64,000 nt of DNA, taken from Ciborinia camelliae (lineage: Eukaryota; Ascomycota; Leotiomycetes; Helotiales; Sclerotiniaceae). This document shows, piece by piece, positions 1 to 64,000 of the stretch. Within the stretch, counting starts at the first letter, position 1. Each line of letters begins with the position of its first letter. Made by a program: the position numbers and the translations under genes. The DNA lies in the NCBI GenBank assembly GCA_025890175.1, contig JANPYM010000019.1, forward strand, positions 124,001-188,000. The letters are read 5' to 3'. The notes beneath the pieces are model-generated. The model was not told the DNA's origin and did no database searches. It saw nothing but the letters and a program-made list of their open reading frames with translations.

Positions 1-248
1 TACTTTTCTTTTTTTATACCTGGAAGTTCCTTGGCTAGTTCCCGAGTTGGCCTTCGCAAACATATTATCATGAAGGCTATATATTGCAGAATGGCGATAA
101 TCCCTCAGAGAGTGATGATCTTGAATAGGTTTTCAATCGAACGGTAGTCTTTTAAGTGAAACGCTATTGTAGCAAACACCACAAAGGGATTGTGATATTC
201 AACAATAAGCACCAATATTTTGTCGATTATTGTAATTAGAAAAATTAG

Positions 249-442
249 ATCATTATACGAAGAATTGAATTCAAGGAAATCAGCAGTTCCTTTCAAATCC
301 ATCCTACCTCACCTCACTTTGTCGATTCACTTTCAAAACTCGACTGATCATTATACGAAGAATTGAATTCAAGGAAATCAGCAGTTTCTTTCAAATTCAT
401 CCTACCTCACCTCACTTTGTCGATTCACTTTCAAAACTCGAC
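249..442. repeat. 97-bp direct tandem duplication
   Basis: Two adjacent copies of the same 97-bp unit, beginning with GATCATTATACGAAG at 249 and again at 346, with only a few substitutions. No gene was recognised in bases 1-660. Confidence 0.8.
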
Positions 443-682
443 TTATCCTCACAATACGGGCAAGGCTTAGCAGGGTTCAATGGTCGGGTTTTCATGTATA
501 CCTAGTAGCTTCAAGAGTTGTGAATAAAGTATATGGAATATGGCATATACACGTGATCGCACTAGGCACTTAATAATTTCTTCTGTTGTTGTTTCTTTTT
601 TTATATAGCTTGATCAACTTCCTTCAGAATCCTCTTCCTCACTACCCATCATTCGAATCCTTTTCCTCACTACACATCCTCA

Positions 683-1229
683 ATGTCTATCAAAAACACG
701 TCGTGCGTCACTTCTGTGACAAATGATTTCGTATCCACCACCAACCCTTCTTCGACAAACGATAGCACTTGTGAAGAAACCTGCACCTATTCAGAAATGA
801 AAATGATCTCATTCATTACCAACCTTTCTTCAACAAACGATAACACTTGTGAAGAAACCTGCACCTATCCAGAAATGAAAATGATCTCATCCACCACCAA
901 CCCTTCTTCGACAAACGATAGCACTTGTGAAGAAACCCGCACCTATTCAGAGATTATTGCATTTTTGTGTCATAAGGTAAAGCCGATCAAAATTCAAGGT
1001 TTATATTTACTAATCAGATATATCTTAGTGTTGGTGGAGAACCGAAACTTTCGTGCCTTCTTATAGATTATCGATCCCTGGTGTAACTCGATACCAATGC
1101 CACGAATGTGGACATGAGCGATGTCCTATGGGATGTTTTTGGTTATTTGGGAATCCTTGCAATTGTTCCGTCGGATGTTATTCAGTAAATGGACGTCCTG
1201 GTTGTTTGAAGAAGGAATGGAAAGACTGA
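683..1229 (+). CDS. Repeat-bearing protein with Cys-rich C-terminal domain (two exons)
   Basis: Spliced CDS 683-976 joined to 1029-1229, 164 aa. The 52-bp intron (GTAAAG donor, TACTAATC branch-like site, CTTAG acceptor) joins two frames in phase 0, which supports the model. Residues ~22-90 hold three 26-aa tandem repeats with core SSTNDSTCEETCTYSE. The second exon ends in a dense Cys/His module: QCHECGHERCPMGC, then PCNC, VGC and PGC, which could bind zinc. The start is the first ATG in frame after a TC-rich leader. I do not recognise a family. The layout (polar repeats, then a Cys module) resembles the gene at 10414-11847. Function is unknown, and it could be a decayed relative of fungal zinc-ribbon proteins. 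Confidence 0.6.
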
Positions 1230-1651
1230 ATGAAAAGATGAGATGGGAAGATGATATGGAGGATGGGGTTGAGCTTTCTAGGGTTCATTGTCTATGGTTC
1301 ATTTCATGATGCTCTTCTTGGATTTAGGAATAAAACAGAATATCAAGACCTTATTCGACCTCCCATGAAAATCTATCAGTATCTCCCCTTCCAATCCTCT
1401 TTCCTTTTTCCCTTCAACCTTCTTTCCTTTTCCTCTCTAACCCCTTTCTCTTTTCCTCTTAAATCCTCTTCCCTTTTCGTATATCCACAAGTACTCCGAT
1501 TCCCGGCCAGGGCTGGGCACCCGTACCCTACCCGGGGTATTTGCCCTCGACGGGTGGTCACCCTACCCCGTAGGATATTGCAGGGTGATTACCCCATGAA
1601 ACCCGCGGGTATATATCATGTGATCGTCTTATATAGTCGTCTAAAGTTGAG
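1230..1651. other. Non-coding stretch with GGGTA/TACCC-rich segment
   Basis: No supported gene. Bases 1510-1610 are rich in CACCCG, TACCC and GGGTGG motifs, partly self-complementary, which could be the edge of a degraded repeat element. The ORFs here are pyrimidine-rich and unconvincing. Confidence 0.4.
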
Positions 1652-1681
1652 GTTATTCCCAACTACCTAGTTGGGAATAAC
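1652..1681. other. Perfect 14-bp-stem hairpin
   Basis: GTTATTCCCAACTA, a 2-nt CC loop, then its exact reverse complement TAGTTGGGAATAAC. It lies just upstream of a 16-bp tandem array and a relic of the multi-hairpin family, so it may belong to the same degraded element. Confidence 0.85.
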
Positions 1682-1718
1682 ATAATATAATGAATCAAAA
1701 TGATCAGCTTTTTAATCA

Positions 1719-1846
1719 TATGCTTCCTAATCACATGCTTTCTGGTCACATAGTTTCTGATCACATGCTTTCTAGTCACATGCTTTCTGGTCACATAGTT
1801 TCTGATCACATGCTTTCTAGTCACATGCTTTCTGATCACACCATAT
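1719..1846. repeat. 16-bp tandem repeat with 48-bp higher-order period
   Basis: About eight imperfect copies of a CACATGCTTTCTRGT-type unit. Every third unit carries CACATAGTTTCTGAT, which gives a higher-order period of about 48 bp. Confidence 0.8.
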
Positions 1847-1852
1847 AGTTTC

Positions 1853-1907
1853 TTAGAAGAGTGCCTAAGATATTAAGCATCTCTCCTTGCTAGATAGTAC
1901 AGCCGTA
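1853..1907 (+). repeat. Relic copy of multi-hairpin element (family D, copy 2)
   Basis: Aligns with the reverse complement of the element at 44007-44213 through the shared blocks GAGTGCCT, CATCTCTCC, GCTAGAT and GTACAGCCGTA. It lacks the inner 19-nt hairpin present in that copy, so the two differ by the presence or absence of one hairpin. Confidence 0.65.
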
Positions 1908-2003
1908 ACCCTAGAAGGAAAGGGTGGGGTGGTCACCCCCTGAATGAATTTTTTTATCATAAACGTCCAATGCCTTTATTGATAGAAACTGATTTCTGCC
2001 TTT

Positions 2004-2159
2004 ACAAATTGAACATCGATAAGGTTTATCAATGCCACGGGCCTTTCGTCGATGTGCTCAAAATTTCCTAATACTCGAAAAATATTCTTGGCAGTCCTGA
2101 CATTTATGAGGTCCTTCAATACCATGATCCTTTTGTAGATGCGTTGACAATCCCCAATC
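2004..2159 (-). pseudogene. Degenerate C2H2 zinc-finger gene remnant
   Basis: Reading the minus strand gives WGLSTHLQKDHG, then HKCQDCQEYFSS, an in-frame stop, AHRRKARGIDKPYRCSIC. These are two Cys-x2-Cys halves with His-bearing helices and a KPYRC linker typical of C2H2 arrays. The stop inside the second finger and the lack of a start mark it as broken. Only about 52 codons are preserved; no function can be given beyond nucleic-acid-binding ancestry. Confidence 0.5.
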
Positions 2160-2725
2160 TGTCTTGGGAGAGATAGTCTTGGGCTGACAGATACTCTTTA
2201 GAGAGTTTTTTAATTATGAAATTCTTCCTTTCCTCCATATAATTCTTTGGGATGAGGTGCTGGATATCCCGAAACTCCTTAGACCTGGTATCCCCATAAA
2301 ACTTAAACCCTTTCAATTGTGGGCCATCTCTTATCCCCGTACAAGCCATAGATGTGAAGGTTCCAGAACGGCGCAGCGCTTTCGTGGGGGGTATGCCGTG
2401 GGGGGTATGCAGTGGGGAGGATAGAGTGTTCTAAAGATACACTTTCAAGAGGATGCAAAGGAAGGCTGAGAAACTGCTGTGGGAATTTTCAATGATCTCT
2501 CAAGCAGTCTGTACTCTGGTTGTCACTTGGAAAGTTTCATGAAGAGATTCATTCATTTGTTGGTACTGAAAGTAGATATATCAAAAGCTTTTTCCATTCC
2601 CCCACACTATAAACCCCCTCACTTCTTTTCCATCTCAGGCATTTCAGCCATCCGAGCCCCCTACAATTCTAGTAAGCTGCAAGCATCTTTTTATACTAGC
2701 CATGCAGAGTTATCGCATACCTGCA

Positions 2726-3154
2726 TCATTCTAAATTCCTCTGGATGATATTTTGGGTGGCCCTAGGTTTTACATTAGAATTCACAAAACAAATATATGA
2801 ATAATAACATACATAAAAGGTTAGACATAATTTATTGGGGCCGGACTCCCCAGACGCCTTTCCAGGGCATCCTGTTGAGTCTTTGTTTGCGCATGGAGAT
2901 TCATTTTTGAAGAAAGATTGTATAATCTGATCAGCTTCAGAAAGTTCACATCCAGAGGCCCTGGAAGATTCGTCTCCTTGATATGGCATGCGACACGTAA
3001 GTTGTTCAGGTGTGGAATGATCGTCGCCTTTGTTTGTAGTCTGAGTGCTTGATGATGGTTTATCATTCGCAGGTGTTGCTGTATGTGGCCTGACAGCTTC
3101 ATGCTGAGAATCGTTCTGGGGAGTCTGTTTGGTTGATTCTGGTGGCGAATTCAT
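2726..3154 (-). CDS. Hypothetical polar protein, 142 aa
   Basis: Open frame from an ATG, with a Ser/Thr/Gln/Pro-rich first 60 residues suggesting disorder, followed by a segment reading GCELSEADQIIQSFF. The C-terminus is Tyr/Cys-rich (FYVCYYSYIC) and may be read-through of a lost intron or non-coding DNA. No family recognised. It could be a chance ORF. Confidence 0.3.
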   Translation of the reverse strand: MNSPPESTKQTPQNDSQHEAVRPHTATPANDKPSSSTQTTNKGDDHSTPEQLTCRMPYQGDESSRASGCELSEADQIIQSFFKNESPCANKDSTGCPGKASGESGPNKLCLTFYVCYYSYICFVNSNVKPRATQNIIQRNLE

Positions 3155-3539
3155 GGTAGAGGTTGAAAAAGAAGACGGGAAGTTGATAGATCAGTTTTTG
3201 AAGTGGGTGAAAGTGGACTTGCTTTCCTTTTTATGACCTTCTATCAACCAGAACAGGAAGCACTACAGATGTAAGGATAAGTATGTGCATATCCCAACAC
3301 CCCAAATTACTAAATTATATGTAGAATTCCGAACCATGGCTTTTCCAAGACGGATGTGTGAGTACAAAGAGAGCAGAACCTCCAATTATCATAAACTCAC
3401 TTCCCGATCGAAGCAGATGTACATGGCGTTCTGCCTAATCTCCATGCCGACGCAATTTAGTATGCTATAACCAGGTCAAAGTGGGGTGAGACCTAAGTTG
3501 TATTCCTGCGTAGAATCTGATATAAAAGCCTTTGTAGAT

Positions 3540-3685
3540 TACCGTATAAACTCGGTCCTAAGAGATAGGAAAAGTCCGTGCACCAGACGTAAGCCACTTG
3601 AGGCGTCTGCCACTTGAGGCGTCTGTGGCTTTAGTGTGGCTTACGACTAAAAGCTATGACTTTTTAGAACCGAGTTTATACGGTA
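3540..3685. mobile_element. MITE with 20-bp-class TIRs and TA target duplication
   Basis: Terminal inverted repeats TACCGTATAAACTCGGT at the left and its complement ACCGAGTTTATACGGTA at the right (TIR similarity extends to ~22 bp, 20 matching), flanked by TA as in Tc1/mariner elements. The inside is also self-complementary (GTAAGCCAC against GTGTGGCTTAC, with GCCACTTGAGGCGTCTG repeated), so the whole 142-bp core can fold back. No ORF, so it is non-autonomous. Confidence 0.75.
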
Positions 3686-4617
3686 GATCTTCAATCCACA
3701 TCCGTTCCAACCAAACCAAATTTTGATACGGTAGATGTTTGCTTTTACTGTAGTATCGATACCATCGCCCACCTTCAAAATAGTTGATACCATTTAATTC
3801 TACTCTGCCATTATGTTGCTAGTGCCACCCTCCTTATACTCCTTGTTTGTGCTGATCAAAGTGACATATATTCGAAGTTGAAGCTCTAGAGATGGAAAGG
3901 TCAGTTCTGCCGGCTTTATGAGACACTTCGAAGACTTACTGCTATCCATCGCTATTGTGAGTTTTATTGAACTTGTTATTATTATTATTGTGTATCGCGG
4001 AGATTCCATAGAACTTAGCTCGATGACTAAGCTAGTGTATGTAGAATTATTTTATATCAACACGTTTTAATCATCCCAAGGGATATCTACTAGGCGATGA
4101 AATCCTGGAGATCTTCCCGGGGGTTGGTATACATCCTAAACGTTTAATCCCGGGATATGAAAATCCCTGGAAGATTCTTTCTAGGCCCGCTAATATTTTG
4201 GGAGAGCTCCCTTAGAATAAAATGCTTCCTAGGACGGGAGGAGTCCTAGGAAAGATCTACTGAACACAAAAGGATAATAAAACTGTATTGGATGGCCTAC
4301 ATCATATAGAAACCTGAAATAGGAAAAATATTGAGTATTATCCCGAAGCCTGCTGCACATATCCAAATTGATTCTGCACAGATCCAAATTGCTTTTGCAC
4401 ATGCATCCGGACAAAAGACTACGCCCCAGCCTTACTATACACATTGTCCATTCTATAAGATGATTGGATATCCCCATTTGAGCTTCCCATTCAACCCACT
4501 CTCCGGATCTTTCCTACTCAATTTCAGCTATTAATCATCCCTCGGGCCTATCCGCCTCTTCGGGTCTATCCATCTCAAGTCTATTCGCCTCGGGTCATTC
4601 ATCAACCCCCAATTAAG

Positions 4618-5163
4618 ATGCCAACCGTTTTTACGGGTGATATAAATCACTTCTTCCGAAACAAAATTGAATCGACAGATTGCCAATGGGAACTTTGTAT
4701 CGCCATTCAACCCGCAGAATATCCTATGAATGGATGTATCATGAATCCAGGGATGCTCATATTGTTGAAATGGGTTGGCGAACAAAGTTTGGAGTTAGAA
4801 GCTTCAGATTTCACCTATTTTACTACCGGTGTTGCCCTCAAATCTCATCCAGACGACATATTGAAGCAATTTCCAATCTATAGCCTGATGCCACTTATGG
4901 GCCATGAGGGTTATTATTATATGTATCTAGATTTATTGAAGATAAATCAAGCCCCTGGAGTAAGATTGACTTATAACATTCACATCGATTGCGTATTAGG
5001 GGGGACGGTAGCGAAGCTCGTCTCTAGAGATATCGTGGTCTCCGATCAAGGCTTTATAGGCTGTGCTGGTCAGTCCTTTGTTTATCCCATATTGATTCAA
5101 AGCTTACTGACGACTAAAGTTCTCACATCACACGAAGGCCGTTTGCTCAGAAGTTTGCGTTGA
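4618..5163 (+). CDS. Hypothetical protein, 181 aa, single exon
   Basis: Clean open frame with a good start context (ATTAAGATGCC). The protein is of mixed composition without low complexity and contains motifs such as FTGDINHFF, MNPGMLILLKWVGEQ and FIGCAGQSFVYPIL. No signal peptide or clear membrane segment, and no family recognised. Codon use and even composition make it a better candidate than the surrounding short ORFs. The next similar sequence downstream is only tandem-duplicated non-coding DNA. Confidence 0.45.
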   Translation: MPTVFTGDINHFFRNKIESTDCQWELCIAIQPAEYPMNGCIMNPGMLILLKWVGEQSLELEASDFTYFTTGVALKSHPDDILKQFPIYSLMPLMGHEGYYYMYLDLLKINQAPGVRLTYNIHIDCVLGGTVAKLVSRDIVVSDQGFIGCAGQSFVYPILIQSLLTTKVLTSHEGRLLRSLR

Positions 5164-5224
5164 GCTGCGACAATCTATTCGAAGGAAGCCATCTCAAAAT
5201 GTTTCCAATTTCACTTCTGTTATT

Positions 5225-5412
5225 TGGGTAGGGAAGTTTTGAAAAAAACAATATCAAGTTTGCTGCTATGATTTGGGCAGAGTCCGCAGGGAATTATCTC
5301 AACCATTTCACTATTTAAGATATGGAAGTTTGTTGCTTGGGCAGGGAATATTTGGAGGGAACTATCTCATTCATTTCACTCTTTATGATATGGAAGTTTG
5401 TTGCTGGAACCA
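5225..5412. repeat. ~65-bp tandem duplication, diverged
   Basis: Two or three imperfect copies of a unit containing TTGGGCAGGGAAT, CTCATTCATTTCACT and GATATGGAAGTTTGTTGCT. Short ORFs here are by-products of the repeat. Bases 5413-5740 show nothing recognisable. Confidence 0.7.
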
Positions 5413-6054
5413 TATTACAAAATGGATAGCCTTTCCTAATTCAAAAGTTTATCCTCAAGTTTGACCCGTATACATCGCAGTGATACAACATAACTTGGTA
5501 TTTGTCTCCGATCCAGTCTTCAGTCCTACAATAAGCTCTCATAAGATCATCTATGAATAATTGGCCATTTGACATGCTCTTCAAAATCCACTACTACCTC
5601 GTATTACCATACGCCATTGTTAGCTCCACATCCCTAGAGGATGCCGCCTGTTGCGTAACTTGCTACTATGATTTATTCGTGGTTGTACAGATCGAAGTGA
5701 CTTTCTATATTATTCGAAAAGTGTCCTAGAATTAGATGTTATTTATCCTATTATCCTACTATATATATATATATCCTACTTCCTACTATATCATATTATC
5801 CTACTTCCTATCCTATTATCTAACATATTATATTATAAAACACTCTTAAACTGCGGATGGTCTGTGCACGACTGGAACACTATTCTGAAATATCACGTGT
5901 AATGCCTCGAAAATCCTTTGAAATTGATACACTTCTTTTTACAATTGATAAAATGAAATTAAAATATAAAATATTGATCGCGATCTTCGAATCTATTTAA
6001 TAATCCAATTAAATTAATTATAGAATATGTGGTTCAGAAGCTATAAGTGATTTT

Positions 6055-6150
6055 AGGGTTTACGAACCTACGAACTAAAACCTACGAACCTACGAACCTA
6101 TAAATCCTACGAATTCTACGAACCCTACGAAACCCTACGAACCCTACGAA
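6055..6150. repeat. CCTACGAA short tandem repeat
   Basis: Degenerate array of CCTACGAA/CCCTACGAA units that leads into the A+T-only block. An AT dinucleotide and TCCTACTA repeat lies just upstream at 5756-5835. Confidence 0.75.
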
Positions 6151-6169
6151 TATATAAAATAAAAAAAAT

Positions 6170-6443
6170 AAAAAAAATAAAAAAAATAAATAAAATAAAT
6201 AAAATAAATAAAATAAATAAAATAAATAAAATAAATAAAATAAATAAAATAAATAAAATAAATAAAATAAATAAAATAAATAAAATAAATAAAATAAATA
6301 AAATAAATAAAATAAATAAAATAAATAAAATAAATAAAATAAATAAAATAAATAAAATAAATAAAATAAATAAAATAAATAAAATAAATAAAATAAATAA
6401 AATAAATAAAATAAATAAAATAAATAAAATAAATAAAATAAAT
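6170..6443. repeat. 9-bp minisatellite (AAAATAAAT)n
   Basis: About 29 nearly perfect copies of AAAATAAAT, with almost no divergence between copies, which suggests recent expansion or homogenisation. Confidence 0.9.
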
Positions 6444-6458
6444 ATTAATCGTATATCC

Positions 6459-6646
6459 TGGGATGACCAGTAATACGGTAGAAGGGAAGTACTAGGGTAG
6501 AATTATAGTAGATTGATTTAACTAAGGAGTATGTATTTGGTGGCAGCCCAGCTGCCCTTATATGCTACTCCCCCATACCCTATGCGGTAAAGCTTACCAC
6601 GTGATCCCTGATCACGTGACCGGAAACCATGTGATCTGATTCCCCA
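6459..6646 (+). mobile_element. 188-bp LTR-like element, family B copy 1
   Basis: Begins TGGGATGACC and ends GATTCCCCA (TG..CA), with internal TAATACGGTAG, CAGCCCAGCTGCC and a CACGTGATCCCTGATCACGTG palindrome. The same 188-bp sequence occurs in opposite orientation at 51136-51323. No internal retrotransposon region adjoins it, so it is most like a solo LTR. A clean target duplication was not seen. Confidence 0.65.
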
Positions 6647-8847
6647 ATAATAAAAAAAATAAATAAAAAAAATAAAAAAATAAACAATTTAAAAAAATAT
6701 AGAATTAAAAAAAAGGATATATATTTATAATAAAAAAAATTATATAAATTTTAAAAATGATAAAAGAATAATAAATATAATTAAAAAAAGAAATTAAAAT
6801 ATTAATAAAATAATTGAAAAGATAAAAAAAAATAAAAAAAGAATAAAAAAGATTGGTAAAAACAGTTAATAAAAAATGAATAAAAAAATTAATAAAAGAA
6901 TTAATAAAAGATTAATAAAAAGATTAATAAAAGAATTAATAAAGAAATTAATAAAGAAATTAATAAAAAAATTAATAAAAAAATTAATAAAAAAAAATAT
7001 AATTAAATAAATTAAAAAAAAAAATTAAATATAAATATAAATTTATAAATTTCGAAAATATTAATTAATAATTAAAAAAAATTAAAAACAAAATTAAAAA
7101 GTTAAAAAGAATATAAAAATAAAAATAAAAAAGAATTGAAAAATAAAAAATGAAAAATAAAAAAAAAGAATAAAAGATAATTCGAAAAATAAAAAAAATA
7201 AAAATATTAAAAAATATAATTAAAAAGTAATCAAAAAAAAATGAAAAAAAATATATAAAAAAATAATTAAAAGTATATATGAAAAAGAAATTAAAAAAAT
7301 AATTAAAAAAATAATTAAAAAAATAATTAAAAAAATAATTAAAAAAATAATTAAAAAAATAATTAAAAAAATAATTAAAAAATAATTAAAAAAATAATTA
7401 AAAAAATAATTAAAAAAATAATTAAAAAGATAATTAAAAAAATAATTAAAAAAATAATTAAAAAGAATAAATAAAAAGAATAATTGAAAAAGAATAATTA
7501 AAAAGAATAATTAAAAAAGAATTTAAAAAAAGAAATTAAAAGAAATAATTAAAAAAAATAATTAAAAAATAAATGAAATTAAATGAAATAATAAATTAAA
7601 AGAAATAAAGAATTAAAAAAATAATTAATTAAAAGAATTAAAAAATTAAATTAAAAGAAATAATTAATTAAAAGAAATAAAAAAATAAAAAAAATAAATA
7701 ATTAAAATAAAAAAAAGATTATATAAATTTTAAAGAATAATAATTAATAATAAAAGAAATAATAATTTTTTTTAAATAAATATTAATAAAAAAATTAATA
7801 AAAAAATTAATAAAAAAATTAATAAAAAAATTAATAAAAAAATTAATAAAAAAATTAATAAAAAAATAAAAAAAGGAATAGAAGAAAAATTAAGAATAAT
7901 AAAAAAAATTAAAAAAGAAAAAATTAAATATATAGTTAATTTTAATTAAATCTAACAAATTTTTTAGAAGAATGAAATATTAAAAAAATAAAAATCTTTT
8001 TATATCAAAATATATAGATTAATTAGAAGAGTTTGAATATGTAATAATAATTGGAATTCGATATAAGGTTGATTTAATATTTAATATATAAGAGATTTGG
8101 GGATGTTATGTGATGATAGTTTAGATTTTGATTTTTTGATTTTTTGATTTTTTGATTTTTTGATTTTAAAATTTTTTTAATAAAAAATTTGAAAATATTT
8201 TTCTAGTATTAGAATTAGTTTTAAAATTTATATATTTTATATTAAAAAAATTAAAATTTAATTATAATTTTAATAATATAAAAAAGAAAAAAGAAAAAAA
8301 AAAAAAGGTAATTATGTGATATTATTTAGATTTTCATTTTTTAAAGTTTAAATAGTATAAAACGATAGAATAAAATTAAAGAAATCGAATAGTATTATTA
8401 GATTATATGTAAGTAGTATTGTTGATTTAATATAGTTTATATAATATATAGGACGATTATATGGGATTACGTGACGATAGTTTAGATTTCAGTTTTTTGT
8501 TTTTTGGGTTTTTGAAACTCTTTTTAATAAAATTTTAAAAATATTTTTATATTATTGAAATTAGTGTGAAATTCTGTATATTTTGATATAAAAAAAGTTG
8601 TATTTTTTTAATATTTTTTTATTTTCAAAAAATTTGTTGGGTTTGATTGAAATTGATTGTAGATATAATAAATTTATAAATTTTGAAAAAATATTTATTT
8701 ATAATTAAAAAGAATAAAATAAATTGAAAAATTAAAAATAGAAAGTAAAAATATAAAAATAGAAAGTAAAAATATAAAAGAAAATTAAAAGAATTAAAAA
8801 TAAAAAGTAAAAATATAAAAAAATATAAAAAAATATAAATTATATAA
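6647..8847. repeat. A-rich, strand-skewed simple-sequence block
   Basis: Almost only A and T, with the top strand overwhelmingly A up to about 7.9 kb. It contains nested arrays: a 12-bp TAATTAAAAAAA unit (7290-7470), ATTAATAAAAAA units (6885-6995, 7775-7865) and TTTTGAT units (8115-8165). No coding capacity. RIP alone would not make such a one-sided A bias. Confidence 0.8.
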
Positions 8848-9021
8848 TGTTGCGATACTAGTGAATCTGCAGGGCAGATTCACCGGGCGCGGCCGCGTGC
8901 GGCCGGTATGCCCGCTACACGGGCATATAAGCCCGCAGATCGATCTACGATCGATCTGTATGCTTTTATAATATACTATTTTACACTACTTATATTTTGA
9001 TACCATCGAGGTGATTCGATA
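8848..9021 (+). mobile_element. Four-hairpin GC-rich LTR-like element, family A copy 1
   Basis: Starts TGTTGCGATAC and ends GATTCGATA (terminal CA mutated to TA), 174 bp, flanked by a perfect 5-bp direct repeat TATAA (8843-8847 and 9022-9026). The GC-rich core holds four successive stem-loops: GTGAATCTGC with loop AGG; CGGCCGC with loop GT; ATGCCCG with loop CTACA; CAGATCGATC with loop TAC. It sits inside DNA that is otherwise nearly pure A+T. Sister copies are at 38144-38321 and 51441-51619. Confidence 0.85.
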
Positions 9022-9500
9022 TATAATTATAATAAATAATAAATAATAAATAATAAATAAAAAAAATAAAAAAAATAAAAGAAATAGAATTAAAGGAAAT
9101 TAAAAAATGAAAATAAAAATAAAAATAAAATAAAAAATAAAAAATAAAAAGTAATGATTTGAAAGAAATAATTAATAATAAAAAGATTAAAAAAGATTAA
9201 AAAAAAAGAAGAAAAATTAAAAAAGAAAAGAATTAAAAATAGAAAATGAAAATGAAAATGAAGAATAAAAAAGAATTAAAAAAGAATTAAAAAAATTAAA
9301 AAAATATATAAATTATATAAATTTTAGAAATAATAAAATTAAATTTATATTATATTTTTAAAATAATTAATTATTTTTTATTATTTTTTATTATTAATAA
9401 TTATTTTATTAATTATTTTATTAATTATTTTATTAATTATTTTATTAATTATTTTATTAATTATTTTATTAATTATTTTATTAATTAATTTATTTCAAAA
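9022..9500. repeat. A+T-only block with AATTATTTTATT array
   Basis: A-rich on the top strand until about 9335, then T-rich, with about eight copies of a 12-bp AATTATTTTATT unit at 9383-9490. No genes. Confidence 0.75.
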
Positions 9501-10413
9501 AAAAAAGCAAATTTCGCGAATAGCTTCAATATTATCAGATTAGATATCTAATAATCTCCAGCAAACAAATTGTACTGTAAATCCTAAAGTATCCTAAAAA
9601 ATGATTCGACAAATACAACAAGACGAATCGTTTTTCCCGGTATTGAGGGGCTGAAGGCAAAGCTTATTAGCCTATAATTCTAAATTCCAATTACCGTGAT
9701 AATATCTAATCCAATGACTTTCTATAATGGAAGCCAAAAGTAAGAATCTTAAATGTAGCTTTGGAAGCTGTAGAAAGGTGGTATCCATCCCTGCTAAGAC
9801 TCAAATATAGAAAGAAAAATAACATCTGACCAGAAATTTGAGAAACCTTATCATTGTCATTGTGGAACAAAATATAGCCGGCTAGATACTCTTGTTATGG
9901 ACCGGCTATTTGTTCTGCACAAAACCTTACCCAATCACAAAAATGTAAGCTTGAGATTGGAAACCAGTGGGTCGGTCTACTATACAAACAATATTTGTTT
10001 TCCACTTCCCAAACGATTTCTTACGAATCCTCCGACTTGGCATCCGAATGTCCGGTGTCTCCAACAAGCCAAATAGTGGTACAGCATTTGTTTGCTATAG
10101 TGGTACAGCATTTGTTTGCTATAGTGTCTATCGTCTATTCATGTATTACAGAAATATCAAGACTGGGTGGTGGAAGATCGAGGCTAATCTATTGTTCCGG
10201 GAGGAACACTGCATCTCGTAAACATGGCTTCATACATCGAAATTACATACCAGTTCTGCAACAATAAACATCATATGTTCTATTTGTTTGTACAAACTAT
10301 TGTCTTGATGAGAGGTATATTGCATATATGAATCACCAACTAGATAGTGCATGTAAAGCGCGACCCACCTGCCCCAAACCTTTTCTTTAGATCTCATTGC
10401 AAGAAGGATCAAC
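9501..10413. other. Gap without supported genes
   Basis: Ordinary-composition DNA. It holds one exact 24-bp duplication (AGTGGTACAGCATTTGTTTG.. at 10075 and 10099). Overlapping ORFs at 9967-10267 are short and could be a lost exon, but no domain is visible. Confidence 0.35.
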
Positions 10414-11847
10414 ATGTATGCCCATACGAATCCAAAACAACGCGCACCAAACCTCGGCTATGATGAAGCAGAAGCCTCCTATAATGTGAACTCATCAGGT
10501 CAACCTGAAAGTGTTGGAGGTGGGATTATACTTCCAGTCCAAGTAATTTATTTCTACTCACACACACCTTGCTACAGGTCCCATGTATTCCGATGGTCAT
10601 GAGCCTCAATCTTTCTTTTCTTCGGGATGTCAGGCTGGCGCCTTGTCAGATAAAACTCGACAAACACCAAACGCAAACCTGCAGCATACTCCAAGTATCA
10701 GCATTCTCGGCGTTTACCCTTCTTATTATCCACCAACATCAAATGAACAACACGCTGTTGCAAGTTATTATACCCCGACAGCGAATCCCCAATCCATCCC
10801 CATATATAACAGCTATCCTCAAGCTTCTCAAGATACACCAATAGCGAATCCCCAATCCATCCCTATATATAACAGCTATCCTCAAGCTTCTCAAAATACA
10901 CCAATAGCGAATCCCCAATCCATCCCCATATATAACAGCTATCCTCAAGCTTCTCAAAATACACCAATAGCGAATCCCCAATCCATCCCCATATATAACA
11001 ACTATCCTCAAGCTTCTCAAGATACACCAATAGCAAATCCCCAATCCATCCCCATATATAACAGCTATCCTCAAGCTTCTCAAGATACACCAATAGCGAA
11101 TCCCCAATCCATCCCCATATATAACAACTATCCTCAAGCTTCTCAAGATACACCAATAGCGAATCCCCAATCCATCCCCATATATAACAGCTATCCTCAA
11201 ATTTCGCAGAATACACCAATAGCAAATCCGCAATCCAGTGCTTTTGGAAACTATCCTCAACAAGTTTCTCATAGCACACCGAGTCATCGTCAACAAGCTT
11301 CTCATAGTACACAGGGCAATCGTCCACAACAAGTTTCTCATAGCACACCGAGTCATCGTCAACAAGCTTCTCATAGTACACAGGGCAATCGTCCACAACA
11401 AGTTTCTCATAGCACACCGAGTCATCGTCAACAAGCTTCTCATAGTACACAGGGCAATCGTCCACAACATTCTCATAGTACACAGGGCAATCGTCCACAA
11501 CAAGTTTCTCATAGCACACCGAGTCATCGTCAACAAGCTTCTCATAGTACACAGGGCAATCGTCCACAACATTCTCATAGTACACAATCTGCAAATCCGG
11601 AACCCACTGCCAATCAAACCGTCGCAGATGGATCTTCCGTATCCTTCCAAGCGACTGATGGGTATCTTACAGATTGGTTCTTCTGCATCAACGAAGGCTG
11701 CGGGGGAGCAACTCGGGAAAAGAATACGGAATGTAGCTGGTGTTTAGTAAGTTATTCATAATAAAAGTTATTGTACATCTTATTAATACTTTATTATAGG
11801 AAGATCGTATCGCGCAAGAAAGAATTCATTGTGAAGATTACGTGTAA
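10414..11847 (+). CDS. Tandem-repeat protein with C-terminal RanBP2-like zinc finger
   Basis: The main open frame (10583-11746) continues into a last exon 11800-11847 after removal of a 53-bp intron (GTAAGT..TTATAG, phase 0). A first exon 10414-10519 with a 58-bp intron also fits in frame but its donor (GTGGGA) is weak; otherwise translation starts at the ATG at 10583. The protein has seven 21-aa repeats of type TPIANPQSIPIYNSYPQASQ (about 10774-11230), then four or five copies of a 23-aa unit with QQVSHSTPSHRQQASHSTQ (to about 11590). It ends DWFFCINEGCGG..NTECSWCL, a W-x2-C-x4-C-x10-C-x2-C pattern close to RanBP2-type zinc fingers (W-x-C), which bind RNA or ubiquitin. The repeats are Gln/Ser/Pro/Asn-rich and likely disordered. 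The target is unknown. Confidence 0.65.
10774..11250 (+). repeat. 63-bp coding minisatellite (21-aa repeat)
   Basis: Seven full copies and one partial copy of a 63-bp unit, over 90% identical, all multiples of three so the frame is kept. Copy differences are mostly synonymous or Ser/Asn and Asp/Asn swaps. Confidence 0.9.
11255..11590 (+). repeat. 69-bp coding minisatellite (23-aa repeat)
   Basis: Four to five copies of a 69-bp unit, with two shortened copies that skip part of the unit but remain in frame. The copies are nearly identical, which indicates recent expansion. Confidence 0.9.
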
Positions 11848-12432
11848 TACAAGAACATATCGGAATTTGAACTTGGGGTCTTCTTGGTTAACAATGGTTG
11901 CTATGTTTATTTTACTGAAATTTGAATTTTGACTTTGGAAATTACCAATCACATTCATACTTTTTCTGTTGTTACTTATCATCCTTTACTGCCACATTTG
12001 AAGAAGCCGGTTATGAACCAATTGTGATTTGCATAATAAGACTCTGATTATCTCGTTTGAAAATAAAAATGACACATACGATCATCTTCTACACAATCCA
12101 AGCATACAACTACAATAATCATATGGCTTCTACATGAAGCAAACATAACACTGGGTTTCCAGAACCTCTATGTAGATGTCCGTAAACCATATAAATTGTG
12201 ACGTTCTCCTGACAGACTGATTTGTACAAATAGAAACACAACCTTAGTACACCCCAGCGCAAAAACATCCACTGAAGCTTCACTCGAAGCTTCGGAATTC
12301 GAAATTCCAGCCAGACATCGCCGTCTCACATCAGGAAAACTGCAGAAACAACCACAGAAATCTTCTTCAGATGTTCGTGAGGCCTATGGCGAAAGGAATC
12401 AAAGGGCATTCTTCAGAGTTTTCAACTTCTTG
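11848..12432. other. Gap without supported genes
   Basis: Downstream region of the repeat-protein gene. Small palindromic stretches occur (GAAGCTTCACTCGAAGCTTC, GGAATTCGAAATTCC near 12280-12310). No conserved coding segment seen. Confidence 0.4.
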
Positions 12433-12440
12433 AGATGCTC

Positions 12441-12939
12441 CAGTGATGGGAGTAGTATACGGCGTATTTCCTATACACCCCACCCTGATGAGGCGTATAG
12501 GATTCTATACCACGTATTTCAATAGATGATATCGAATTCTATATCACTAGCATTATTGATTCTTTCTTGACATATTGTATATCACTAGTAAGATATGGAA
12601 ATACTGGAATTTCAATGAAATAACTTCAATATTGCCTAATTTGGAATAGATTCCAATGAAATTTATTGAATTTCTTCAATATTGCCTAATTTGGAATGAA
12701 TTCCAATGAAATTTATTGAATTCCTTTCAAATTAAACAATATTTATTGGAATTCATTCCAAATTAAACAATATTAAAGCCATTTCATTAGAATTCCAGTA
12801 TTTCCGTATATCTTCATTAATACATACAGAATTCAATATGTACGGCCGTAAATGATACCCTCATTTATACGTATTAATATGATATGATAGACCTCAATAT
12901 CAGCCACCATAATACTAACTTACACTACTCCCATCACTG
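12441..12939. mobile_element. hAT-type MITE with perfect 8-bp target duplication
   Basis: Termini CAGTGATGGGAGTAGTRTA in inverted orientation (18 of 19 bases match), flanked on both sides by AGATGCTC (12433-12440 and 12940-12947). An 8-bp duplication and CAGTG ends are the hallmark of hAT elements. A second, internal pair of ~90-bp inverted arms lies at 12592-12690 and 12722-12819 (GGAAATACTGGAATT against AATTCCAGTATTTCC). No transposase ORF; 499 bp. Confidence 0.85.
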
Positions 12940-12947
12940 AGATGCTC

Positions 12948-13480
12948 ACAATAAAGATTATCAACCTTGAGTTTATAGACGGCAGAAAATACCGTGTTGA
13001 TCAATGTAGATAGCGCTGTTACTGTGGCGACTACTTAGTATAGGACGATTAGTGGAAGGAGAGTTGATTATCTAGAAAGAAGGACGACTAGGAGGGAGGA
13101 CGACTAGTGAGAGGACCTGGAAGAACCAGCTAGTACCACCCAGTGCAGGCACTAGTGGGAGAACGCTGTTTTTGGGAGTTGCATGATACTAGTCTGGAAC
13201 TAGTGGGAAAAGTTGCGTGTGTTCTACGTTGTATTTGGGAGTACTGCTTTCACTTCGTACTGCCTTTGGGGAGTGTTGAAGTAGTGAAGTCAGGTACTAC
13301 GTTCTAGCCTAGCCTAGCCTAGCCTACCCCGCACCTAGCATATAGAATCTGTATAGCCTTAATCTACCACCATCTTTGTGTTGATAATTTTGAGGTGGCC
13401 GGGAAGTAGGGGGCGGAAAGTGGGGTAGGGGACTTAATCATTCAATTCAATTCATTCATTTTGCTTATTTCTGATCAAGA
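12948..13480. other. Gap; contains CCTAG microsatellite
   Basis: GC-richer stretch with repeated ACTAGT and GGACGACTAG motifs at 13040-13200 and a (TAGCC)n run near 13302-13326. No gene recognised. Confidence 0.4.
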
Positions 13481-13600
13481 TGGGTTGTATCATGACCGAG
13501 GTGATACTATCAGAGGCCGAATGGGTTGTATTACCACTGAGGTGATACTATCAGAGGCCGAATGGGTTGTATTACCACCGAGGTGATACCAACAAAGGTG
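13481..13600. repeat. ~41-bp tandem repeat
   Basis: Nearly three copies of a unit reading GAATGGGTTGTATTACCACY then GAGGTGATACTATCAGAGGCC. The ACCACCGAGGTGAT core also occurs at the 3' end of the family A hairpin elements, which may be a real relation or chance. Confidence 0.8.
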
Positions 13601-13771
13601 AATTTTAAGGCTTCTTATTAGCTACCATCCAGGCAAATTTAGGCTAATGCTTATATGACCTTATCAAACCCCTGTTACGATTGTCGGATGTTTCTGGAGC
13701 AGGCTTCCACTCATTAAGCTATTTAAGATGATGGACTTCTCTACCTACAGGTAACGATATCAAAAAACCCG

Positions 13772-14053
13772 AATAGATATTCAGAAAAAGAATCTCCGGG
13801 AATATTCATCTACATTCAACACTTCCTCTTTATCAATCTATCAAACGTCTACGGGTAAGTTCAGATCTCAACAAAGCTGCAAGGCTTCTAAGTTGAATCC
13901 AGGCTAATAGATATTCAGAAAAAGAATCTCCGGGAATATTCATCTACATTCAACACTTCCTCTTTATCAATCTATCAAACGTCTACGGGTAAGTTCAGAT
14001 CTCAACAAGGCTGCAAGGCTTCTAAGTTGAATCCAGGCTAATAGATATTCAGC
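13772..14053. repeat. 134-bp direct tandem repeat
   Basis: AATAGATATTCAG.. starts at 13772, 13906 and (truncated) 14040; the two full copies are almost identical. Each carries a GGTAAG donor-like site, so the repeat may have duplicated a leader or 5' UTR ahead of the ORF at 14075. Confidence 0.85.
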
Positions 14054-14074
14054 AACCCGAATCATCTACTCGTC

Positions 14075-14181
14075 ATGCAAGACAAAAGTAAAGCCGAGCC
14101 AGCAGAGGCAGCAGCAGCAGAGGCAGCAGCAGCAGAGGCAGCAGCAGCAGAGGCAGCAGCAGCAGAGGCAGCAGCAGCAGA

Positions 14182-14238
<57 letters not shown>

Positions 14239-14377
14239 CGCCCGTAGGAGGGCACAACAGATTGAGGAGCAGAGAGTGAGGGATCGCATCACCGTCGCCC
14301 TGACAGACCAGCCGACCATGCGGCAACTATCTTCGGCGGGAGACGTTGCCAGGAGCAGAAGACGGAATAGGGGATAA
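14075..14377 (+). CDS. Small Ala/Glu-repeat protein, 100 aa
   Basis: ATG-initiated ORF whose first half is EAAAA repeats encoded by a GCA/CAG microsatellite (14098-14237), followed by a basic, charged tail (ARRRAQQIEEQRVRDR) that can form a helix. It ends SRRRNRG. No family seen. The repeat alone keeps five frames open, so coding status is uncertain; the non-repeat tail in the same frame favours a real product. Confidence 0.35.
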
Positions 14378-14779
14378 TTTTCTTCGCGATCAATGACCTT
14401 CTGCTGGGTCATCAGCATCGATACTTTGCTTTGGCTAGTTTGTTGAAGGCATGATGATGATGGTATTCTTCCGTTTTGACAGAGGATCTCCCCGGGGGGA
14501 ATCATGAAGGCTCCTTGATCATCTCAACTTTAGATGATTTTCTCAATGATAATGAACTTCATCGCATTCTCTTCTTGACTTGATAGTAAATTGCCTTCGA
14601 AACTCATGTGACCTAATGGCAGATACCGTACGAAACTACGCATTGGGAATAGCTTCATTTTAGCCTGCTTTGGAGTAGCATAAAAACTCGCACTTTCATA
14701 GCCTAATACAAACCAGATCGTTCTCTTCAACTACCTAGTGAATCACTTTTCTATGGCGCATGCCCTTCGGCCTCAGCAT
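14378..14779. other. Gap without supported genes
   Basis: No conserved reading frame on either strand; short ORFs only. Confidence 0.35.
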
Positions 14780-14890
14780 CAGTAACAGGGGGTGGTTTTA
14801 ATCTTAAGTCACATGGGCACTAGATTAGCTTAGTCAACAATTGGCTCAGAACCTGGCTTATAAGCAGCCACAGTTTAATTAAAGCTGCAA
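14780..14890 (+). mobile_element. LTR-like repeat, family C copy 1
   Basis: CAGTAACAGGGGGTGG.. followed by AAGTCACATGGGCACTAGA and GGCTTATAAGCAG..CAGTTTAA. The same blocks in the same order occur at 62688-62785. An inverted TGTTAC/GTTACA-like end lies near 14930. It contains no ORF and is probably a decayed solo LTR. Confidence 0.5.
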
Positions 14891-15082
14891 TCATCAGAAG
14901 TACCCGATGACCCTAAATTTACGTTACAGTAACTCCCGAGGTCCCGACGTCAGCAGAAAATAGAAATAGGATTACGTAAGTCAAAGATCTCTTGAGTCTT
15001 CAATACTACTAGGTAGGGTATGCGATAAGTGACAAAAGCGATACAACGGATCCTCCTCCGTACGCGTCACAGTCCAACTTCT

Positions 15083-15147
15083 AACTTCTCAATAGTCAAC
15101 AGTCAACAGTCAACAGTCAACAATCAACAGTCAACAGTCAACAATTC
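15083..15147. repeat. AGTCAAC heptamer microsatellite
   Basis: About eight copies of CAACAGT/CAACAAT immediately upstream of the phosphotransferase start, in the likely 5' UTR or promoter. Confidence 0.85.
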
Positions 15148-15155
15148 ATACAGAT

Positions 15156-17013
15156 ATGGATCAATCTACCACCACCTGCACCACCACCTGCACCACCACC
15201 TGCACCACCACTTCAATTATTGACTCCTCTCTCATCCCTTCCATTCCTGCCATTTCTGACCCAGTTCGTGAATCATTTCCATCCCTTCCGGTTCCGTCGG
15301 ATTTCGAACCTTGTTCTTCTGATGCCAAAGAATTGGAAAACTTTCCCTCTACATCCGAAAATGATCGACTTTCTCTTCCACTTCTTCATGGTGAATCAAT
15401 TACGTTGGCGGATGCTCTTGAGGAGGAGGAGAATATGCTCTTTCGTTTGAAATACCCCAATCAGCAAATCGATTTCTATTTTGCTGTCTTGAAAAGTCGC
15501 CATCTTTGGCAGGACCTCGTGTCGTATCATCTGTCTTTGAACACAAATGAGACTTGTCGATTTGGTGAAGTCGAGGAATGGAAGAACGGTTCTTTCAATC
15601 TTTGTATCCCAATTTACATTGATAATTGGCGAAAGCATCCAAATCGAAAGGTAATGCTCAGGATCCCTCTACCTTACAAGACTGGGGATGTGGCATGCTC
15701 TAGTCAGGAGAGCGAAAACGAGAAATTACGCACCGAAGCTGCAACTTTCATCTGGATTCAGGACAATTGCCCTGATATTCCAATACCCCACTTATGGGGC
15801 TTTGGTTTTCAGGGCGGTCAGAGCGTATGGATTCTTCATCTTTCCTAAACTGCTTTTCTCGTGCTGATTTGTATAGTTTACCAGACCGGAAAATGCACCT
15901 TTTTGGTCGAGAATGTTCTGGTTTCTCCGACGTGCTATATCATACTTCCTCATGCCTACCCTTCCTTGTCGATACATAGGCTACAACCGTCAAACGATCA
16001 TCGAACATGGGTATCTGATCATGGATTATATCGAGACGGCGGAAGTGAAGACACTTTGCGAGGTCGAGTTCAATACTAATCTCGATCGGAGTCAAGTTTT
16101 GAGAGCCAATCTGTTTAGGGATATGTCTCGGATCATCCTTTCCTTAAGTCAGCTCCCTCTACCTCGCATTGGATCTTGGACAATAGATAAGCACGGTGTT
16201 TTATCTCTAACTAATCGCCCATTACTTCACCAATTTGCCTCGTTTGAAAACGAAGGGATTCCAACCGACATACCCCAAGATCTTACTTATACGACTACCG
16301 ATTCTTTCTATCATGACCTCTTAATATGTCATGATAACCGCTTACGATACCAACCAAACTCTTTAATAGATCTGGATGATGGTAGTAAACAAATGGCCAA
16401 TCTTGTCACTATGAGAGGATTTCTTTACCACTTTACAAATCGCAATCTTCGCCATGGACCCTTCATTTTTACTCTCACTGATTTGCATAAAAGCAATATC
16501 TTTGTTGATCGTGACTGGCATGTTAAATATATCATCGATCTCGAATGGGCATGCTCACTTCCGATAGAGATGCTACATCCTCCCTATTGGATGACCGGTC
16601 AAGCCGTGGACGACCTCAGAGGCGACAAGCTTCAAGAGTTTGAGCAGGCCAACGAAGAATTTATGAATATTTTCGAGAGTGAGGAAAAGTCCTTCTCATC
16701 TCCTTATGGTAATCCCACTTTTCGTTCAGATACTATTAGGAGAGGTTGGAAGGTTGGAAATTTCTGGTATTTCCACGCACTTCTAAGCCCCAAAGGGTTC
16801 TACAACCTTTTTCGGCAACACTTGCAGCCATTATATAGACCACTATCCCCCGGCGAGAGTTCCCAGAAGCCAGATATCGAGTGTTTTACAAAGGCTGTAG
16901 CTCCATTTTGGGATTTGGATACTCCACAGGTCTTGGCTACCAAAGTTGAAGACAAAAAGGAGTATGATCAAAAGTTGCGAGATTTGTTTTTCAAGACGGG
17001 AAAGAAAATATAA
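15156..17013 (+). CDS. Phosphotransferase-like protein (APH/choline kinase fold), two exons
   Basis: Spliced CDS 15156-15824 joined to 15877-17013, 601 aa. The 52-bp intron (GTATGG donor, GCTGAT branch, TATAG acceptor) is needed to move from WGFGFQGGQS to FTRPENAPF in frame. Residues 3-18 are Thr/Cys microsatellite repeats. The catalytic loop reads TLTDLHKSNIFVD, with the Asp and Asn of the APH-family D-x-H-x3-N core, followed by IIDLEWA as the metal-binding Asp. MLRIPLPYKTG and the Glu-rich segment after it may be the nucleotide-binding lobe. This family (fungal 'phosphotransferase enzyme family', PF01636-like) is large in filamentous ascomycetes. The substrate is unknown for most members. 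Length and motifs are as expected; no break seen. Confidence 0.8.
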
Positions 17014-17425
17014 TCGGTTGATGGTTGAGGTAATGTTTTGACAGATTCTGACTGAGTAGCAACCGGCGAGTTACATTTTTTCTTGAAAGCAATTTCTGTG
17101 AACGATTAGAAAGGAAATCAGGGCACGAAGAAGGGTAACACAGTAATGGTTTTATTAAATTAAGCTTTGGAGGTGACTTATGAATAGATTCTCTTTAGCA
17201 ATTTATATCCTTCAACTTCGTAATCCCCGTAGCCTTATCTACGCCATCATTATTCTGGAATGTGTGTTGCATGGTATACACAAACGAGCTTTGTCTCCGG
17301 CACCTTGGGATTTACGTCGCAGCTTGTCTGCCGGAGGCTATCGAACACTCAATCTGGTAATAATAATGAAGCTATATACAAAATCTAAGCCCTCCTAGAC
17401 CTACCGGCCCTACCGATAGCTCCCC

Positions 17426-17510
17426 CAGTCAATGGGGCGCTTTAAGCAAGGTCACATGGCTGCTAAAGCAGAATGTAACTAGTGTAGAACCTGGCATATA
17501 TATATTGTTT
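17426..17510 (+). mobile_element. LTR-like repeat, family C copy 3
   Basis: CAGTCAATGGGGCGCTTTAA, then GGTCACATGGCTGCTAAAGCAG and TGTAACTAGTG. It matches the reverse complement of 45999-46072 closely, including the GCTGCTAAAGCAGC palindrome. Confidence 0.55.
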
Positions 17511-20500
17511 GGTTTTATCCCAAAGAATTTGCTTAAGATGACATCTCTTTCTGGAGGAATTGGTGCGTAGCATGTTCGCACTGTCCTTGACAGGCTACCC
17601 TGAGGAATTGGCAAGAGAGCTAGAGACATTCGATATGAAAGTCTACAAAGCCTCTCATATTCTGAATCATCCCAGGAAGAAATAATTGATCTACCAATAC
17701 AAGCAGGTGCCAAGAGAAAGGCAAGGTGAGAGGTTGGAGGAATTCTTCAAATCCCTAGAAATCTCCATTTTGTGAGGCGTCTGGAGTATAACCTTCATCA
17801 CAGCGTGTATAGATCAAGGGTTGCTAAAATAGAATCATCTTTGGACGAGCCACCTCAGCCGCCTCTATTCTCCCCAAGCCGCTGAAGTCATTGTTCACAC
17901 AACTTCTGTGGCACCCGGCACGCTGCGCTCGCCGACGATATGCGCTTTTTTGAATGCCTCGCTATAGTCCTTGGGATATGAGTAGTTTCCGTAGAAGTTC
18001 ATTTGCTCTAGGGGGAGGAGGGAAGTTAACTGCCAACGACGATGGTTGTAGCCAGTATGAATGGGGATTGGTGGGTGGGGGGTGGTGTATTTAGCTGATG
18101 TCCTCACCTCCTATGCAAAGATCATAGCCGAGTCACTCCTCTGCGATCTGGAATTATTACTGGAAGTACTCGACATGCTCGGCTGATGTGAAGTTGTGAA
18201 CCAGGATCTCTATGCCAACAATACTGACCCAACTCTAGCTCGTAATCCGCAAACGAGTAAGTTTTGGTCAATGGAAGGTGTGAGTGTGTGGGTGTGGGTT
18301 GGGCGATGACCACTACTTATGATAGGCTCTTTTTTGATGACCTAAATTTTGAGCGTGCTTGCTAAGAGGGATGCATTGCGCCGATTAATCTGTACCGTGG
18401 GAATGACTTCTGCCACGCCGGTCGGGCTCGCCATAGCGCGGCGAATTACCCATCGCGGAATCATCATCAGGAACAGTGTTTCCTTCTGCGTCGACTTTTA
18501 CTGTTAGCTCTTATTGGTTCATCGTTAACTTCGTTTGAAGGTCGAATACTTAAAATCAAGACTAATGGGTGTCCTTTCGGAGAATACCACAATAAAATCC
18601 TTACGAGACTCTTCAATGGAAATTCTCGATATGGCCTTGCTGTGCGTCTTGTCCATTTTGTTGGGCCACGCAGGGAGGATTGGCAGGGGCAAAGAGTGAA
18701 TTATAGGGGCTGAATACACAAGTTGCTTTGTCGTCCAGCCAGTTAATACCGTTGGATACCTCGTAGATTCTCGACATCATTGACTGAGGCTTGTCATAAA
18801 CCCCGCCATGAAGCTCAGGATCTCAAAGCTAAATCCAATGAAAGGATTAGGATACGAATCAAGGGGATGTGAAACCCAAGAATTCGTAAAGATGGTAATC
18901 AACATGCAGGCGAAAGATGCGCAGGCGGGTGTAGAAGTGCAGATGACATGTCCTAACCGATAGCAAAAATGCCCCCTCGGGCAAGCGCAAGAGCGATATG
19001 TGAACAGAAGGTGGTGCAAACGGCGAGAGCGCAGGAAGATGAAATTGAAATACTTCCGAGCGGACGAACTAATTGCTGACATTTTTGCGGGGTAAATCTT
19101 GTTTTATACCGCATACACTGTGTTCTCTGCACCTGGTCCATCTGATGTTCCAGCAGCGAAGGAATACCCCAAAGCAGCAGCATTTAACAGTCTCATTGAT
19201 AGTGTTCGGGAAAATATTGTAGGTAGGCAGGTAGGTAGGTAGTTAGGTAGGTAGGTAATTGGGTAGAGGAGCTCGCGTTCGAACCTGATGGAGCGCCTTG
19301 AGACACTTTCCAACAGCACAGCCTAGGTGGGTAGGTAGGTAGGTAGATAAAACAATTGGAAATCTCTCCTCTTCGCAGCCCTATTCTTTTATTAACAGGA
19401 AGCTGCGACACCCCATTCCCTCCCTCCTGCTTGGCACTTAACAGGATTGAGCAAACTGCTGAGAGAGATGGAGATGCAGATTGACGAAGAGAAAACAACT
19501 TCCTCTCAAGAGAGTGAGATGCTACCTCAACTGGCGATGATTATCTTCAATCATTCATTCATTCATTCATAAAGAGAAACGAGATGCAGGATCAGCACCT
19601 ACACTAGGTGATCGTGTTGCCCAGCACAGAAAGACGAAGGGGTACCTCCACACTTCAGATCCTATTGCATGTCTCTCCCAAAATTCTGCCTGAGATTTAC
19701 TGAGAAGCAGCATAAAATAATTCCATGCAATCAACGAGTGGCCCAGATCCGTCTCACCGGTACCAGCTCTCTCTTTCGTATTGACAAAATATCTGACGAA
19801 TGGGGACCTGCAAAGGATGGTATTTGGGGTGTTCAATCGCCCTCCTCTCTCGACAGCACGCCCGACTCGTCGCACCCTCTCGAGAATACACAAGAAGATT
19901 TGTGAATCAAATTATTCTGAAAAGTTCTTCGATAGAAGGGTCTCCAAGCTTCTGTCGTCCCATCTAGTTTACCCACAATTCCCTCCTACTTCTAAAGCTC
20001 CTGAGGCACCCATTGTTCGAAGCTCCTTGCCTCCAATGTCAAGTGGAGCTTAATGTGGCGAAGGGCGTAGAGGTTCTGACGGGTATCAAATAGGAGGATG
20101 TTCCGTAAATTGCATCTAAGAGCAAGTTGATCTCTGATGCTATCTTTATACAGTCAGCGGGTTAATTATCTTTCATATGTACTGACCTCGGGTTGTTGCC
20201 GGAGTTTGTGAGTGGCTCGAGGGATTCTAATGCCATTTCTGAGGATGGTTACTCAGAGTGCTCTAGCCAGGGTAATTTTCCAAGCTCTTGGTGGACCAAT
20301 TCTCTTCTCTAACTGGCTCTCTGATTCATCGTGGGCTGGTTTGCGCGTAAAGTGAGTGCGGTGGAATCCGACCGACATGGAGTCGCCTTCTTGCACATAT
20401 TGCAAGGCTGCCGAGAAGTGATGCTTGCGAGGTTAATGTTTGGAGGAGTTGGCTTGATAAGCGACCTGTAGGTAATTTCTTGCGATGACCAGAAGCCATG

Positions 20501-22225
20501 TGAGAGATCCACCGGAATCAGGGTTGGCGGAAGAGCTAAGGGCTGCATCAGCAGCTTTCTTCTCTTTCTCCAAAGTCTTGATGAATGTTTGTCCTCGTGA
20601 GAGTGTGGCAGCGCCAATTAAAAGGCGAAAAGAGAAGGCTTCGTCAATTTTATTACTGTCCTACGAGCTTTTTCCTGTTCCAGGGGGCCCGTGGAGTGGA
20701 GCGGATGGTTGGGAGAAGGAAAATGGGGTTGGCGCTCTTGATTAGGGATCATGACGAGGATGATCCAATGAAAGCATTTTTAATTGAAGAGAAGAAGGAA
20801 GAGGTCGCAAAAGCGTTGCTCAACGCACCAACTCCATATGATTGAACGGCGCTACCGACGAGAGAAGTTCCCCATGCAGCGGCGGCCGAAGCAGCCTCCT
20901 TTGACTTGACGAATTCCTCCTTGGAGTTGGCAGCTTGAGCAGCATTTTATCCAATCTCGATTTTGTCTTTTCGAAGCCTCAGAAAAAGCCTTCATACTAA
21001 TACGTATCCGGTCTTCACCATGGAATCCATGGATCTGGCTTTCAATGGTGGGATTATTCGAGAGGCAGGAAAAGTCACATTGGACACATTAACCACCGGC
21101 GGGGATTCAAGATAGCTGGTGTTAAAAGTAGCAGCGACACGATCTCGCTCGCCATCTCGAACTCGTGGTTTAGACAAACACACAACGAAGAAGCTTTGAA
21201 CAAGGCATACCAGGTGAGTGTGGCCGGATTTCAACTGAGAAATACTAACAAATAGTGATAGACGGCTGATAATGTCTACTTGATATTTTCCGCAAACAAA
21301 TCAGGAGAATATTTTGATGATTGAGAGAAGGAACGTGAATTCTTTCTGTTAAGATTGCCATGCCTGTGGTCTCTGGTTTGTGGAAGAGAATACGGCACTG
21401 ACTGCAAGATAAAGGAGTCAGTATTGCTTACCAAAGGAGGATTTTGAAGGAAAATGAGGAAATAAATTCTGATGCTGTCTGGTTTTGCGAATTTTTGTGG
21501 GAGCTTGAAAGAGAGGAGGGGGAGAATTTATCAACAGCAGCATGGTACCCCTCATGATCCAATTCACGCTCGACACATGCGCCCGGACTGCAAATACAGT
21601 GGAGCGAGTAGATTCTGTGGCAGCGAGGATGGCTGGAGAGGAGGGGAGAATATTTTCGGCGCCTGAACTCCAGAAATGTCATTCCTTTCTTTTCGGGGTT
21701 CCGCAATCCGGTTCGTGAATTCGATCCACCTCTCGCGTCAATGCAAGAGTACAATTCCGTACGAAACGACGAAAAATATATTCGAGAGGCGAAGGCATAA
21801 TTACCTTCCACCCCTTATCTTGATAATCAACTAACTAATAACAAATAACAAATACCTAAATTTGGTTTATTTTATACGAACGTATTCTCGAAAGGGTTAA
21901 TCGGAGCACCAAGGAGAATCAAGCACTTGTCAGGAATACACTTCTCTGGGTGGTGTGCGCCGTGGAGCCACTGACAACAACCTTTCATCAACTTCTATTA
22001 CAACACCCTCTACTCACCAAATGTCTCCTTATACCTACCTAGGTACTTAATTGCACGGTTTATACGATGATTAATAGCATTTCCATTTTCATTTTCATTA
22101 AAATGTATATAAATAAAATCAACGGCGAAGCATTGAAAAAGATGATTAAGAGGGCGGTGCAATATCCGAGGAATTGTTCTACGATGGGAATACCTCCTGG
22201 TGGAAGATAGATAGATTTGATGACA
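17511..22225. other. Mosaic of short open segments, no intact gene
   Basis: Ordinary-composition DNA with many short open segments on both strands and no complete gene. Minus-strand peptides such as MNFYGNYSYPKDYSEAF (about 17990) and GGVYDKPQSMMSRIYEVSNG (about 18780) look coding but were not identified. TAGG microsatellites lie at 19221-19345. Confidence 0.4.
20780..21234 (-). pseudogene. Degenerate minus-strand gene segment, unknown family
   Basis: Two minus-strand stretches follow one another in different frames: one containing NVSNVTFPASRIIPPLKARS, then one containing KEEFVKSKEAASAAAAWGTS and GSAVQSYGVGALLNA. The second reads like a membrane-associated Ala/Gly helix region. Stops and a frame change separate them, so it is a broken piece of one gene. 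I could not name the family with confidence. Confidence 0.35.
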
Positions 22226-22345
22226 AATTATGAGCATCTTTCCGCAGGAACGAAGCTGCTTGTCGAATCTGAAGTTCGCCGTGTCATTGAGGAGGCTCGT
22301 ATCCGTGCTGTCAAGCTGCTTGAATCCAAGCGTAGGACCCTCTGA
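22226..22345 (+). pseudogene. Fragment of FtsH/Yme1-type AAA protease C-terminus
   Basis: The frame reads NYEHLSAGTKLLVESEVRRV then IEEARIRAVKLLESKRRTL and a stop. FtsH-family proteases end with such an E-V-R-x-[LI]-[IV]-x-E-A helix in the zinc-metalloprotease domain. Only about 40 codons of a ~700-aa protein exist; there is no AAA domain and no HExxH nearby. Confidence 0.55.
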
Positions 22346-22738
22346 GCCGGTCGATTGAATACCTCTCGCAAATGTAGCATTAATGTTGGTTGGTATAGAA
22401 GCATCCGTTCAGTTATAAGCAACCCTCAAAGTTCTACAAGACTATATAGATATATGAGTTTGAATTATCAGTCAAACAATTCATATCGAGCCAGCAATAG
22501 TCTGCTGAACGGTAGTAGTCGTTTGGACACTGCTTTTACAATTTCGACGAACTCGGCGAGCAATAGCACGTCGTCGAGTGCCAATTTATTCTTTCTGTTT
22601 TCTCTACTTGATGTAAACCAAATAGCGCAAGCAGCCAGAATATACAAGACCCAGAGACAATGACATAGAAAGACGTAGTTGTTGCCGATTTTCGCAGACT
22701 TGGAAGTCTATTTTCTCACTAAAATTCTCGCTTAACAC

Positions 22739-23340
22739 CAGTATTCTACTTAGTATACTACTGTACAACGGTAACGTGTATTAAGCGTTTCATATAATAT
22801 ATTGTACATATAAAAAATGAATTATACTACTTATATAAATATTATTTAATACAAATATTTATAAAAATATATTGAAATACTAATAAAATATTAAAATATT
22901 AAAAAAATATTAAAATTTTTATATTGCATTATCAATTTTTAAAATTATTTTTATTTGAAATTATTTCCATTTGAAATTATTTCCATTTTTAAAGCTATTC
23001 CCATTTTTCAATTAATCCCTTACAATATTAATTATAATCAATCCCTTGCAATATTAATTACAATATTAATCTATAATATTACAAGGAATTTGATTAATAA
23101 TATTACAAAAAATTAATTAAAAAATAAAAATAACTTTAAAAATTAAAAAACAGCATATACTACACTAATAAGAATTTTGTATTTACATATCTTACTAATA
23201 GTATTTAATATTATAATAATATATAATATTTTTAATAATATAAAATTCAATATTATATATCTAAATATATTTTAAAAATGTAGAACTTACTATTATACGG
23301 GCTTGTATACGGAATACGGGAAATACTAAGTAGAACACTG
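22739..23340. mobile_element. Second hAT-type MITE, A+T-rich, 602 bp
   Basis: Termini CAGTATTCTACTTAGTAT (left) and, on the other strand, CAGTGTTCTACTTAGTAT (right). Flanks CTTAACAC and CTTGACAT agree at six of eight positions with two transitions, consistent with an aged 8-bp target duplication. The interior is A+T-only and has no ORF. Confidence 0.65.
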
Positions 23341-23408
23341 CTTGACATGATGTTTAAAAATTCAAGAATTCACGATCACATCATCATACCATCCATATCA
23401 AGAATCTT

Positions 23409-23528
23409 GAAAACGATCGAAGGGATGCTCGCACCCCAAACAAAGCCAAATGAGCGAATAAAGGAATATGTACTTGTGGAGATGGCGGTATCGCTTTCAG
23501 GGAGCACAGCTTGGATCGCGGGTAGTTG
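23409..23528 (-). pseudogene. Fragment of MFS drug-efflux transporter
   Basis: Minus-strand frame with AIQAVLPESDTAISTSTYSF followed by IRSFGFVWGASIPSIVF, the conserved late-TM segment of fungal DHA-type MFS transporters (ALPE..A....Y.FIRSFG.VWG..IPS..F). About 40 of ~550 residues remain; neighbouring DNA does not continue the gene. Confidence 0.55.
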
Positions 23529-23619
23529 TGTCGTCAACGGAAAGCCGATCTCACGCCTCGGGAAAGTTAACAAAGATCACGTTTTGGAATGCGAGGAAGA
23601 TTGGTAGGCGATTAGCCTG

Positions 23620-23740
23620 TCTCGGCCTCTGAATCCCAAAATACATCTCTCCAATCCCAACAAGTGCTTCATCCCACATCTCCCCCGCCCCCTCCTTCAT
23701 CTGACCCGTATATTTCTTGGCGCTCGCCTTGTATAAGGTT
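23620..23740 (-). pseudogene. Coding-like fragment of unknown family
   Basis: Open minus-strand segment ASAKKYTGQMKEGAGEMWDE then ALVGIGEMYFGIQRPRQANR. Composition is clearly protein-like, but I do not recognise the family. It directly precedes the MFS fragment and is unrelated to it. Confidence 0.3.
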
Positions 23741-23899
23741 ATTCAGTAATGTGTCCTGGTACTCCACTTAGATGAGGATCAACAATGTCTCAAATTCACA
23801 ATGATTCGGATGAATCGGATCCCACGTGCCAACATTTTATTTTCACTTAAAGCTCAATTCTTTTCTTCATTCCGTTCGAGAACTGCGCTCATCATCAAA

Positions 23900-24041
23900 G
23901 ATGGCCGACAATGATCTTTCCGATATTCAGATCCAGCAGTTGTTGAAGGATGCTGAGGAGCGGATGAGAAACGCGACGCAAAGTCGAGTGACCGTGACAG
24001 ATGGAGAATCAACAATCGAGTCCTCCATGGATCGAGCTTGA
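23900..24041 (+). pseudogene. N-terminal-like fragment, 46 aa
   Basis: ATG-initiated peptide MADNDLSDIQIQQLLKDAEE.., an acidic helix start like those of some nucleolar processing factors, ending in a stop after SSMDRA. It may be a gene fragment carrying a start codon. Family uncertain. Confidence 0.3.
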
Positions 24042-26365
24042 AAACAATGAGGAAGATCTGCAAATGTATCAGTTTGGCTGCAAAGTTTGTATATTCTAGG
24101 ATTCTCCATATCTTTGATATAGTTAATTCTCTCCCGTTTTTGTTTTGATCATTAATTTACGATATCTGAGAAAGTTCTACAGATTCAAATGAGTCCTGTG
24201 CTATCAGGGGTGAGATTTTGAGATTCTTACCTCTGTCGCCAAACTCTTACCTATCATTGAGACGGCACCTTTGGACTTCGCCAAGTTAGCAATGGATTCC
24301 CACATAACCTTCTCAGAAATAACTTAAAGAAAGAAAAGCCCAAGAAAAATACAACTTCTTTTTACCTCTATCTATATGAGATATTATTGGCATCGTCGTC
24401 GCCATCGCCATCTACGTCAAGCAAGTCAATCAAGATTCAAAGCTTTCTTCCTCATTTAATTTCATGCGCTCTACAACTGCAATTTTTGAAGCCGCTTGAA
24501 CTTTCAAAATCTACACTATCACCATAAACTTACCTGCCTTCCAATCAACCTAGTCACTTCATGATGTCCACCATCCAAGCCTCAAACAAGGGCACTCGTT
24601 GCCATACTTTCCGGGAAGAAAAGGCAGGGAGGAATCATCGTAGCGAACAAGGAAATTGTTCTCAACAAAGGACAGTTTTCAAACAATGGCCTATTCATCC
24701 ATCCAGCAGAAAGAACTCCCTCGTCCATCAAAGAAATCTCCTCTGTGGGGATTTGGGGATTCTTATTCTTTCTGCATGGAGATAGAGATAGAGATAGAGA
24801 TAGACTCAGTCTCAGTCTCAGTTGCATTGGTATATTAGGTTGATTGATGGGATGGGGCTATGAAGATAGAGAAGAAACAGAGGAGATGGATGTTCAAGAA
24901 AAATCCCCCCAGAAATCAAAAGATAATGAATTAATGATTGACGACGCGCTTTTGCCTTTTGAACCGTCTTCTCGTGACTTGCATGTTCGCTCTTCCGAGA
25001 CAATTCGAAACGCATGCATGTCGATTGCATATCATGGATTGCAATCGATGTGCGATCGTCGATGTGGGAGAATGAGTGATTCGACTGTGTTGCAGGATTT
25101 CATTGACCAGGATTTGAAGGATTTGGAGGGAACGCCGCGCCTGTAGTACCATACTATATCATATCATATAATTATCAGGTCTCGATAGTATCGAAAATTG
25201 ATTCTTTAGTTGTGAATTCTTTCCAGAAAGTGTTTCTGCGCCGGCTTTGAGAAGAGCTACTGCGGTATCGCCTTTTTGAATTGCACATTGTATCTTTTTG
25301 ACAAGAAATCTTTTGAAAAGCTACATCTTCTTAAGCACTTAGAGCATGTGCATGGAGAGATCAACCAGAGGTGCAAAAATTACATTTTTTAACCCCAATT
25401 CTAATCCTCTACGTAATATATCTTAACTTGAACTCTCCATTTCCATTTCTTATGTATATTTATATATATATCTAGGTATCTACTTCTATGATATCTATGC
25501 GCACTTGAATTGGTACCGTTGGTAACATGAACGGATTTTCCTCGACGGCGCTCATAAACCTGATAGAAGAAGAAGATGGCGATGAGGGCGCTGATTATCA
25601 CTATATTGCCTATTTGAAGGGGCATAGTCAGCCGTTGATAGTTTCTGGGCCTCGAGTCGTTCACCTTGGACTTCTATCGATAGGTCTGGATCTACGACTC
25701 CGCCAAATGGGTTATTCTTGGGATTGCTCTGTATAAGTGCCAATGGTCGAGCGTCGGAAGATAGTCCGCTGGAACTCCTGACTCCGTAGAACTTAGCTCT
25801 TTGGTCACTACGAAATAATGATGTCTACACCGCACCTTTAATATGTATTAATAACTTAAGTAACTATCTTGATTAACAGGTCTCCATCTGTAAGGACGTA
25901 CTCTGCAAATGCTCCTCCGTGAATACTAGTGACGCCTATTATTTGTGAATCCAAGGTCAAGGGTCCGCAGGGTCCGCAAAATGACGCGGCCACTCGGTAC
26001 ATGCAAGACTTCCCCGGCCGCACACACGCCTTCGATACAGCCGGGAGTCCGGCGCGCTTCGGCGTGGGTGGATCGTTTGCGTGCTTGTTGGGAAATTTGG
26101 CACGAAAAAGAAGCTTTTTGTGGAGTGATCACAAATCACGAATCACGATAGATAGGAAAGATAAACACCCGGACATCACTGTCTCGGAGCATTGGCCTGA
26201 ACTGCCGTCTGAACATCAAGCGCTGAAAGTGACTCTGGCCTTAAACGGCGATGCTTGATCTCTCCTGCGACAAGACTTAAAAATTGCAGTAACTGAGAAT
26301 TCTGCTCCACGACGAGAAGAAGATTTCAAAATGCTCGCCGTTGAGATTTGCGCAGCCTCTGCCCG
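24042..26365. other. Mosaic region, unidentified open segments
   Basis: Short coding-like segments without starts occur on both strands: minus WESIANLAKSKGAVSMIGKS (about 24280), plus GGIIVANKEIVLNKGQFSNN (about 24650), minus KKIQCAIQKGDTAVALLKAG (about 25270, ankyrin-like). An ORF at 24844-25146 begins with ATG but shows no domain. A GATAGA microsatellite is at 24779-24804. Confidence 0.35.
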
Positions 26366-26440
26366 TGGGGCGTCGGCGTCTTTGTCTAGATCTATTTCTC
26401 CAAGAAGCAAGACGTTCTCGCCGCGGACGAGGAAGCGCTT
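26366..26440 (-). pseudogene. Fragment of Lsm1 (Sm-like, mRNA decay)
   Basis: Minus strand reads KRFLVRGENVLLLGEIDLDK then DADAP. Lsm1 proteins have RG[IV]F[LI]VRGENV[VL]LLGE[ILV]D as their Sm2 motif, so this is the C-terminal half of an Sm fold only. No Sm1 motif lies upstream. Confidence 0.6.
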
Positions 26441-28465
26441 TCTTCCTGAACGAGGTAGGTTCTAAGAAAGCCCAGTGAAAGATTCCAATATTTTCCAATG
26501 AATAAATAAATAGTTTTGTCCAGTTCAGTTCAGCCGAGCGTCTGCAGAGTCTGCAGCGTGAGAGTCTGTAACAATGACCTGGAGAACATCACTGGCCTTT
26601 TCGAGTCGATCGCTTCGATGGATAGATTATTCAGCGCAAGTTTTCTTTGTAGTTGGAATAGCACACAAGAAATCTCCTCCTGCAGGCGCTGTTCCTGTGG
26701 GTGGGAACTGATAGACTGAAGCCCAAACGCAGTTATCGGTTGGATTGCCATCGTCATAAAATCCAGAGGATCCTGTTCAACTCGAAAACCATCAGTATCC
26801 TATTTTACAATCCCTTGGTTTTTCGAGAAATGTGCTGTTCTGTTCGGATCCATCCAAAAGTGAATGAGGTTGATTGGGGAATCCTGAACAGCACGAGCGT
26901 ACTGAATAGCGGCACCCATTGGGACAGTAACAGGAGTGGGGGCTGCAATGCAGAAGGAGGTACCTAGGTAGAGAATGATCATTCGAGCGGTTCCAGAACC
27001 AAAGTTTCTTGTCCTGAGTGGATTGAGGATAATTCATTTACTACGTCTCGAATACTCCATCTCCAAGAGTTCCCTTCAGTGTCGCGTGCGACTTTTACAA
27101 TCAACAAGTCCAACATCAATAGCTCATTTTAATTACACGCCTGAAACTGGACCAATTCACGCAACCAGAATTTAAACCACAAGAACGGCGCACAAGTAAT
27201 TCTTCTCTTCCCAAAAGTCGACGTAGTGAACAAAATTGTCAGCCTCACCAAGTGCCTTGATAACCTCAACTTCCTTTTGCTTACAACAAATTCGCTCAAC
27301 CACAAGACTTACCCCTCAAAATACCCCCGTTGCGGGGATCTGTGGGGTTTTAATTTGTGTAAGTTGGTGGTGAAGGAGCTTGAAAGTTGGAATTCTTCTG
27401 ACAAAGATACTAACATCGGGAACGAGGCCAATTGATGAATACGCATTTGCTCCATGGTCAGCAAATCGAGGAAAGAGGCCCAGACTCTTCTGTTTCTTCA
27501 GTGCTTGTTGCGGCGGAATATCCACAGAGTCACTTGCAGCCTCGATTTCTTTATGAGGAAAGATGCACAATCGCAAGGACAATGTCTAGATGAAGATAAA
27601 GCAAGACATAGAAAGTCAAACCGCAAAAGAAAAGAAGAGAAGGAAAAAGTTTCTGTACACGATATGTCTCTTTTCATTCGATATAACAAATGACACGTTC
27701 ACAGTGCGATCGGCGCTTCACTAGAGAGCATTGAATATACCGATCCCAATCAATCACTCCTCGATATCTCCTCATCAATTGCACATGGAGTTTCGTTTCT
27801 GGTCAATATGGTTGTGCATATGGTCTTTAATGCGCATATACATGCCAGTTCCTTGGAGTGATATTAGCATCGAAAATTAATGGAAAATGCAGGTTAAACA
27901 TACCTCTTTACGTCAAATCCGCGTATAGTTGCATTCCCTTGCTTTCTGCGGATAAGCGGCTAAACCGCGGGTCTTGACACGGTCACACGTGACTATAGAG
28001 TTTCACTTTCTCAATAGCGGTTGGAATCATTGATTGTTTTTATGCTGAGTTCTCAAAACAAGACGAAGAATATTATGAATATTTAGAGGATGAGGACGGG
28101 ACAATATATTTGTGCAGGGTACCTCGTCGACCGGCGGCGCACACAACTTACACCCAGGTCATTTTCAAACAAGCACTGGTACCACACAGCGCAAAATCTA
28201 AGATCTCCCGTATTTATCTCAGGTCTTCATAAGGGAAAAATAAAAACAGAATGAATCCTAACAATAACCCAGTTCATCGCACAATCCCGTGCGAGTAATA
28301 AGCCAATCCACAAATCATCAACTTCCTGTAAAGGATGCTCGGAGTTCTTCCTCTGCCTCGATCGTTGAGATCTTCTATCCCAATGCGATCATGGTCTCCA
28401 TCTTCACGATATCCAAGAATCTTTTTCCCTTTCACTTCTTTGGGATATTTCTCACCCATCCACAG
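26441..28465. other. Mosaic region, unidentified open segments
   Basis: Includes minus VARDTEGNSWRWSIRDVVNE (about 27060), minus EVIKALGEADNFVHYVDFWE (about 27220) and plus GASLESIEYTDPNQSLLDIS (about 27740), all protein-like but unnamed. No intact gene or promoter-like structure seen. Confidence 0.35.
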
Positions 28466-28540
28466 ATCTTACTCGATGGAGAAGATATAAGACATTTGAA
28501 CATTGGCTGGTTGAGGAGTCAAATTGGTCTAGTTCAGCAG
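28466..28540 (+). pseudogene. Fragment of ABC transporter nucleotide-binding domain
   Basis: Frame reads ILLDGEDIRHLNIGWLRSQI then GLVQQ, the stretch between Walker A and the Q-loop of ABCB-type exporters (I.LDG.DIR.LN..WLR..IG.V.Q). It breaks off exactly at the Q-loop, where GTAATC could be an old intron donor. Walker A, signature and Walker B are absent. Confidence 0.65.
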
Positions 28541-28752
28541 GTAATCCTCCTCAGCCAATTGTCATCGAATCTGTGGTTTTATCCTGATCGTAGGCAATTG
28601 CGAATTACTTCGAGATAGCGGATGATATTTGGAGCTGTGTCGAGGTTAAAGTTGATTAGATTACATCGGGTGGTTAGGAGTCACGATTTAGAAAAGTCTT
28701 GCATCACGTAGCACGTTCAGAAGATTGCAATAAATGGTAATTTCGCCGGACC

Positions 28753-28851
28753 AGTGGTTTCGATAGTGGGTTCAACGAGGATCAAGCCTACGACAAACCT
28801 CTTTTTGCGGCCCAAGATGCCATCAGCAGTATTTATCGACCGCGACAATAA
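28753..28851 (+). pseudogene. Fragment of Prp45/SNW spliceosome protein
   Basis: Reads SGFDSGFNEDQAYDKPLFAA then QDAISSIYRPRQ and a stop. This is the conserved motif after the SNW domain of Prp45/SKIP (DSGF.ED..Y..YDKPLF.A..A..SIYRP). About 33 codons remain. Confidence 0.7.
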
Positions 28852-29374
28852 GAGACTCCGCGCATCACCACGAGCAAAAGACTCGGGGGAGTTGTTACAA
28901 AAGCGCGGGACTTGCGAATTCCCAACGGATGCTGGATTGGTTGCTGCTCGCGGAGCAATACGTCGAAGCTTCAAGGAAATGGCGCTGACACACCTCCTCT
29001 CAATCCCGCATGGTACACCAAATCCTACCGAGCTAACCCCAAACACCCATTCTTGCCAGAATATGGATGATCCAATTTCTTTTCTCCAAAGTTACATTCA
29101 GAACACCAATATACCTAAAAGATCAATTAAGATAAGCACATTAGTTCATGTACCAGTGGTGCCTGAGGATGGGTTTGATGATTTACCCATTTTCCCTCCC
29201 TTCGAATTTCAGCACGGACTTGGCGGCATTGGAACATTTGAGCTCCTCGTGAAGCGGTTGGGCGATTGTAGAGTTCGCCGAGATATGATTCGAGGACCCT
29301 TTGAGGACGTATGCGTTCGGGATCTTTCTAGTTCTAGTTCTAGCTCCAGGTCCGGCCGATTAAATAAGAAGTAG
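28852..29374 (+). CDS. Doubtful ORF overlapping the Prp45 fragment
   Basis: The ORF 28754-29374 (206 aa) reads across the Prp45 piece in another frame, so at least its first part is not the ancestral frame. The later part (MDDPISFLQSYIQNTNIPKR.. to a Ser-rich tail) could be another fragment. No domain seen. Confidence 0.2.
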
Positions 29375-29921
29375 AAATATTAGACAATTAATATTCTCTT
29401 TCAAATAGTCGGCCTCTATAGTAGTGGCTTCTAGAGGGCCAGCGGAGCATCATCTATTTATCAAACGGTTCTCCCACGTTCCATTTCAATAAATCGTTTA
29501 AGAAACTATTTTGATTAATCTGGGAGAGTGGTTTAAGCAGGGATCTCTTATCGGTCAAGAAGGAAGCTAATATGGATCCAAGTGCCGAAACTGAAGAAGA
29601 GGATGCAATCCTGCCAACTACCGAACACGATGAGGTTTTATTTTCGATAATCTTATGCCGCGCTGTCGCGATTTTGTCCCCAAGCTTCAGTGAGATTCGG
29701 AAGTCAACACATTTTTAAAGCCAAATAATCAATATGGCTGTAGCACGCCCAATAAGAGTCTTGGGCCTAGAATCAACGGATAAATATTGACCGCTTCCTA
29801 TTTTACCAGTTTGGGATCAAGTTCCAACTTTCGATAGATGCCTTTGACGTATTCTCGGATATCAGACATCCCCGCACTCTCCTTTTAAACACCTTATCGA
29901 ACATAATTATCTTGGTCGCAT

Positions 29922-29981
29922 TCATTCGAGACGGCCTGATTCGATTTTGGAAAAATCAAGTATATCATTAACGATAGTCGA
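29922..29981 (-). pseudogene. Fragment of hybrid histidine kinase (HisKA)
   Basis: Minus strand reads TIVNDILDFSKIESGRLE then a stop. This is the second helix of the HisKA dimerisation domain of fungal two-component kinases. The phospho-acceptor His box (SHE.RTP) is not nearby. Only about 18 codons, but the motif is highly characteristic. Confidence 0.55.
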
Positions 29982-30119
29982 GAGGGATCGTCAGTACCTA
30001 GTCTACTCGTAAGTTCTAACATTAAGATGCGGAAAATAAGTGGAGACGGGAAGAAAATCGTGAGAAGATCAGTTCATGTGATTCTATGAAAATGATCAGG
30101 AAATGATCAGAGAATCATG

Positions 30120-30278
30120 CAAACGCCACCCACAACCCAATATTCCGACGTAAAAATAAGTCCCCAATGGCACCAATGGCTGCGACACACACGGGCCGAC
30201 GCGCCGAGCATCGAGGAACTGGTCGGGGATGTGGCGAGACAGGAGCGGTTAAAGATATTAGCGAGTCTTCGTAGATGA
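30120..30278 (+). pseudogene. Fragment of NDUFAF2/NDUFA12-family protein
   Basis: Reads ISPQWHQWLRHTRADAPSIE then ELVGDVARQERLKILASLRR and a stop. PQWH.WL..TR..PPS.EE......RQE is the signature of the complex I assembly factor NDUFAF2 (mimitin)/B17.2 family. The usual C-terminal half is missing. It lies 260 bp upstream of an oppositely oriented helicase fragment. Confidence 0.65.
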
Positions 30279-30536
30279 AGTTCGAAAGTCAGAAGATCAG
30301 GATGTGAAAGTAGCATTTCAGCGAGAATTGGACCACCTCATTAAGGCTTATAGAGAACTGGCTAATGTTTTCTGCATCTTCCTCCGCCATTTGGAAGACC
30401 GTTTTGATTTATTATATAGATGCGCAAGAGGTGGCGACGAAGGTATCGTAAATATTAATGGCGAAAATTAACTAAGGTCATATTATTACTAGATAATATT
30501 ATCGAGATGACAAGATGGTGGGGAATTTCATCGTTG

Positions 30537-30647
30537 GATTCGAGTTTTGTCGCTAGTACAATCTTCAAAACTAATAGTATAACCAACTTCATTGTCAATC
30601 TTGTATCCCATTTCTTCCGACACACGTTGAGCAACGGACATGGCATT
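30537..30647 (-). pseudogene. Fragment of DEAH-box RNA helicase (Prp43/Prp22 type)
   Basis: Minus strand reads [20 protein letters not shown] then [17 protein letters not shown]. It covers motif Ia and the following VGY.IRFED..S..T segment of DEAH helicases, and stops just before the YMTDGML motif. No DEAH box or motif VI nearby. Confidence 0.7.
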
Positions 30648-32754
30648 TCAGGAATAGGAGGTGGTGACAAACTCATACTGGGAGGCTCTCCAGAATCCTG
30701 CGAGTTCAAACTCGCTCGCCTCTTTTTCGATCCCCCCTTTGTAGCGAACACAAGTGCTACCGTGAAAAATCCATTAATCTCGATGCGAGAAAGACGAGCC
30801 ATCTTATAGGCGAACCCCTAGTTTTGTTCTCCTTGTGAGTATTTGATTGCTCAAAATTCTCGTAGTTCTTTAGATTCTCATCCTATCCATCACCCTCTCT
30901 CCATTCCAGTTCATCCCTTGAACCAACGTTTAATCAAATTTGTAAGGGTGTAAGCGCGGGCAAGAATCGTCCATTTGGTATGAAAAGGATCGCGTCCCCA
31001 CAAGACACTCACTCACCCACTCAACAAACCCCTCCCTAAAATGCATTACACAGCACCCATCACAGAGTAACTAGTTCCAGTTCCAGTTCTAGTTTCAGTT
31101 TCAGTTCCAGTTGAAAATCCTTACTTTGCTGGCTTGGAAAGGAAGCGTAGTAGATCTTTAGTGCTCATAGAGGATTGTGGGAGTATTGATAGGGTAGTTG
31201 TTGATATCGCAGTTAAGTGTGTATAAAGAATCAATTACATGAGCTTCAAACCATGCATGCCATGCATGCAGAATACGCGACGAAGAATGTGAATGAATGA
31301 TAAAGAATTGTATTGAAATTTCTCCCAACAAAAGACATATCCATTGCAGCGTTCTGAGTCGATGGCGATTTTGCGTGCTTCGAGCCCTGCTGGGGATTCG
31401 TCAAGTGGAAAGATGTTTGTAAAGGTATCTTCCAAATTTTCAAGATCCGCATTGCCTGTCTCAGTCCAATGAATGGAGCCGGCTGCAAGCATAACAAGCA
31501 ATTTGCCGAGGCAGATCTTTGGCAATAGTTTCTAGAAGAAGATATCGATTCAAAGGTAGCACCGACTAAAACTGGATATGGATTTGTAATTGGCCAGGGG
31601 TCACGCAGTGAGTGTCACGATACCACGGGTATATCCTCCTTCAAAAAACAAACAATCCTCTCAAAAAAATGCCGTCCCCAAACAGACTCCTACCAAATGA
31701 AAAATAATAATATCGTTTTAGTATCTAAGTACTTAAACCCTCCCTTCTAAAGACCAACTGATGACTTTGCGGTTTGGAAGGCTGCTCTCTGAGTCTAAGA
31801 TGGCTTTCATCAACAAGTGAATCAATTATAGATCTTTCGAGTCCCAACAGTGAATTTGGCAATAAATGAAGGGAAGTTGTAGTTTTAATGGTATAAAGGT
31901 AGAAAGCCGTCCCACGAACTTAAACCAAGACCCGAAGAGAGAGTCGGGATTAGGAACGATTGTTGAAGATATAATTATCTTCATTCAATTCAGAATGTAT
32001 GTAACCAAATTAACTTCAACATCTACTATCTCTAGATCCTTGCGGAGAGCGCAGTATTCGACAACCTCTTGTTCTTCTCCCTTTTGTAGTTCTAGTCAAA
32101 GATATTGAATTGAAATTCCGTTACCACTTTATAGAAACTATACCTACAAGTGCTAGCAGTAATGTAAGTTTCTATTCGTTGCTTATGCGCGTCGATAAAC
32201 GCGTAGAAGTTTATAAAATGCACTCAAATCTAGAAATATATGAAGCTCGTCCGTTATTATATAATATAATATGATATTATTTCTAATATCATCTCATCTC
32301 ATCTCTCCAATATACACGGCAAGGCTTTTGTAAAGAAATCTTTTGTATACCGAGGTGAAAGTTCATTTCCAAACATTATTACTTACATTATTACTCACGC
32401 AAACTTCTACTCGGCCAATCTGCGTCGACGCTTACGATCCTCGATTTCGAAGTTATGGAAATAGAAAAGGTCGGGTAGAAGGATCTATTGCGTCTACAAA
32501 TTCGAATACACAAGGAAACTCTCCACTCTCCACAAAAAGAATCGAGATACTTTACTAGGGTCTTTCATTCCGTACATTCTTCCATATAATAAGTAATATC
32601 CCTTTCCACCCTCCTTTCTTTTCCTTTTTCCAAAAGTGCCAGCACCTCGGTTGACTACCATATCATAGGTCATAGTCTTGGCTTCCTTGGTGATGTTACC
32701 AGGAGTGAAAAGTGGCAAGCCTGTCGGAGCAGCTCCGCCCGGAGGCTGTCTGCC
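30648..32754. other. Mosaic region, unidentified open segments
   Basis: A minus-strand ORF at 31235-31525 and plus ORFs at 31866-32108 and 32343-32558 are short and without domains. A TTCCAG/TTTCAG short repeat is at 31074-31112. No intact gene. Confidence 0.35.
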
Positions 32755-33036
32755 ATGGAGCTGGCTGTCAAGAACCCAGTCGCCCGAGAAATTGTAGCTG
32801 CATGCTCTAGACTTCGAATTGAAACCTTATTTGAGGCTCCCGATGTGAAGGAAGCCAGTCCAGAGCCGGCCGGGGACGAGCCTTCGCAAAAAGCAGATTC
32901 CGGGCTGGACGAAGACATAGCGCGAAGTGAGCAGCCGAATTCAGAGAAGAACCCAAAGAAAAGGATGTGGGACGAAGCCTTTGGAGCTGGTGAAAACGCC
33001 GAATCGGGATTCCCGGAGCTAGGGCTTAACGGTTAA
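32755..33036 (+). pseudogene. ORF starting with SRP19-like fragment
   Basis: Residues 1-29 read MELAVKNPVAREIVAACSRL then RIETLFEAP, mat​ching the SRP19/Sec65 segment [EK].AV.NP.A.EI...C..L.....FE, which binds 7S RNA. The next expected YS.[DE]W..RGRVRV motif is absent. The remaining ~60 residues are acidic and polar, of unknown origin, fused in frame. Plausibly a chimeric ORF rather than a working SRP subunit. Confidence 0.5.
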
Positions 33037-33277
33037 TAGTACTCTGTTTGTTTGTATAAATGAGTGAGTGATCGTCCTGTAAACCTTTCACAATGGCTCC
33101 AAGAATTCCCCTCACGATTGATCGATTGATCGATTGATCTATACCCAGCCAGAAATTCTGTGCTTCTGTTGCGTTTTTCTCCAAGTTGATGCAATCTCTA
33201 TTTCCTAAAACATCCAAGACTAAACCAATCAATGTGGTCAAGCCTAAATTGGCCGAGGGTAATTATTCATTCACAGC

Positions 33278-33444
33278 TCAATTGAATGGTCTCAGGTAGA
33301 TCGGAACATTCAAATCTTGCACTTTCTCCCAGAAAACCTCATACATAGGATGATCCAAGTATATAGGCGCATTCGCGGAGTTATTGTTGGTATATCCATT
33401 AACCCAAATTCCAACACCACCCAAGTCCTTTACGCACCGTTCTG
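33278..33444 (-). pseudogene. Fragment of ACMSD-like amidohydrolase
   Basis: Minus strand reads PERCVKDLGGVGIWVNGYTN, then PIYLDHPMYEVFWEKVQDLN and VPIYLRPFN, stop. Resorcylate decarboxylase/ACMSD-type amidohydrolases have EL.R.V..LG..G..[VI]NG, a YLD...Y..FW..[AV].[EK]L..P.Y.HP block and a metal-binding His where this copy has Arg-Pro. About 55 codons of ~330. Confidence 0.55.
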
Positions 33445-33903
33445 GATTTGATTGTGTTGAGAGTTTTTTGGAAAAGGTTGATGGATGTTCTTGTTGATGT
33501 TCCGGGCCATATCATACCACCAGGTCGAACCAAAAAACGTCTAGTGAGACCTGCAAAAGTGCCGGAAAGAACAATTTAGGAATCAACCTGATTCTCGGTG
33601 CCGTTGGAATGGCGGTAGTTGGTGTACTATAAGCCAAGAAGTCGGGACGAATACATCGAATCGGAACTCAAAAAGAGGAGAAAAATAATCGAAAATGGTT
33701 TGGATTATTTTCCTTTTCCTTATTAATTTATTACGGAGTGTATTAGTTATGATGATGATGATGGACATGTTGGAATAACCCGAATCATGATCCACCTTCA
33801 TGCCCATAGGCGACTTATCTGATATTGATTGCCCACTATCCCGCTCAGTCCTACCTAATGCTTGGAAGTATGCAACTGGTACCAATCCCCTCGCATCTGG
33901 CGG

Positions 33904-33993
33904 ACCATCTTTTTGGGTGTTCTCATGAAACATTCTGGTCTCAATTGCAGCAGCCAATAAGTTGTTTGCAGCTGTGATTGCGTGAATATCACC
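33904..33993 (-). pseudogene. Fragment of C1-tetrahydrofolate synthase
   Basis: Minus strand reads [20 protein letters not shown] then [29 protein letters not shown] is nearly invariant in formate-tetrahydrofolate ligase (Ade3/Mis1 type). After KDG the frame continues as unrelated sequence. It starts about 120 bp from the GH125 fragment, which lies on the other strand. Confidence 0.8.
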
Positions 33994-34111
33994 AGCTCAA
34001 AGTGGAATGAACGATACTGGTCCTGGCCCTTTACCCCCTTTCGGCCGTGGTAATAGTCCTCGACCAGAAGTTCGCCCAATTATGCGTGCCAACATGGCAT
34101 CTCCGAAAGCA

Positions 34112-34246
34112 TGTCCAGATTACAAGAAATATTCTACTTTCAGTCACCATGAACCGTTGTCGGATGGACCTATGGGTCTGCCATTTCAAAGACCTGTTAA
34201 GCAATGTCGAACATTCTCCTCTCCTTTGGTAGAGAAGGTTATCGAT
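34112..34246 (+). pseudogene. Fragment of GH125 exo-alpha-1,6-mannosidase (Mug157-like)
   Basis: Reads CPDYKKYSTFSHHEPLSDGP, then MGLPFQRPVKQCRTFSSPLV and EKVID. This is the N-terminal signature of fungal GH125 proteins (CPDY..Y....HEP.S.G.L.L.FQRP...CRTF.S...E..I). It ends there; the following FVRDFVRDWDG is a local duplication. The catalytic region is absent. An ATG at 34007 opens the frame, but the upstream residues look unrelated. Confidence 0.65.
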
Positions 34247-35489
34247 TTCGTTAGGGATTTCGTTAGGGATTGGGATGGGGAGAATAGGGGGAGATTTCGT
34301 GAGTGAGGGGTGGAGATTGTAATTGACCACTTAGAGTAAATTCTCCATTTCTGTAATAATACTATGATATACCACTTATGTATATCGACATCAATATGCA
34401 TGCAGTACACTGGCCATCTTGAGGGTCGTAGACATGTAAGTGCAATCTGCATCTTATTTTATGGCCGGAAGCCGTTCCTTTGTAACCAGTGTAGTAGCCA
34501 TTTTAAGCCTTACAATTTAGGTTTCTTTCCTCTGACGAAGACTTGGGATGCATGCATATCCTTATCACAATTCTCAGGTACTTTGTTTAGCGTCAAGAGT
34601 ACTAGTCTTAGTGACCACCTCCTTTTCTCCCTCTTTCTACCCGCCTTGAATCAGATTGTAAAGAAGATTCTTATTGGAAAGAGTGGGCATGGGATTTTCC
34701 CCGGGTTTGGAGTAAGTTTAACGTGGTTGAGGGCACCCGTACGATCCCGTGGAGATTAACGTTCTAATTGTCCCAAACAAGATAATACATTCTGGCTTTC
34801 TGTATGGATTAGGAATTCATGTATAGATTAGGAATTCATGGAGGCGTTCTGGGATTGGAGTTTTGATCTTGGATCTCGGATCTCGGATCTTTGGCATAAT
34901 CATATAATCACATCCAAAATCTATGTTATGAATTCCAATATCAAGATATATTCTGAGCTAAAAGATTGTATAGAAAGCAAGTTCAGATGAGGCGGACGAT
35001 CCAAGTCACACACCCAACAGGCTAAACTTTTGCCTGTATCTATAGCCTTGCCAATGCTCTGTACCAAACGTCCATCCACGTCATTTTTCACCCTCATAAA
35101 TTACTTCGAGTTCGCGATAATGCTCGACAGCCTGGAAGATCATTAGATATGACAAGTCAAAACAAATGAATAATCTACCCCGCGCAGGTACCCCGCGATA
35201 TACTGCATTATTGAAGTACTTGCTGGTTAAAATGATGAAAATAGGAACTTCACCAACTCATGCAGTCTCCGATACACGATCTGATAATCCTTTAGTTGAT
35301 CATCCCGAGGAAGAAGGTATGGGTGTTATGGGACCAGCGACAGCAGGAAATCGTGATATAAATCGTGGACCATCGAATGCTTGCAATATAAATACTACCC
35401 GACACAATAAATGATACTTCGCTGAAGATTGGGATCTAGATAGGGATGTACGTTTATAGGAGTGAGGGGATGCGATTGTGAGATATTCG
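34247..35489. other. Mosaic region, unidentified ORFs
   Basis: ORFs at 34364-34759 and 35166-35414 have starts but no visible domain. TCTCGGATCTTGGATC short repeats occur near 34866-34892. Confidence 0.35.
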
Positions 35490-35609
35490 ATCGGCGATGA
35501 AATCCATCAAGAGGTCGACAACGCTTTCAGCGACTTCGGAGAATTTAATTGCGCATTGATGTATGCAGTGAATCAAGAGTTGTCGATATTCAGCGTTCTT
35601 CTCATATTC
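35490..35609 (-). pseudogene. Fragment of coatomer beta subunit (Sec26)
   Basis: Minus strand reads EYEKNAEYRQLLIHCIHQCA then IKFSEVAESVVDLLMDFIAD. The sequence NSEYRQLLI..IH.CA.KF.EVA..VV..LM.F is characteristic of beta-COP HEAT-repeat region. The next codons (RISHNRI) do not fit. About 40 of ~960 residues. Confidence 0.75.
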
Positions 35610-35816
35610 TTGGTCGACAGTCTTTGAGCTCAATTATTTCGTGGATGCGTAAGAGAGCATCTGCATTGGCAACTGGATTCCCCTCAGAGGTCTTAAATCC
35701 ATACGAAGAATTAGCAAGCAACAAAGAGCAAGATGCTCATCACTTATCCAAATGAGATCCTTTCTTTGGCGAGACCATGCACTTCAAAGCTATGGCAATG
35801 TTTCGGGCGCCCTCCA

Positions 35817-35909
35817 ACGCGTGGTCTCCCCGGTCACCAACATAAACGCAGAATAAGCTGCATTGGAACCCACATAACTCCAGATTTGAGATCGTAGTTC
35901 CAGTGGAAG
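35817..35909 (-). pseudogene. F-box-like fragment
   Basis: Minus strand reads LPLELRSQIWSYVGSNAAYS then AFMLVTGETTR. LP.ELR..IW.Y is the usual start of fungal F-box-like domains. Short, with no second half; identification tentative. Confidence 0.35.
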
Positions 35910-36688
35910 TTTTGAAATTAGGAAGGAAGAGAAGAGCGAGATATGGAAGCACAAAACAAGTGTTAGGAAGCACATACTACTCAAGCATATACTACACAAA
36001 CATCGTCGCTGCCAAAGCTTAAGCTTGAATAGTACTCGTGACTTTCCGTGACTGAGTATCTGTTGCACGTCTAAGGAAGCTCCGGTCAATTCTTTGGCTA
36101 AGAATGGATTTTGGGCATGCAGAACGTGGTAAATAATCTCGATTATTCGAAACTTGTATGGAAGTTTTGTATCGCACCGAACATTACTAACAAGGAGATC
36201 TCCATTCTTGGAAGCCGGACTCGGACTTTAGAATACGCTCATCTAATCTTCCCCAGACATGATATAACTTTGTCTGATTTGAATTTGCACAACTGAGTAT
36301 TTTCATCTTCTATACTTTCGATTAGATTATTCTGATTTGCAATCTTGACTCATAATGAAATCAAAATATATTGTAATAATAATATTTACAAAACAAAATC
36401 AATGGATGACGTTTTGGGTCGGGTTTGAGGAAATTATTTCGTATCGTCTGGTACTGGACCGCTTGGACTCCGACTCTCAATCCTCCAAGAATGTAACAAC
36501 AATTAGGAATCGTCCGATGGCTGGTAAATATCTGCAGAAATATAGAAGTTCAACTTTCGGCGAGACAACCATCTAATTCTATCAGAGCAAAAACAAGGAT
36601 TCTACGAGCTTTTGTATCCTATATCTTCTTTATACTTTCTCGTGAATCTCAGATTAGTATTTGAATTATATTAAATCAATTACATCGG
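35910..36688. other. Gap without supported genes
   Basis: Short ORFs only (36111-36296, 36355-36576). No conserved segment was recognised. Confidence 0.35.
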
Positions 36689-37178
36689 ATTTCATAACGT
36701 GTTTCCAAAACATGATTTTTTGATTTTATTAACTTTTTGTTTTTCGTTAAAATTTTAAACTTTAATTTATTATAATTTTATTAAAAAAGCTTCAATTTAA
36801 TTGAAAATAGTATTATTTAATAGAGAATCAATTGTTTTATTAATAATAAAATTTTAAAGTTATTTAAATCGTTATTGATTGAATTAGAATTTTCAAAGTA
36901 TAATTTCGAAAATTATATATGTTTATTTGGAAATACGTTATTTTTAGTTTTATAAATTTCAAAATATTATATTTTGAATTATTTATTTTCAATTTAATTA
37001 CGAACTAATTAAATAATTTCAAAATTATTATATTTATTATAGTAATTGAAAGTAATATTTATTTAAAAAGTTTATTAAATTTAAAATTATATTAAGAAAG
37101 TTAAAGATAGATAACATTTGATTTCGGCAAAAAAGTTTATAAGGTCAAAAATCACGTTTTGGAAACACGTTATGAAAT
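36689..37178. mobile_element. 490-bp A+T-rich element with ~30-bp TIRs
   Basis: Left end ATTTCATAACGTGTTTCCAA then AACATGATTTTT, mirrored at the right end (AAAAATCACGTTTTGG then AAACACGTTATGAAAT) with one mismatch (A/G). The trinucleotide CGG flanks both ends and may be a target duplication. The interior is 90% A+T and non-coding. Confidence 0.7.
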
Positions 37179-37344
37179 CGGGTGTACTTCTTCTGAAGCA
37201 ATTGAAAGAAGCAGAAAACGATCGCATATGTTATCCCGGAGAAACTTGGGGAAGTTGATTGGCGACAAGAATGAGGGTTGGGGATTGGGGGTAGGATAAT
37301 TAGGATTATTAAAACTGCCGGAAAATCAATTTGGCGATTCTATC

Positions 37345-37455
37345 TGCTGCATTTAACATCTCCAATCTCTCTGAGCCTCGAGTTGGTTCATATGATGCAC
37401 AGCCACCAGATTTATTCTGATAGGTGAGAAGAGTATCAATGGCATCGAAAATCCG
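37345..37455 (-). pseudogene. Fragment of lanosterol synthase (oxidosqualene cyclase)
   Basis: Minus strand reads RIFDAIDTLLTYQNKSGGCA then SYEPTRGSERLEMLNAA. QN.[DS]GG.ASYE..RG...LE.LN.AE is a QW-type repeat and active-site-side segment of Erg7. It breaks just before the expected EVFG. About 37 of ~730 residues. A KKSSKDKKLK-rich ORF overlaps in another frame and is a shadow. Confidence 0.65.
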
Positions 37456-37719
37456 CTGATCTTCAACTTCTTGTCCTTACTACTCTTCTTTCCGTTCTTG
37501 CCTTTTGATTTGGAGCCCGTCGATGCTCGTTCATCGGCGAAATGAACTGTTTCTATGTTCTTTTCTCTAAGATGCACAAATTGCGTGCAACTCTTTAAAT
37601 TTGCAGATTTCATACCGAATTGGCCCACGTGTTCAATGATACTACATTGGATATAGAGGAGATGCAAAAGGTTTTAAAACCGAGTCAAGAATCACCTCTT
37701 CCACCGCAGTCGCCTCATT

Positions 37720-37990
37720 CGACCCAGTAGCCATCGTCGTCGGATCGTTATTATCCGTTCTGTTCTGTTCTATTCACTCAAGTTCGTTCTAGAACCGTGT
37801 GACAGCACTCTCCGCCTCCCAATTCGATTTCGCGCTATCATACGCGTCTCTAATCCTCGCATGCGAGAGCCAAAGTATCCCCGCGACAATGACCTAGAGT
37901 ACTGAGACGGCGAGGCGTAATGGGTGATGAGGAACCGACGCGCATGAGGAGAAAGCTTTCAAAGAGTTGCATACGAAAACCACGATGCTC
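37720..37990 (-). pseudogene. Unidentified coding-like fragment with membrane helix
   Basis: Minus strand reads AGILWLSHARIRDAYDSAKS then NWEAESAVTRF, stop, preceded by a hydrophobic stretch (LAVSVL.VIV). Protein-like, family unknown. GTTCTGTTCTATTC short repeats adjoin it at 37755-37775. Confidence 0.3.
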
Positions 37991-38143
37991 ATGGAGCAAT
38001 ACAAAGATAGCGAAACTTGGATGGATCACCTAATCTCATCACGTATACACACAACATGCACACAAACACATGCACATATTCATATACAACACTCTCCCAA
38101 TCTCATCTTACCCTATCTACTTCTCCGATGAAGAATTAATACG

Positions 38144-38321
38144 TGTCGGATCACCTCGGTGGTATCGTTAATATTAACGTGTGGAAATAGTATATTATAA
38201 AAGCATGCAGATCGATCGTAGATCGATCTGCGAGCTTATATGCCCGCTACGCGGGCATACCGGCCGCACGCGGCCGCACGCTCCGGTGAATCTGCCCTGC
38301 AGATTCACTGGTATCGCAACA
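38144..38321 (-). mobile_element. Four-hairpin GC-rich LTR-like element, family A copy 2
   Basis: On the minus strand it starts TGTTGCGATACCAG and ends GTGATCCGACA, 178 bp, flanked by a perfect 5-bp duplication ATACG (38139-38143 and 38322-38326). It has the same four stem-loops as copies 1 and 3. Here the third hairpin has an 8-bp stem with loop GTA (TAC on the other strand) and the fourth an 11-bp stem. Confidence 0.9.
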
Positions 38322-38326
38322 ATACG

Positions 38327-39985
38327 TATTCCCGAAGTCCTTGAGAACAATTTTGGTGTTGAAGCGCGCCGGCACTCGTGCGGCGTATAATAGAAATACC
38401 ACTTTAATGTGACATTTGCAGCCGAACTATATGCAGGATCCTGAAAGGCTAGTAATCGGGTGAATACCTTCTACCTAGGTATACAAAAACTTTGAGACCA
38501 TGTTTCACACGAACAAGAGGGGAGGACGGAATAAGAGTCCCGGTACGACCCTTAGTTCCGATTCAAAGTTCGTGTTAAAACTTAAGAGTCGAGACGCGCG
38601 GACATCTATTTATAACATTTGGTATGAAACTAGATCAGACTAAGGTAGATGAAGTAATCTGACTCATCTTCCAATCTATAAATGTATTATCGAATGGAAA
38701 GGCAGAAGTGGCAGGTAAGGAGGTATTGAGATTTTCGGTGCGTTGGATTGTTTGCTCGACCGGCATGTTTTGGTTCACGTAGTCTTTTTTTTTTCGAACG
38801 GAGACAGGAGAGACAGGAAAAGTGTTGTGCTTTTCCCCGAGGAGGGTTTGCCTACGAGGCCGATCAGAGGATCTCGTGGCATATCGTTCAGTGGTTATGA
38901 GATTGTTGAAGGAAGGTGCTCTTGCATAAACATAAAATTTGGGGATGAATTGTGATTTGCCTATGTAGCGGCGAGGCGAGCGTGTGTGCAAGTTCATTAC
39001 TCGATACCAAGATCTCCTCGGGATAATTTATGCAGCGCCTTATTACTGCTCACCCGCCCGTATTTGCCGCCCTGTTACCAAGGAAGTCAATGTGAAGGGT
39101 CAATGAAGGATCGCTCGCAGTCAAGTGCGTCGTCCAACAATTCATCCTACAAAGGTTGACACTCTAACTCTGGTGCCAAATCTCGACACGGGTCTTCATC
39201 GCAATCGTGAAGAAAATTGGCAGATTCCATCAACCGCAACGAGTAACACCCGCCGTCGACTGCGTAATCATCAATTCAGCTTCCAGCGCTCCAGCTTCAT
39301 CTTTGCCATGTGCTTCATCTGGTTCCATGCTTCCAGGACAAACCGCTTGTGCATCCCCAAGTGCACCAGCTGAGTCCGCCCCAGCTAGCAGAGCAGAATG
39401 GGCTACAGAACGGGCTCATGCCACCAAGTTCTTGATCCCAATTCTTTGAATTCTCCGAGAAGGCAGTCACTATCGTGGAAAGTAAAATAAAATGCATATC
39501 ACCATACGATAGTTACAGACGCATTCATAAGAGTGCAGACAATAAACCTATTTGATGGATCCACGACGAAATGCCACTCCATTTTGGTCATTGATGGACT
39601 TGGTAGGGGTAATATCTTTTTCTCTTTCCCTTCTCTTCTGTCTCATCTCGTCTCATCTCATCTTCTACGATCAAGCTGAGAACACACATGCGGGGAAATC
39701 TGATTCAAGCTTGTCAACGTGTGGATATAATATATAGCGCTTCGTTGTTCTTTGCAGTTGTAGATAATTTACATGTCTAATGAGCCCGATGAAGCAAAAC
39801 ACCACTCGAAATCAGGAACCTAATTCAACAATCGAACTATTCTGCCTCGTTTATTAAATGAAAAGATTTGCTACTTATTACATATTGATTAATGAGCCAT
39901 TGTACTTTTGTGTAGAGGTAGACGACATGCGAGAAGAGCTCGAGAAAACCATGGGAAATGCCCGACTCAGCCTTGTCAACTAAAG
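38327..39985. other. Mosaic region, unidentified ORFs
   Basis: A minus ORF 38635-38997 and plus ORFs at 39125-39449 have no visible domain. A TCTCATCTCG short repeat is at 39637-39662. Confidence 0.35.
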
Positions 39986-40087
39986 TTCACCAACGGGCAC
40001 TAGGACCTTGCCAGCAAGATGTCCGCACTTCTTTCCACCATGCATTTGATCCTCAAAGTGTACAGCAGCAGCTCCATTCTCTGCAAA
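39986..40087 (-). pseudogene. Fragment of (methyl)isocitrate lyase
   Basis: Minus strand reads [20 protein letters not shown] then [14 protein letters not shown]. The [FL]EDQ....KKCGH motif contains the catalytic Cys of isocitrate lyases. [18 protein letters not shown] suggests the fungal methylisocitrate lyase branch. About 34 codons; no KKCGH neighbours elsewhere. Confidence 0.7.
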
Positions 40088-40472
40088 GGAAATCCCATCC
40101 AGTTGTTGTTGGTGCTGTTGATAATGGCTTGGATGACGTTCGGACCAATGATCAACGCCATCAACTCGAGCAATGCCACTGCTCCCGTCAATAGTACCAT
40201 TCTAGGAACATTGGCTGGAGGATTGGTAGGCCATTCTTCTCGGGCGATCCCTATCATCTTCCACTGGCATTTTACTAGCATGAAATGGTTCCTAGATATC
40301 ACCGTAGATGGCGAATTGACCTGAGAGAATTATTAGTTTAAGAATGAGAAGAGAGGAAATCAAGTTTACTTACCAGCAGTAATAGCACCAACCATAGCAA
40401 GACGAGGGCGCTGGAGATGGTGGTGCGGTTGGGAACGTACTTTGCTCTGCAATAAAATCACCGAATTGAGAT

Positions 40473-40526
40473 TCCATCCAGGATATACACTTCAGGGTAA
40501 GAAAGCTTAGGGTATTGTTCGACGTT
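40473..40526 (-). pseudogene. Fragment of Cdc25-type phosphatase
   Basis: Minus strand reads NVEQYPKLSYPEVYILDG. N...YP.L.YPE[VI]YIL.GGY follows the HCx5R loop in Cdc25/Mih1 phosphatases. The catalytic loop is not present. Only 18 codons. Confidence 0.5.
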
Positions 40527-41849
40527 AGTGGTAAAGTGTTGTGATACAACACCTCGTGTTTCGCTTGAACATCCCGCGTGCAACAGGGATGCAAAAAGGT
40601 GATGATTGATAACCCGGCCTGAAATTACAAAAGTTTCAACATAAGTAGACCAATTTCCAATAGGAATCAGTATTTCATCAGGTGAAATTGGCAATATCAG
40701 CGATACTGTATTTACCACGACCGGATGCCACAGCTCGTCAGGAGCCAGCCGCCCGACTGCGCATTCTTGATGAGTGGGAATGTAAGGAAGATACAGGCGA
40801 TATAACCGGCTTCAAAGTTCTATCGGACGGATGGCGAATTGTATGGTCTGATATCACTACTTCGGCCTGGTAGAAGAGAGCGGCGATGCAATCCAGCTTC
40901 ATATTCATCTTGTATTCCTGCGCGGTCACTTATCCTTGATACTTGGTCTGAAAAAGACTTTCTAGAGAAATTCGAGAAGATCTGAACCTGTTCGACTATA
41001 GTGTTTAGTTGAACACCAAGTAGTATCAAATTCTGTGTTTTCTCCAATATGTTCCTATCTTCTCTTTCAACTTTTCCAAAGGGAGCAGGAAGAGGGTGAG
41101 ACGGAACATAAGGAGGAAGAGAGAAACAATGACGCAGCCATCACTAGGAAAAGGCTTCGTATACACCATACACCGGGTCTTGGAGGACCTATCATCAGCT
41201 CACCCGGGTCCGCCGGCAGCGGGAGTGAAAAAACCGGCGCGACTTCTAGTAGTAAGGAAAAAGAAAAGGAAAAGAAAGAAAAACAAAATGTACGCTGTAG
41301 GTAAAGTATTACCAAGTCGTTCTTCAATGTTAGAGGCAATATGAAGTTTGGATATAGGTAGACTTGCCAATCAGTACAAGTAATGTGCTACCAAATTCTC
41401 CGTTTAGTTTCGAGTTCCGTCTCACTCGGCTTGAACGGCAGTTCTACGAAAAGTTGAATCACCCATCAGTCCTACAGGATCCTGCTAGCTTTTCCAATCC
41501 CAAAGACCAACTGTGCGTGAAGGATTTGCTCAAGGCGCTGACTTGTATTCAACAAGTTAACATGGAGCCCAACGGTGGCAGTTTTGTTCGTCTACCTTTT
41601 TCTTTCCTTGAAGCCAAACCTAGGTGTATGTTTTGAGTTGCCCTCAATGATAGTAAAGAATCTTTGTATTGAAAGTGTGAATCTCGTGGAGGTCAAGAAG
41701 GATCGTGAAAATCGCGGTCGCACGAAACCTACAAACAAACACTTCATCATCACCACACCTCCACCATACGAACTAAGCCTATTCCACCGTACGAACTAAA
41801 CCTATTCCACCGTACGAACTAAGCCCACCCTCACATCGTACGAACGAAA
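40527..41849. other. Mosaic region, unidentified ORFs
   Basis: An ORF at 41364-41640 (RLERQFYEKLNHPSVLQDPA..) and one at 41035-41344 (RIHHTPGLGGPIISSPGSAG.., Lys/Glu-rich tail) look protein-like, but no family was recognised. Confidence 0.35.
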
Positions 41850-42160
41850 ATGCCTGCCGGGCGAATCGGATTCAGATTGGCTAGAATGGCGGGGAGGGGA
41901 TTGATTCGCACGATTCCAAGGGTGGTGGGAAGAGCTGTAGGAATCGTGGCTTTTTTGTGAGTGGCATTATATGCCGTACGGTGCTTTTTGCGGGAATTGC
42001 GTCGTACGATGATTGAGGGGGCCTGGATCATTTTTGGGGTATTGGTGATAGTGGCAGTATTAGAGCTATTGAGGGAGGGCTTGCGTACGATTGGAAAGAA
42101 GGTCTACGGGCGCATCGTACGGTGGTTTAGAAGGGGGGCTTAATATATCGTACGGTGGTT
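41764..42160. repeat. Cluster of CGTACG palindromes
   Basis: Eight CGTACG hexamers within 400 bp, where one per about 4 kb would be expected. The first few lie in a 24-bp tandem repeat (CCACCGTACGAACTAAGCC); the others sit in unrelated contexts. Confidence 0.8.
41850..42143 (+). CDS. Small Arg-rich membrane-like ORF(s), uncertain splicing
   Basis: An ATG at 41850 opens 36 codons (MPAGRIGFRLARMAGRGLIR..) before TGA overlapping a GTGAGT donor. The frame 41961-42143 encodes IEGAWIIFGVLVIVAVLELL, a hydrophobic helix, then a basic tail ending IVRWFRRGA. An intron 41957-42073 would join them in frame but would remove the helix; the nearer acceptor at 42017 puts it out of frame. Coding is possible but unproven. 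It overlaps the CGTACG cluster. Confidence 0.25.
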
Positions 42161-44006
42161 TACTTGGAATGGTGTGAAGGTTTGATTGGCTAATGTATTA
42201 TTATCTGGTATCATAGGAATCAAGTCAAAATTTAGTATTAATAGGAAAAGAACTAAAAGAAAAGAACTAAAAGCTATAAAAGCGTGAGAGTGATAAAAGT
42301 AATAAAAGTGATGTGGCACTAACCTACTACATGGCTAGCCGTAAGAATATAATAATTAACCTCTAAATCCCACGAAACGGGTGGTTGTAATGTGTAGTAG
42401 TAGTAGTAGTATTAATTTTCGTCTGGCGGATATAGGCTTAAGGGGTATAGAGACATGCTAAACTAAGGAATTTATGCTATTGGCTACCCCAGAAAGCATT
42501 TTTAATTTACAATAAGCCCGATCGGGCGATTTGAATGCAACCCTCCTACTCCATTTAGGGTGAGTGCATATGTTTTTAGAGCTAGGCTCGAAGAGGGTAT
42601 GTTTTAGAACCTGTTTGTGTGCTGATACAGCATGTTTCGGGGCTGTTTTTGAAGCCTATAGAAAAAGAAAATAAAAAAAGAAAATGAGAAAAACCGAAAA
42701 ACCGAAAAACCACTAATAAATCTAATAATCGACGGAGCTTTCAGAAAGGCGACGAGGAATGTATCTTTGTAGAAATATAAGCCTTTTTACCGGGAGCAGA
42801 TATTGGTGTAAAACTTAATAATGATTAAAAAGTTGAGGAATTTGAGGGGCTTATTTATTAGATTAAATAAATAATATAGTTTTTTAATTGTAATGGTTAG
42901 GAAAATATATAGTCTAATCAATTATTTATTGAAAAATTATTATATTTTATAATAATAAATAATATAAAAAGAGATTTTATTTTGTTTATATATATATTTG
43001 AGGTTAACATTTTTGTGTCCAAACTTTTTATAATATTAAATATAATTATTATAAATAGATTTAATAATTAATAATTAGTAAAAATATTGGCAAAATAGAT
43101 CAAATTTTAGGAACAATTTGATTTTATAATTCAATTTCTATTTACAATAATTCGAAGATAATGCGGCATTGCGCTTATACCATTATGCTTACTGGGCGCT
43201 GTATTGTAGATCTCAAAAAATGATACCGAAACTGTTTGCTAATAATAGGTTTGGATGTAGGGCCGATATCCCGAATGCATTGAAAAGCTCTATTATTAAT
43301 TAGCTTGTCTACTACTTTATTGCCCTTAATATCTATGTATTCCGATAATTATTGTATTTGGATATTATGGATTTATATTATATTTTATACGATATAAAAG
43401 ATTTATTAAAATAATTTAAAAGCAGTTTTTTTAAGATATTAAATAATTAATATATTATTAATATATAGCTAAATATATCTTAAACTAATATTTAAGGGAA
43501 TTTGAATTATATACTAAAACCCTTGTTAGGTTTTGATTATCTTATTATCGAAAACATATAAGGTAGAGTTAATAAATTTAGAACTGTAAGTTATCTGCTT
43601 TCGACCCTGGTATATAGTATAGCTGTATTCCATATACTTGTATTCATCAACATGCTGCTCTAAGCCATTCGAGGGGAGAGCAGTCCACTATTCTTTAAAC
43701 ACTGTTAATACAGCTTTTTTGTCTAATCCGTTAATAAGATTTATTTGGCATTTATAAAAGAAATAGGGTGGACTAAATATAAGTTTTAAGATTTTTGGGA
43801 AGGGATATAATAATCTTTAAATTTTGATCTTGAATATTTATTTAATATTGATTTTTTAACCCCTAATAATTATTAAAGGGTAATATATTGGATTAAGGAA
43901 TATAATATATTAATTATTTAAATATAAAATACAAATTTGAATTTAATTTTTTTAAAAATTATATCCCCAAAAAAAATACTAATATTTTTGAAAAAAGCTA
44001 TATAAG
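42161..44006. other. A+T-rich region without genes
   Basis: A (GTA)n microsatellite is at 42392-42412 and GAACTAAAAG repeats near 42250. From 42830 on it is strongly A+T-rich with frequent stops in all frames. Nothing else recognised. Confidence 0.5.
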
Positions 44007-44213
44007 TGTCACGATGCTAAAGCATCGAGGTTGAAATATAATATATTACTGAAGAGCCCTTACACCTATAAAGGGCGAAGCCCTTTATATGCGTAAGGTA
44101 GATAGTACAGCCGTACGGCTGTACGATCTAGCGAGGAGAGGTGCCTAATATCTCAGGCGTAGCCTGAGATCTCAGGCACTCTCCTAAATCTACCGTAGCA
44201 AATATATCACACA
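44007..44213 (-). mobile_element. Multi-hairpin element, family D copy 1
   Basis: TGTCACG..ATCACACA bounded (TG..CA) but without a clean target duplication. It contains successive stem-loops: CGATGCT with loop AA; TATAAAGGGC with loop GAA, inside an outer CCTTAC/GTAAGG stem; the 20-bp palindrome GTACAGCCGTACGGCTGTAC; and ATCTCAGGC with loop GTA nested in an AGGAGAG..TGCCT outer stem. A relic copy is at 1853-1907 and a diverged one at 62858-62905. Confidence 0.7.
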
Positions 44214-44242
44214 ACTTGCACCCTCACGTGATCTACCTTTTC

Positions 44243-44455
44243 AACAATATTTATTAATTAATATAATATTTATTAATTAATATAATATTTATTAATTAAT
44301 ATAATATTTATTAATTAATATAATATTTATTAATTAATATAATATTTATTAATTAATATAATATTTATTAATTAATATAATATTTATTAATTAATATAAT
44401 ATTTATTAATTAATATAATATTTATTAATTAATATAATATTTATTAATTAAATTA
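44243..44455. repeat. 19-bp A+T tandem array
   Basis: About eleven almost perfect copies of ATTTATTAATTAATATAAT adjoining the multi-hairpin element. Confidence 0.9.
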
Positions 44456-45495
44456 ATATTATATTATACTAAATTAGTAATAGTTTATTACATTAAATTA
44501 GCGAATGGCGTTAGAGTTAGCTAGTGTAGAAATTTTGCAAAATTCCTTTATTAGGATTTCGTTGTTAAGATAGAAAATACAAGAAATCAATTAAATCAAT
44601 AATAGCTCTAAGACTTTTCATTGTTTTTTAAATAAAATTTCTATTATTATTTAAATAGTTAATAATATATTATCGATTATCATTTAAACAATAATACTTT
44701 ATTTAATATAAAACTTTATAAACTTTTAAAGTTTTTTTTGTTTAATTATATAAATCCGTTTTATATATATTAATATTTTACAAATTAAATATTACATCAA
44801 AAATTCGTTATCAATCAACGTCGAACGCTAACAATCGTCAATACACTAGCTTCAAGCTTGAATTTTATGCCCAAACATCTCTTTTGTTTTTATTACCTTT
44901 AGATCCGTAATATTCGTACTACTACATTACATAGACATTTTAAGCTAGTCTAGCTTTCGCTAACCCTCCAATGCTTATGTAATATAAATATATTCCGTCA
45001 AAAGGGTTTAGACGGCCCTTTAATTAAATGGGTATTATTTCCAGAAATTTTAGTGTAAATGTTAAAATAGAAAATACAAGGAATTAAAAATTAAAAAATA
45101 ATAATTTATTAATTATAATAGTTTTATCGAATTTAATTTTTATAATCAAAATTAGATTTTTATTTTAATACAAATTGTAAAGCAAGAATTTTTGATTATA
45201 ATATAATTAATAACTAATAAAATCTTATATTTAATTTATAGTTTTATTAAATAAACTTTCAAAGGAAACCAAAATTAAAATAAATAATATAAAAATTGAT
45301 AAATTTATAAAATATAATATTAAAGATTTAAATAAATTTAAAAAATATTTAAATTGATATTTAAAATCTATTCGATTTTCTCTTTCTAAATCAATAATTA
45401 AATTTTCGATATTTTCAATTATAAAAAAGTTAACACGTAAAATTGATTTTAAACCCAATAAAAAACGCATTATTTAAAAAAAGCCATCTAAACCT
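44456..45495. other. A+T-only block without genes
   Basis: A 79-aa minus ORF at 45231-45470 is Ile/Phe/Leu/Lys only, as expected for chance translation of A+T-rich DNA. Confidence 0.5.
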
Positions 45496-45600
45496 GTTGT
45501 GACAGGGGCCACCCCTGTCAATCACGTGACTAGCACGTGACAGGGTCACGTGCCTTTCGCCTGCGCGCGCGTTAGCGCGGGCTAGGCGCGCCATGCGTCT
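45496..45600. other. GC-rich hairpin cluster, LTR-like start
   Basis: TGTTGTGACAGGGG begins an abrupt switch from A+T-only DNA to GC-rich DNA. Stem-loops: GACAGGGG with loop CCA (45501-45519); TCACGTG with loop ACTAG (45522-45540); CGCGC with loop GTTA near 45568. It could be the edge of an LTR; the other end was not found. Confidence 0.5.
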
Positions 45601-45732
45601 ATATCAGGGCGTTCCCACCCGCACCCTCTTAGTTCTACACCATCAATACTACAGAAGATTTATACCTACTATTGCTGATCACCTTACTACCACATATGTG
45701 TGTTCATCACCCTGAGATGAACCGACAAAACC

Positions 45733-45788
45733 CTCTACAAAGATTTTGTTTAATTGATCAATTAAACATAATAAAATTTCGTTGTAGG
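45733..45788. other. Extended palindrome around GTTTAATTGATCAATTAAAC
   Basis: A perfect 20-bp palindrome (45748-45767) inside a longer imperfect inverted repeat that ends CTACAA..TTGTAG. Confidence 0.75.
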
Positions 45789-45998
45789 GCTAAGTAAACA
45801 TTAGACTAATCTTAAGCATCATTTCAAGCACTCTCCGGAGTCCTTACCCTCACCTAAGCGACTTCCGTGCGTGTACAACCTGACCTGTAAAAGCTTTTAT
45901 TTACACTATAGTTATTGAAAAAGGAAAGAGAGAGAAAAAGCTTCTAGTTTGAGTGGAAGGGATGTGGATTGAAGATCTAATCTACGCTTGCTTCAAAG

Positions 45999-46072
45999 TC
46001 ACTAGTTACACGCTGCTTTAGCAGCCACGTGACCCAACTTAAAGCACCCCCGTTACTGAGTTGAAACTGAGA
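45999..46072 (-). mobile_element. LTR-like repeat, family C copy 4
   Basis: Minus strand reads CAGTAACGGGGGTGCTTTAA, GGTCACGTGGCTGCTAAAGC, AGCGTGTAACTAGTG, very close to 17426-17510. It carries no ORF. Confidence 0.6.
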
Positions 46073-46260
46073 GAATTTTTGTATGGGAAAATATTCTTCT
46101 AGTTTCCTTAAAATGTTTACATAAGCCAAACGAGAATCGGTCTTGTCATCGTTATATTAATTAAGTCATTAATCATTGTTTATCATTACCGTCCTATTTG
46201 ATAGCGCAAGTCAGGGAACTAACCAAATGGTTGAGATAGCTCTCCGCTATTCCTCGTCTG

Positions 46261-46594
46261 CTATGGAGGATGTGTCGCTCTGGCCGAGAATTCTTCACAA
46301 GGAACTAGTGTTACATTCACTATAGTTATGTACGGTTTTTGGATCAAAGAGCCACTTGACATCGCAGCAAATGCAATTGTGTAATTATCTAAGACGGCTC
46401 CTCTAAGAGCCAGATCTGAACCCGCAGCGGAACGAGCTTTTGGCATGCCTGGATGCCTCTCATTATAGATCTCATCTGGCTTAGCATAAAGTATGCCTCT
46501 TTTGAAGTCGAGCGGTGGGTTAGCGGCGTCGATTTCTAACCTCTTGTTCTCCTCCTCGATCTGATCGATGAGGCAACCAAACTTCTCCGATCTG
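46261..46594 (-). CDS. Unidentified open frame, ~105 codons, no clear start
   Basis: Minus strand is open from about 46594 to a stop at 46261: SEKFGCLIDQIEEENKRLEI.., GMPKARSAAGSDLALRGAVL, FAAMSSGSLIQKPYITIVNV. An adjoining minus ORF (46520-46876) is in another frame and may be the upstream exon; no intron of normal size joins them. No family recognised. Likely a gene remnant. Confidence 0.3.
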
Positions 46595-47497
46595 CAATAC
46601 AGTTACCGGGTATACCAATTCCGCCCTCCCAATTTTGTATTTTTGTGTTGTGGAAGCAGAAACTTTCTGCTTTTGGGTTTGGGACTCGATGACATAAAGT
46701 GCAGGTTTGTGTTGAACTTCAAGGCAGAATCTGAGGAGGTATTCTGAGCTTCTGAGATGGCGAGGATTCAGTCGTGCTAGCGACGACGTGGTCATGGAGG
46801 TTCGCGTTGCAATTTGAATGGGTGAAGAATGATCTATCTGTATAGACAATTGTTGGGAGCTTTGATGATTCCACAAGGTGTCTAACTTTCAAGATGATCT
46901 AGCACAAGCCCGCGATCTCTAGCTTGGCGGGCTAATAGTTTTTGGCGGGCTAATAGTTTGCTTCTGCAGGTGTGATAAGCCGTGATAGAAATATGATTGG
47001 CATAACTGATTTCTGACTAGGAGGCTCGACATCGGAATACTTCAGCCTCGTTATTGGGGTCAAAATAACCTAGATCTTGCGGGCGAAAGCGTGAAGTTCC
47101 TCCTCTCCCAGCAAGATGTTGTGCCTGGGTCTGAATGATCTGCAGCAATTGTTGAAATTGTTCTGCAGTGAAAGATGCATCGGCTTTGCTGTTTGGAGTA
47201 GAGGTAGGGCTATGACTATAGTTTGGGCAGATTCGACAGTTCGATTGTAATTGTTGTACTAGCCTGCGGGTATGATTGATGACAAGGCGGGTTTGAAGTT
47301 AGCAGATGTAGTATTTGTGGAGGAGGAAGGTGCTTTTTGAATGTTACCAAACCCAAATGATTGCATCTCTTTAGTCGACTGAAAGCTTCTTTTGAGTATT
47401 AAAATGTTCGATAAGAAAGCGATCAAGCAAAAGTACTTTGAAAGAGGCTTCCCGAAAGAGTTTATCAGTAAGCTTGTGAATCCGTGGAGAACTTGTT

Positions 47498-47572
47498 GCT
47501 CATGACAGCATGACAGCATGACAGCATGACAGCATGACAGCATGACAGCATGACAGCATGACAGCATGACAG
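47498..47572. repeat. 8-bp microsatellite (CATGACAG)n
   Basis: Nine perfect copies of CATGACAG. Three units equal eight codons, so a repeating octapeptide is read on the minus strand; this is a by-product, not evidence of a protein. Confidence 0.9.
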
Positions 47573-47688
47573 CTTGCTGAAATAGATATAGAGAAATGGA
47601 AAAAAGTCGTGAACGAGATGAGATGTATTGTAAAAGTGGTTTTTTTGTGTTTTTGATGAAAAAGAAAGAGGAGATTCCGTATTTAGGA

Positions 47689-47745
47689 ATATCAACGCAA
47701 GAAACAGTATTGATAAGTTATCAATACTATTTCTTACGTTGATAT
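47689..47745. other. Near-perfect 57-bp hairpin (28-bp arms)
   Basis: Arms ATATCAACGCAAGAAACAGT.. and its complement differ at two positions, both C/T, with a single-base loop. On the strand where they pair as G:U, an RNA would form an unbroken stem. It may be a foldback element remnant or a small-RNA precursor. Confidence 0.8.
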
Positions 47746-48678
47746 CTTTTTGTGGATCCAATCAACCCTTGCAATGTTTATGAAAATTATGAAAAAAGCA
47801 ACAGTGCGTAACGCTAAAGCTACCTAGGTAGGCAAAAGCTAGACGAGATTTAATTAAGTTAAACTGGATTTTGATTAGATCTTGATTATGAATCAATTTT
47901 CAAAGGCTCTGAATGGTCAGGAAATCCCCGCAAATCCATTTTAGGCATGGCTAGAAATAAAACTCTACCCAAGAAATTTTGCTAAAGACCTCTAATGGTA
48001 GAAAAAAGGATTGGGTTTTTTTAGATAGGCAGGTGGGAAATAGAAACAAAATTGCCTGATGCCGGTGCCGGTGACGGAGCTGGTGGAGTGGTGGTTTTGT
48101 ATGGTGACCGGCGGCTACCATATTAGAGGGATTTAGCAAAATTTCTTAGGTTTTCTAAGCTAGCTAACTCTAGTGGCCCCTAAATAGGTATAGCTTTCAG
48201 AAGTTTAAATGTAAAAGGATGTAAAAGGATGTAACAGGTACGTATTTGTCATCGTTATCGATAACTTCAAGAGTTTGTACCATACCATATCCTCGATATC
48301 CTCCCTCAACTCCCTCTTCACTTTCATAACCAATATCGAATTAAAGTATATCTTCAAATTTGCAAGATTGATACAATCTATCAATTTATCTATCAGTTGA
48401 AATGAGGCTGTTGCTACTGTCGTACTCGTGGAGGCCGATTATTTGAACAAGAAATACCCGAAAATGGAAAAGGAAGGAGCTATTATGTTATCACATGAAC
48501 GCACCACTACTTCTTTGAATACTTTTCAACTTATCCTCCTTTATTTCAATTTATCTTCTTCCTTTTTCTTTTCTATCCATCTGATTGTTACGTATATACA
48601 GCGAGAGTGAGCCCAAAATTGAGCATAACGAACACAAATGCAACCGCAACTTCAACTTCAACTTCAACTTCAACTGCG

Positions 48679-50867
48679 ATGATGACCTCCACCTCAAGCT
48701 TGAATTCGGATTTGAACAGTCTTTCCGAACGACAACGAAAACAACAACACCCATCAATTCCGAGGCACTTCGAACAGGAACATGATTACGAACAGGATCG
48801 TAACAATCTCGAGAGGGAAAAAGAGAACAGAGACGATGCTCATCTCAAAAAGGTTGTCGAGTCTTTTGAAGATTCACTCGCCCAATCTTCAATAATATCA
48901 GATCGAGTTATTCGTCAATGGGATCAAGCGTACAAATTCTTCGACATCGAAATTCTTCCACGCTCCAAACCACCTTACCATACTTTTCAGTTATACCTTG
49001 TTCACAAACTTCAATTGCCACTTAACACTATCCGCGATGCCATGTATATTCTCCATCAGCAAGACTTCGACAATCGCAGAGAAACAGTGAGAGTCTTGGT
49101 TGATACTTTGGTGGATACATTCGATTTGAAGGGGTGGTGGCAACTTTACTTTTGGCTTGGATCCAATATTATTGCATCGGCCAAGGCACTTCAATCAATT
49201 CAAGCCATTGTGAAGAAGAGAAACAAGAAGAAGAAGAAGAAGGAAAGGTTCGGAATCGAAGGAATGCATATTATCTTGGCGGAAGCTAGGAAAAATAGAA
49301 AGCGAGGGAGAGGTATTTCACAGGATAAGAATCATTTTATATTGATAGATGTGAAGAAAGCTATTAATCTTATGAAGAAGACATCTACTACGATCGAGCA
49401 AGTCGCGGAACCTCAACAGATAGATGGAATCGGTTTTGTGCCATCTGACGATGATATTGATGGAGTCCAGGAGAGGGGAGGGGAAGAGGAGGGAGGAGGA
49501 GAAGAGGAGTTAGAAGGGGAGAGGGGAGGGGAAGAGGAGGGAGGAGGAGAAGAGGAGTTAGAAGGGGAAAGGGGAGGGGAAGAGGAAGAGGAAGAGGAAG
49601 AGGAGAGGGAAGGGGAAGAGGAGGGGGGATGGGAAGAGGAAGAGGAAGAGGAGGGGGAGGAGGAGGAGGAGGAAGAGGAAGAGGAAGAGGAGAGGGAAGG
49701 GGAAGAGGAGGATGAGGTGAGTAAAGATTGGGAGGGAAAGGAAGCCGGTATGGTCAACATTGGTGGTTATGAGCAGGATAAGGAAGATTATGATGACTCT
49801 TCACTAACAAGACGAGGCAATTTCTCATTATCTCAATCGGGGTTAACCTTAACTGACTATAAATAGATGATGATGTTTCTTCACCAGAGTTCCCTCGATG
49901 CCATAACGTATCCCTCCCCAATTTCGATTCCTCACCCGACTCATTCCAGAATCAAACATACAAGAACTTCATCGAAACAACATCCAAACAACCTCACCAA
50001 CATCACAAACCCATTCAGGATTCAAATGAATTAAATCATTCACCCAACAACCCAGGTTTCCTTTTCGATAAGTTGAGAGACGGTAAAATAATTTCTGCCA
50101 ATCCGAATACCAGTCTGATACCACCGAAATTATTACAAGGGGAAATTCCGATGTTGTCTGATTCTGATTCTGATTCTGGTTTTGATATTAATACATCTTG
50201 TACTTCTCTACGGAATGATAAGAGTCCTTCTCCACAGGCCAGAAGCCCTCTTCATAATACATATACCCTCCCTCGCAATCAAACCCATCAACAAATTTCT
50301 CAACCACAGTTATTTTTATGTGAAGGAAATACTATCCGAAATATGATTGATAGTATTGAACAAATCAAGCGTACATACAAAGACTTTTGCGACAAAGTAC
50401 GAGCGAAAGAAGTGGATCTGGAACAATCTATTAAATACAATGAGGCGAAGAGATTCAAGTTTAGTGAGACTATTGAGCATACAGAAGAGACAATTAATGG
50501 GTTGAATATAACGATCGAAGGGTTGGCAGAATCGGAAAGAGAGAAAGGGGAGGAGTTGAGGAAATTCAAAAAATGGAGCGACGGATTCCCATTGACTGAC
50601 ATGGAGATGAAGATGGAAATGAATCTTGTTGGGTTGGAAATGAAGTTGAATGATGGGGTGGAGGGAGTTGTCAAGGAGAGGGAAGGTGAAGAGAGAAAGA
50701 TAAGGGAATATGAGGGGATGTTGAAGGTTGCGAAGGAGAATGTAAAAGGAATAGGGGATGAGATTGAGAGGTTTAAATGGGAAATGACGGAAATTGGAAG
50801 AGGTGTAGGGTTGGTGAATGATAGAATAGAGGATTTATATGAGTTGAGCTCAAGTAGACCTAACTAG
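48679..50867 (+). CDS. Unknown protein with Glu/Gly-rich linker and C-terminal coiled coil (two exons)
   Basis: Spliced CDS 48679-49747 joined to 49867-50867, 689 aa. The 119-bp intron (GTATGG donor, CTGAC branch, AATAG acceptor) restores the frame at EGKEA/DDDVSSPEF. The first in-frame ATG is at 48679. Residues ~60-240 form an ordered-looking, partly helical domain with IIRQWDQAYKFFDIEILPRS-like and FDLKGWWQLYFWLGSNIIAS segments, then a Lys-rich patch KKRNKKKKKK that could be a nuclear signal. A Glu/Gly low-complexity tract (49470-49715) follows. The last ~180 residues (from NMIDSIEQIKRTYKDFCDKV) have heptad-like spacing typical of coiled coils. I do not recognise the family; it may be a nuclear or structural scaffold. 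Confidence 0.6.
49470..49715 (+). repeat. GAGGAA/GGAGGG coding microsatellite
   Basis: Purine-only tract with two near-perfect copies of a 66-bp unit (GEEEGGGEEELEGERG), then GAG/GAA runs, all in frame within the 689-aa gene. Confidence 0.85.
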
Positions 50868-51135
50868 TACAGTATTAGACCACTTCTATTTGTTCGACAG
50901 GGGTTTTGCATCAACATCAGGACTTTATTTTTATTAACCTTAGCGACTTTATGGATCCATACGTCCATAAGGTTTAGAACCCCAGCATAAAGTAGCTATA
51001 AGGTAGATTTATATTTTTTTCGACCTTCAAGATAAGCTTGGACCTCCAAGGTCGAAGTCGATTAAAGAAAAAAAGAAAAGCAAAAAAATCTTCAACACTA
51101 GAGCTTGCGAACTTTAAATTAAATATAATATATAT
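50868..51135. other. Downstream non-coding DNA
   Basis: 3' region of the 689-aa gene. Carries TCGACCTTCAAGATAAGCTT and CCTCCAAGGTCGA complementary segments near 51020-51060; no gene. Confidence 0.35.
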
Positions 51136-51323
51136 TGGGGAATCAGGTCACATGGTTTCCGGTCATATGATCAGGGATTACGTGGTAAGTTATACCGTAT
51201 AGGGTATAGGGAAGTAACATATAAGGGCAGCTGGGCTGCCATCAAATAGATACTCCTTAGTCAACTCAATCTACCATAATTCTACCCTAGTACTTCCTTC
51301 CTACCGTATTATTGGTCATCCCA
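51136..51323 (-). mobile_element. 188-bp LTR-like element, family B copy 2
   Basis: Reverse-complement sister of 6459-6646, exactly 188 bp, with TGGGGAATCAGGTCACATGG at one end and TTGGTCATCCCA at the other. It lies only 118 bp from a family A element, as if the two favour the same A+T-rich targets. Confidence 0.65.
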
Positions 51324-51440
51324 TATTATACGTTTAATAATTAAAGTTTTTAAAATTATATTTAATATTATTAAAAAATGATTTCAAAAATTCGAAATTT
51401 TTAAAATCAAACATATTAAACTAGAAAATAGGTATAATAT

Positions 51441-51619
51441 TGTTGCGATACCAGTGAATCTACAGGGCAGATTCACCGGAGCGTGCGGCCGCGTGCGGCC
51501 GATATGCCCGCGCCCCGCGGGCATATAAGCTCGCAGGTCGATCGTAGATCGACCTGCATGCTTTTTATAATATACTATTTTAACCACAACCATTTTGATA
51601 CCACCGAGGTGATTCGACA
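51441..51619 (+). mobile_element. Four-hairpin GC-rich LTR-like element, family A copy 3
   Basis: Starts TGTTGCGATACCAGTG, ends GTGATTCGACA, 179 bp, flanked by a perfect 5-bp duplication AATAT (51436-51440 and 51620-51624). The fourth hairpin is GCAGGTCGATC, loop GTA, GATCGACCTGC: relative to copies 1 and 2 an A:T pair has become G:C on both sides of the stem and the loop is the reverse complement. Confidence 0.9.
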
Positions 51620-51624
51620 AATAT

Positions 51625-52500
51625 AAATAAAATAAATATTATAAAAAATCAAAATTTTAATAAATTAATTATTAAAAATTTTTATTAATAATTTATTCAA
51701 AAAAAACAATTTGATTTTAAAATTTAAAATTTATTTATTAAATATATTTTAATAATAAAAAAAGCCTTTTTTTTATTATTTATAAAAAAAAAATATTTAA
51801 TAATAATAATTTTTTATTTTAAATAAATATAGAAATTATAAAATTATTAAATTTATAATAAAATATTTTAATTATAATATATATTTTATATTTTTATTAT
51901 TATATATATTATATATATTATAATTATTAAATTTATTAATATTTTTATTTTTTAAAAATATATATTATAATATATTTAATAAATTAAACTTTTTAAATAA
52001 TTTTATATTAATTAAAAAATGTAACTTTTTTTTTTGCTATTATAATGTTTGATTGGAAAAATTAATAATTTATAATATCAAATAGGGATAGTATGTTTTT
52101 AGGTTATAGTTCAAAAATATAACTAAACTTATTATAAATTGATTATTGCTTAAAAATAATAATTAAAAAATTAAAATATTCAATTTAGTTTTAAATAAAT
52201 TTAAAGTCGAAATGAAAAGTTTTTATATTAATTGGAATATTAAAATTGAAAAATATAATATTCGAGATATTTACCGTTACTATTATCATATTTTAGAACC
52301 AAAATATTATAAAACTAAAAATAAAATCAATCTTAAATAGTATATGATAAACCTCGATTATTATATTGTGATATTTGGAGTATCAAAGTTAAAAAACATG
52401 ATATTCGAGGTATTTGCCGTTTATTTAAATATATATATTTAAAAACAAAAATTCAAATCTTATTTTTTGATTTTATTTTATAATAAAAATAAAAAAACTT
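51625..52500. other. A+T-only block without genes
   Basis: Stops in every frame; two similar segments GTGATATTTGGAGTATC.. and TTGGAATATTAAAATTGA.. near 52230-52420 suggest a decayed inner duplication (ATATTCGAGRTATTTRCCGT occurs twice). Confidence 0.5.
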
Positions 52501-53480
52501 AAACGAGTGACAGATGCTTTAGAGATGCAGCAAGCAGCTGAGAAAGAGAACTGGAATGAGGATGACCACAAAGAGAACAGAAGAAAAATGGAAGTGGAAG
52601 TAACCACTGGTTTAAACAACTTACGTGAATACTCGTATCTTCTCGCAGTGCGGCGATTTCCTTTCTATGATCCCTCCTCGAGAGTGTCTAGTCGCCAATT
52701 TCATCCTTCCAAGTAATTGCGTTTCATATCTTTCACATGCCAGATAACTCCAACTTCTTCAATTTTTAAGTGACAGACAGTGCCCAATTGGATTAGGCAC
52801 GGATTTGTCGGGTAGGAGAGAGGGATATCAGGCATTCTATTTAGATGCTGTGGGTCTCGTGAATGCGTAAAATGAGCGGTAAAACTCCTATGTCGAAGAA
52901 TAATATATACCACCCACTCTTCCAACACCGCCCTTATCTCCACCACCAGAAATAGATGGCGAGAACATCCATTTATCTCTCTCATTTCCATTCCCATTCC
53001 CATTCCCCTTCCCCTCCGTCCTGTCTAAACTGGAGGAGTTTTCGTTGGTAGTGCAGGAAGTTTTAATTTGGACAAATACCCCGTTTGAAGTAATAGCAAA
53101 GGCAACACGAAGGGTTTATTGGGGAAATTTACAAGAGACAAACTCTATTGGATTTAAATTCTCGATGGCGGAGACAATATTTGGCCGAATGACCAATCCA
53201 AGGGTTTCTTCCTCCTCATGAATTGGGCGGAACAGCGGTGGAAGTGAGACAGTCAAGTCAATACCGGTAATGGTAAGGTTGTGAAAACTCCTCGGCTATT
53301 ACATTTTCCCACCAGGCTGGGAGCCTAAGTCTGACTCGATAAGAGAGTGGTCCCAAGTTCTGCTTATGAAGGACAACCGGGTCACATCAAATGTTAACAT
53401 GTTGGGTGGATGAGGTGATGCCGAATTCTTCACTACTGAATTTTCCTGGTGAATTGGAAGATCTAATGCAGGAGAAAGGA
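52501..53480. other. Mosaic region, unidentified open segments
   Basis: Includes an ORF 52507-52716 (polar, helical), and a plus-strand segment LEEFSLVVQEVLIWTNTPFE then ATRRVYWGNLQETNSIGFKF (about 53035-53215), protein-like but unnamed. Confidence 0.35.
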
Positions 53481-53594
53481 TCGGAGCCCCATGCAGGAAA
53501 GTTCCTGGGCAAATGGGCTAGGCAAGCTGGGTTTGAAGAGGAAAAGGTGGTGGAGAGCTATAGTTATTTGATGCAGCCAAGTTGGAAAAACGTG
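53481..53594 (+). pseudogene. Fragment of SAM-dependent methyltransferase C-terminus
   Basis: Reads SEPHAGKFLGKWARQAGFEE then EKVVESYSYLMQPSW. Fungal UbiE-like methyltransferases have [DN]P.AG..L..WA..AGF....[VI]..S...... in this place. The SAM-binding glycine motif is absent. The identification rests on about 30 residues. Confidence 0.4.
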
Positions 53595-55751
53595 TAGGTA
53601 GGTACTGTACGTAGGGAAGAATTGAGAATTGAGAATTGAGAATTGATTGATAAATAAAGAACCAAGTTAACACAAGCAGGAGTAGAGAACGTAGAAAGAA
53701 CGAAGACACGAACTTAACTTTGTGAATATTGTAAATGAATTTACTAATCTTTTGTACGTGAACTAAAGCAAAAGTCCTAGAACTAGAACTACTAGTTGCA
53801 GACTACGTACGTCTAGCCTCCCCAACCAGTCTCATTTCGAGTCTCCAAAATTATCGTATTAATGAAAATCTAGATCTTAGTTCTAGAAGAAGATATAGAA
53901 GATCTAAACCTTATATAGACTTCGATTCGAGTCGCTATACTAAACTCCCAACATGGCGAATAATTAACACCGAAAGGGAAAAGTCCCGCAAGATTATCAG
54001 CCGGTTTAAGAATCTCCTCCAAGAATATATCCATATATACCTCATCCTTGCAAATCGCGGGCCAGATGCTCGTCTGGTTCCTCTCCAAGTTCTCCTCCTG
54101 CTTCTTTGTCCATGATGTTGAAAAAAGATCGTTCTCCATAGGCTCGTTCTAGTTTCTATCTCTGGCTCTGAGCCAAATGCCCACACCTTCTGGCGAAAGT
54201 CCCAATCCAACATCGCACAATTTATTCAAAGTCGATTCCTGATGGATGGGATGTTGATGCGACGAATGCATTTGAATGGATTCGAGACGCTCATTCAGTA
54301 CTTTCAATGGTGTATCTGCTGATCGAAAGAAGGTTTCTCAAAAACTTCAATCGACACCGCGTCGGCATTTTCATCATTAACATTGGGATCATCGAAAGCA
54401 GAGCTTTTGCCAGGAAGTACCGTAGGCCTGCTAGGCTCAAATTCATCCACGGAGCATATTTTTGAGAAATTGTCCTTGGATTCTTGATGTAGGGCCAGCG
54501 GGATGACTGTGGTGAAGGATATGGGAATAGTTGCCCCTTTCGGGCTTGGAGGGAGAGACGGGCTAAGCTTGAGAAGTCTCGAATCCTCGAGGAAAAATCG
54601 TAGGAGGGAAGAGGGGGTAGGAGGGAGTTTTATAAGTTAGATAGATAGATAGTTAGCTGGCTGACTGGCTGTTCGTCCGAGTCCAGTTGGTACTTCATCA
54701 ATGGTTGTTGTCCACTTCGTTGAGATTCCATACATATTCAGCTTCGAAGGATCCTTTGCTATTCGCTCATGCCGAATGACCTGTGGGCTATCGCTCTGCT
54801 CCTCTTATATAGGCTTTTAGCACGAGATTGTGCCTCTCCAATACAGATTCACAGCTGCAGTTAGAAAATCAGTTATGGAATGTATCTATTCCCTGAAGAG
54901 AAGTTCTGGAGTTGCCGCGTGCAGAGGTAGACGATGGACTCATGGTGTCTTCAGGTTCCCGCTTGATTGCGTCATTGAAATGCATCATGGAAGGCGAGTA
55001 TAATCTGGGTAGAGTTCGTTTTCTTTGATATGCTGTTGGCTTGGAGAAGCCGATTGCTGGGCGAGTGATGTGGAATTAGATGAGGCCGCAGACGCATGTT
55101 GCAGGGAGGATGTCGACTTTAGAGCTGGCGACTTGTTCTTGCTGTTGCGCGGGAGCTGAGATTGAGCATTTCCAATTGTTCGGCGGCCCTTGGAAAGCCG
55201 ACTATTAAACCCTACTTTATAAGAGCAAACCTATTAGATGCCTTCGATTCGAGATAGAATCATCAATAAGATATGCTCGATAACCCAAAGTCAGATCAAC
55301 ATGTAATCGGATACTGTTAGGAAGGAAGCATACTTACTTATTATAGGTAAGTGATTCGTGCTGTCAAAATCTGTTAGTAACTTAAAACACTTTGATTATC
55401 AGAAACCAAGGACTGCACAACGGAGAAGGAAACGGCGATTGGAGGGGAGATGCCGATGGAGTAGCAAAGAGGAGGATAGCCGAAGAGAGAAGCGATCCTT
55501 ACGATCTGGCCTATCAGATTCAGACGAATCTCGGGAGTTATTACGCCGACGTTCGTTCGAGGGTTTGAGATGATTGTGGAGACATTTTTTTGGAGAACGT
55601 TAGGATTAGGCTTGATGGAATATCGAGCCACATCGATGGAGAGTCTGGTTTTTTAAGTTTCGTTTGTAGAGTTGGGTTGTAAGCGCTTTTGCATTGCGGC
55701 TCCTTCGTACATACTTTTGCGATTCTGGCCCTGACCAATCCTCTAATTAGG
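53595..55751. other. Mosaic region with minus-strand gene remnants
   Basis: Open minus-strand pieces without starts: DNFSKICSVDEFEPSRPTVL (54300-54600), NAQSQLPRNSKNKSPALKST then SASPSQQHIKENELYPDYTR (about 54990-55190, Ser/Gln-rich as in transcription-factor linkers), and WPAICKDEVYMDIFLEEILK (about 54030). None is a full gene. ATTGAGAATTG repeats occur at 53618-53643. Confidence 0.35.
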
Positions 55752-55757
55752 TACACT

Positions 55758-55829
55758 TTGAAGATCTGTGCCATGATCTCAAAGAATGCTGGTGGTATTG
55801 GTCTCAACATTCACAGAATCCGTGCTACT
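55758..55829 (+). pseudogene. Fragment of ribonucleotide reductase large subunit
   Basis: Reads LKICAMISKNAGGIGLNIHR then IRAT. C..[IT]SK.AGGIG..[IV]H.IRA[TS] is the substrate-site loop of class I RNR large subunits, including the Cys that forms the redox pair. The expected GSYI.GTNG does not follow; the ORF continues with unrelated EELLKFYNLYEPCF. Confidence 0.75.
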
Positions 55830-55974
55830 GAAGAATTATTGAAGTTCTATAACTTATATGAGCCGTGTTTTATTAGAGGATCGACATATTTTCCGGGTGA
55901 GAAAGATTCGGAAGTGAAATGGAAGGGAGAGAATTGGGAGACCAGGAATTGGATATTAGATGTTGTCTCGTACC

Positions 55975-56109
55975 TTCAAGCTTCTTGCTGCTCGACAATC
56001 GGGTATCAAGATTAAAGGAATCCTGCTCTGTAATCCACATAATCCCCTCGGAAGATGTTATGCTCCAGAAGTCTTGGAAGCATATCTATCTCTATGTTCA
56101 AAGTATAAC
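55975..56109 (+). pseudogene. Fragment of ACC-synthase-like aminotransferase
   Basis: Reads FKLLAARQSGIKIKGILLCN, then PHNPLGRCYAPEVLEAYLSL and CSKYN. The NPHNPLGR motif binds PLP and cofactor phosphate-side water network in fold-type I aminotransferases; GRCY.PEVL.AY..LC.KYN is typical of fungal ACS-like enzymes. The lysine and the SDEIY motif are missing. It lies 145 bp after the RNR fragment on the same strand. Confidence 0.7.
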
Positions 56110-57309
56110 GACCAGGAAAACAAGAAACTTTCAGAGGGGAAAAAACGTTTCCATGTCTAAATTTCAAGCTCCAGAACTTAATAATCTTTAATCCTTTTAA
56201 TAAATAAATAAGCAAGTCAGATGAAACATTGTGCTTGAATATCCATGAATTCTCTCCATCGTACGTGCAATTTGGCTCGTGCCAAAACTAAATGTAATTT
56301 TGGTAGTGCGGGTGATTATAGAATCTGTGAAAGGTAATCTTTTAACCTTTTAACTTTACTCTCACATAAATAACAGCGAAGAATTGAGTGGTTGACTGGT
56401 GCGTAATTCTTAGATTTGCGACTTCAAAGAAAATTGGATGAAATGAGAGCATTCGCATATTAACTATAGTCTCCGCAGGATCGCTCAACTCCTCCAGTCT
56501 CGCGGAATTTGCGGTTGTGGAAGAAAGCGATGTTGACTTTCCTTTGGTGTGTGGAGGTAGTATTGGAGAGTATTGGAGAGTCTTGAGTATTGAGTACCTG
56601 ATTGATTTGACAAGGTTAATTCTTTGCTAGGCTCCAGATTCAGACTGTAATCCAATCCGCGCATACAAGTCCCAATCACAACATACTTCCTTACAAGATA
56701 GCGAACGTATGCGACCGGCGAAACCTGGGAATTCTTTACAGGAAACAATTCTGCAACCGAAAAACGCTACAAAAGAGTTCCAAAAGATTCAGGTGCCCAT
56801 AGATGTTACAAAGCATGGTGGAAATCGGAAATCGACGGTAATCCTCGAGGAGAAAAAGGAAGCTTTCGAACGCAAGAAGAATGAGAGAGAGTTAAGGAAA
56901 GAGGAAATAATGAGAGCTAGACAAGCTGGGAATTGGAATTTTCCCATCCGATGTCACGCCCTCCGCTTGTAATTATGCAGCGTCCATCATCCCGCGTTTA
57001 TATGCCGCGGATCCCATCGCGGGCATCCTGGGAATCTATAATGGTATTGCGAATGGCATCTTGCTCGTCTTTTTCCTCCCGCGAACCCAATCCCCAACGC
57101 ATAAACAAAAAGGTTCACCAACTAGTAAAAGACCTCTCATCCGTAACATCAGCCAATCTAGACAACTAAATGTCGCGGCAATTTTCATACATAGCCCTAA
57201 AGCTTTCCACACCGAGTTTGAGAGAATTGACTCATTCACGGGTTCCAGCAGAAGGAATTTGCTGATGGAGGAAGAAAAAACTTGAATCCCGCATATTGGT
57301 ATCTTCCCA
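56110..57309. other. Mosaic region, unidentified ORFs
   Basis: An ORF at 56709-56972 has a charged helix (EEKKEAFERKKNERELRKEE). Plus-strand PIAGILGIYNGIANGILLVF (57010-57070) is a hydrophobic open segment. Neither was identified. Confidence 0.35.
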
Positions 57310-57426
57310 TTGCCATCGGATGAGGAATATGAATCTACCAAACGTCCTGGTGCTTTAATTACCGTAAAGAGTAAGGTCAAGTTGAATGAAGGAAGGAAGA
57401 GAATAAAGTTGAGAGTGACAAGTAAG
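57310..57426 (+). pseudogene. Fragment of fungal urease
   Basis: Reads PSDEEYESTKRPGALITVKS then KVKLNEGRKRIKLRVTSK. This is the linker and start of the beta-like domain in fungal ureases (PGA...[VI]....I.LNEGR.RI.L.V.[NS].GDRPIQVGSHYHF). It stops immediately before GDRPIQVGSHYHF. No active-site residues present. Confidence 0.65.
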
Positions 57427-58849
57427 AACATTTCTTCTCAACTGACCCAGCCAAAAAGCCAGCGAGGATATTGGCAAGACAAGCTTCACAAATGGAAAGA
57501 GCGAGGGGTAGGGTTAACTGAGCCTGTTCTTGCAAATGAGCAAAATACAACGCCTTCTCACCTTTTCCCAACGATGTATCCGTGCCGCTTGTTCTGCCCG
57601 CTTCTCGTTACTTCCAACTTCTGTACTCCGGAGCTGAATGATTGAGAGTATGTATGTTGGCGGGATACAGTGTAGCAGTTACAACTTCTTCTATAGAATT
57701 TCATAGAAGACCAATCTGTTCAATTCTGTTCACTTGCTATTCATCTACATCTTCAACTTCATCTCCATCTTCATCTTCAGACTGAAAAAAAAACAGCCCC
57801 CAAATTATATATCTGCAATGTCTTCAGCTCAATATCGTCACCACCGTTAATTTTTTATTTTGTATAGCGGCAAGGGGCACAGAGATGTTGTAAAAGTTCA
57901 GGGATGTATTGCGTTGTGACAAAGGTTGATGATTGAAGGAATGCCGATGCGTCTTCTTTAGTGAAATGAAATATGTAAGGAGTCAATTTGAGGAAGAGGG
58001 GGCGGAGTAGAGGTAGAGGCTGGATGAGATAATGGCCGCAGGAAAATATCCCACGGGCAGGCCCATTTCCTCTTAATACCTCCTTCTCAAGACCTCCGAT
58101 TCGATCCTATCCTCCCCAATGAAAAGTATAATACTCGCGCACTTGTCAGGATAGGCCATGTAATCTGAAAATATAGATATGCAACAGAACTCTTTCCCGA
58201 GCCGATTTCGATACCAAAATCCCCCTAAACGCCCGCCCCATCATCTCCACAGTCGAATTACTCTGCGGGCTTGATTCTCGCGCAATGCTGAATTTTCTGT
58301 TCATTGCCAGCAAGTCAAGCCCCAAGAGGTTGACCGAGAGCCAATAAATTATTAAAGTGATTGACTTTTAATGCAAAACCTCTATCGAACAAATAGAAGT
58401 ATGATTTTAACAGTACTGGCATTGATCATGATCGCTCTTAATGTACAACCTCCCTCAAATCCCTACCGGTGCGTTATCTCCATTCCCTTTATACAGAATG
58501 TAAATCCCGGTACAAAGTCACGGAGCTACTATCGAAGATTCTATAGATCCAGAAACTAGAAGAAAAGGCCATTTCAACAATTCGATCACCAGAACAAAGA
58601 CTCGATAGCGATCCTAACAGCGGATTTATCTATCGTACTGGAGAATTGGGTATATTTCGGCACAGTACTGCTCGTTGTTGCGGATGTCTTCTCTTCTGCT
58701 TTTTCTATCGATGTAGTTTCTTCCTTTGCAGACTTCAATTCCTTCTCTGGTTCTTTGTATTGGTACCCAACTAATCCCTCATTTCTACCGAGCTCCACAT
58801 ATCATGCCCATGCTTTAAAGCATTCATCTTAACAGCTGCGGCCGTCCTG
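57427..58849. other. Mosaic region, unidentified ORFs
   Basis: ORFs at 58371-58559 and minus 58586-58798 are short and without domains. CTTCATCTTCATC-type repeats at 57745-57775. Confidence 0.35.
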
Positions 58850-58930
58850 AAGTACAACAAGGAGAAGAACGTCGATATCACTAAGGATCTTAAGACTATG
58901 GGTAAACTTAAGCGTGAGGCTGAAAAGGCT
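58850..58930 (+). pseudogene. Fragment of Hsp70 (BiP/Ssa type)
   Basis: Reads KYNKEKNVDITKDLKTMGKL then KREAEKA. This is the Hsp70 ATPase-domain segment F...[YF]...[ND]VD[IV]..D.[KR]..GKLKRE.EKAKR.LS. The following codons (TLGLPPNDRNPLPPN) do not continue it. Only 27 of ~650 residues. Confidence 0.75.
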
Positions 58931-59353
58931 ACTCTGGGTCTCCCACCAAACGATCGAAACCCTCTTCCTCCAAACGCGGTCTCGGTGTTATATTATTTAT
59001 GATTTATGATTCAATATTCAATCATCTCAAGTCTACTTAAATCTAAAAATAAATATCTACATGTACCTAGTCCAGTACTCCGTACATACCACCTGGTTCT
59101 GCATACACCCATCCATCTTGATTCTTTAAGCCCGTTCCAGCCAACTCAATCAATCAATCAAAAATCTCCAATTCCCATCTAGGATTCATAATTTCTTCAA
59201 GAGAGAGTTGTTTATTTTCTGCAAGCTGATTTTCTTGTTCCTCACCAGAGTTTCCTTTCGCATTTGGGATATTCGTGTGCTCTTCCCGAGAACACAGCCG
59301 CAATTGTAATTGTCTGGAACTCGAACAAGGAAAAGGTCGACACATAATATGCG

Positions 59354-59446
59354 GAGCTTCTCCCTTCCGCTGTATATTCCCACGACGAATACGGGACTCC
59401 TGCTGTATCGCCCCGTCTCACTTAATATTCTGGCTACGGGGGGTTC
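59354..59446 (-). pseudogene. Fragment of mitochondrial ribosomal protein mL44 (Mrpl3)
   Basis: Minus strand reads EPPVARILSETGRYSRSPVF then VVGIYSGREKL. Fungal mL44 proteins (RNase III-like with dsRBD) have [RK]LLSETGR.SR.PVFVVG[VI]YSG.[DE]KLGEG. The GEG that should follow is lost. TTTG microsatellite at 59475-59496 overlaps the larger ORF. Confidence 0.6.
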
Positions 59447-62400
59447 AAAATCTTCGCGGGCGCATAGCCGCGCTTTGTTTGTTTGTTTGTTTGTTGTGGT
59501 ATTCCTTCGTTTTGGAAAAAGGGGGTGGAGGGTCGCCATCCCACCATCCACCCATTTGGCTCCTTTTGTCACTTTAACCCAAGGAATTTTGAGATTTGTT
59601 CCAGGTGGTTTGCAAATGAAAAAACGGTATCTGAAGCCTCGGACACTGACCCTCAGCAGCAGCTAATTCTCCCTCCACAAAATAATTAATCCCAATTAAC
59701 TTTTTTATTTATTATATTAAAATAGATTTAAATATAAAAAAATATAATTATATTTAAAAAAAATCCGGATATTTTTGTAAACGCTTTTGGTCATATGGAT
59801 TTCTCTGCACGTCAGATATGGCATTCGGAACATCCAAGTTAACATCAAGTCTTTGGACTCATCTGCAATAAATTAAAGGATAAGAAGCGGAAGCCAAAGA
59901 AGATTTGGATTTTGGGTACATCAGATTCTGATCCTTTAACCTCGAAGCTGAATTCCAGAAATCCACCTATTAGGCAGGTCCCTAGCTTACCTACCTACCT
60001 ATCTTTGCAAAAAATATCTTATAATCCCTACCTAGGTTAGGTGCCGGGGCTTTTTCCATGTCCTTAACCTTCTCTTTGTAGAATCTCAACTTGGAATCTC
60101 GCAAAACAAGAACTTCAGCGCTCTTGCCCAACGCATCCACCCTAACACGTTCCTTATGATGATCTATTACACGCTCGATCGTGATTCTTGAGATTTGACT
60201 TCACAGAAGCAAGTTTGCCTAACACATCATGTGGAGGGTAGAAGTAATCTGCTGGTGGGTCCTTGAGGTCCGCAAGATCTATCTAAATCAGCCAATTTTA
60301 TATTCTACCCTTCATTTGTCGCTTAGCATGTTCATCTTTTGATGCCCGGATGAGCATGTAAGATCAAATGTCAAATGAACCACCATCTCTCATCCATCAT
60401 TCATCCATCATCATCTTAATCCCTCAAAAGTAGGTACCCGACCGACCCAAGAAATTTTAATAAAATTAAAAAATGTTTTTATTATAATAAAAAGAATTAT
60501 ATTATTTAGAATTATTTATATAAAAATAATATTGAATAATATATTAAAAATAATTTTATTTCGAAAAAGCCTGTAATAACAATTTGGGTAAAGGAATTTG
60601 AACTCGAAGTCGATCCTACTAGTGATAGTATCGAGGACTTTCCAATATTAGCATTGGTTCACCAAAGGGTTAAGAAATCATACGGAGCTTGAACTGGAAC
60701 GGGGCGAAGAATACGAATTGGAGAAAAAGAGGAAAGGACATGTGTTTGGTGGTGATCGAGCTGCAAATAGGATTGAGAAGGAGCAGAGTGAAGCGAAAAG
60801 CCTTCACGGCAGTGGCCCAGCGGAACGGCATCGATCGAATCTTCCTCTCTATACATCTTCTCTTATGGGGGCAGGCCCCCAAACCCCCATCCTCGCTGCG
60901 CTCGATTGCATTCTCTTAGAGAGGTATCCTATTATAGAGGTTCCGGCTAATCCCGTAAAGAACTTGTTTCGCTTGTTTTCCCACTTTCTAGCTTTCTGGA
61001 TTTCTGGCTTTCTGGCTTTATAGCTTTCTTAGTGAGAGCTTAAAATCGGTGATAGGGGAGTTGAAGAGTGATACCTTGGGAGTATGTGTCCTGCGCATCA
61101 CCGATTTTGTTCAGACAAAGCTTCGAGCACCTGATCAATTTTGAAGGTGGGAGGCTTCAATCAAAATGCCTGCCTGCAGCTTGACTGTCTGATCATACAT
61201 CCATTATTCTTGTTCTTACAGATTATGACAATCCTAGCACATAAAATCTAGCTTTTTTTGTGCGCAAGATTGTTTTAAGAATAGTTGGGTATGTAACATT
61301 TAATTCTATCCAATTCATCAATCAGTGTGTTTTGAATCTCCTCAAAATCCGCAGACAATCAATCAGCTTCGAAATACTTTTCTCTTTTTGCATATAGACG
61401 ACTGATGGAGGCAATTTTGTCAGACTCAGATGCAGTCAGAGTTTCAAGAAAACAAGAAAGCAAGAAAGCTAAGAAAAATCAAGGCAAAAAACAAACTTCA
61501 AAGCTACTAACTTTTCGTTACGTTGTACTGGTCCCAAAATCAAGAAGTAAGTCCAAGACGCGCTCATCCAAAACCCCCATCTCCAAATCCCTCAAATTTT
61601 CTTTCAAATGGGTTGCTGCACTCGCGCCCACGATAATTTTATCGCCCCTCTCTCGGTCAAGCAAGCTATGATGGACCAGGCTTTCTCCCTCAATAAATAC
61701 CTTAGCTATGCGCTAGATGGTCGGCCACAACTTATTGCATTGCTAGATACTAATTACCTAGGTCCCTACGTATTATGATGATGATGATGATGATGATGAT
61801 GAGATAATTCCCACTCACCCTCTACAGCGCTCCAGCGCTCCAAATCCACAGTATATAAAAATTATATTACTATACTATATTTATTATAATATAATTGAGA
61901 TTATCAAGATCTACCCTCTTACCTAAAATAACTTAATTTCCTTTGTTCAATTGCATATCCAGATGTGCACAAGCCAAGCAGGCACGATCAAACATCCCTA
62001 AAATCGAAAAAAGAAAATAAATTCGAAAGGAAAAGATAGGTTTAAAGAAAAAAAGTAGATTCGAAGAAAAAAGGTAAATTCATAGGTTTGTGGGTTCATA
62101 GGTTCGTAGATTCGTACAACAACAGGTAGAATACTTGTAGTAACAATTCGGTGTGCTCGACTGAAGTTGTGATCAATTTCTGAGATTGTGTTAGTAAACA
62201 AACGGGGTTGCGAGGGAGGGGAGGTAGAAGGGGAAAAAAAAGGTTCTAATTGCATGGTCTCGCAGTCATCCTGACACAGATAGAATGATACGTGTTTGTC
62301 TTCAAGGCAAGATGTAAGACATGCTGACTAAGAACCCCTCTAGTCTACACTTATGCGAGCCATCTCAAACGGCAAACTCGAGGGTTTCCCAAGTCAAGAT

Positions 62401-62687
62401 GTTCTCCGAACATGCTTCGTTGAGCACAACCACACTTGACATGCCCCTCCATAAACTGAGAAGTCCCTCTCCAGTAGCTATCCTATATCCTCCTTGTATC
62501 ATACCATTGTAAACGGCGGAAGGGGTTGGGAAGTTTTTTAATTTTAAAGTTATATTGATTGAATTAAAGGTGGGTTAATTAATTTGATTTATTAATAAAG
62601 CAGCTCCACCAGCTCCACCAGCTCCACCAGCTACTCCAGCTACTCCAGCCACTCCGGAATCTAAGCCAAGCAACTCTCCAAGGGACC
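59447..62687. other. Mosaic to simple region, no intact gene
   Basis: Contains two small A+T-only patches (59700-59765, 60445-60570), unnamed open segments such as minus RVDALGKSAEVLVLRDSKLR (about 60110) and plus LERGEEYELEKKRKGHVFGG (about 60730), a (GAT)n run at 61774-61803 and a CTCCACCAG minisatellite at 62597-62640. Short ORFs are not convincing. Confidence 0.35.
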
Positions 62688-62785
62688 CAGTAACAGGGGT
62701 GGATTTATCAGGTCACATGGGGATTAGACTAGCGTAGTATTAGTTCAGGATCTTGCTTATAAGCAATCCCAGTTTAAATCTTGAA
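62688..62785 (+). mobile_element. LTR-like repeat, family C copy 2
   Basis: CAGTAACAGGGGTGGATTTA, CAGGTCACATGGGGATTAGA, GCTTATAAGCA and CAGTTTAA in the same order as 14780-14890, at roughly 65-70% identity by eye. Confidence 0.5.
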
Positions 62786-62857
62786 TCCACATCCCCTTTC
62801 AACGAAACCACTGTATTTTCTGGTATATGTTACGGCAGTAGTGAATACGGCCTCTAA

Positions 62858-62905
62858 GAGTTCCTGAGATGTCAGGCATATTACTTCTCGCTAGGCCCCT
62901 TAGGG
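62858..62905 (+). repeat. Diverged copy of multi-hairpin element (family D, copy 3)
   Basis: TAAGAGTTCCTGAGATGTCAGGC then CTTCTCGCTAGG aligns loosely with the reverse complement of 44110-44190. A new short stem GCCCCTTAGGGGC follows. Confidence 0.4.
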
Positions 62906-64000
62906 GCGCATGCTTAGGCGAAAAAACCACCTATTATAGGATAATTTATATTTTCCAGTTAAATACCCTTAATTTTTAAAATAACTAAACTTTTTCATTA
63001 ATTATTAATATCTGATACGTTTAAATTAACAGATATTATATTTAACGGATAATTTTAAAACTAGAAAAGCTATTTGAAGTTGATAATATTAAATTGGAAA
63101 GAAGCTTCGGAAAGAGTTGTTCCGATCCGATTAAAACTTACTAAGCCCATCGGGGCTTTTAAATTCCGACCGGGGTTTTCCCGAACCCCTAAAATACTTC
63201 GCTATACCCCCTACGCCACCTACGTCAACATTATAATAATATAAATACTAAAATCGATCGATTCAGCGAAAGTTGACCCGCACGCTTCGCCGGGGGTGGT
63301 GCCAATGTGGTAGTGGTGGTGGTGATGGTATTAGTAGTGATGGTTGATTGGCTGCTTACTTCTCTGCCTTCGCCGACCCCCGACCCCCCGACCCCCGACC
63401 CCTCGACCTAACCACTATCCACCAATCAAATTAACCATAAACTAACCAAAATTTTGAAATTAACCAATAAAAATCAAAATCTAAAAATATAATTAACTAG
63501 TTAGCTACTGGATAATTATCGGGTCAAATTAAAATATAGATATCAAAAATTTCATCGATACTTTAAAAAAATCTAGAACCTAACTAGATCTAGTGGGAAA
63601 TTTGAACTGGGCCTGCGCCCCTAAGGCCGTCCTGGTTTTCCGGTTTCACCTCCGACCTCCACAACCCCTCCTTCTGGACCACCTTCTACAATAGCGCAAT
63701 CACAGCTGGCTTCGGACGGGCCTTTCTCAGCACCTTCTACGTTGTTGTACCACCCTTCGTCGCCCTTTGAAATCAGCTTCGACTTAAGCAGTGATTTGCG
63801 TGATCGTGCTTCAATGATAAGTATGAAAAGTCGTTGTTTCCAAAATGGTGACTGGCAGAATCTCTAAAAAAGTTGTTTTATTATTAATAAAACAAATTTT
63901 CTATATTGGGTTAAAGATAAAGTGACCGAAAGCTGACGTGCAAGGATTCATCTGTCCGTGCGACTTGGAGATTTGATAAGCACTTCCGAATGCCATCAGC
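62906..64000. other. Window end, no supported gene
   Basis: An A+T-rich part (62930-63250), then a GTGGTGGT microsatellite (63294-63335) and a (CGACCCC)n run at 63378-63408. A TTGTTTTATTATTAATAAAACAA palindrome is near 63875. No coding segment was recognised. Confidence 0.4.

What the first reader, a model, noticed from the sequence alone, without database searches (positions are those of the whole stretch)
22226..59446. Mosaic of more than twenty short fragments of unrelated conserved genes
Reading all frames shows in-frame pieces of about 18-55 codons from at least 20 different housekeeping or transporter genes, on both strands, separated by tens to a few thousand bases. Clear cases are C1-THF synthase, beta-COP, RNR large subunit, Hsp70, ACS-like aminotransferase, DEAH helicase, Prp45, isocitrate lyase, GH125 and lanosterol synthase. 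Most break off at positions unlike exon ends and are joined to unrelated DNA. The frames are still legible, so they are not ancient. I infer recent assembly from scattered genomic pieces: templated end-joining filler, a supernumerary chromosome made of core-gene scraps, or gene-capturing transposons.
Basis: partly seen in the sequence, partly recalled or inferred. Interest (0 to 1): 0.88.

Follow-up and report, generated by a model that had tools for sequence, protein, structure and literature searches.

The report
Chromosome segment built of genome shards
Part of a chromosome of a camellia-blight fungus is a patchwork of very many scraps of roughly 50-150 bases copied from all over its own genome and joined end to end, which suggests that debris of a broken genome can be built into a living chromosome and kept.

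Summary
Searched against its own genome (Ciborinia camelliae), the region resolves into abutting pieces, each from a different locus: 14 pieces tile 1,001 of 1,001 bp, 30 pieces cover 2,450 of 2,500 bp. For 101 pieces with fetched sources the mean length is 86 bp (31-168), with 2.2% mismatches. The 145 placed pieces follow contig length (p=0.48; C6 has none); neighbours are unrelated. Junctions carry microhomology (mean 2.0 vs 0.72 bp, p=2e-12). The mosaic starts near window 17,500 and leaves the window on the right; of 13 samples sent from C11:200-500 kb, 12 are mosaic: roughly 3,000 pieces by extrapolation. Differences look near-neutral (14 synonymous, 23 not), as if copies of the fungus's own DNA decayed after capture. 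Best reading: nucleosome-scale debris of a genome copy was concatenated by microhomology-assisted end joining and kept, perhaps 1-13 Myr. Main rival: serial template switching. RNA origin, gene-capturing transposons and assembly artefact are less likely. No raw reads, no relatives and no full self-comparison were available.

The parts
17500..64000 (.). The mosaic inside the window: pieces of other loci joined end to end; it continues past the right end of the window. Repeats, AT-rich blocks and a non-mosaic island lie inside it.
   Evidence: Tiled; samples; continuation:
17500..20390 (.). Left sub-block with short pieces (29 complete pieces, mean 50 bp, 36-82)
   Evidence: not all candidates were scored, which if anything favours long pieces
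20391..22000 (.). Sub-block with longer pieces (18 complete pieces, mean 82 bp)
26001..28500 (.). Best-resolved stretch: 30 pieces from 30 loci, 2,450 of 2,500 bp covered
37343..37466 (-). Piece of the lanosterol synthase gene, 100% identical to C22:1947957-1948080; the gene reads on the minus strand of the locus
39985..40087 (-). Piece of an isocitrate lyase gene, 100% identical to its C22 source
40000..41000 (.). 14 pieces from 14 loci tile the whole kilobase
57001..60000 (.). 24 pieces listed over 2,423 of 3,000 bp; one of them (59680-59779) is a piece of a dispersed repeat family
36681..37186 (.). Palindromic, MITE-like repeat, 80-90% identical to four other copies; whether it landed inside a piece is undecided
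38128..38330 (.). Dispersed repeat of about 190 bp with many copies in the genome; a second copy in the window at 51438-51628 in inverted orientation
42001..53000 (.). Block of AT-rich DNA (about 42.5-46 and 51-53 kb) around an island in which three samples have no match elsewhere and one is a dispersed repeat; open frames 48499-49866 and 49863-50867. Probably later insertions (inference)
15096..17013 (+). Left flank outside the mosaic: long open frames 15096-15848 and 15877-17013; the second has a weak, below cut-off Pfam match to APH phosphotransferases
17282..17426 (.). Dispersed repeat (71-81% identical copies) at the left edge of the mosaic

Best explanation
A copy of the fungus's own nuclear genome was broken into nucleosome-scale fragments (about 30-180 bp). 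A sample of them, random in origin and orientation, was joined end to end by microhomology-assisted end joining into a long concatemer that became part of contig C11. Shown: close-packed tiling, genome-wide origin, short peaked lengths, microhomology, sources still in place, near-neutral divergence since capture. Inferred: that the fragments were free DNA before they were joined; that, because the sources are intact and the fungus is taken to be haploid (not tested), they came from another nucleus, for example a dying nucleus in the same multinucleate hypha or a fusion partner of the same lineage; that one or a few episodes built the array; that the AT-rich blocks and some repeats came in later.
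For: Tiling by 14 and 30 pieces. 145 placed pieces follow contig length (chi2 p=0.48). Of 71 abutting pairs 4 share a contig (5.0 expected), none closer than 235 kb, 30 of 71 on the same strand. Exact microhomology at 71 junctions: mean 2.0 against 0.72 bp, 25 of 71 with 3 or more bp against 6% (p=2e-12). Lengths are peaked: no simulated memoryless set in 20,000 was as even; a maximum of 168 bp in 101 has P=1.5e-4; 99 of 101 are at most 147 bp. Near-neutral differences: 14 synonymous and 23 not in 32 coding pieces, which fits one free and one constrained branch (p=0.74) and not two working genomes (p=4e-8). Even divergence of 1.9% (p=0.06) once 4 of 101 pieces are set aside.
Against: Piece lengths differ along the array (Kruskal p=2e-8, step at 20.39 kb), so one uniform pool joined at once is too simple; in the left block and at C11:191 kb the departure from memoryless lengths is weak (P=0.02 and 0.03). 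With all 101 pieces divergence is uneven (p=2e-7). At C11:191.0-193.5 kb 683 of 2,500 bp, 393 of them in one run, have no recognisable source although all 21 candidates were scored. C6 gives 0 of 145 pieces, 5.4 expected. 19 of 71 junctions have no microhomology. Some pieces reach 177 bp. Coding pieces lean to one strand, 10 against 22. The dying-nucleus step has no direct evidence.
Confidence: 0.5

Rival explanations
1. Serial template switching: a broken end was extended by a low-processivity polymerase that hopped very many times between intact chromosomes at microhomologies of a few bases (MM-BIR, chromoanasynthesis). Sources stay intact because they are copied.
For: Intact sources; microhomology of about 2 bp as in human MM-BIR chains, whose overlaps have a median of 2 bp and whose inserts come from all chromosomes (PMC13065848, passages). 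A change of processivity could explain the length step at 20.39 kb.
Against: Lengths are peaked and capped, whereas inserts in PMC13065848 range from 13 to 18,065 bp; none of 71 neighbouring pairs uses templates closer than 235 kb; thousands of switches without a long tract would be needed.
Confidence: 0.27
2. Slow accretion: many separate insertions of one to a few short fragments each, at breaks in a tolerant region, over a long time.
For: Piece lengths differ between sub-blocks; with all 101 pieces divergence is uneven (p=2e-7); four pieces are 86-92% identical.
Against: 97 of 101 pieces fit one divergence (p=0.06); accretion would also split older pieces, so that one source would be seen on both sides of a younger piece, and no two of the 30 pieces come from the same place.
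Confidence: 0.1
3. Assembly or library artefact: chimeric molecules assembled into a contig.
For: One assembly only, no reads seen; an exact 1.7-kb tandem duplication at C11:189876-193342 could be an assembly fault.
Against: 71 of 101 pieces differ from their source and the differences look like years of near-neutral change; library chimeras would be near-identical to their sources and would not assemble into one order over hundreds of kilobases.
Confidence: 0.05
4. Reverse-transcribed RNA scraps, joined by template switching of a reverse transcriptase.
For: Source points lie in long ORFs somewhat more often than control points (21 of 40 against 31 of 80); coding pieces lean to one strand, 10 against 22.
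Against: Many sources are not in a long ORF and 17 pieces in 3-kb loci have no covering ORF of 90 aa; coding pieces occur in both orientations; none of 71 neighbouring pairs joins two places of one gene. Intron content was not tested.
Confidence: 0.03
5. Gene-capturing transposons (Pack-MULE or Helitron type) that picked up gene scraps.
For: Dispersed repeats and a MITE-like element lie in the region.
Against: Pieces abut each other directly; no repeat of 60 bp or more recurs around pieces; no motif at 201 source ends. Terminal repeats shorter than 60 bp were not searched for separately.
Confidence: 0.03

Closest known systems
MM-BIR insert chains (chromoanasynthesis) in human telomere-crisis fusions, PMC13065848 (passages)
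   Same: Short pieces from many chromosomes in a row, microhomology of a few bases at junctions
   Different: The chain described there has 16 inserts, insert lengths 13-18,065 bp with medians of 155-234 bp; here hundreds in the window at least, of 31-168 bp, inherited and old
Shattered chromosomes after genome elimination in Arabidopsis, PMC4461816 (passages)
   Same: A broken genome reassembled into an extra, heritable unit; junctions with microhomology, blunt or with insertions
   Different: Restricted to a single chromosome of one parent; copy-number blocks plotted in 25-kb bins, not pieces below 200 bp
B chromosomes of rye, a multichromosomal mosaic, PMC5704207 (passages)
   Same: Extra DNA composed of fragments from several standard chromosomes, mostly gene fragments
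   Different: Larger blocks with organellar DNA and two main donor chromosomes; here all large contigs but one in proportion to length, and no organellar piece recognised. Whether C11 is supernumerary is unknown
Supernumerary genome of Fusarium poae, PMC4994206 (passages)
   Same: Fungal extra DNA that holds copies of core genes and escapes RIP
   Different: There, duplicated genes above the RIP length threshold; here scraps far below it
Insertions of genomic or mitochondrial DNA at double-strand breaks in yeast (PMC10802722 and PMC11724301, abstracts in the listing only)
   Same: DNA from elsewhere in the cell joined into a break
   Different: One to a few inserts per break (recalled), not an array

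Membership tests
Concatemer of free DNA fragments made by microhomology-assisted end joining | Pieces abut directly, with an excess of short microhomology or blunt joins | tested here: met
   71 junctions, mean 2.0 against 0.72 bp
Concatemer of free DNA fragments made by microhomology-assisted end joining | Size-limited, non-memoryless piece lengths | tested here: met
   for 101 pieces; weaker in two sub-blocks (P=0.02-0.03)
Concatemer of free DNA fragments made by microhomology-assisted end joining | Dependence on an end-joining pathway | not testable with these tools
   Needs experiments
MM-BIR / chromoanasynthesis | Templated copies with intact sources and microhomology | tested here: met
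   Sources found in place for all pieces counted
MM-BIR / chromoanasynthesis | Broad insert lengths up to kilobases, as in PMC13065848 | tested here: not met
   31-168 bp in 101 pieces; longest seen 177 bp
Chromothripsis | Breakage confined to one or a few chromosomes, with loss or displacement of the broken DNA | tested here: not met
   145 pieces from 21 of 27 contigs, sources in place
Supernumerary (B, accessory) chromosome | Presence in some isolates only | not testable with these tools
   One genome held, no relatives
Supernumerary (B, accessory) chromosome | A separate chromosome with its own ends | tested here: inconclusive
   Both ends of C11 are AT-rich DNA without a telomere repeat in the 600 bases looked at
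Gene-capturing transposon | Captured pieces between recurrent element ends | tested here: not met
   Direct abutment, no long recurrent repeat, no end motif; ends shorter than 60 bp not searched separately

The most novel reading that the evidence does not exclude
Syncytial genome salvage: in a multinucleate fungus the degraded DNA of a dying nucleus is ligated wholesale into a surviving nucleus and makes a new segment of hundreds of kilobases of shuffled, sub-nucleosomal shards. Because each shard is far shorter than the duplications on which RIP acts (about 800 bp according to PMC4994206), the array would escape the main fungal defence against duplication and persist for millions of years as a store of random coding scraps.
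Probability: 0.35. Interest if true: 0.93.

Novelty: new variant of a known kind. Interest (0 to 1): 0.86.

Why it matters
Catastrophic rearrangements are known mainly from cancers, congenital disorders and laboratory crosses. A natural, inherited segment of several hundred kilobases that samples the whole genome at 50-100 bp grain would be a fossil record of such an event: thousands of junctions of similar age in one molecule, enough to read out fragment size, end processing, microhomology use and nucleosome protection. It also bears on how supernumerary DNA can arise from core DNA, on whether dying nuclei feed DNA to living ones in a syncytium, and on how duplicated DNA can evade RIP.

Tried and rejected
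RNA as source: unlikely, though introns were not tested and coding pieces lean to one strand. Donor from another working genome (cross-species or diverged strain): rejected by the lack of synonymous bias. RIP as cause of the differences: C-to-T at CpA 17 against 18 in the reverse direction. Organellar origin of the C17 piece: its source is a 52% GC open frame. A BLAST-based overlap null was replaced by an exact-match test because BLAST extends through chance matches; it too gave an excess (p=7e-8). Whether the MITE-like element split one piece could not be decided. Other arrays elsewhere: the single samples of C13, C15 and C16 were not mosaic; C6 gives none of 145 pieces (p=0.0045 before correction for 27 contigs) but could not be sampled. 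The ORF 48499-49863 has no homologue at E of 0.001 among 7,979 candidates. (C11:304-307 kb) hit a dispersed repeat family and says nothing for or against the mosaic. Absence of a match is weak for single samples, since 40 of 127 and 40 of 51 candidates were scored, 23 of 23 were.

Rows dropped before counts: matches left of 17,000, three more of 104 (a repeat at 51116 and two low-complexity matches at 61775), leaving 101; a few listed pieces whose sources were not fetched are not among the 101. Repeat-family hits were left out of the 145 (two low-complexity or locally duplicated pieces stayed in), and edge, repeat and low-complexity pieces were left out. Samples not sent: 1 of 10 (satellite), 5 of 20 for (one minisatellite, three AT-rich, one that reads N; three of these five lie between 200 and 500 kb), 4 of 15 for (AT-rich or simple repeat).
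Full report
WHERE THIS IS. The window is C11:124001-188000 of a 46.2-Mb, 27-contig genome. A strain of this species was sequenced with Nanopore and Illumina reads (PMC10512376, passages); whether the assembly here is of that strain is not known.

THE OBSERVATION. Window 40000-41000 returned, besides itself, 14 pieces of 46-111 bp from 14 places that tile 1,001 of 1,001 bases with overlaps of 0-10 bases. Window 26001-28500 gave 30 pieces from 30 places over 2,450 of 2,500 bases, all 31 candidates scored. Window 19001-22000, 57001-60000 and 17500-19000 show the same with gaps (2,075 of 3,000, 2,423 of 3,000 and 897 of 1,501 bases), because at most 40 candidates are scored per search and repeats use up places. 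The leftmost piece begins at about 17,500, right of a dispersed repeat (17282-17426) and of long open frames at 15096-17013.

EXTENT. Samples of 110-240 bases were used for the rest. In the window, 18301, 24201, 29601, 31801, 33401, 35301, 53301, 54501 and 61201 are mosaic; 46201, 46601 and 48601 have no match; 14601 and 47801 are dispersed repeats; 17301 covers the repeat left of the mosaic. Outside the window, C11:189.5, 194.5, 200, 205, 210, 215, 220, 230, 240, 250, 260, 280, 330 and 500 kb are mosaic; 470 kb is a repeat; 80 and 110 kb gave no match among the candidates scored. Three further fetched samples between 200 and 500 kb were not sent (two AT-rich, one N), and C11:304-307 kb hit a repeat family. 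C11:191.0-193.5 kb again resolves into 18 pieces, but 683 of 2,500 bases there have no recognisable source. The mosaic thus reaches from C11:141.5 kb to at least 500 kb, with repeats and AT-rich DNA inside. If about 70% of that span is mosaic and pieces average 83 bp, it holds some 3,000 pieces; this is an extrapolation from samples.

THE PIECES. For 101 pieces in the window the source DNA was in hand: mean 86 bp, standard deviation 31, range 31-168; 30 identical to the source, 76 at 97% or more, 12 below 95%; 190 substitutions in 8,705 bases; 9 gapped. Over 145 placed pieces, counts per contig follow contig length (chi2 p=0.48), except that C6 (1.7 Mb) has none where 5.4 are expected (p=0.0045 uncorrected). 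Abutting pieces are unrelated: 4 of 71 pairs share a contig (5.0 expected), the closest 235 kb apart, and 30 of 71 have the same strand. Sources are coding and non-coding. Of 16 source frames scanned against Pfam, 8 have a family: squalene cyclase (lanosterol synthase), isocitrate lyase, GH76, CENP-T, a fungal zinc-cluster factor, a protein kinase, a cupin/JmjC protein, an ABC1-type kinase.

JUNCTIONS. At 71 junctions exact microhomology averages 2.0 bases against 0.72 for random joins of the same sources; 25 of 71 have 3 or more (6% expected), 19 have none (p=2e-12). In 42 of 71 no base around the junction is unexplained. No clear base preference was seen at 201 source ends.

LENGTHS. Lengths are peaked, not memoryless: with the same mean, none of 20,000 simulated sets was as even, and a maximum of 168 bp in 101 has P=1.5e-4; 99 of 101 are at most 147 bp. 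A piece of 177 bp was seen in a sample outside the window. Lengths differ along the array: means of 50 bp (17.5-20.39 kb), 82 (20.4-22), 86 (26-28.5), 75 (40-41) and 104 bp (C11:191-193.5 kb); Kruskal p=2e-8, step at 20.39 kb p=4e-8. So more than one batch was joined, or conditions changed.

AGE AND DECAY. Substitutions are not RIP-like: 61 of C-to-T type against 52 in reverse, CpA 17 against 18. Divergence is uneven over all 101 pieces (p=2e-7) but even (1.9%, p=0.06) in the 97 left when four pieces under 92% are set aside; those four may come from multi-copy or lost sources. In 32 pieces with a clear frame there are 37 differences in 2,761 bases, 14 synonymous and 23 not; in 17 pieces without a covering ORF 48 in 1,809. 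This fits a copy that decays freely beside a constrained source (p=0.74) and rejects divergence between two working genomes (p=4e-8). The DNA thus came from the fungus's own lineage. With the fungal rate used in PMC4994206 (1.05e-9 per site and year, passage), 2.65% over two lineages means about 13 million years; a tenfold faster rate would give 1.3 million.

MECHANISM. Intact sources in what I take to be a haploid fungus mean that the pieces are extra copies. They were either free fragments of another nucleus's DNA, joined by microhomology-assisted end joining, or copied by serial template switching. The length limit, the peaked lengths and the absence of nearby templates favour free fragments; inserts in human MM-BIR range from 13 to 18,065 bp (PMC13065848, passages). 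A separate nucleus as the place of breakage is also proposed for shattered chromosomes in Arabidopsis (PMC4461816, passages). A dying nucleus in a shared cytoplasm is a natural source in a fungus; this step is inference.

COMPARISON AND NOVELTY. Chromothripsis does not fit (the whole genome is sampled); MM-BIR fits in kind but not in lengths or number; B-chromosome mosaics fit in outcome, not in grain; gene-capturing transposons do not fit. None of the titles and abstract openings listed by my ten paper searches (open-licence PMC papers only) describes an array of this grain and length, which does not prove that none is in print. I rate it a new variant of a known kind because the joining chemistry is familiar; scale and grain are not.

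LIMITS. One assembly, no reads, no relatives; searches, scored candidates and letters were capped, and no full self-comparison could be run. Most of the extent rests on short samples.

Noticed in passing
L041:1876-5342 (C11:189876-193342): Two copies of a 1.7-kb stretch of mosaic stand in tandem, 100% identical: a recent duplication that RIP has not touched, or an assembly fault.
   Followed up: no
window 20813-20940 and 28229-28284: Two pieces come from C3 places only about 110 bp apart (1432487-1432614 and 1432323-1432379), in opposite orientation. Likewise 27192-27276 and 52839-52910 come from C22 places about 1.2 kb apart.
   Followed up: partly
window 6001-10000: Extremely AT-rich block (GC 5-20%) with AATAAATAA-type tandem repeats, left of the mosaic.
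   Followed up: no
window 10547-11761: Open frame of 404 aa made largely of 63-bp and 33/69-bp tandem repeats; Pfam match SP2_M at 1e-9, possibly a compositional match.
   Followed up: no
window 48499-50867: Two adjoining long open frames (455 and 334 aa) in a non-mosaic island between AT-rich blocks; no Pfam family above cut-off and no homologue of the first found.
   Followed up: partly
contig C6 (1.7 Mb): Source of none of 145 pieces although 5.4 are expected; many repeat copies lie at about 1.0-1.15 Mb there. It may be mostly repeats or itself unusual.
   Followed up: no
L040:6501-6740 (C11:120501-120740): CCCGTCTG/CCCATCTA-type satellite-like repeat left of the window.
   Followed up: no
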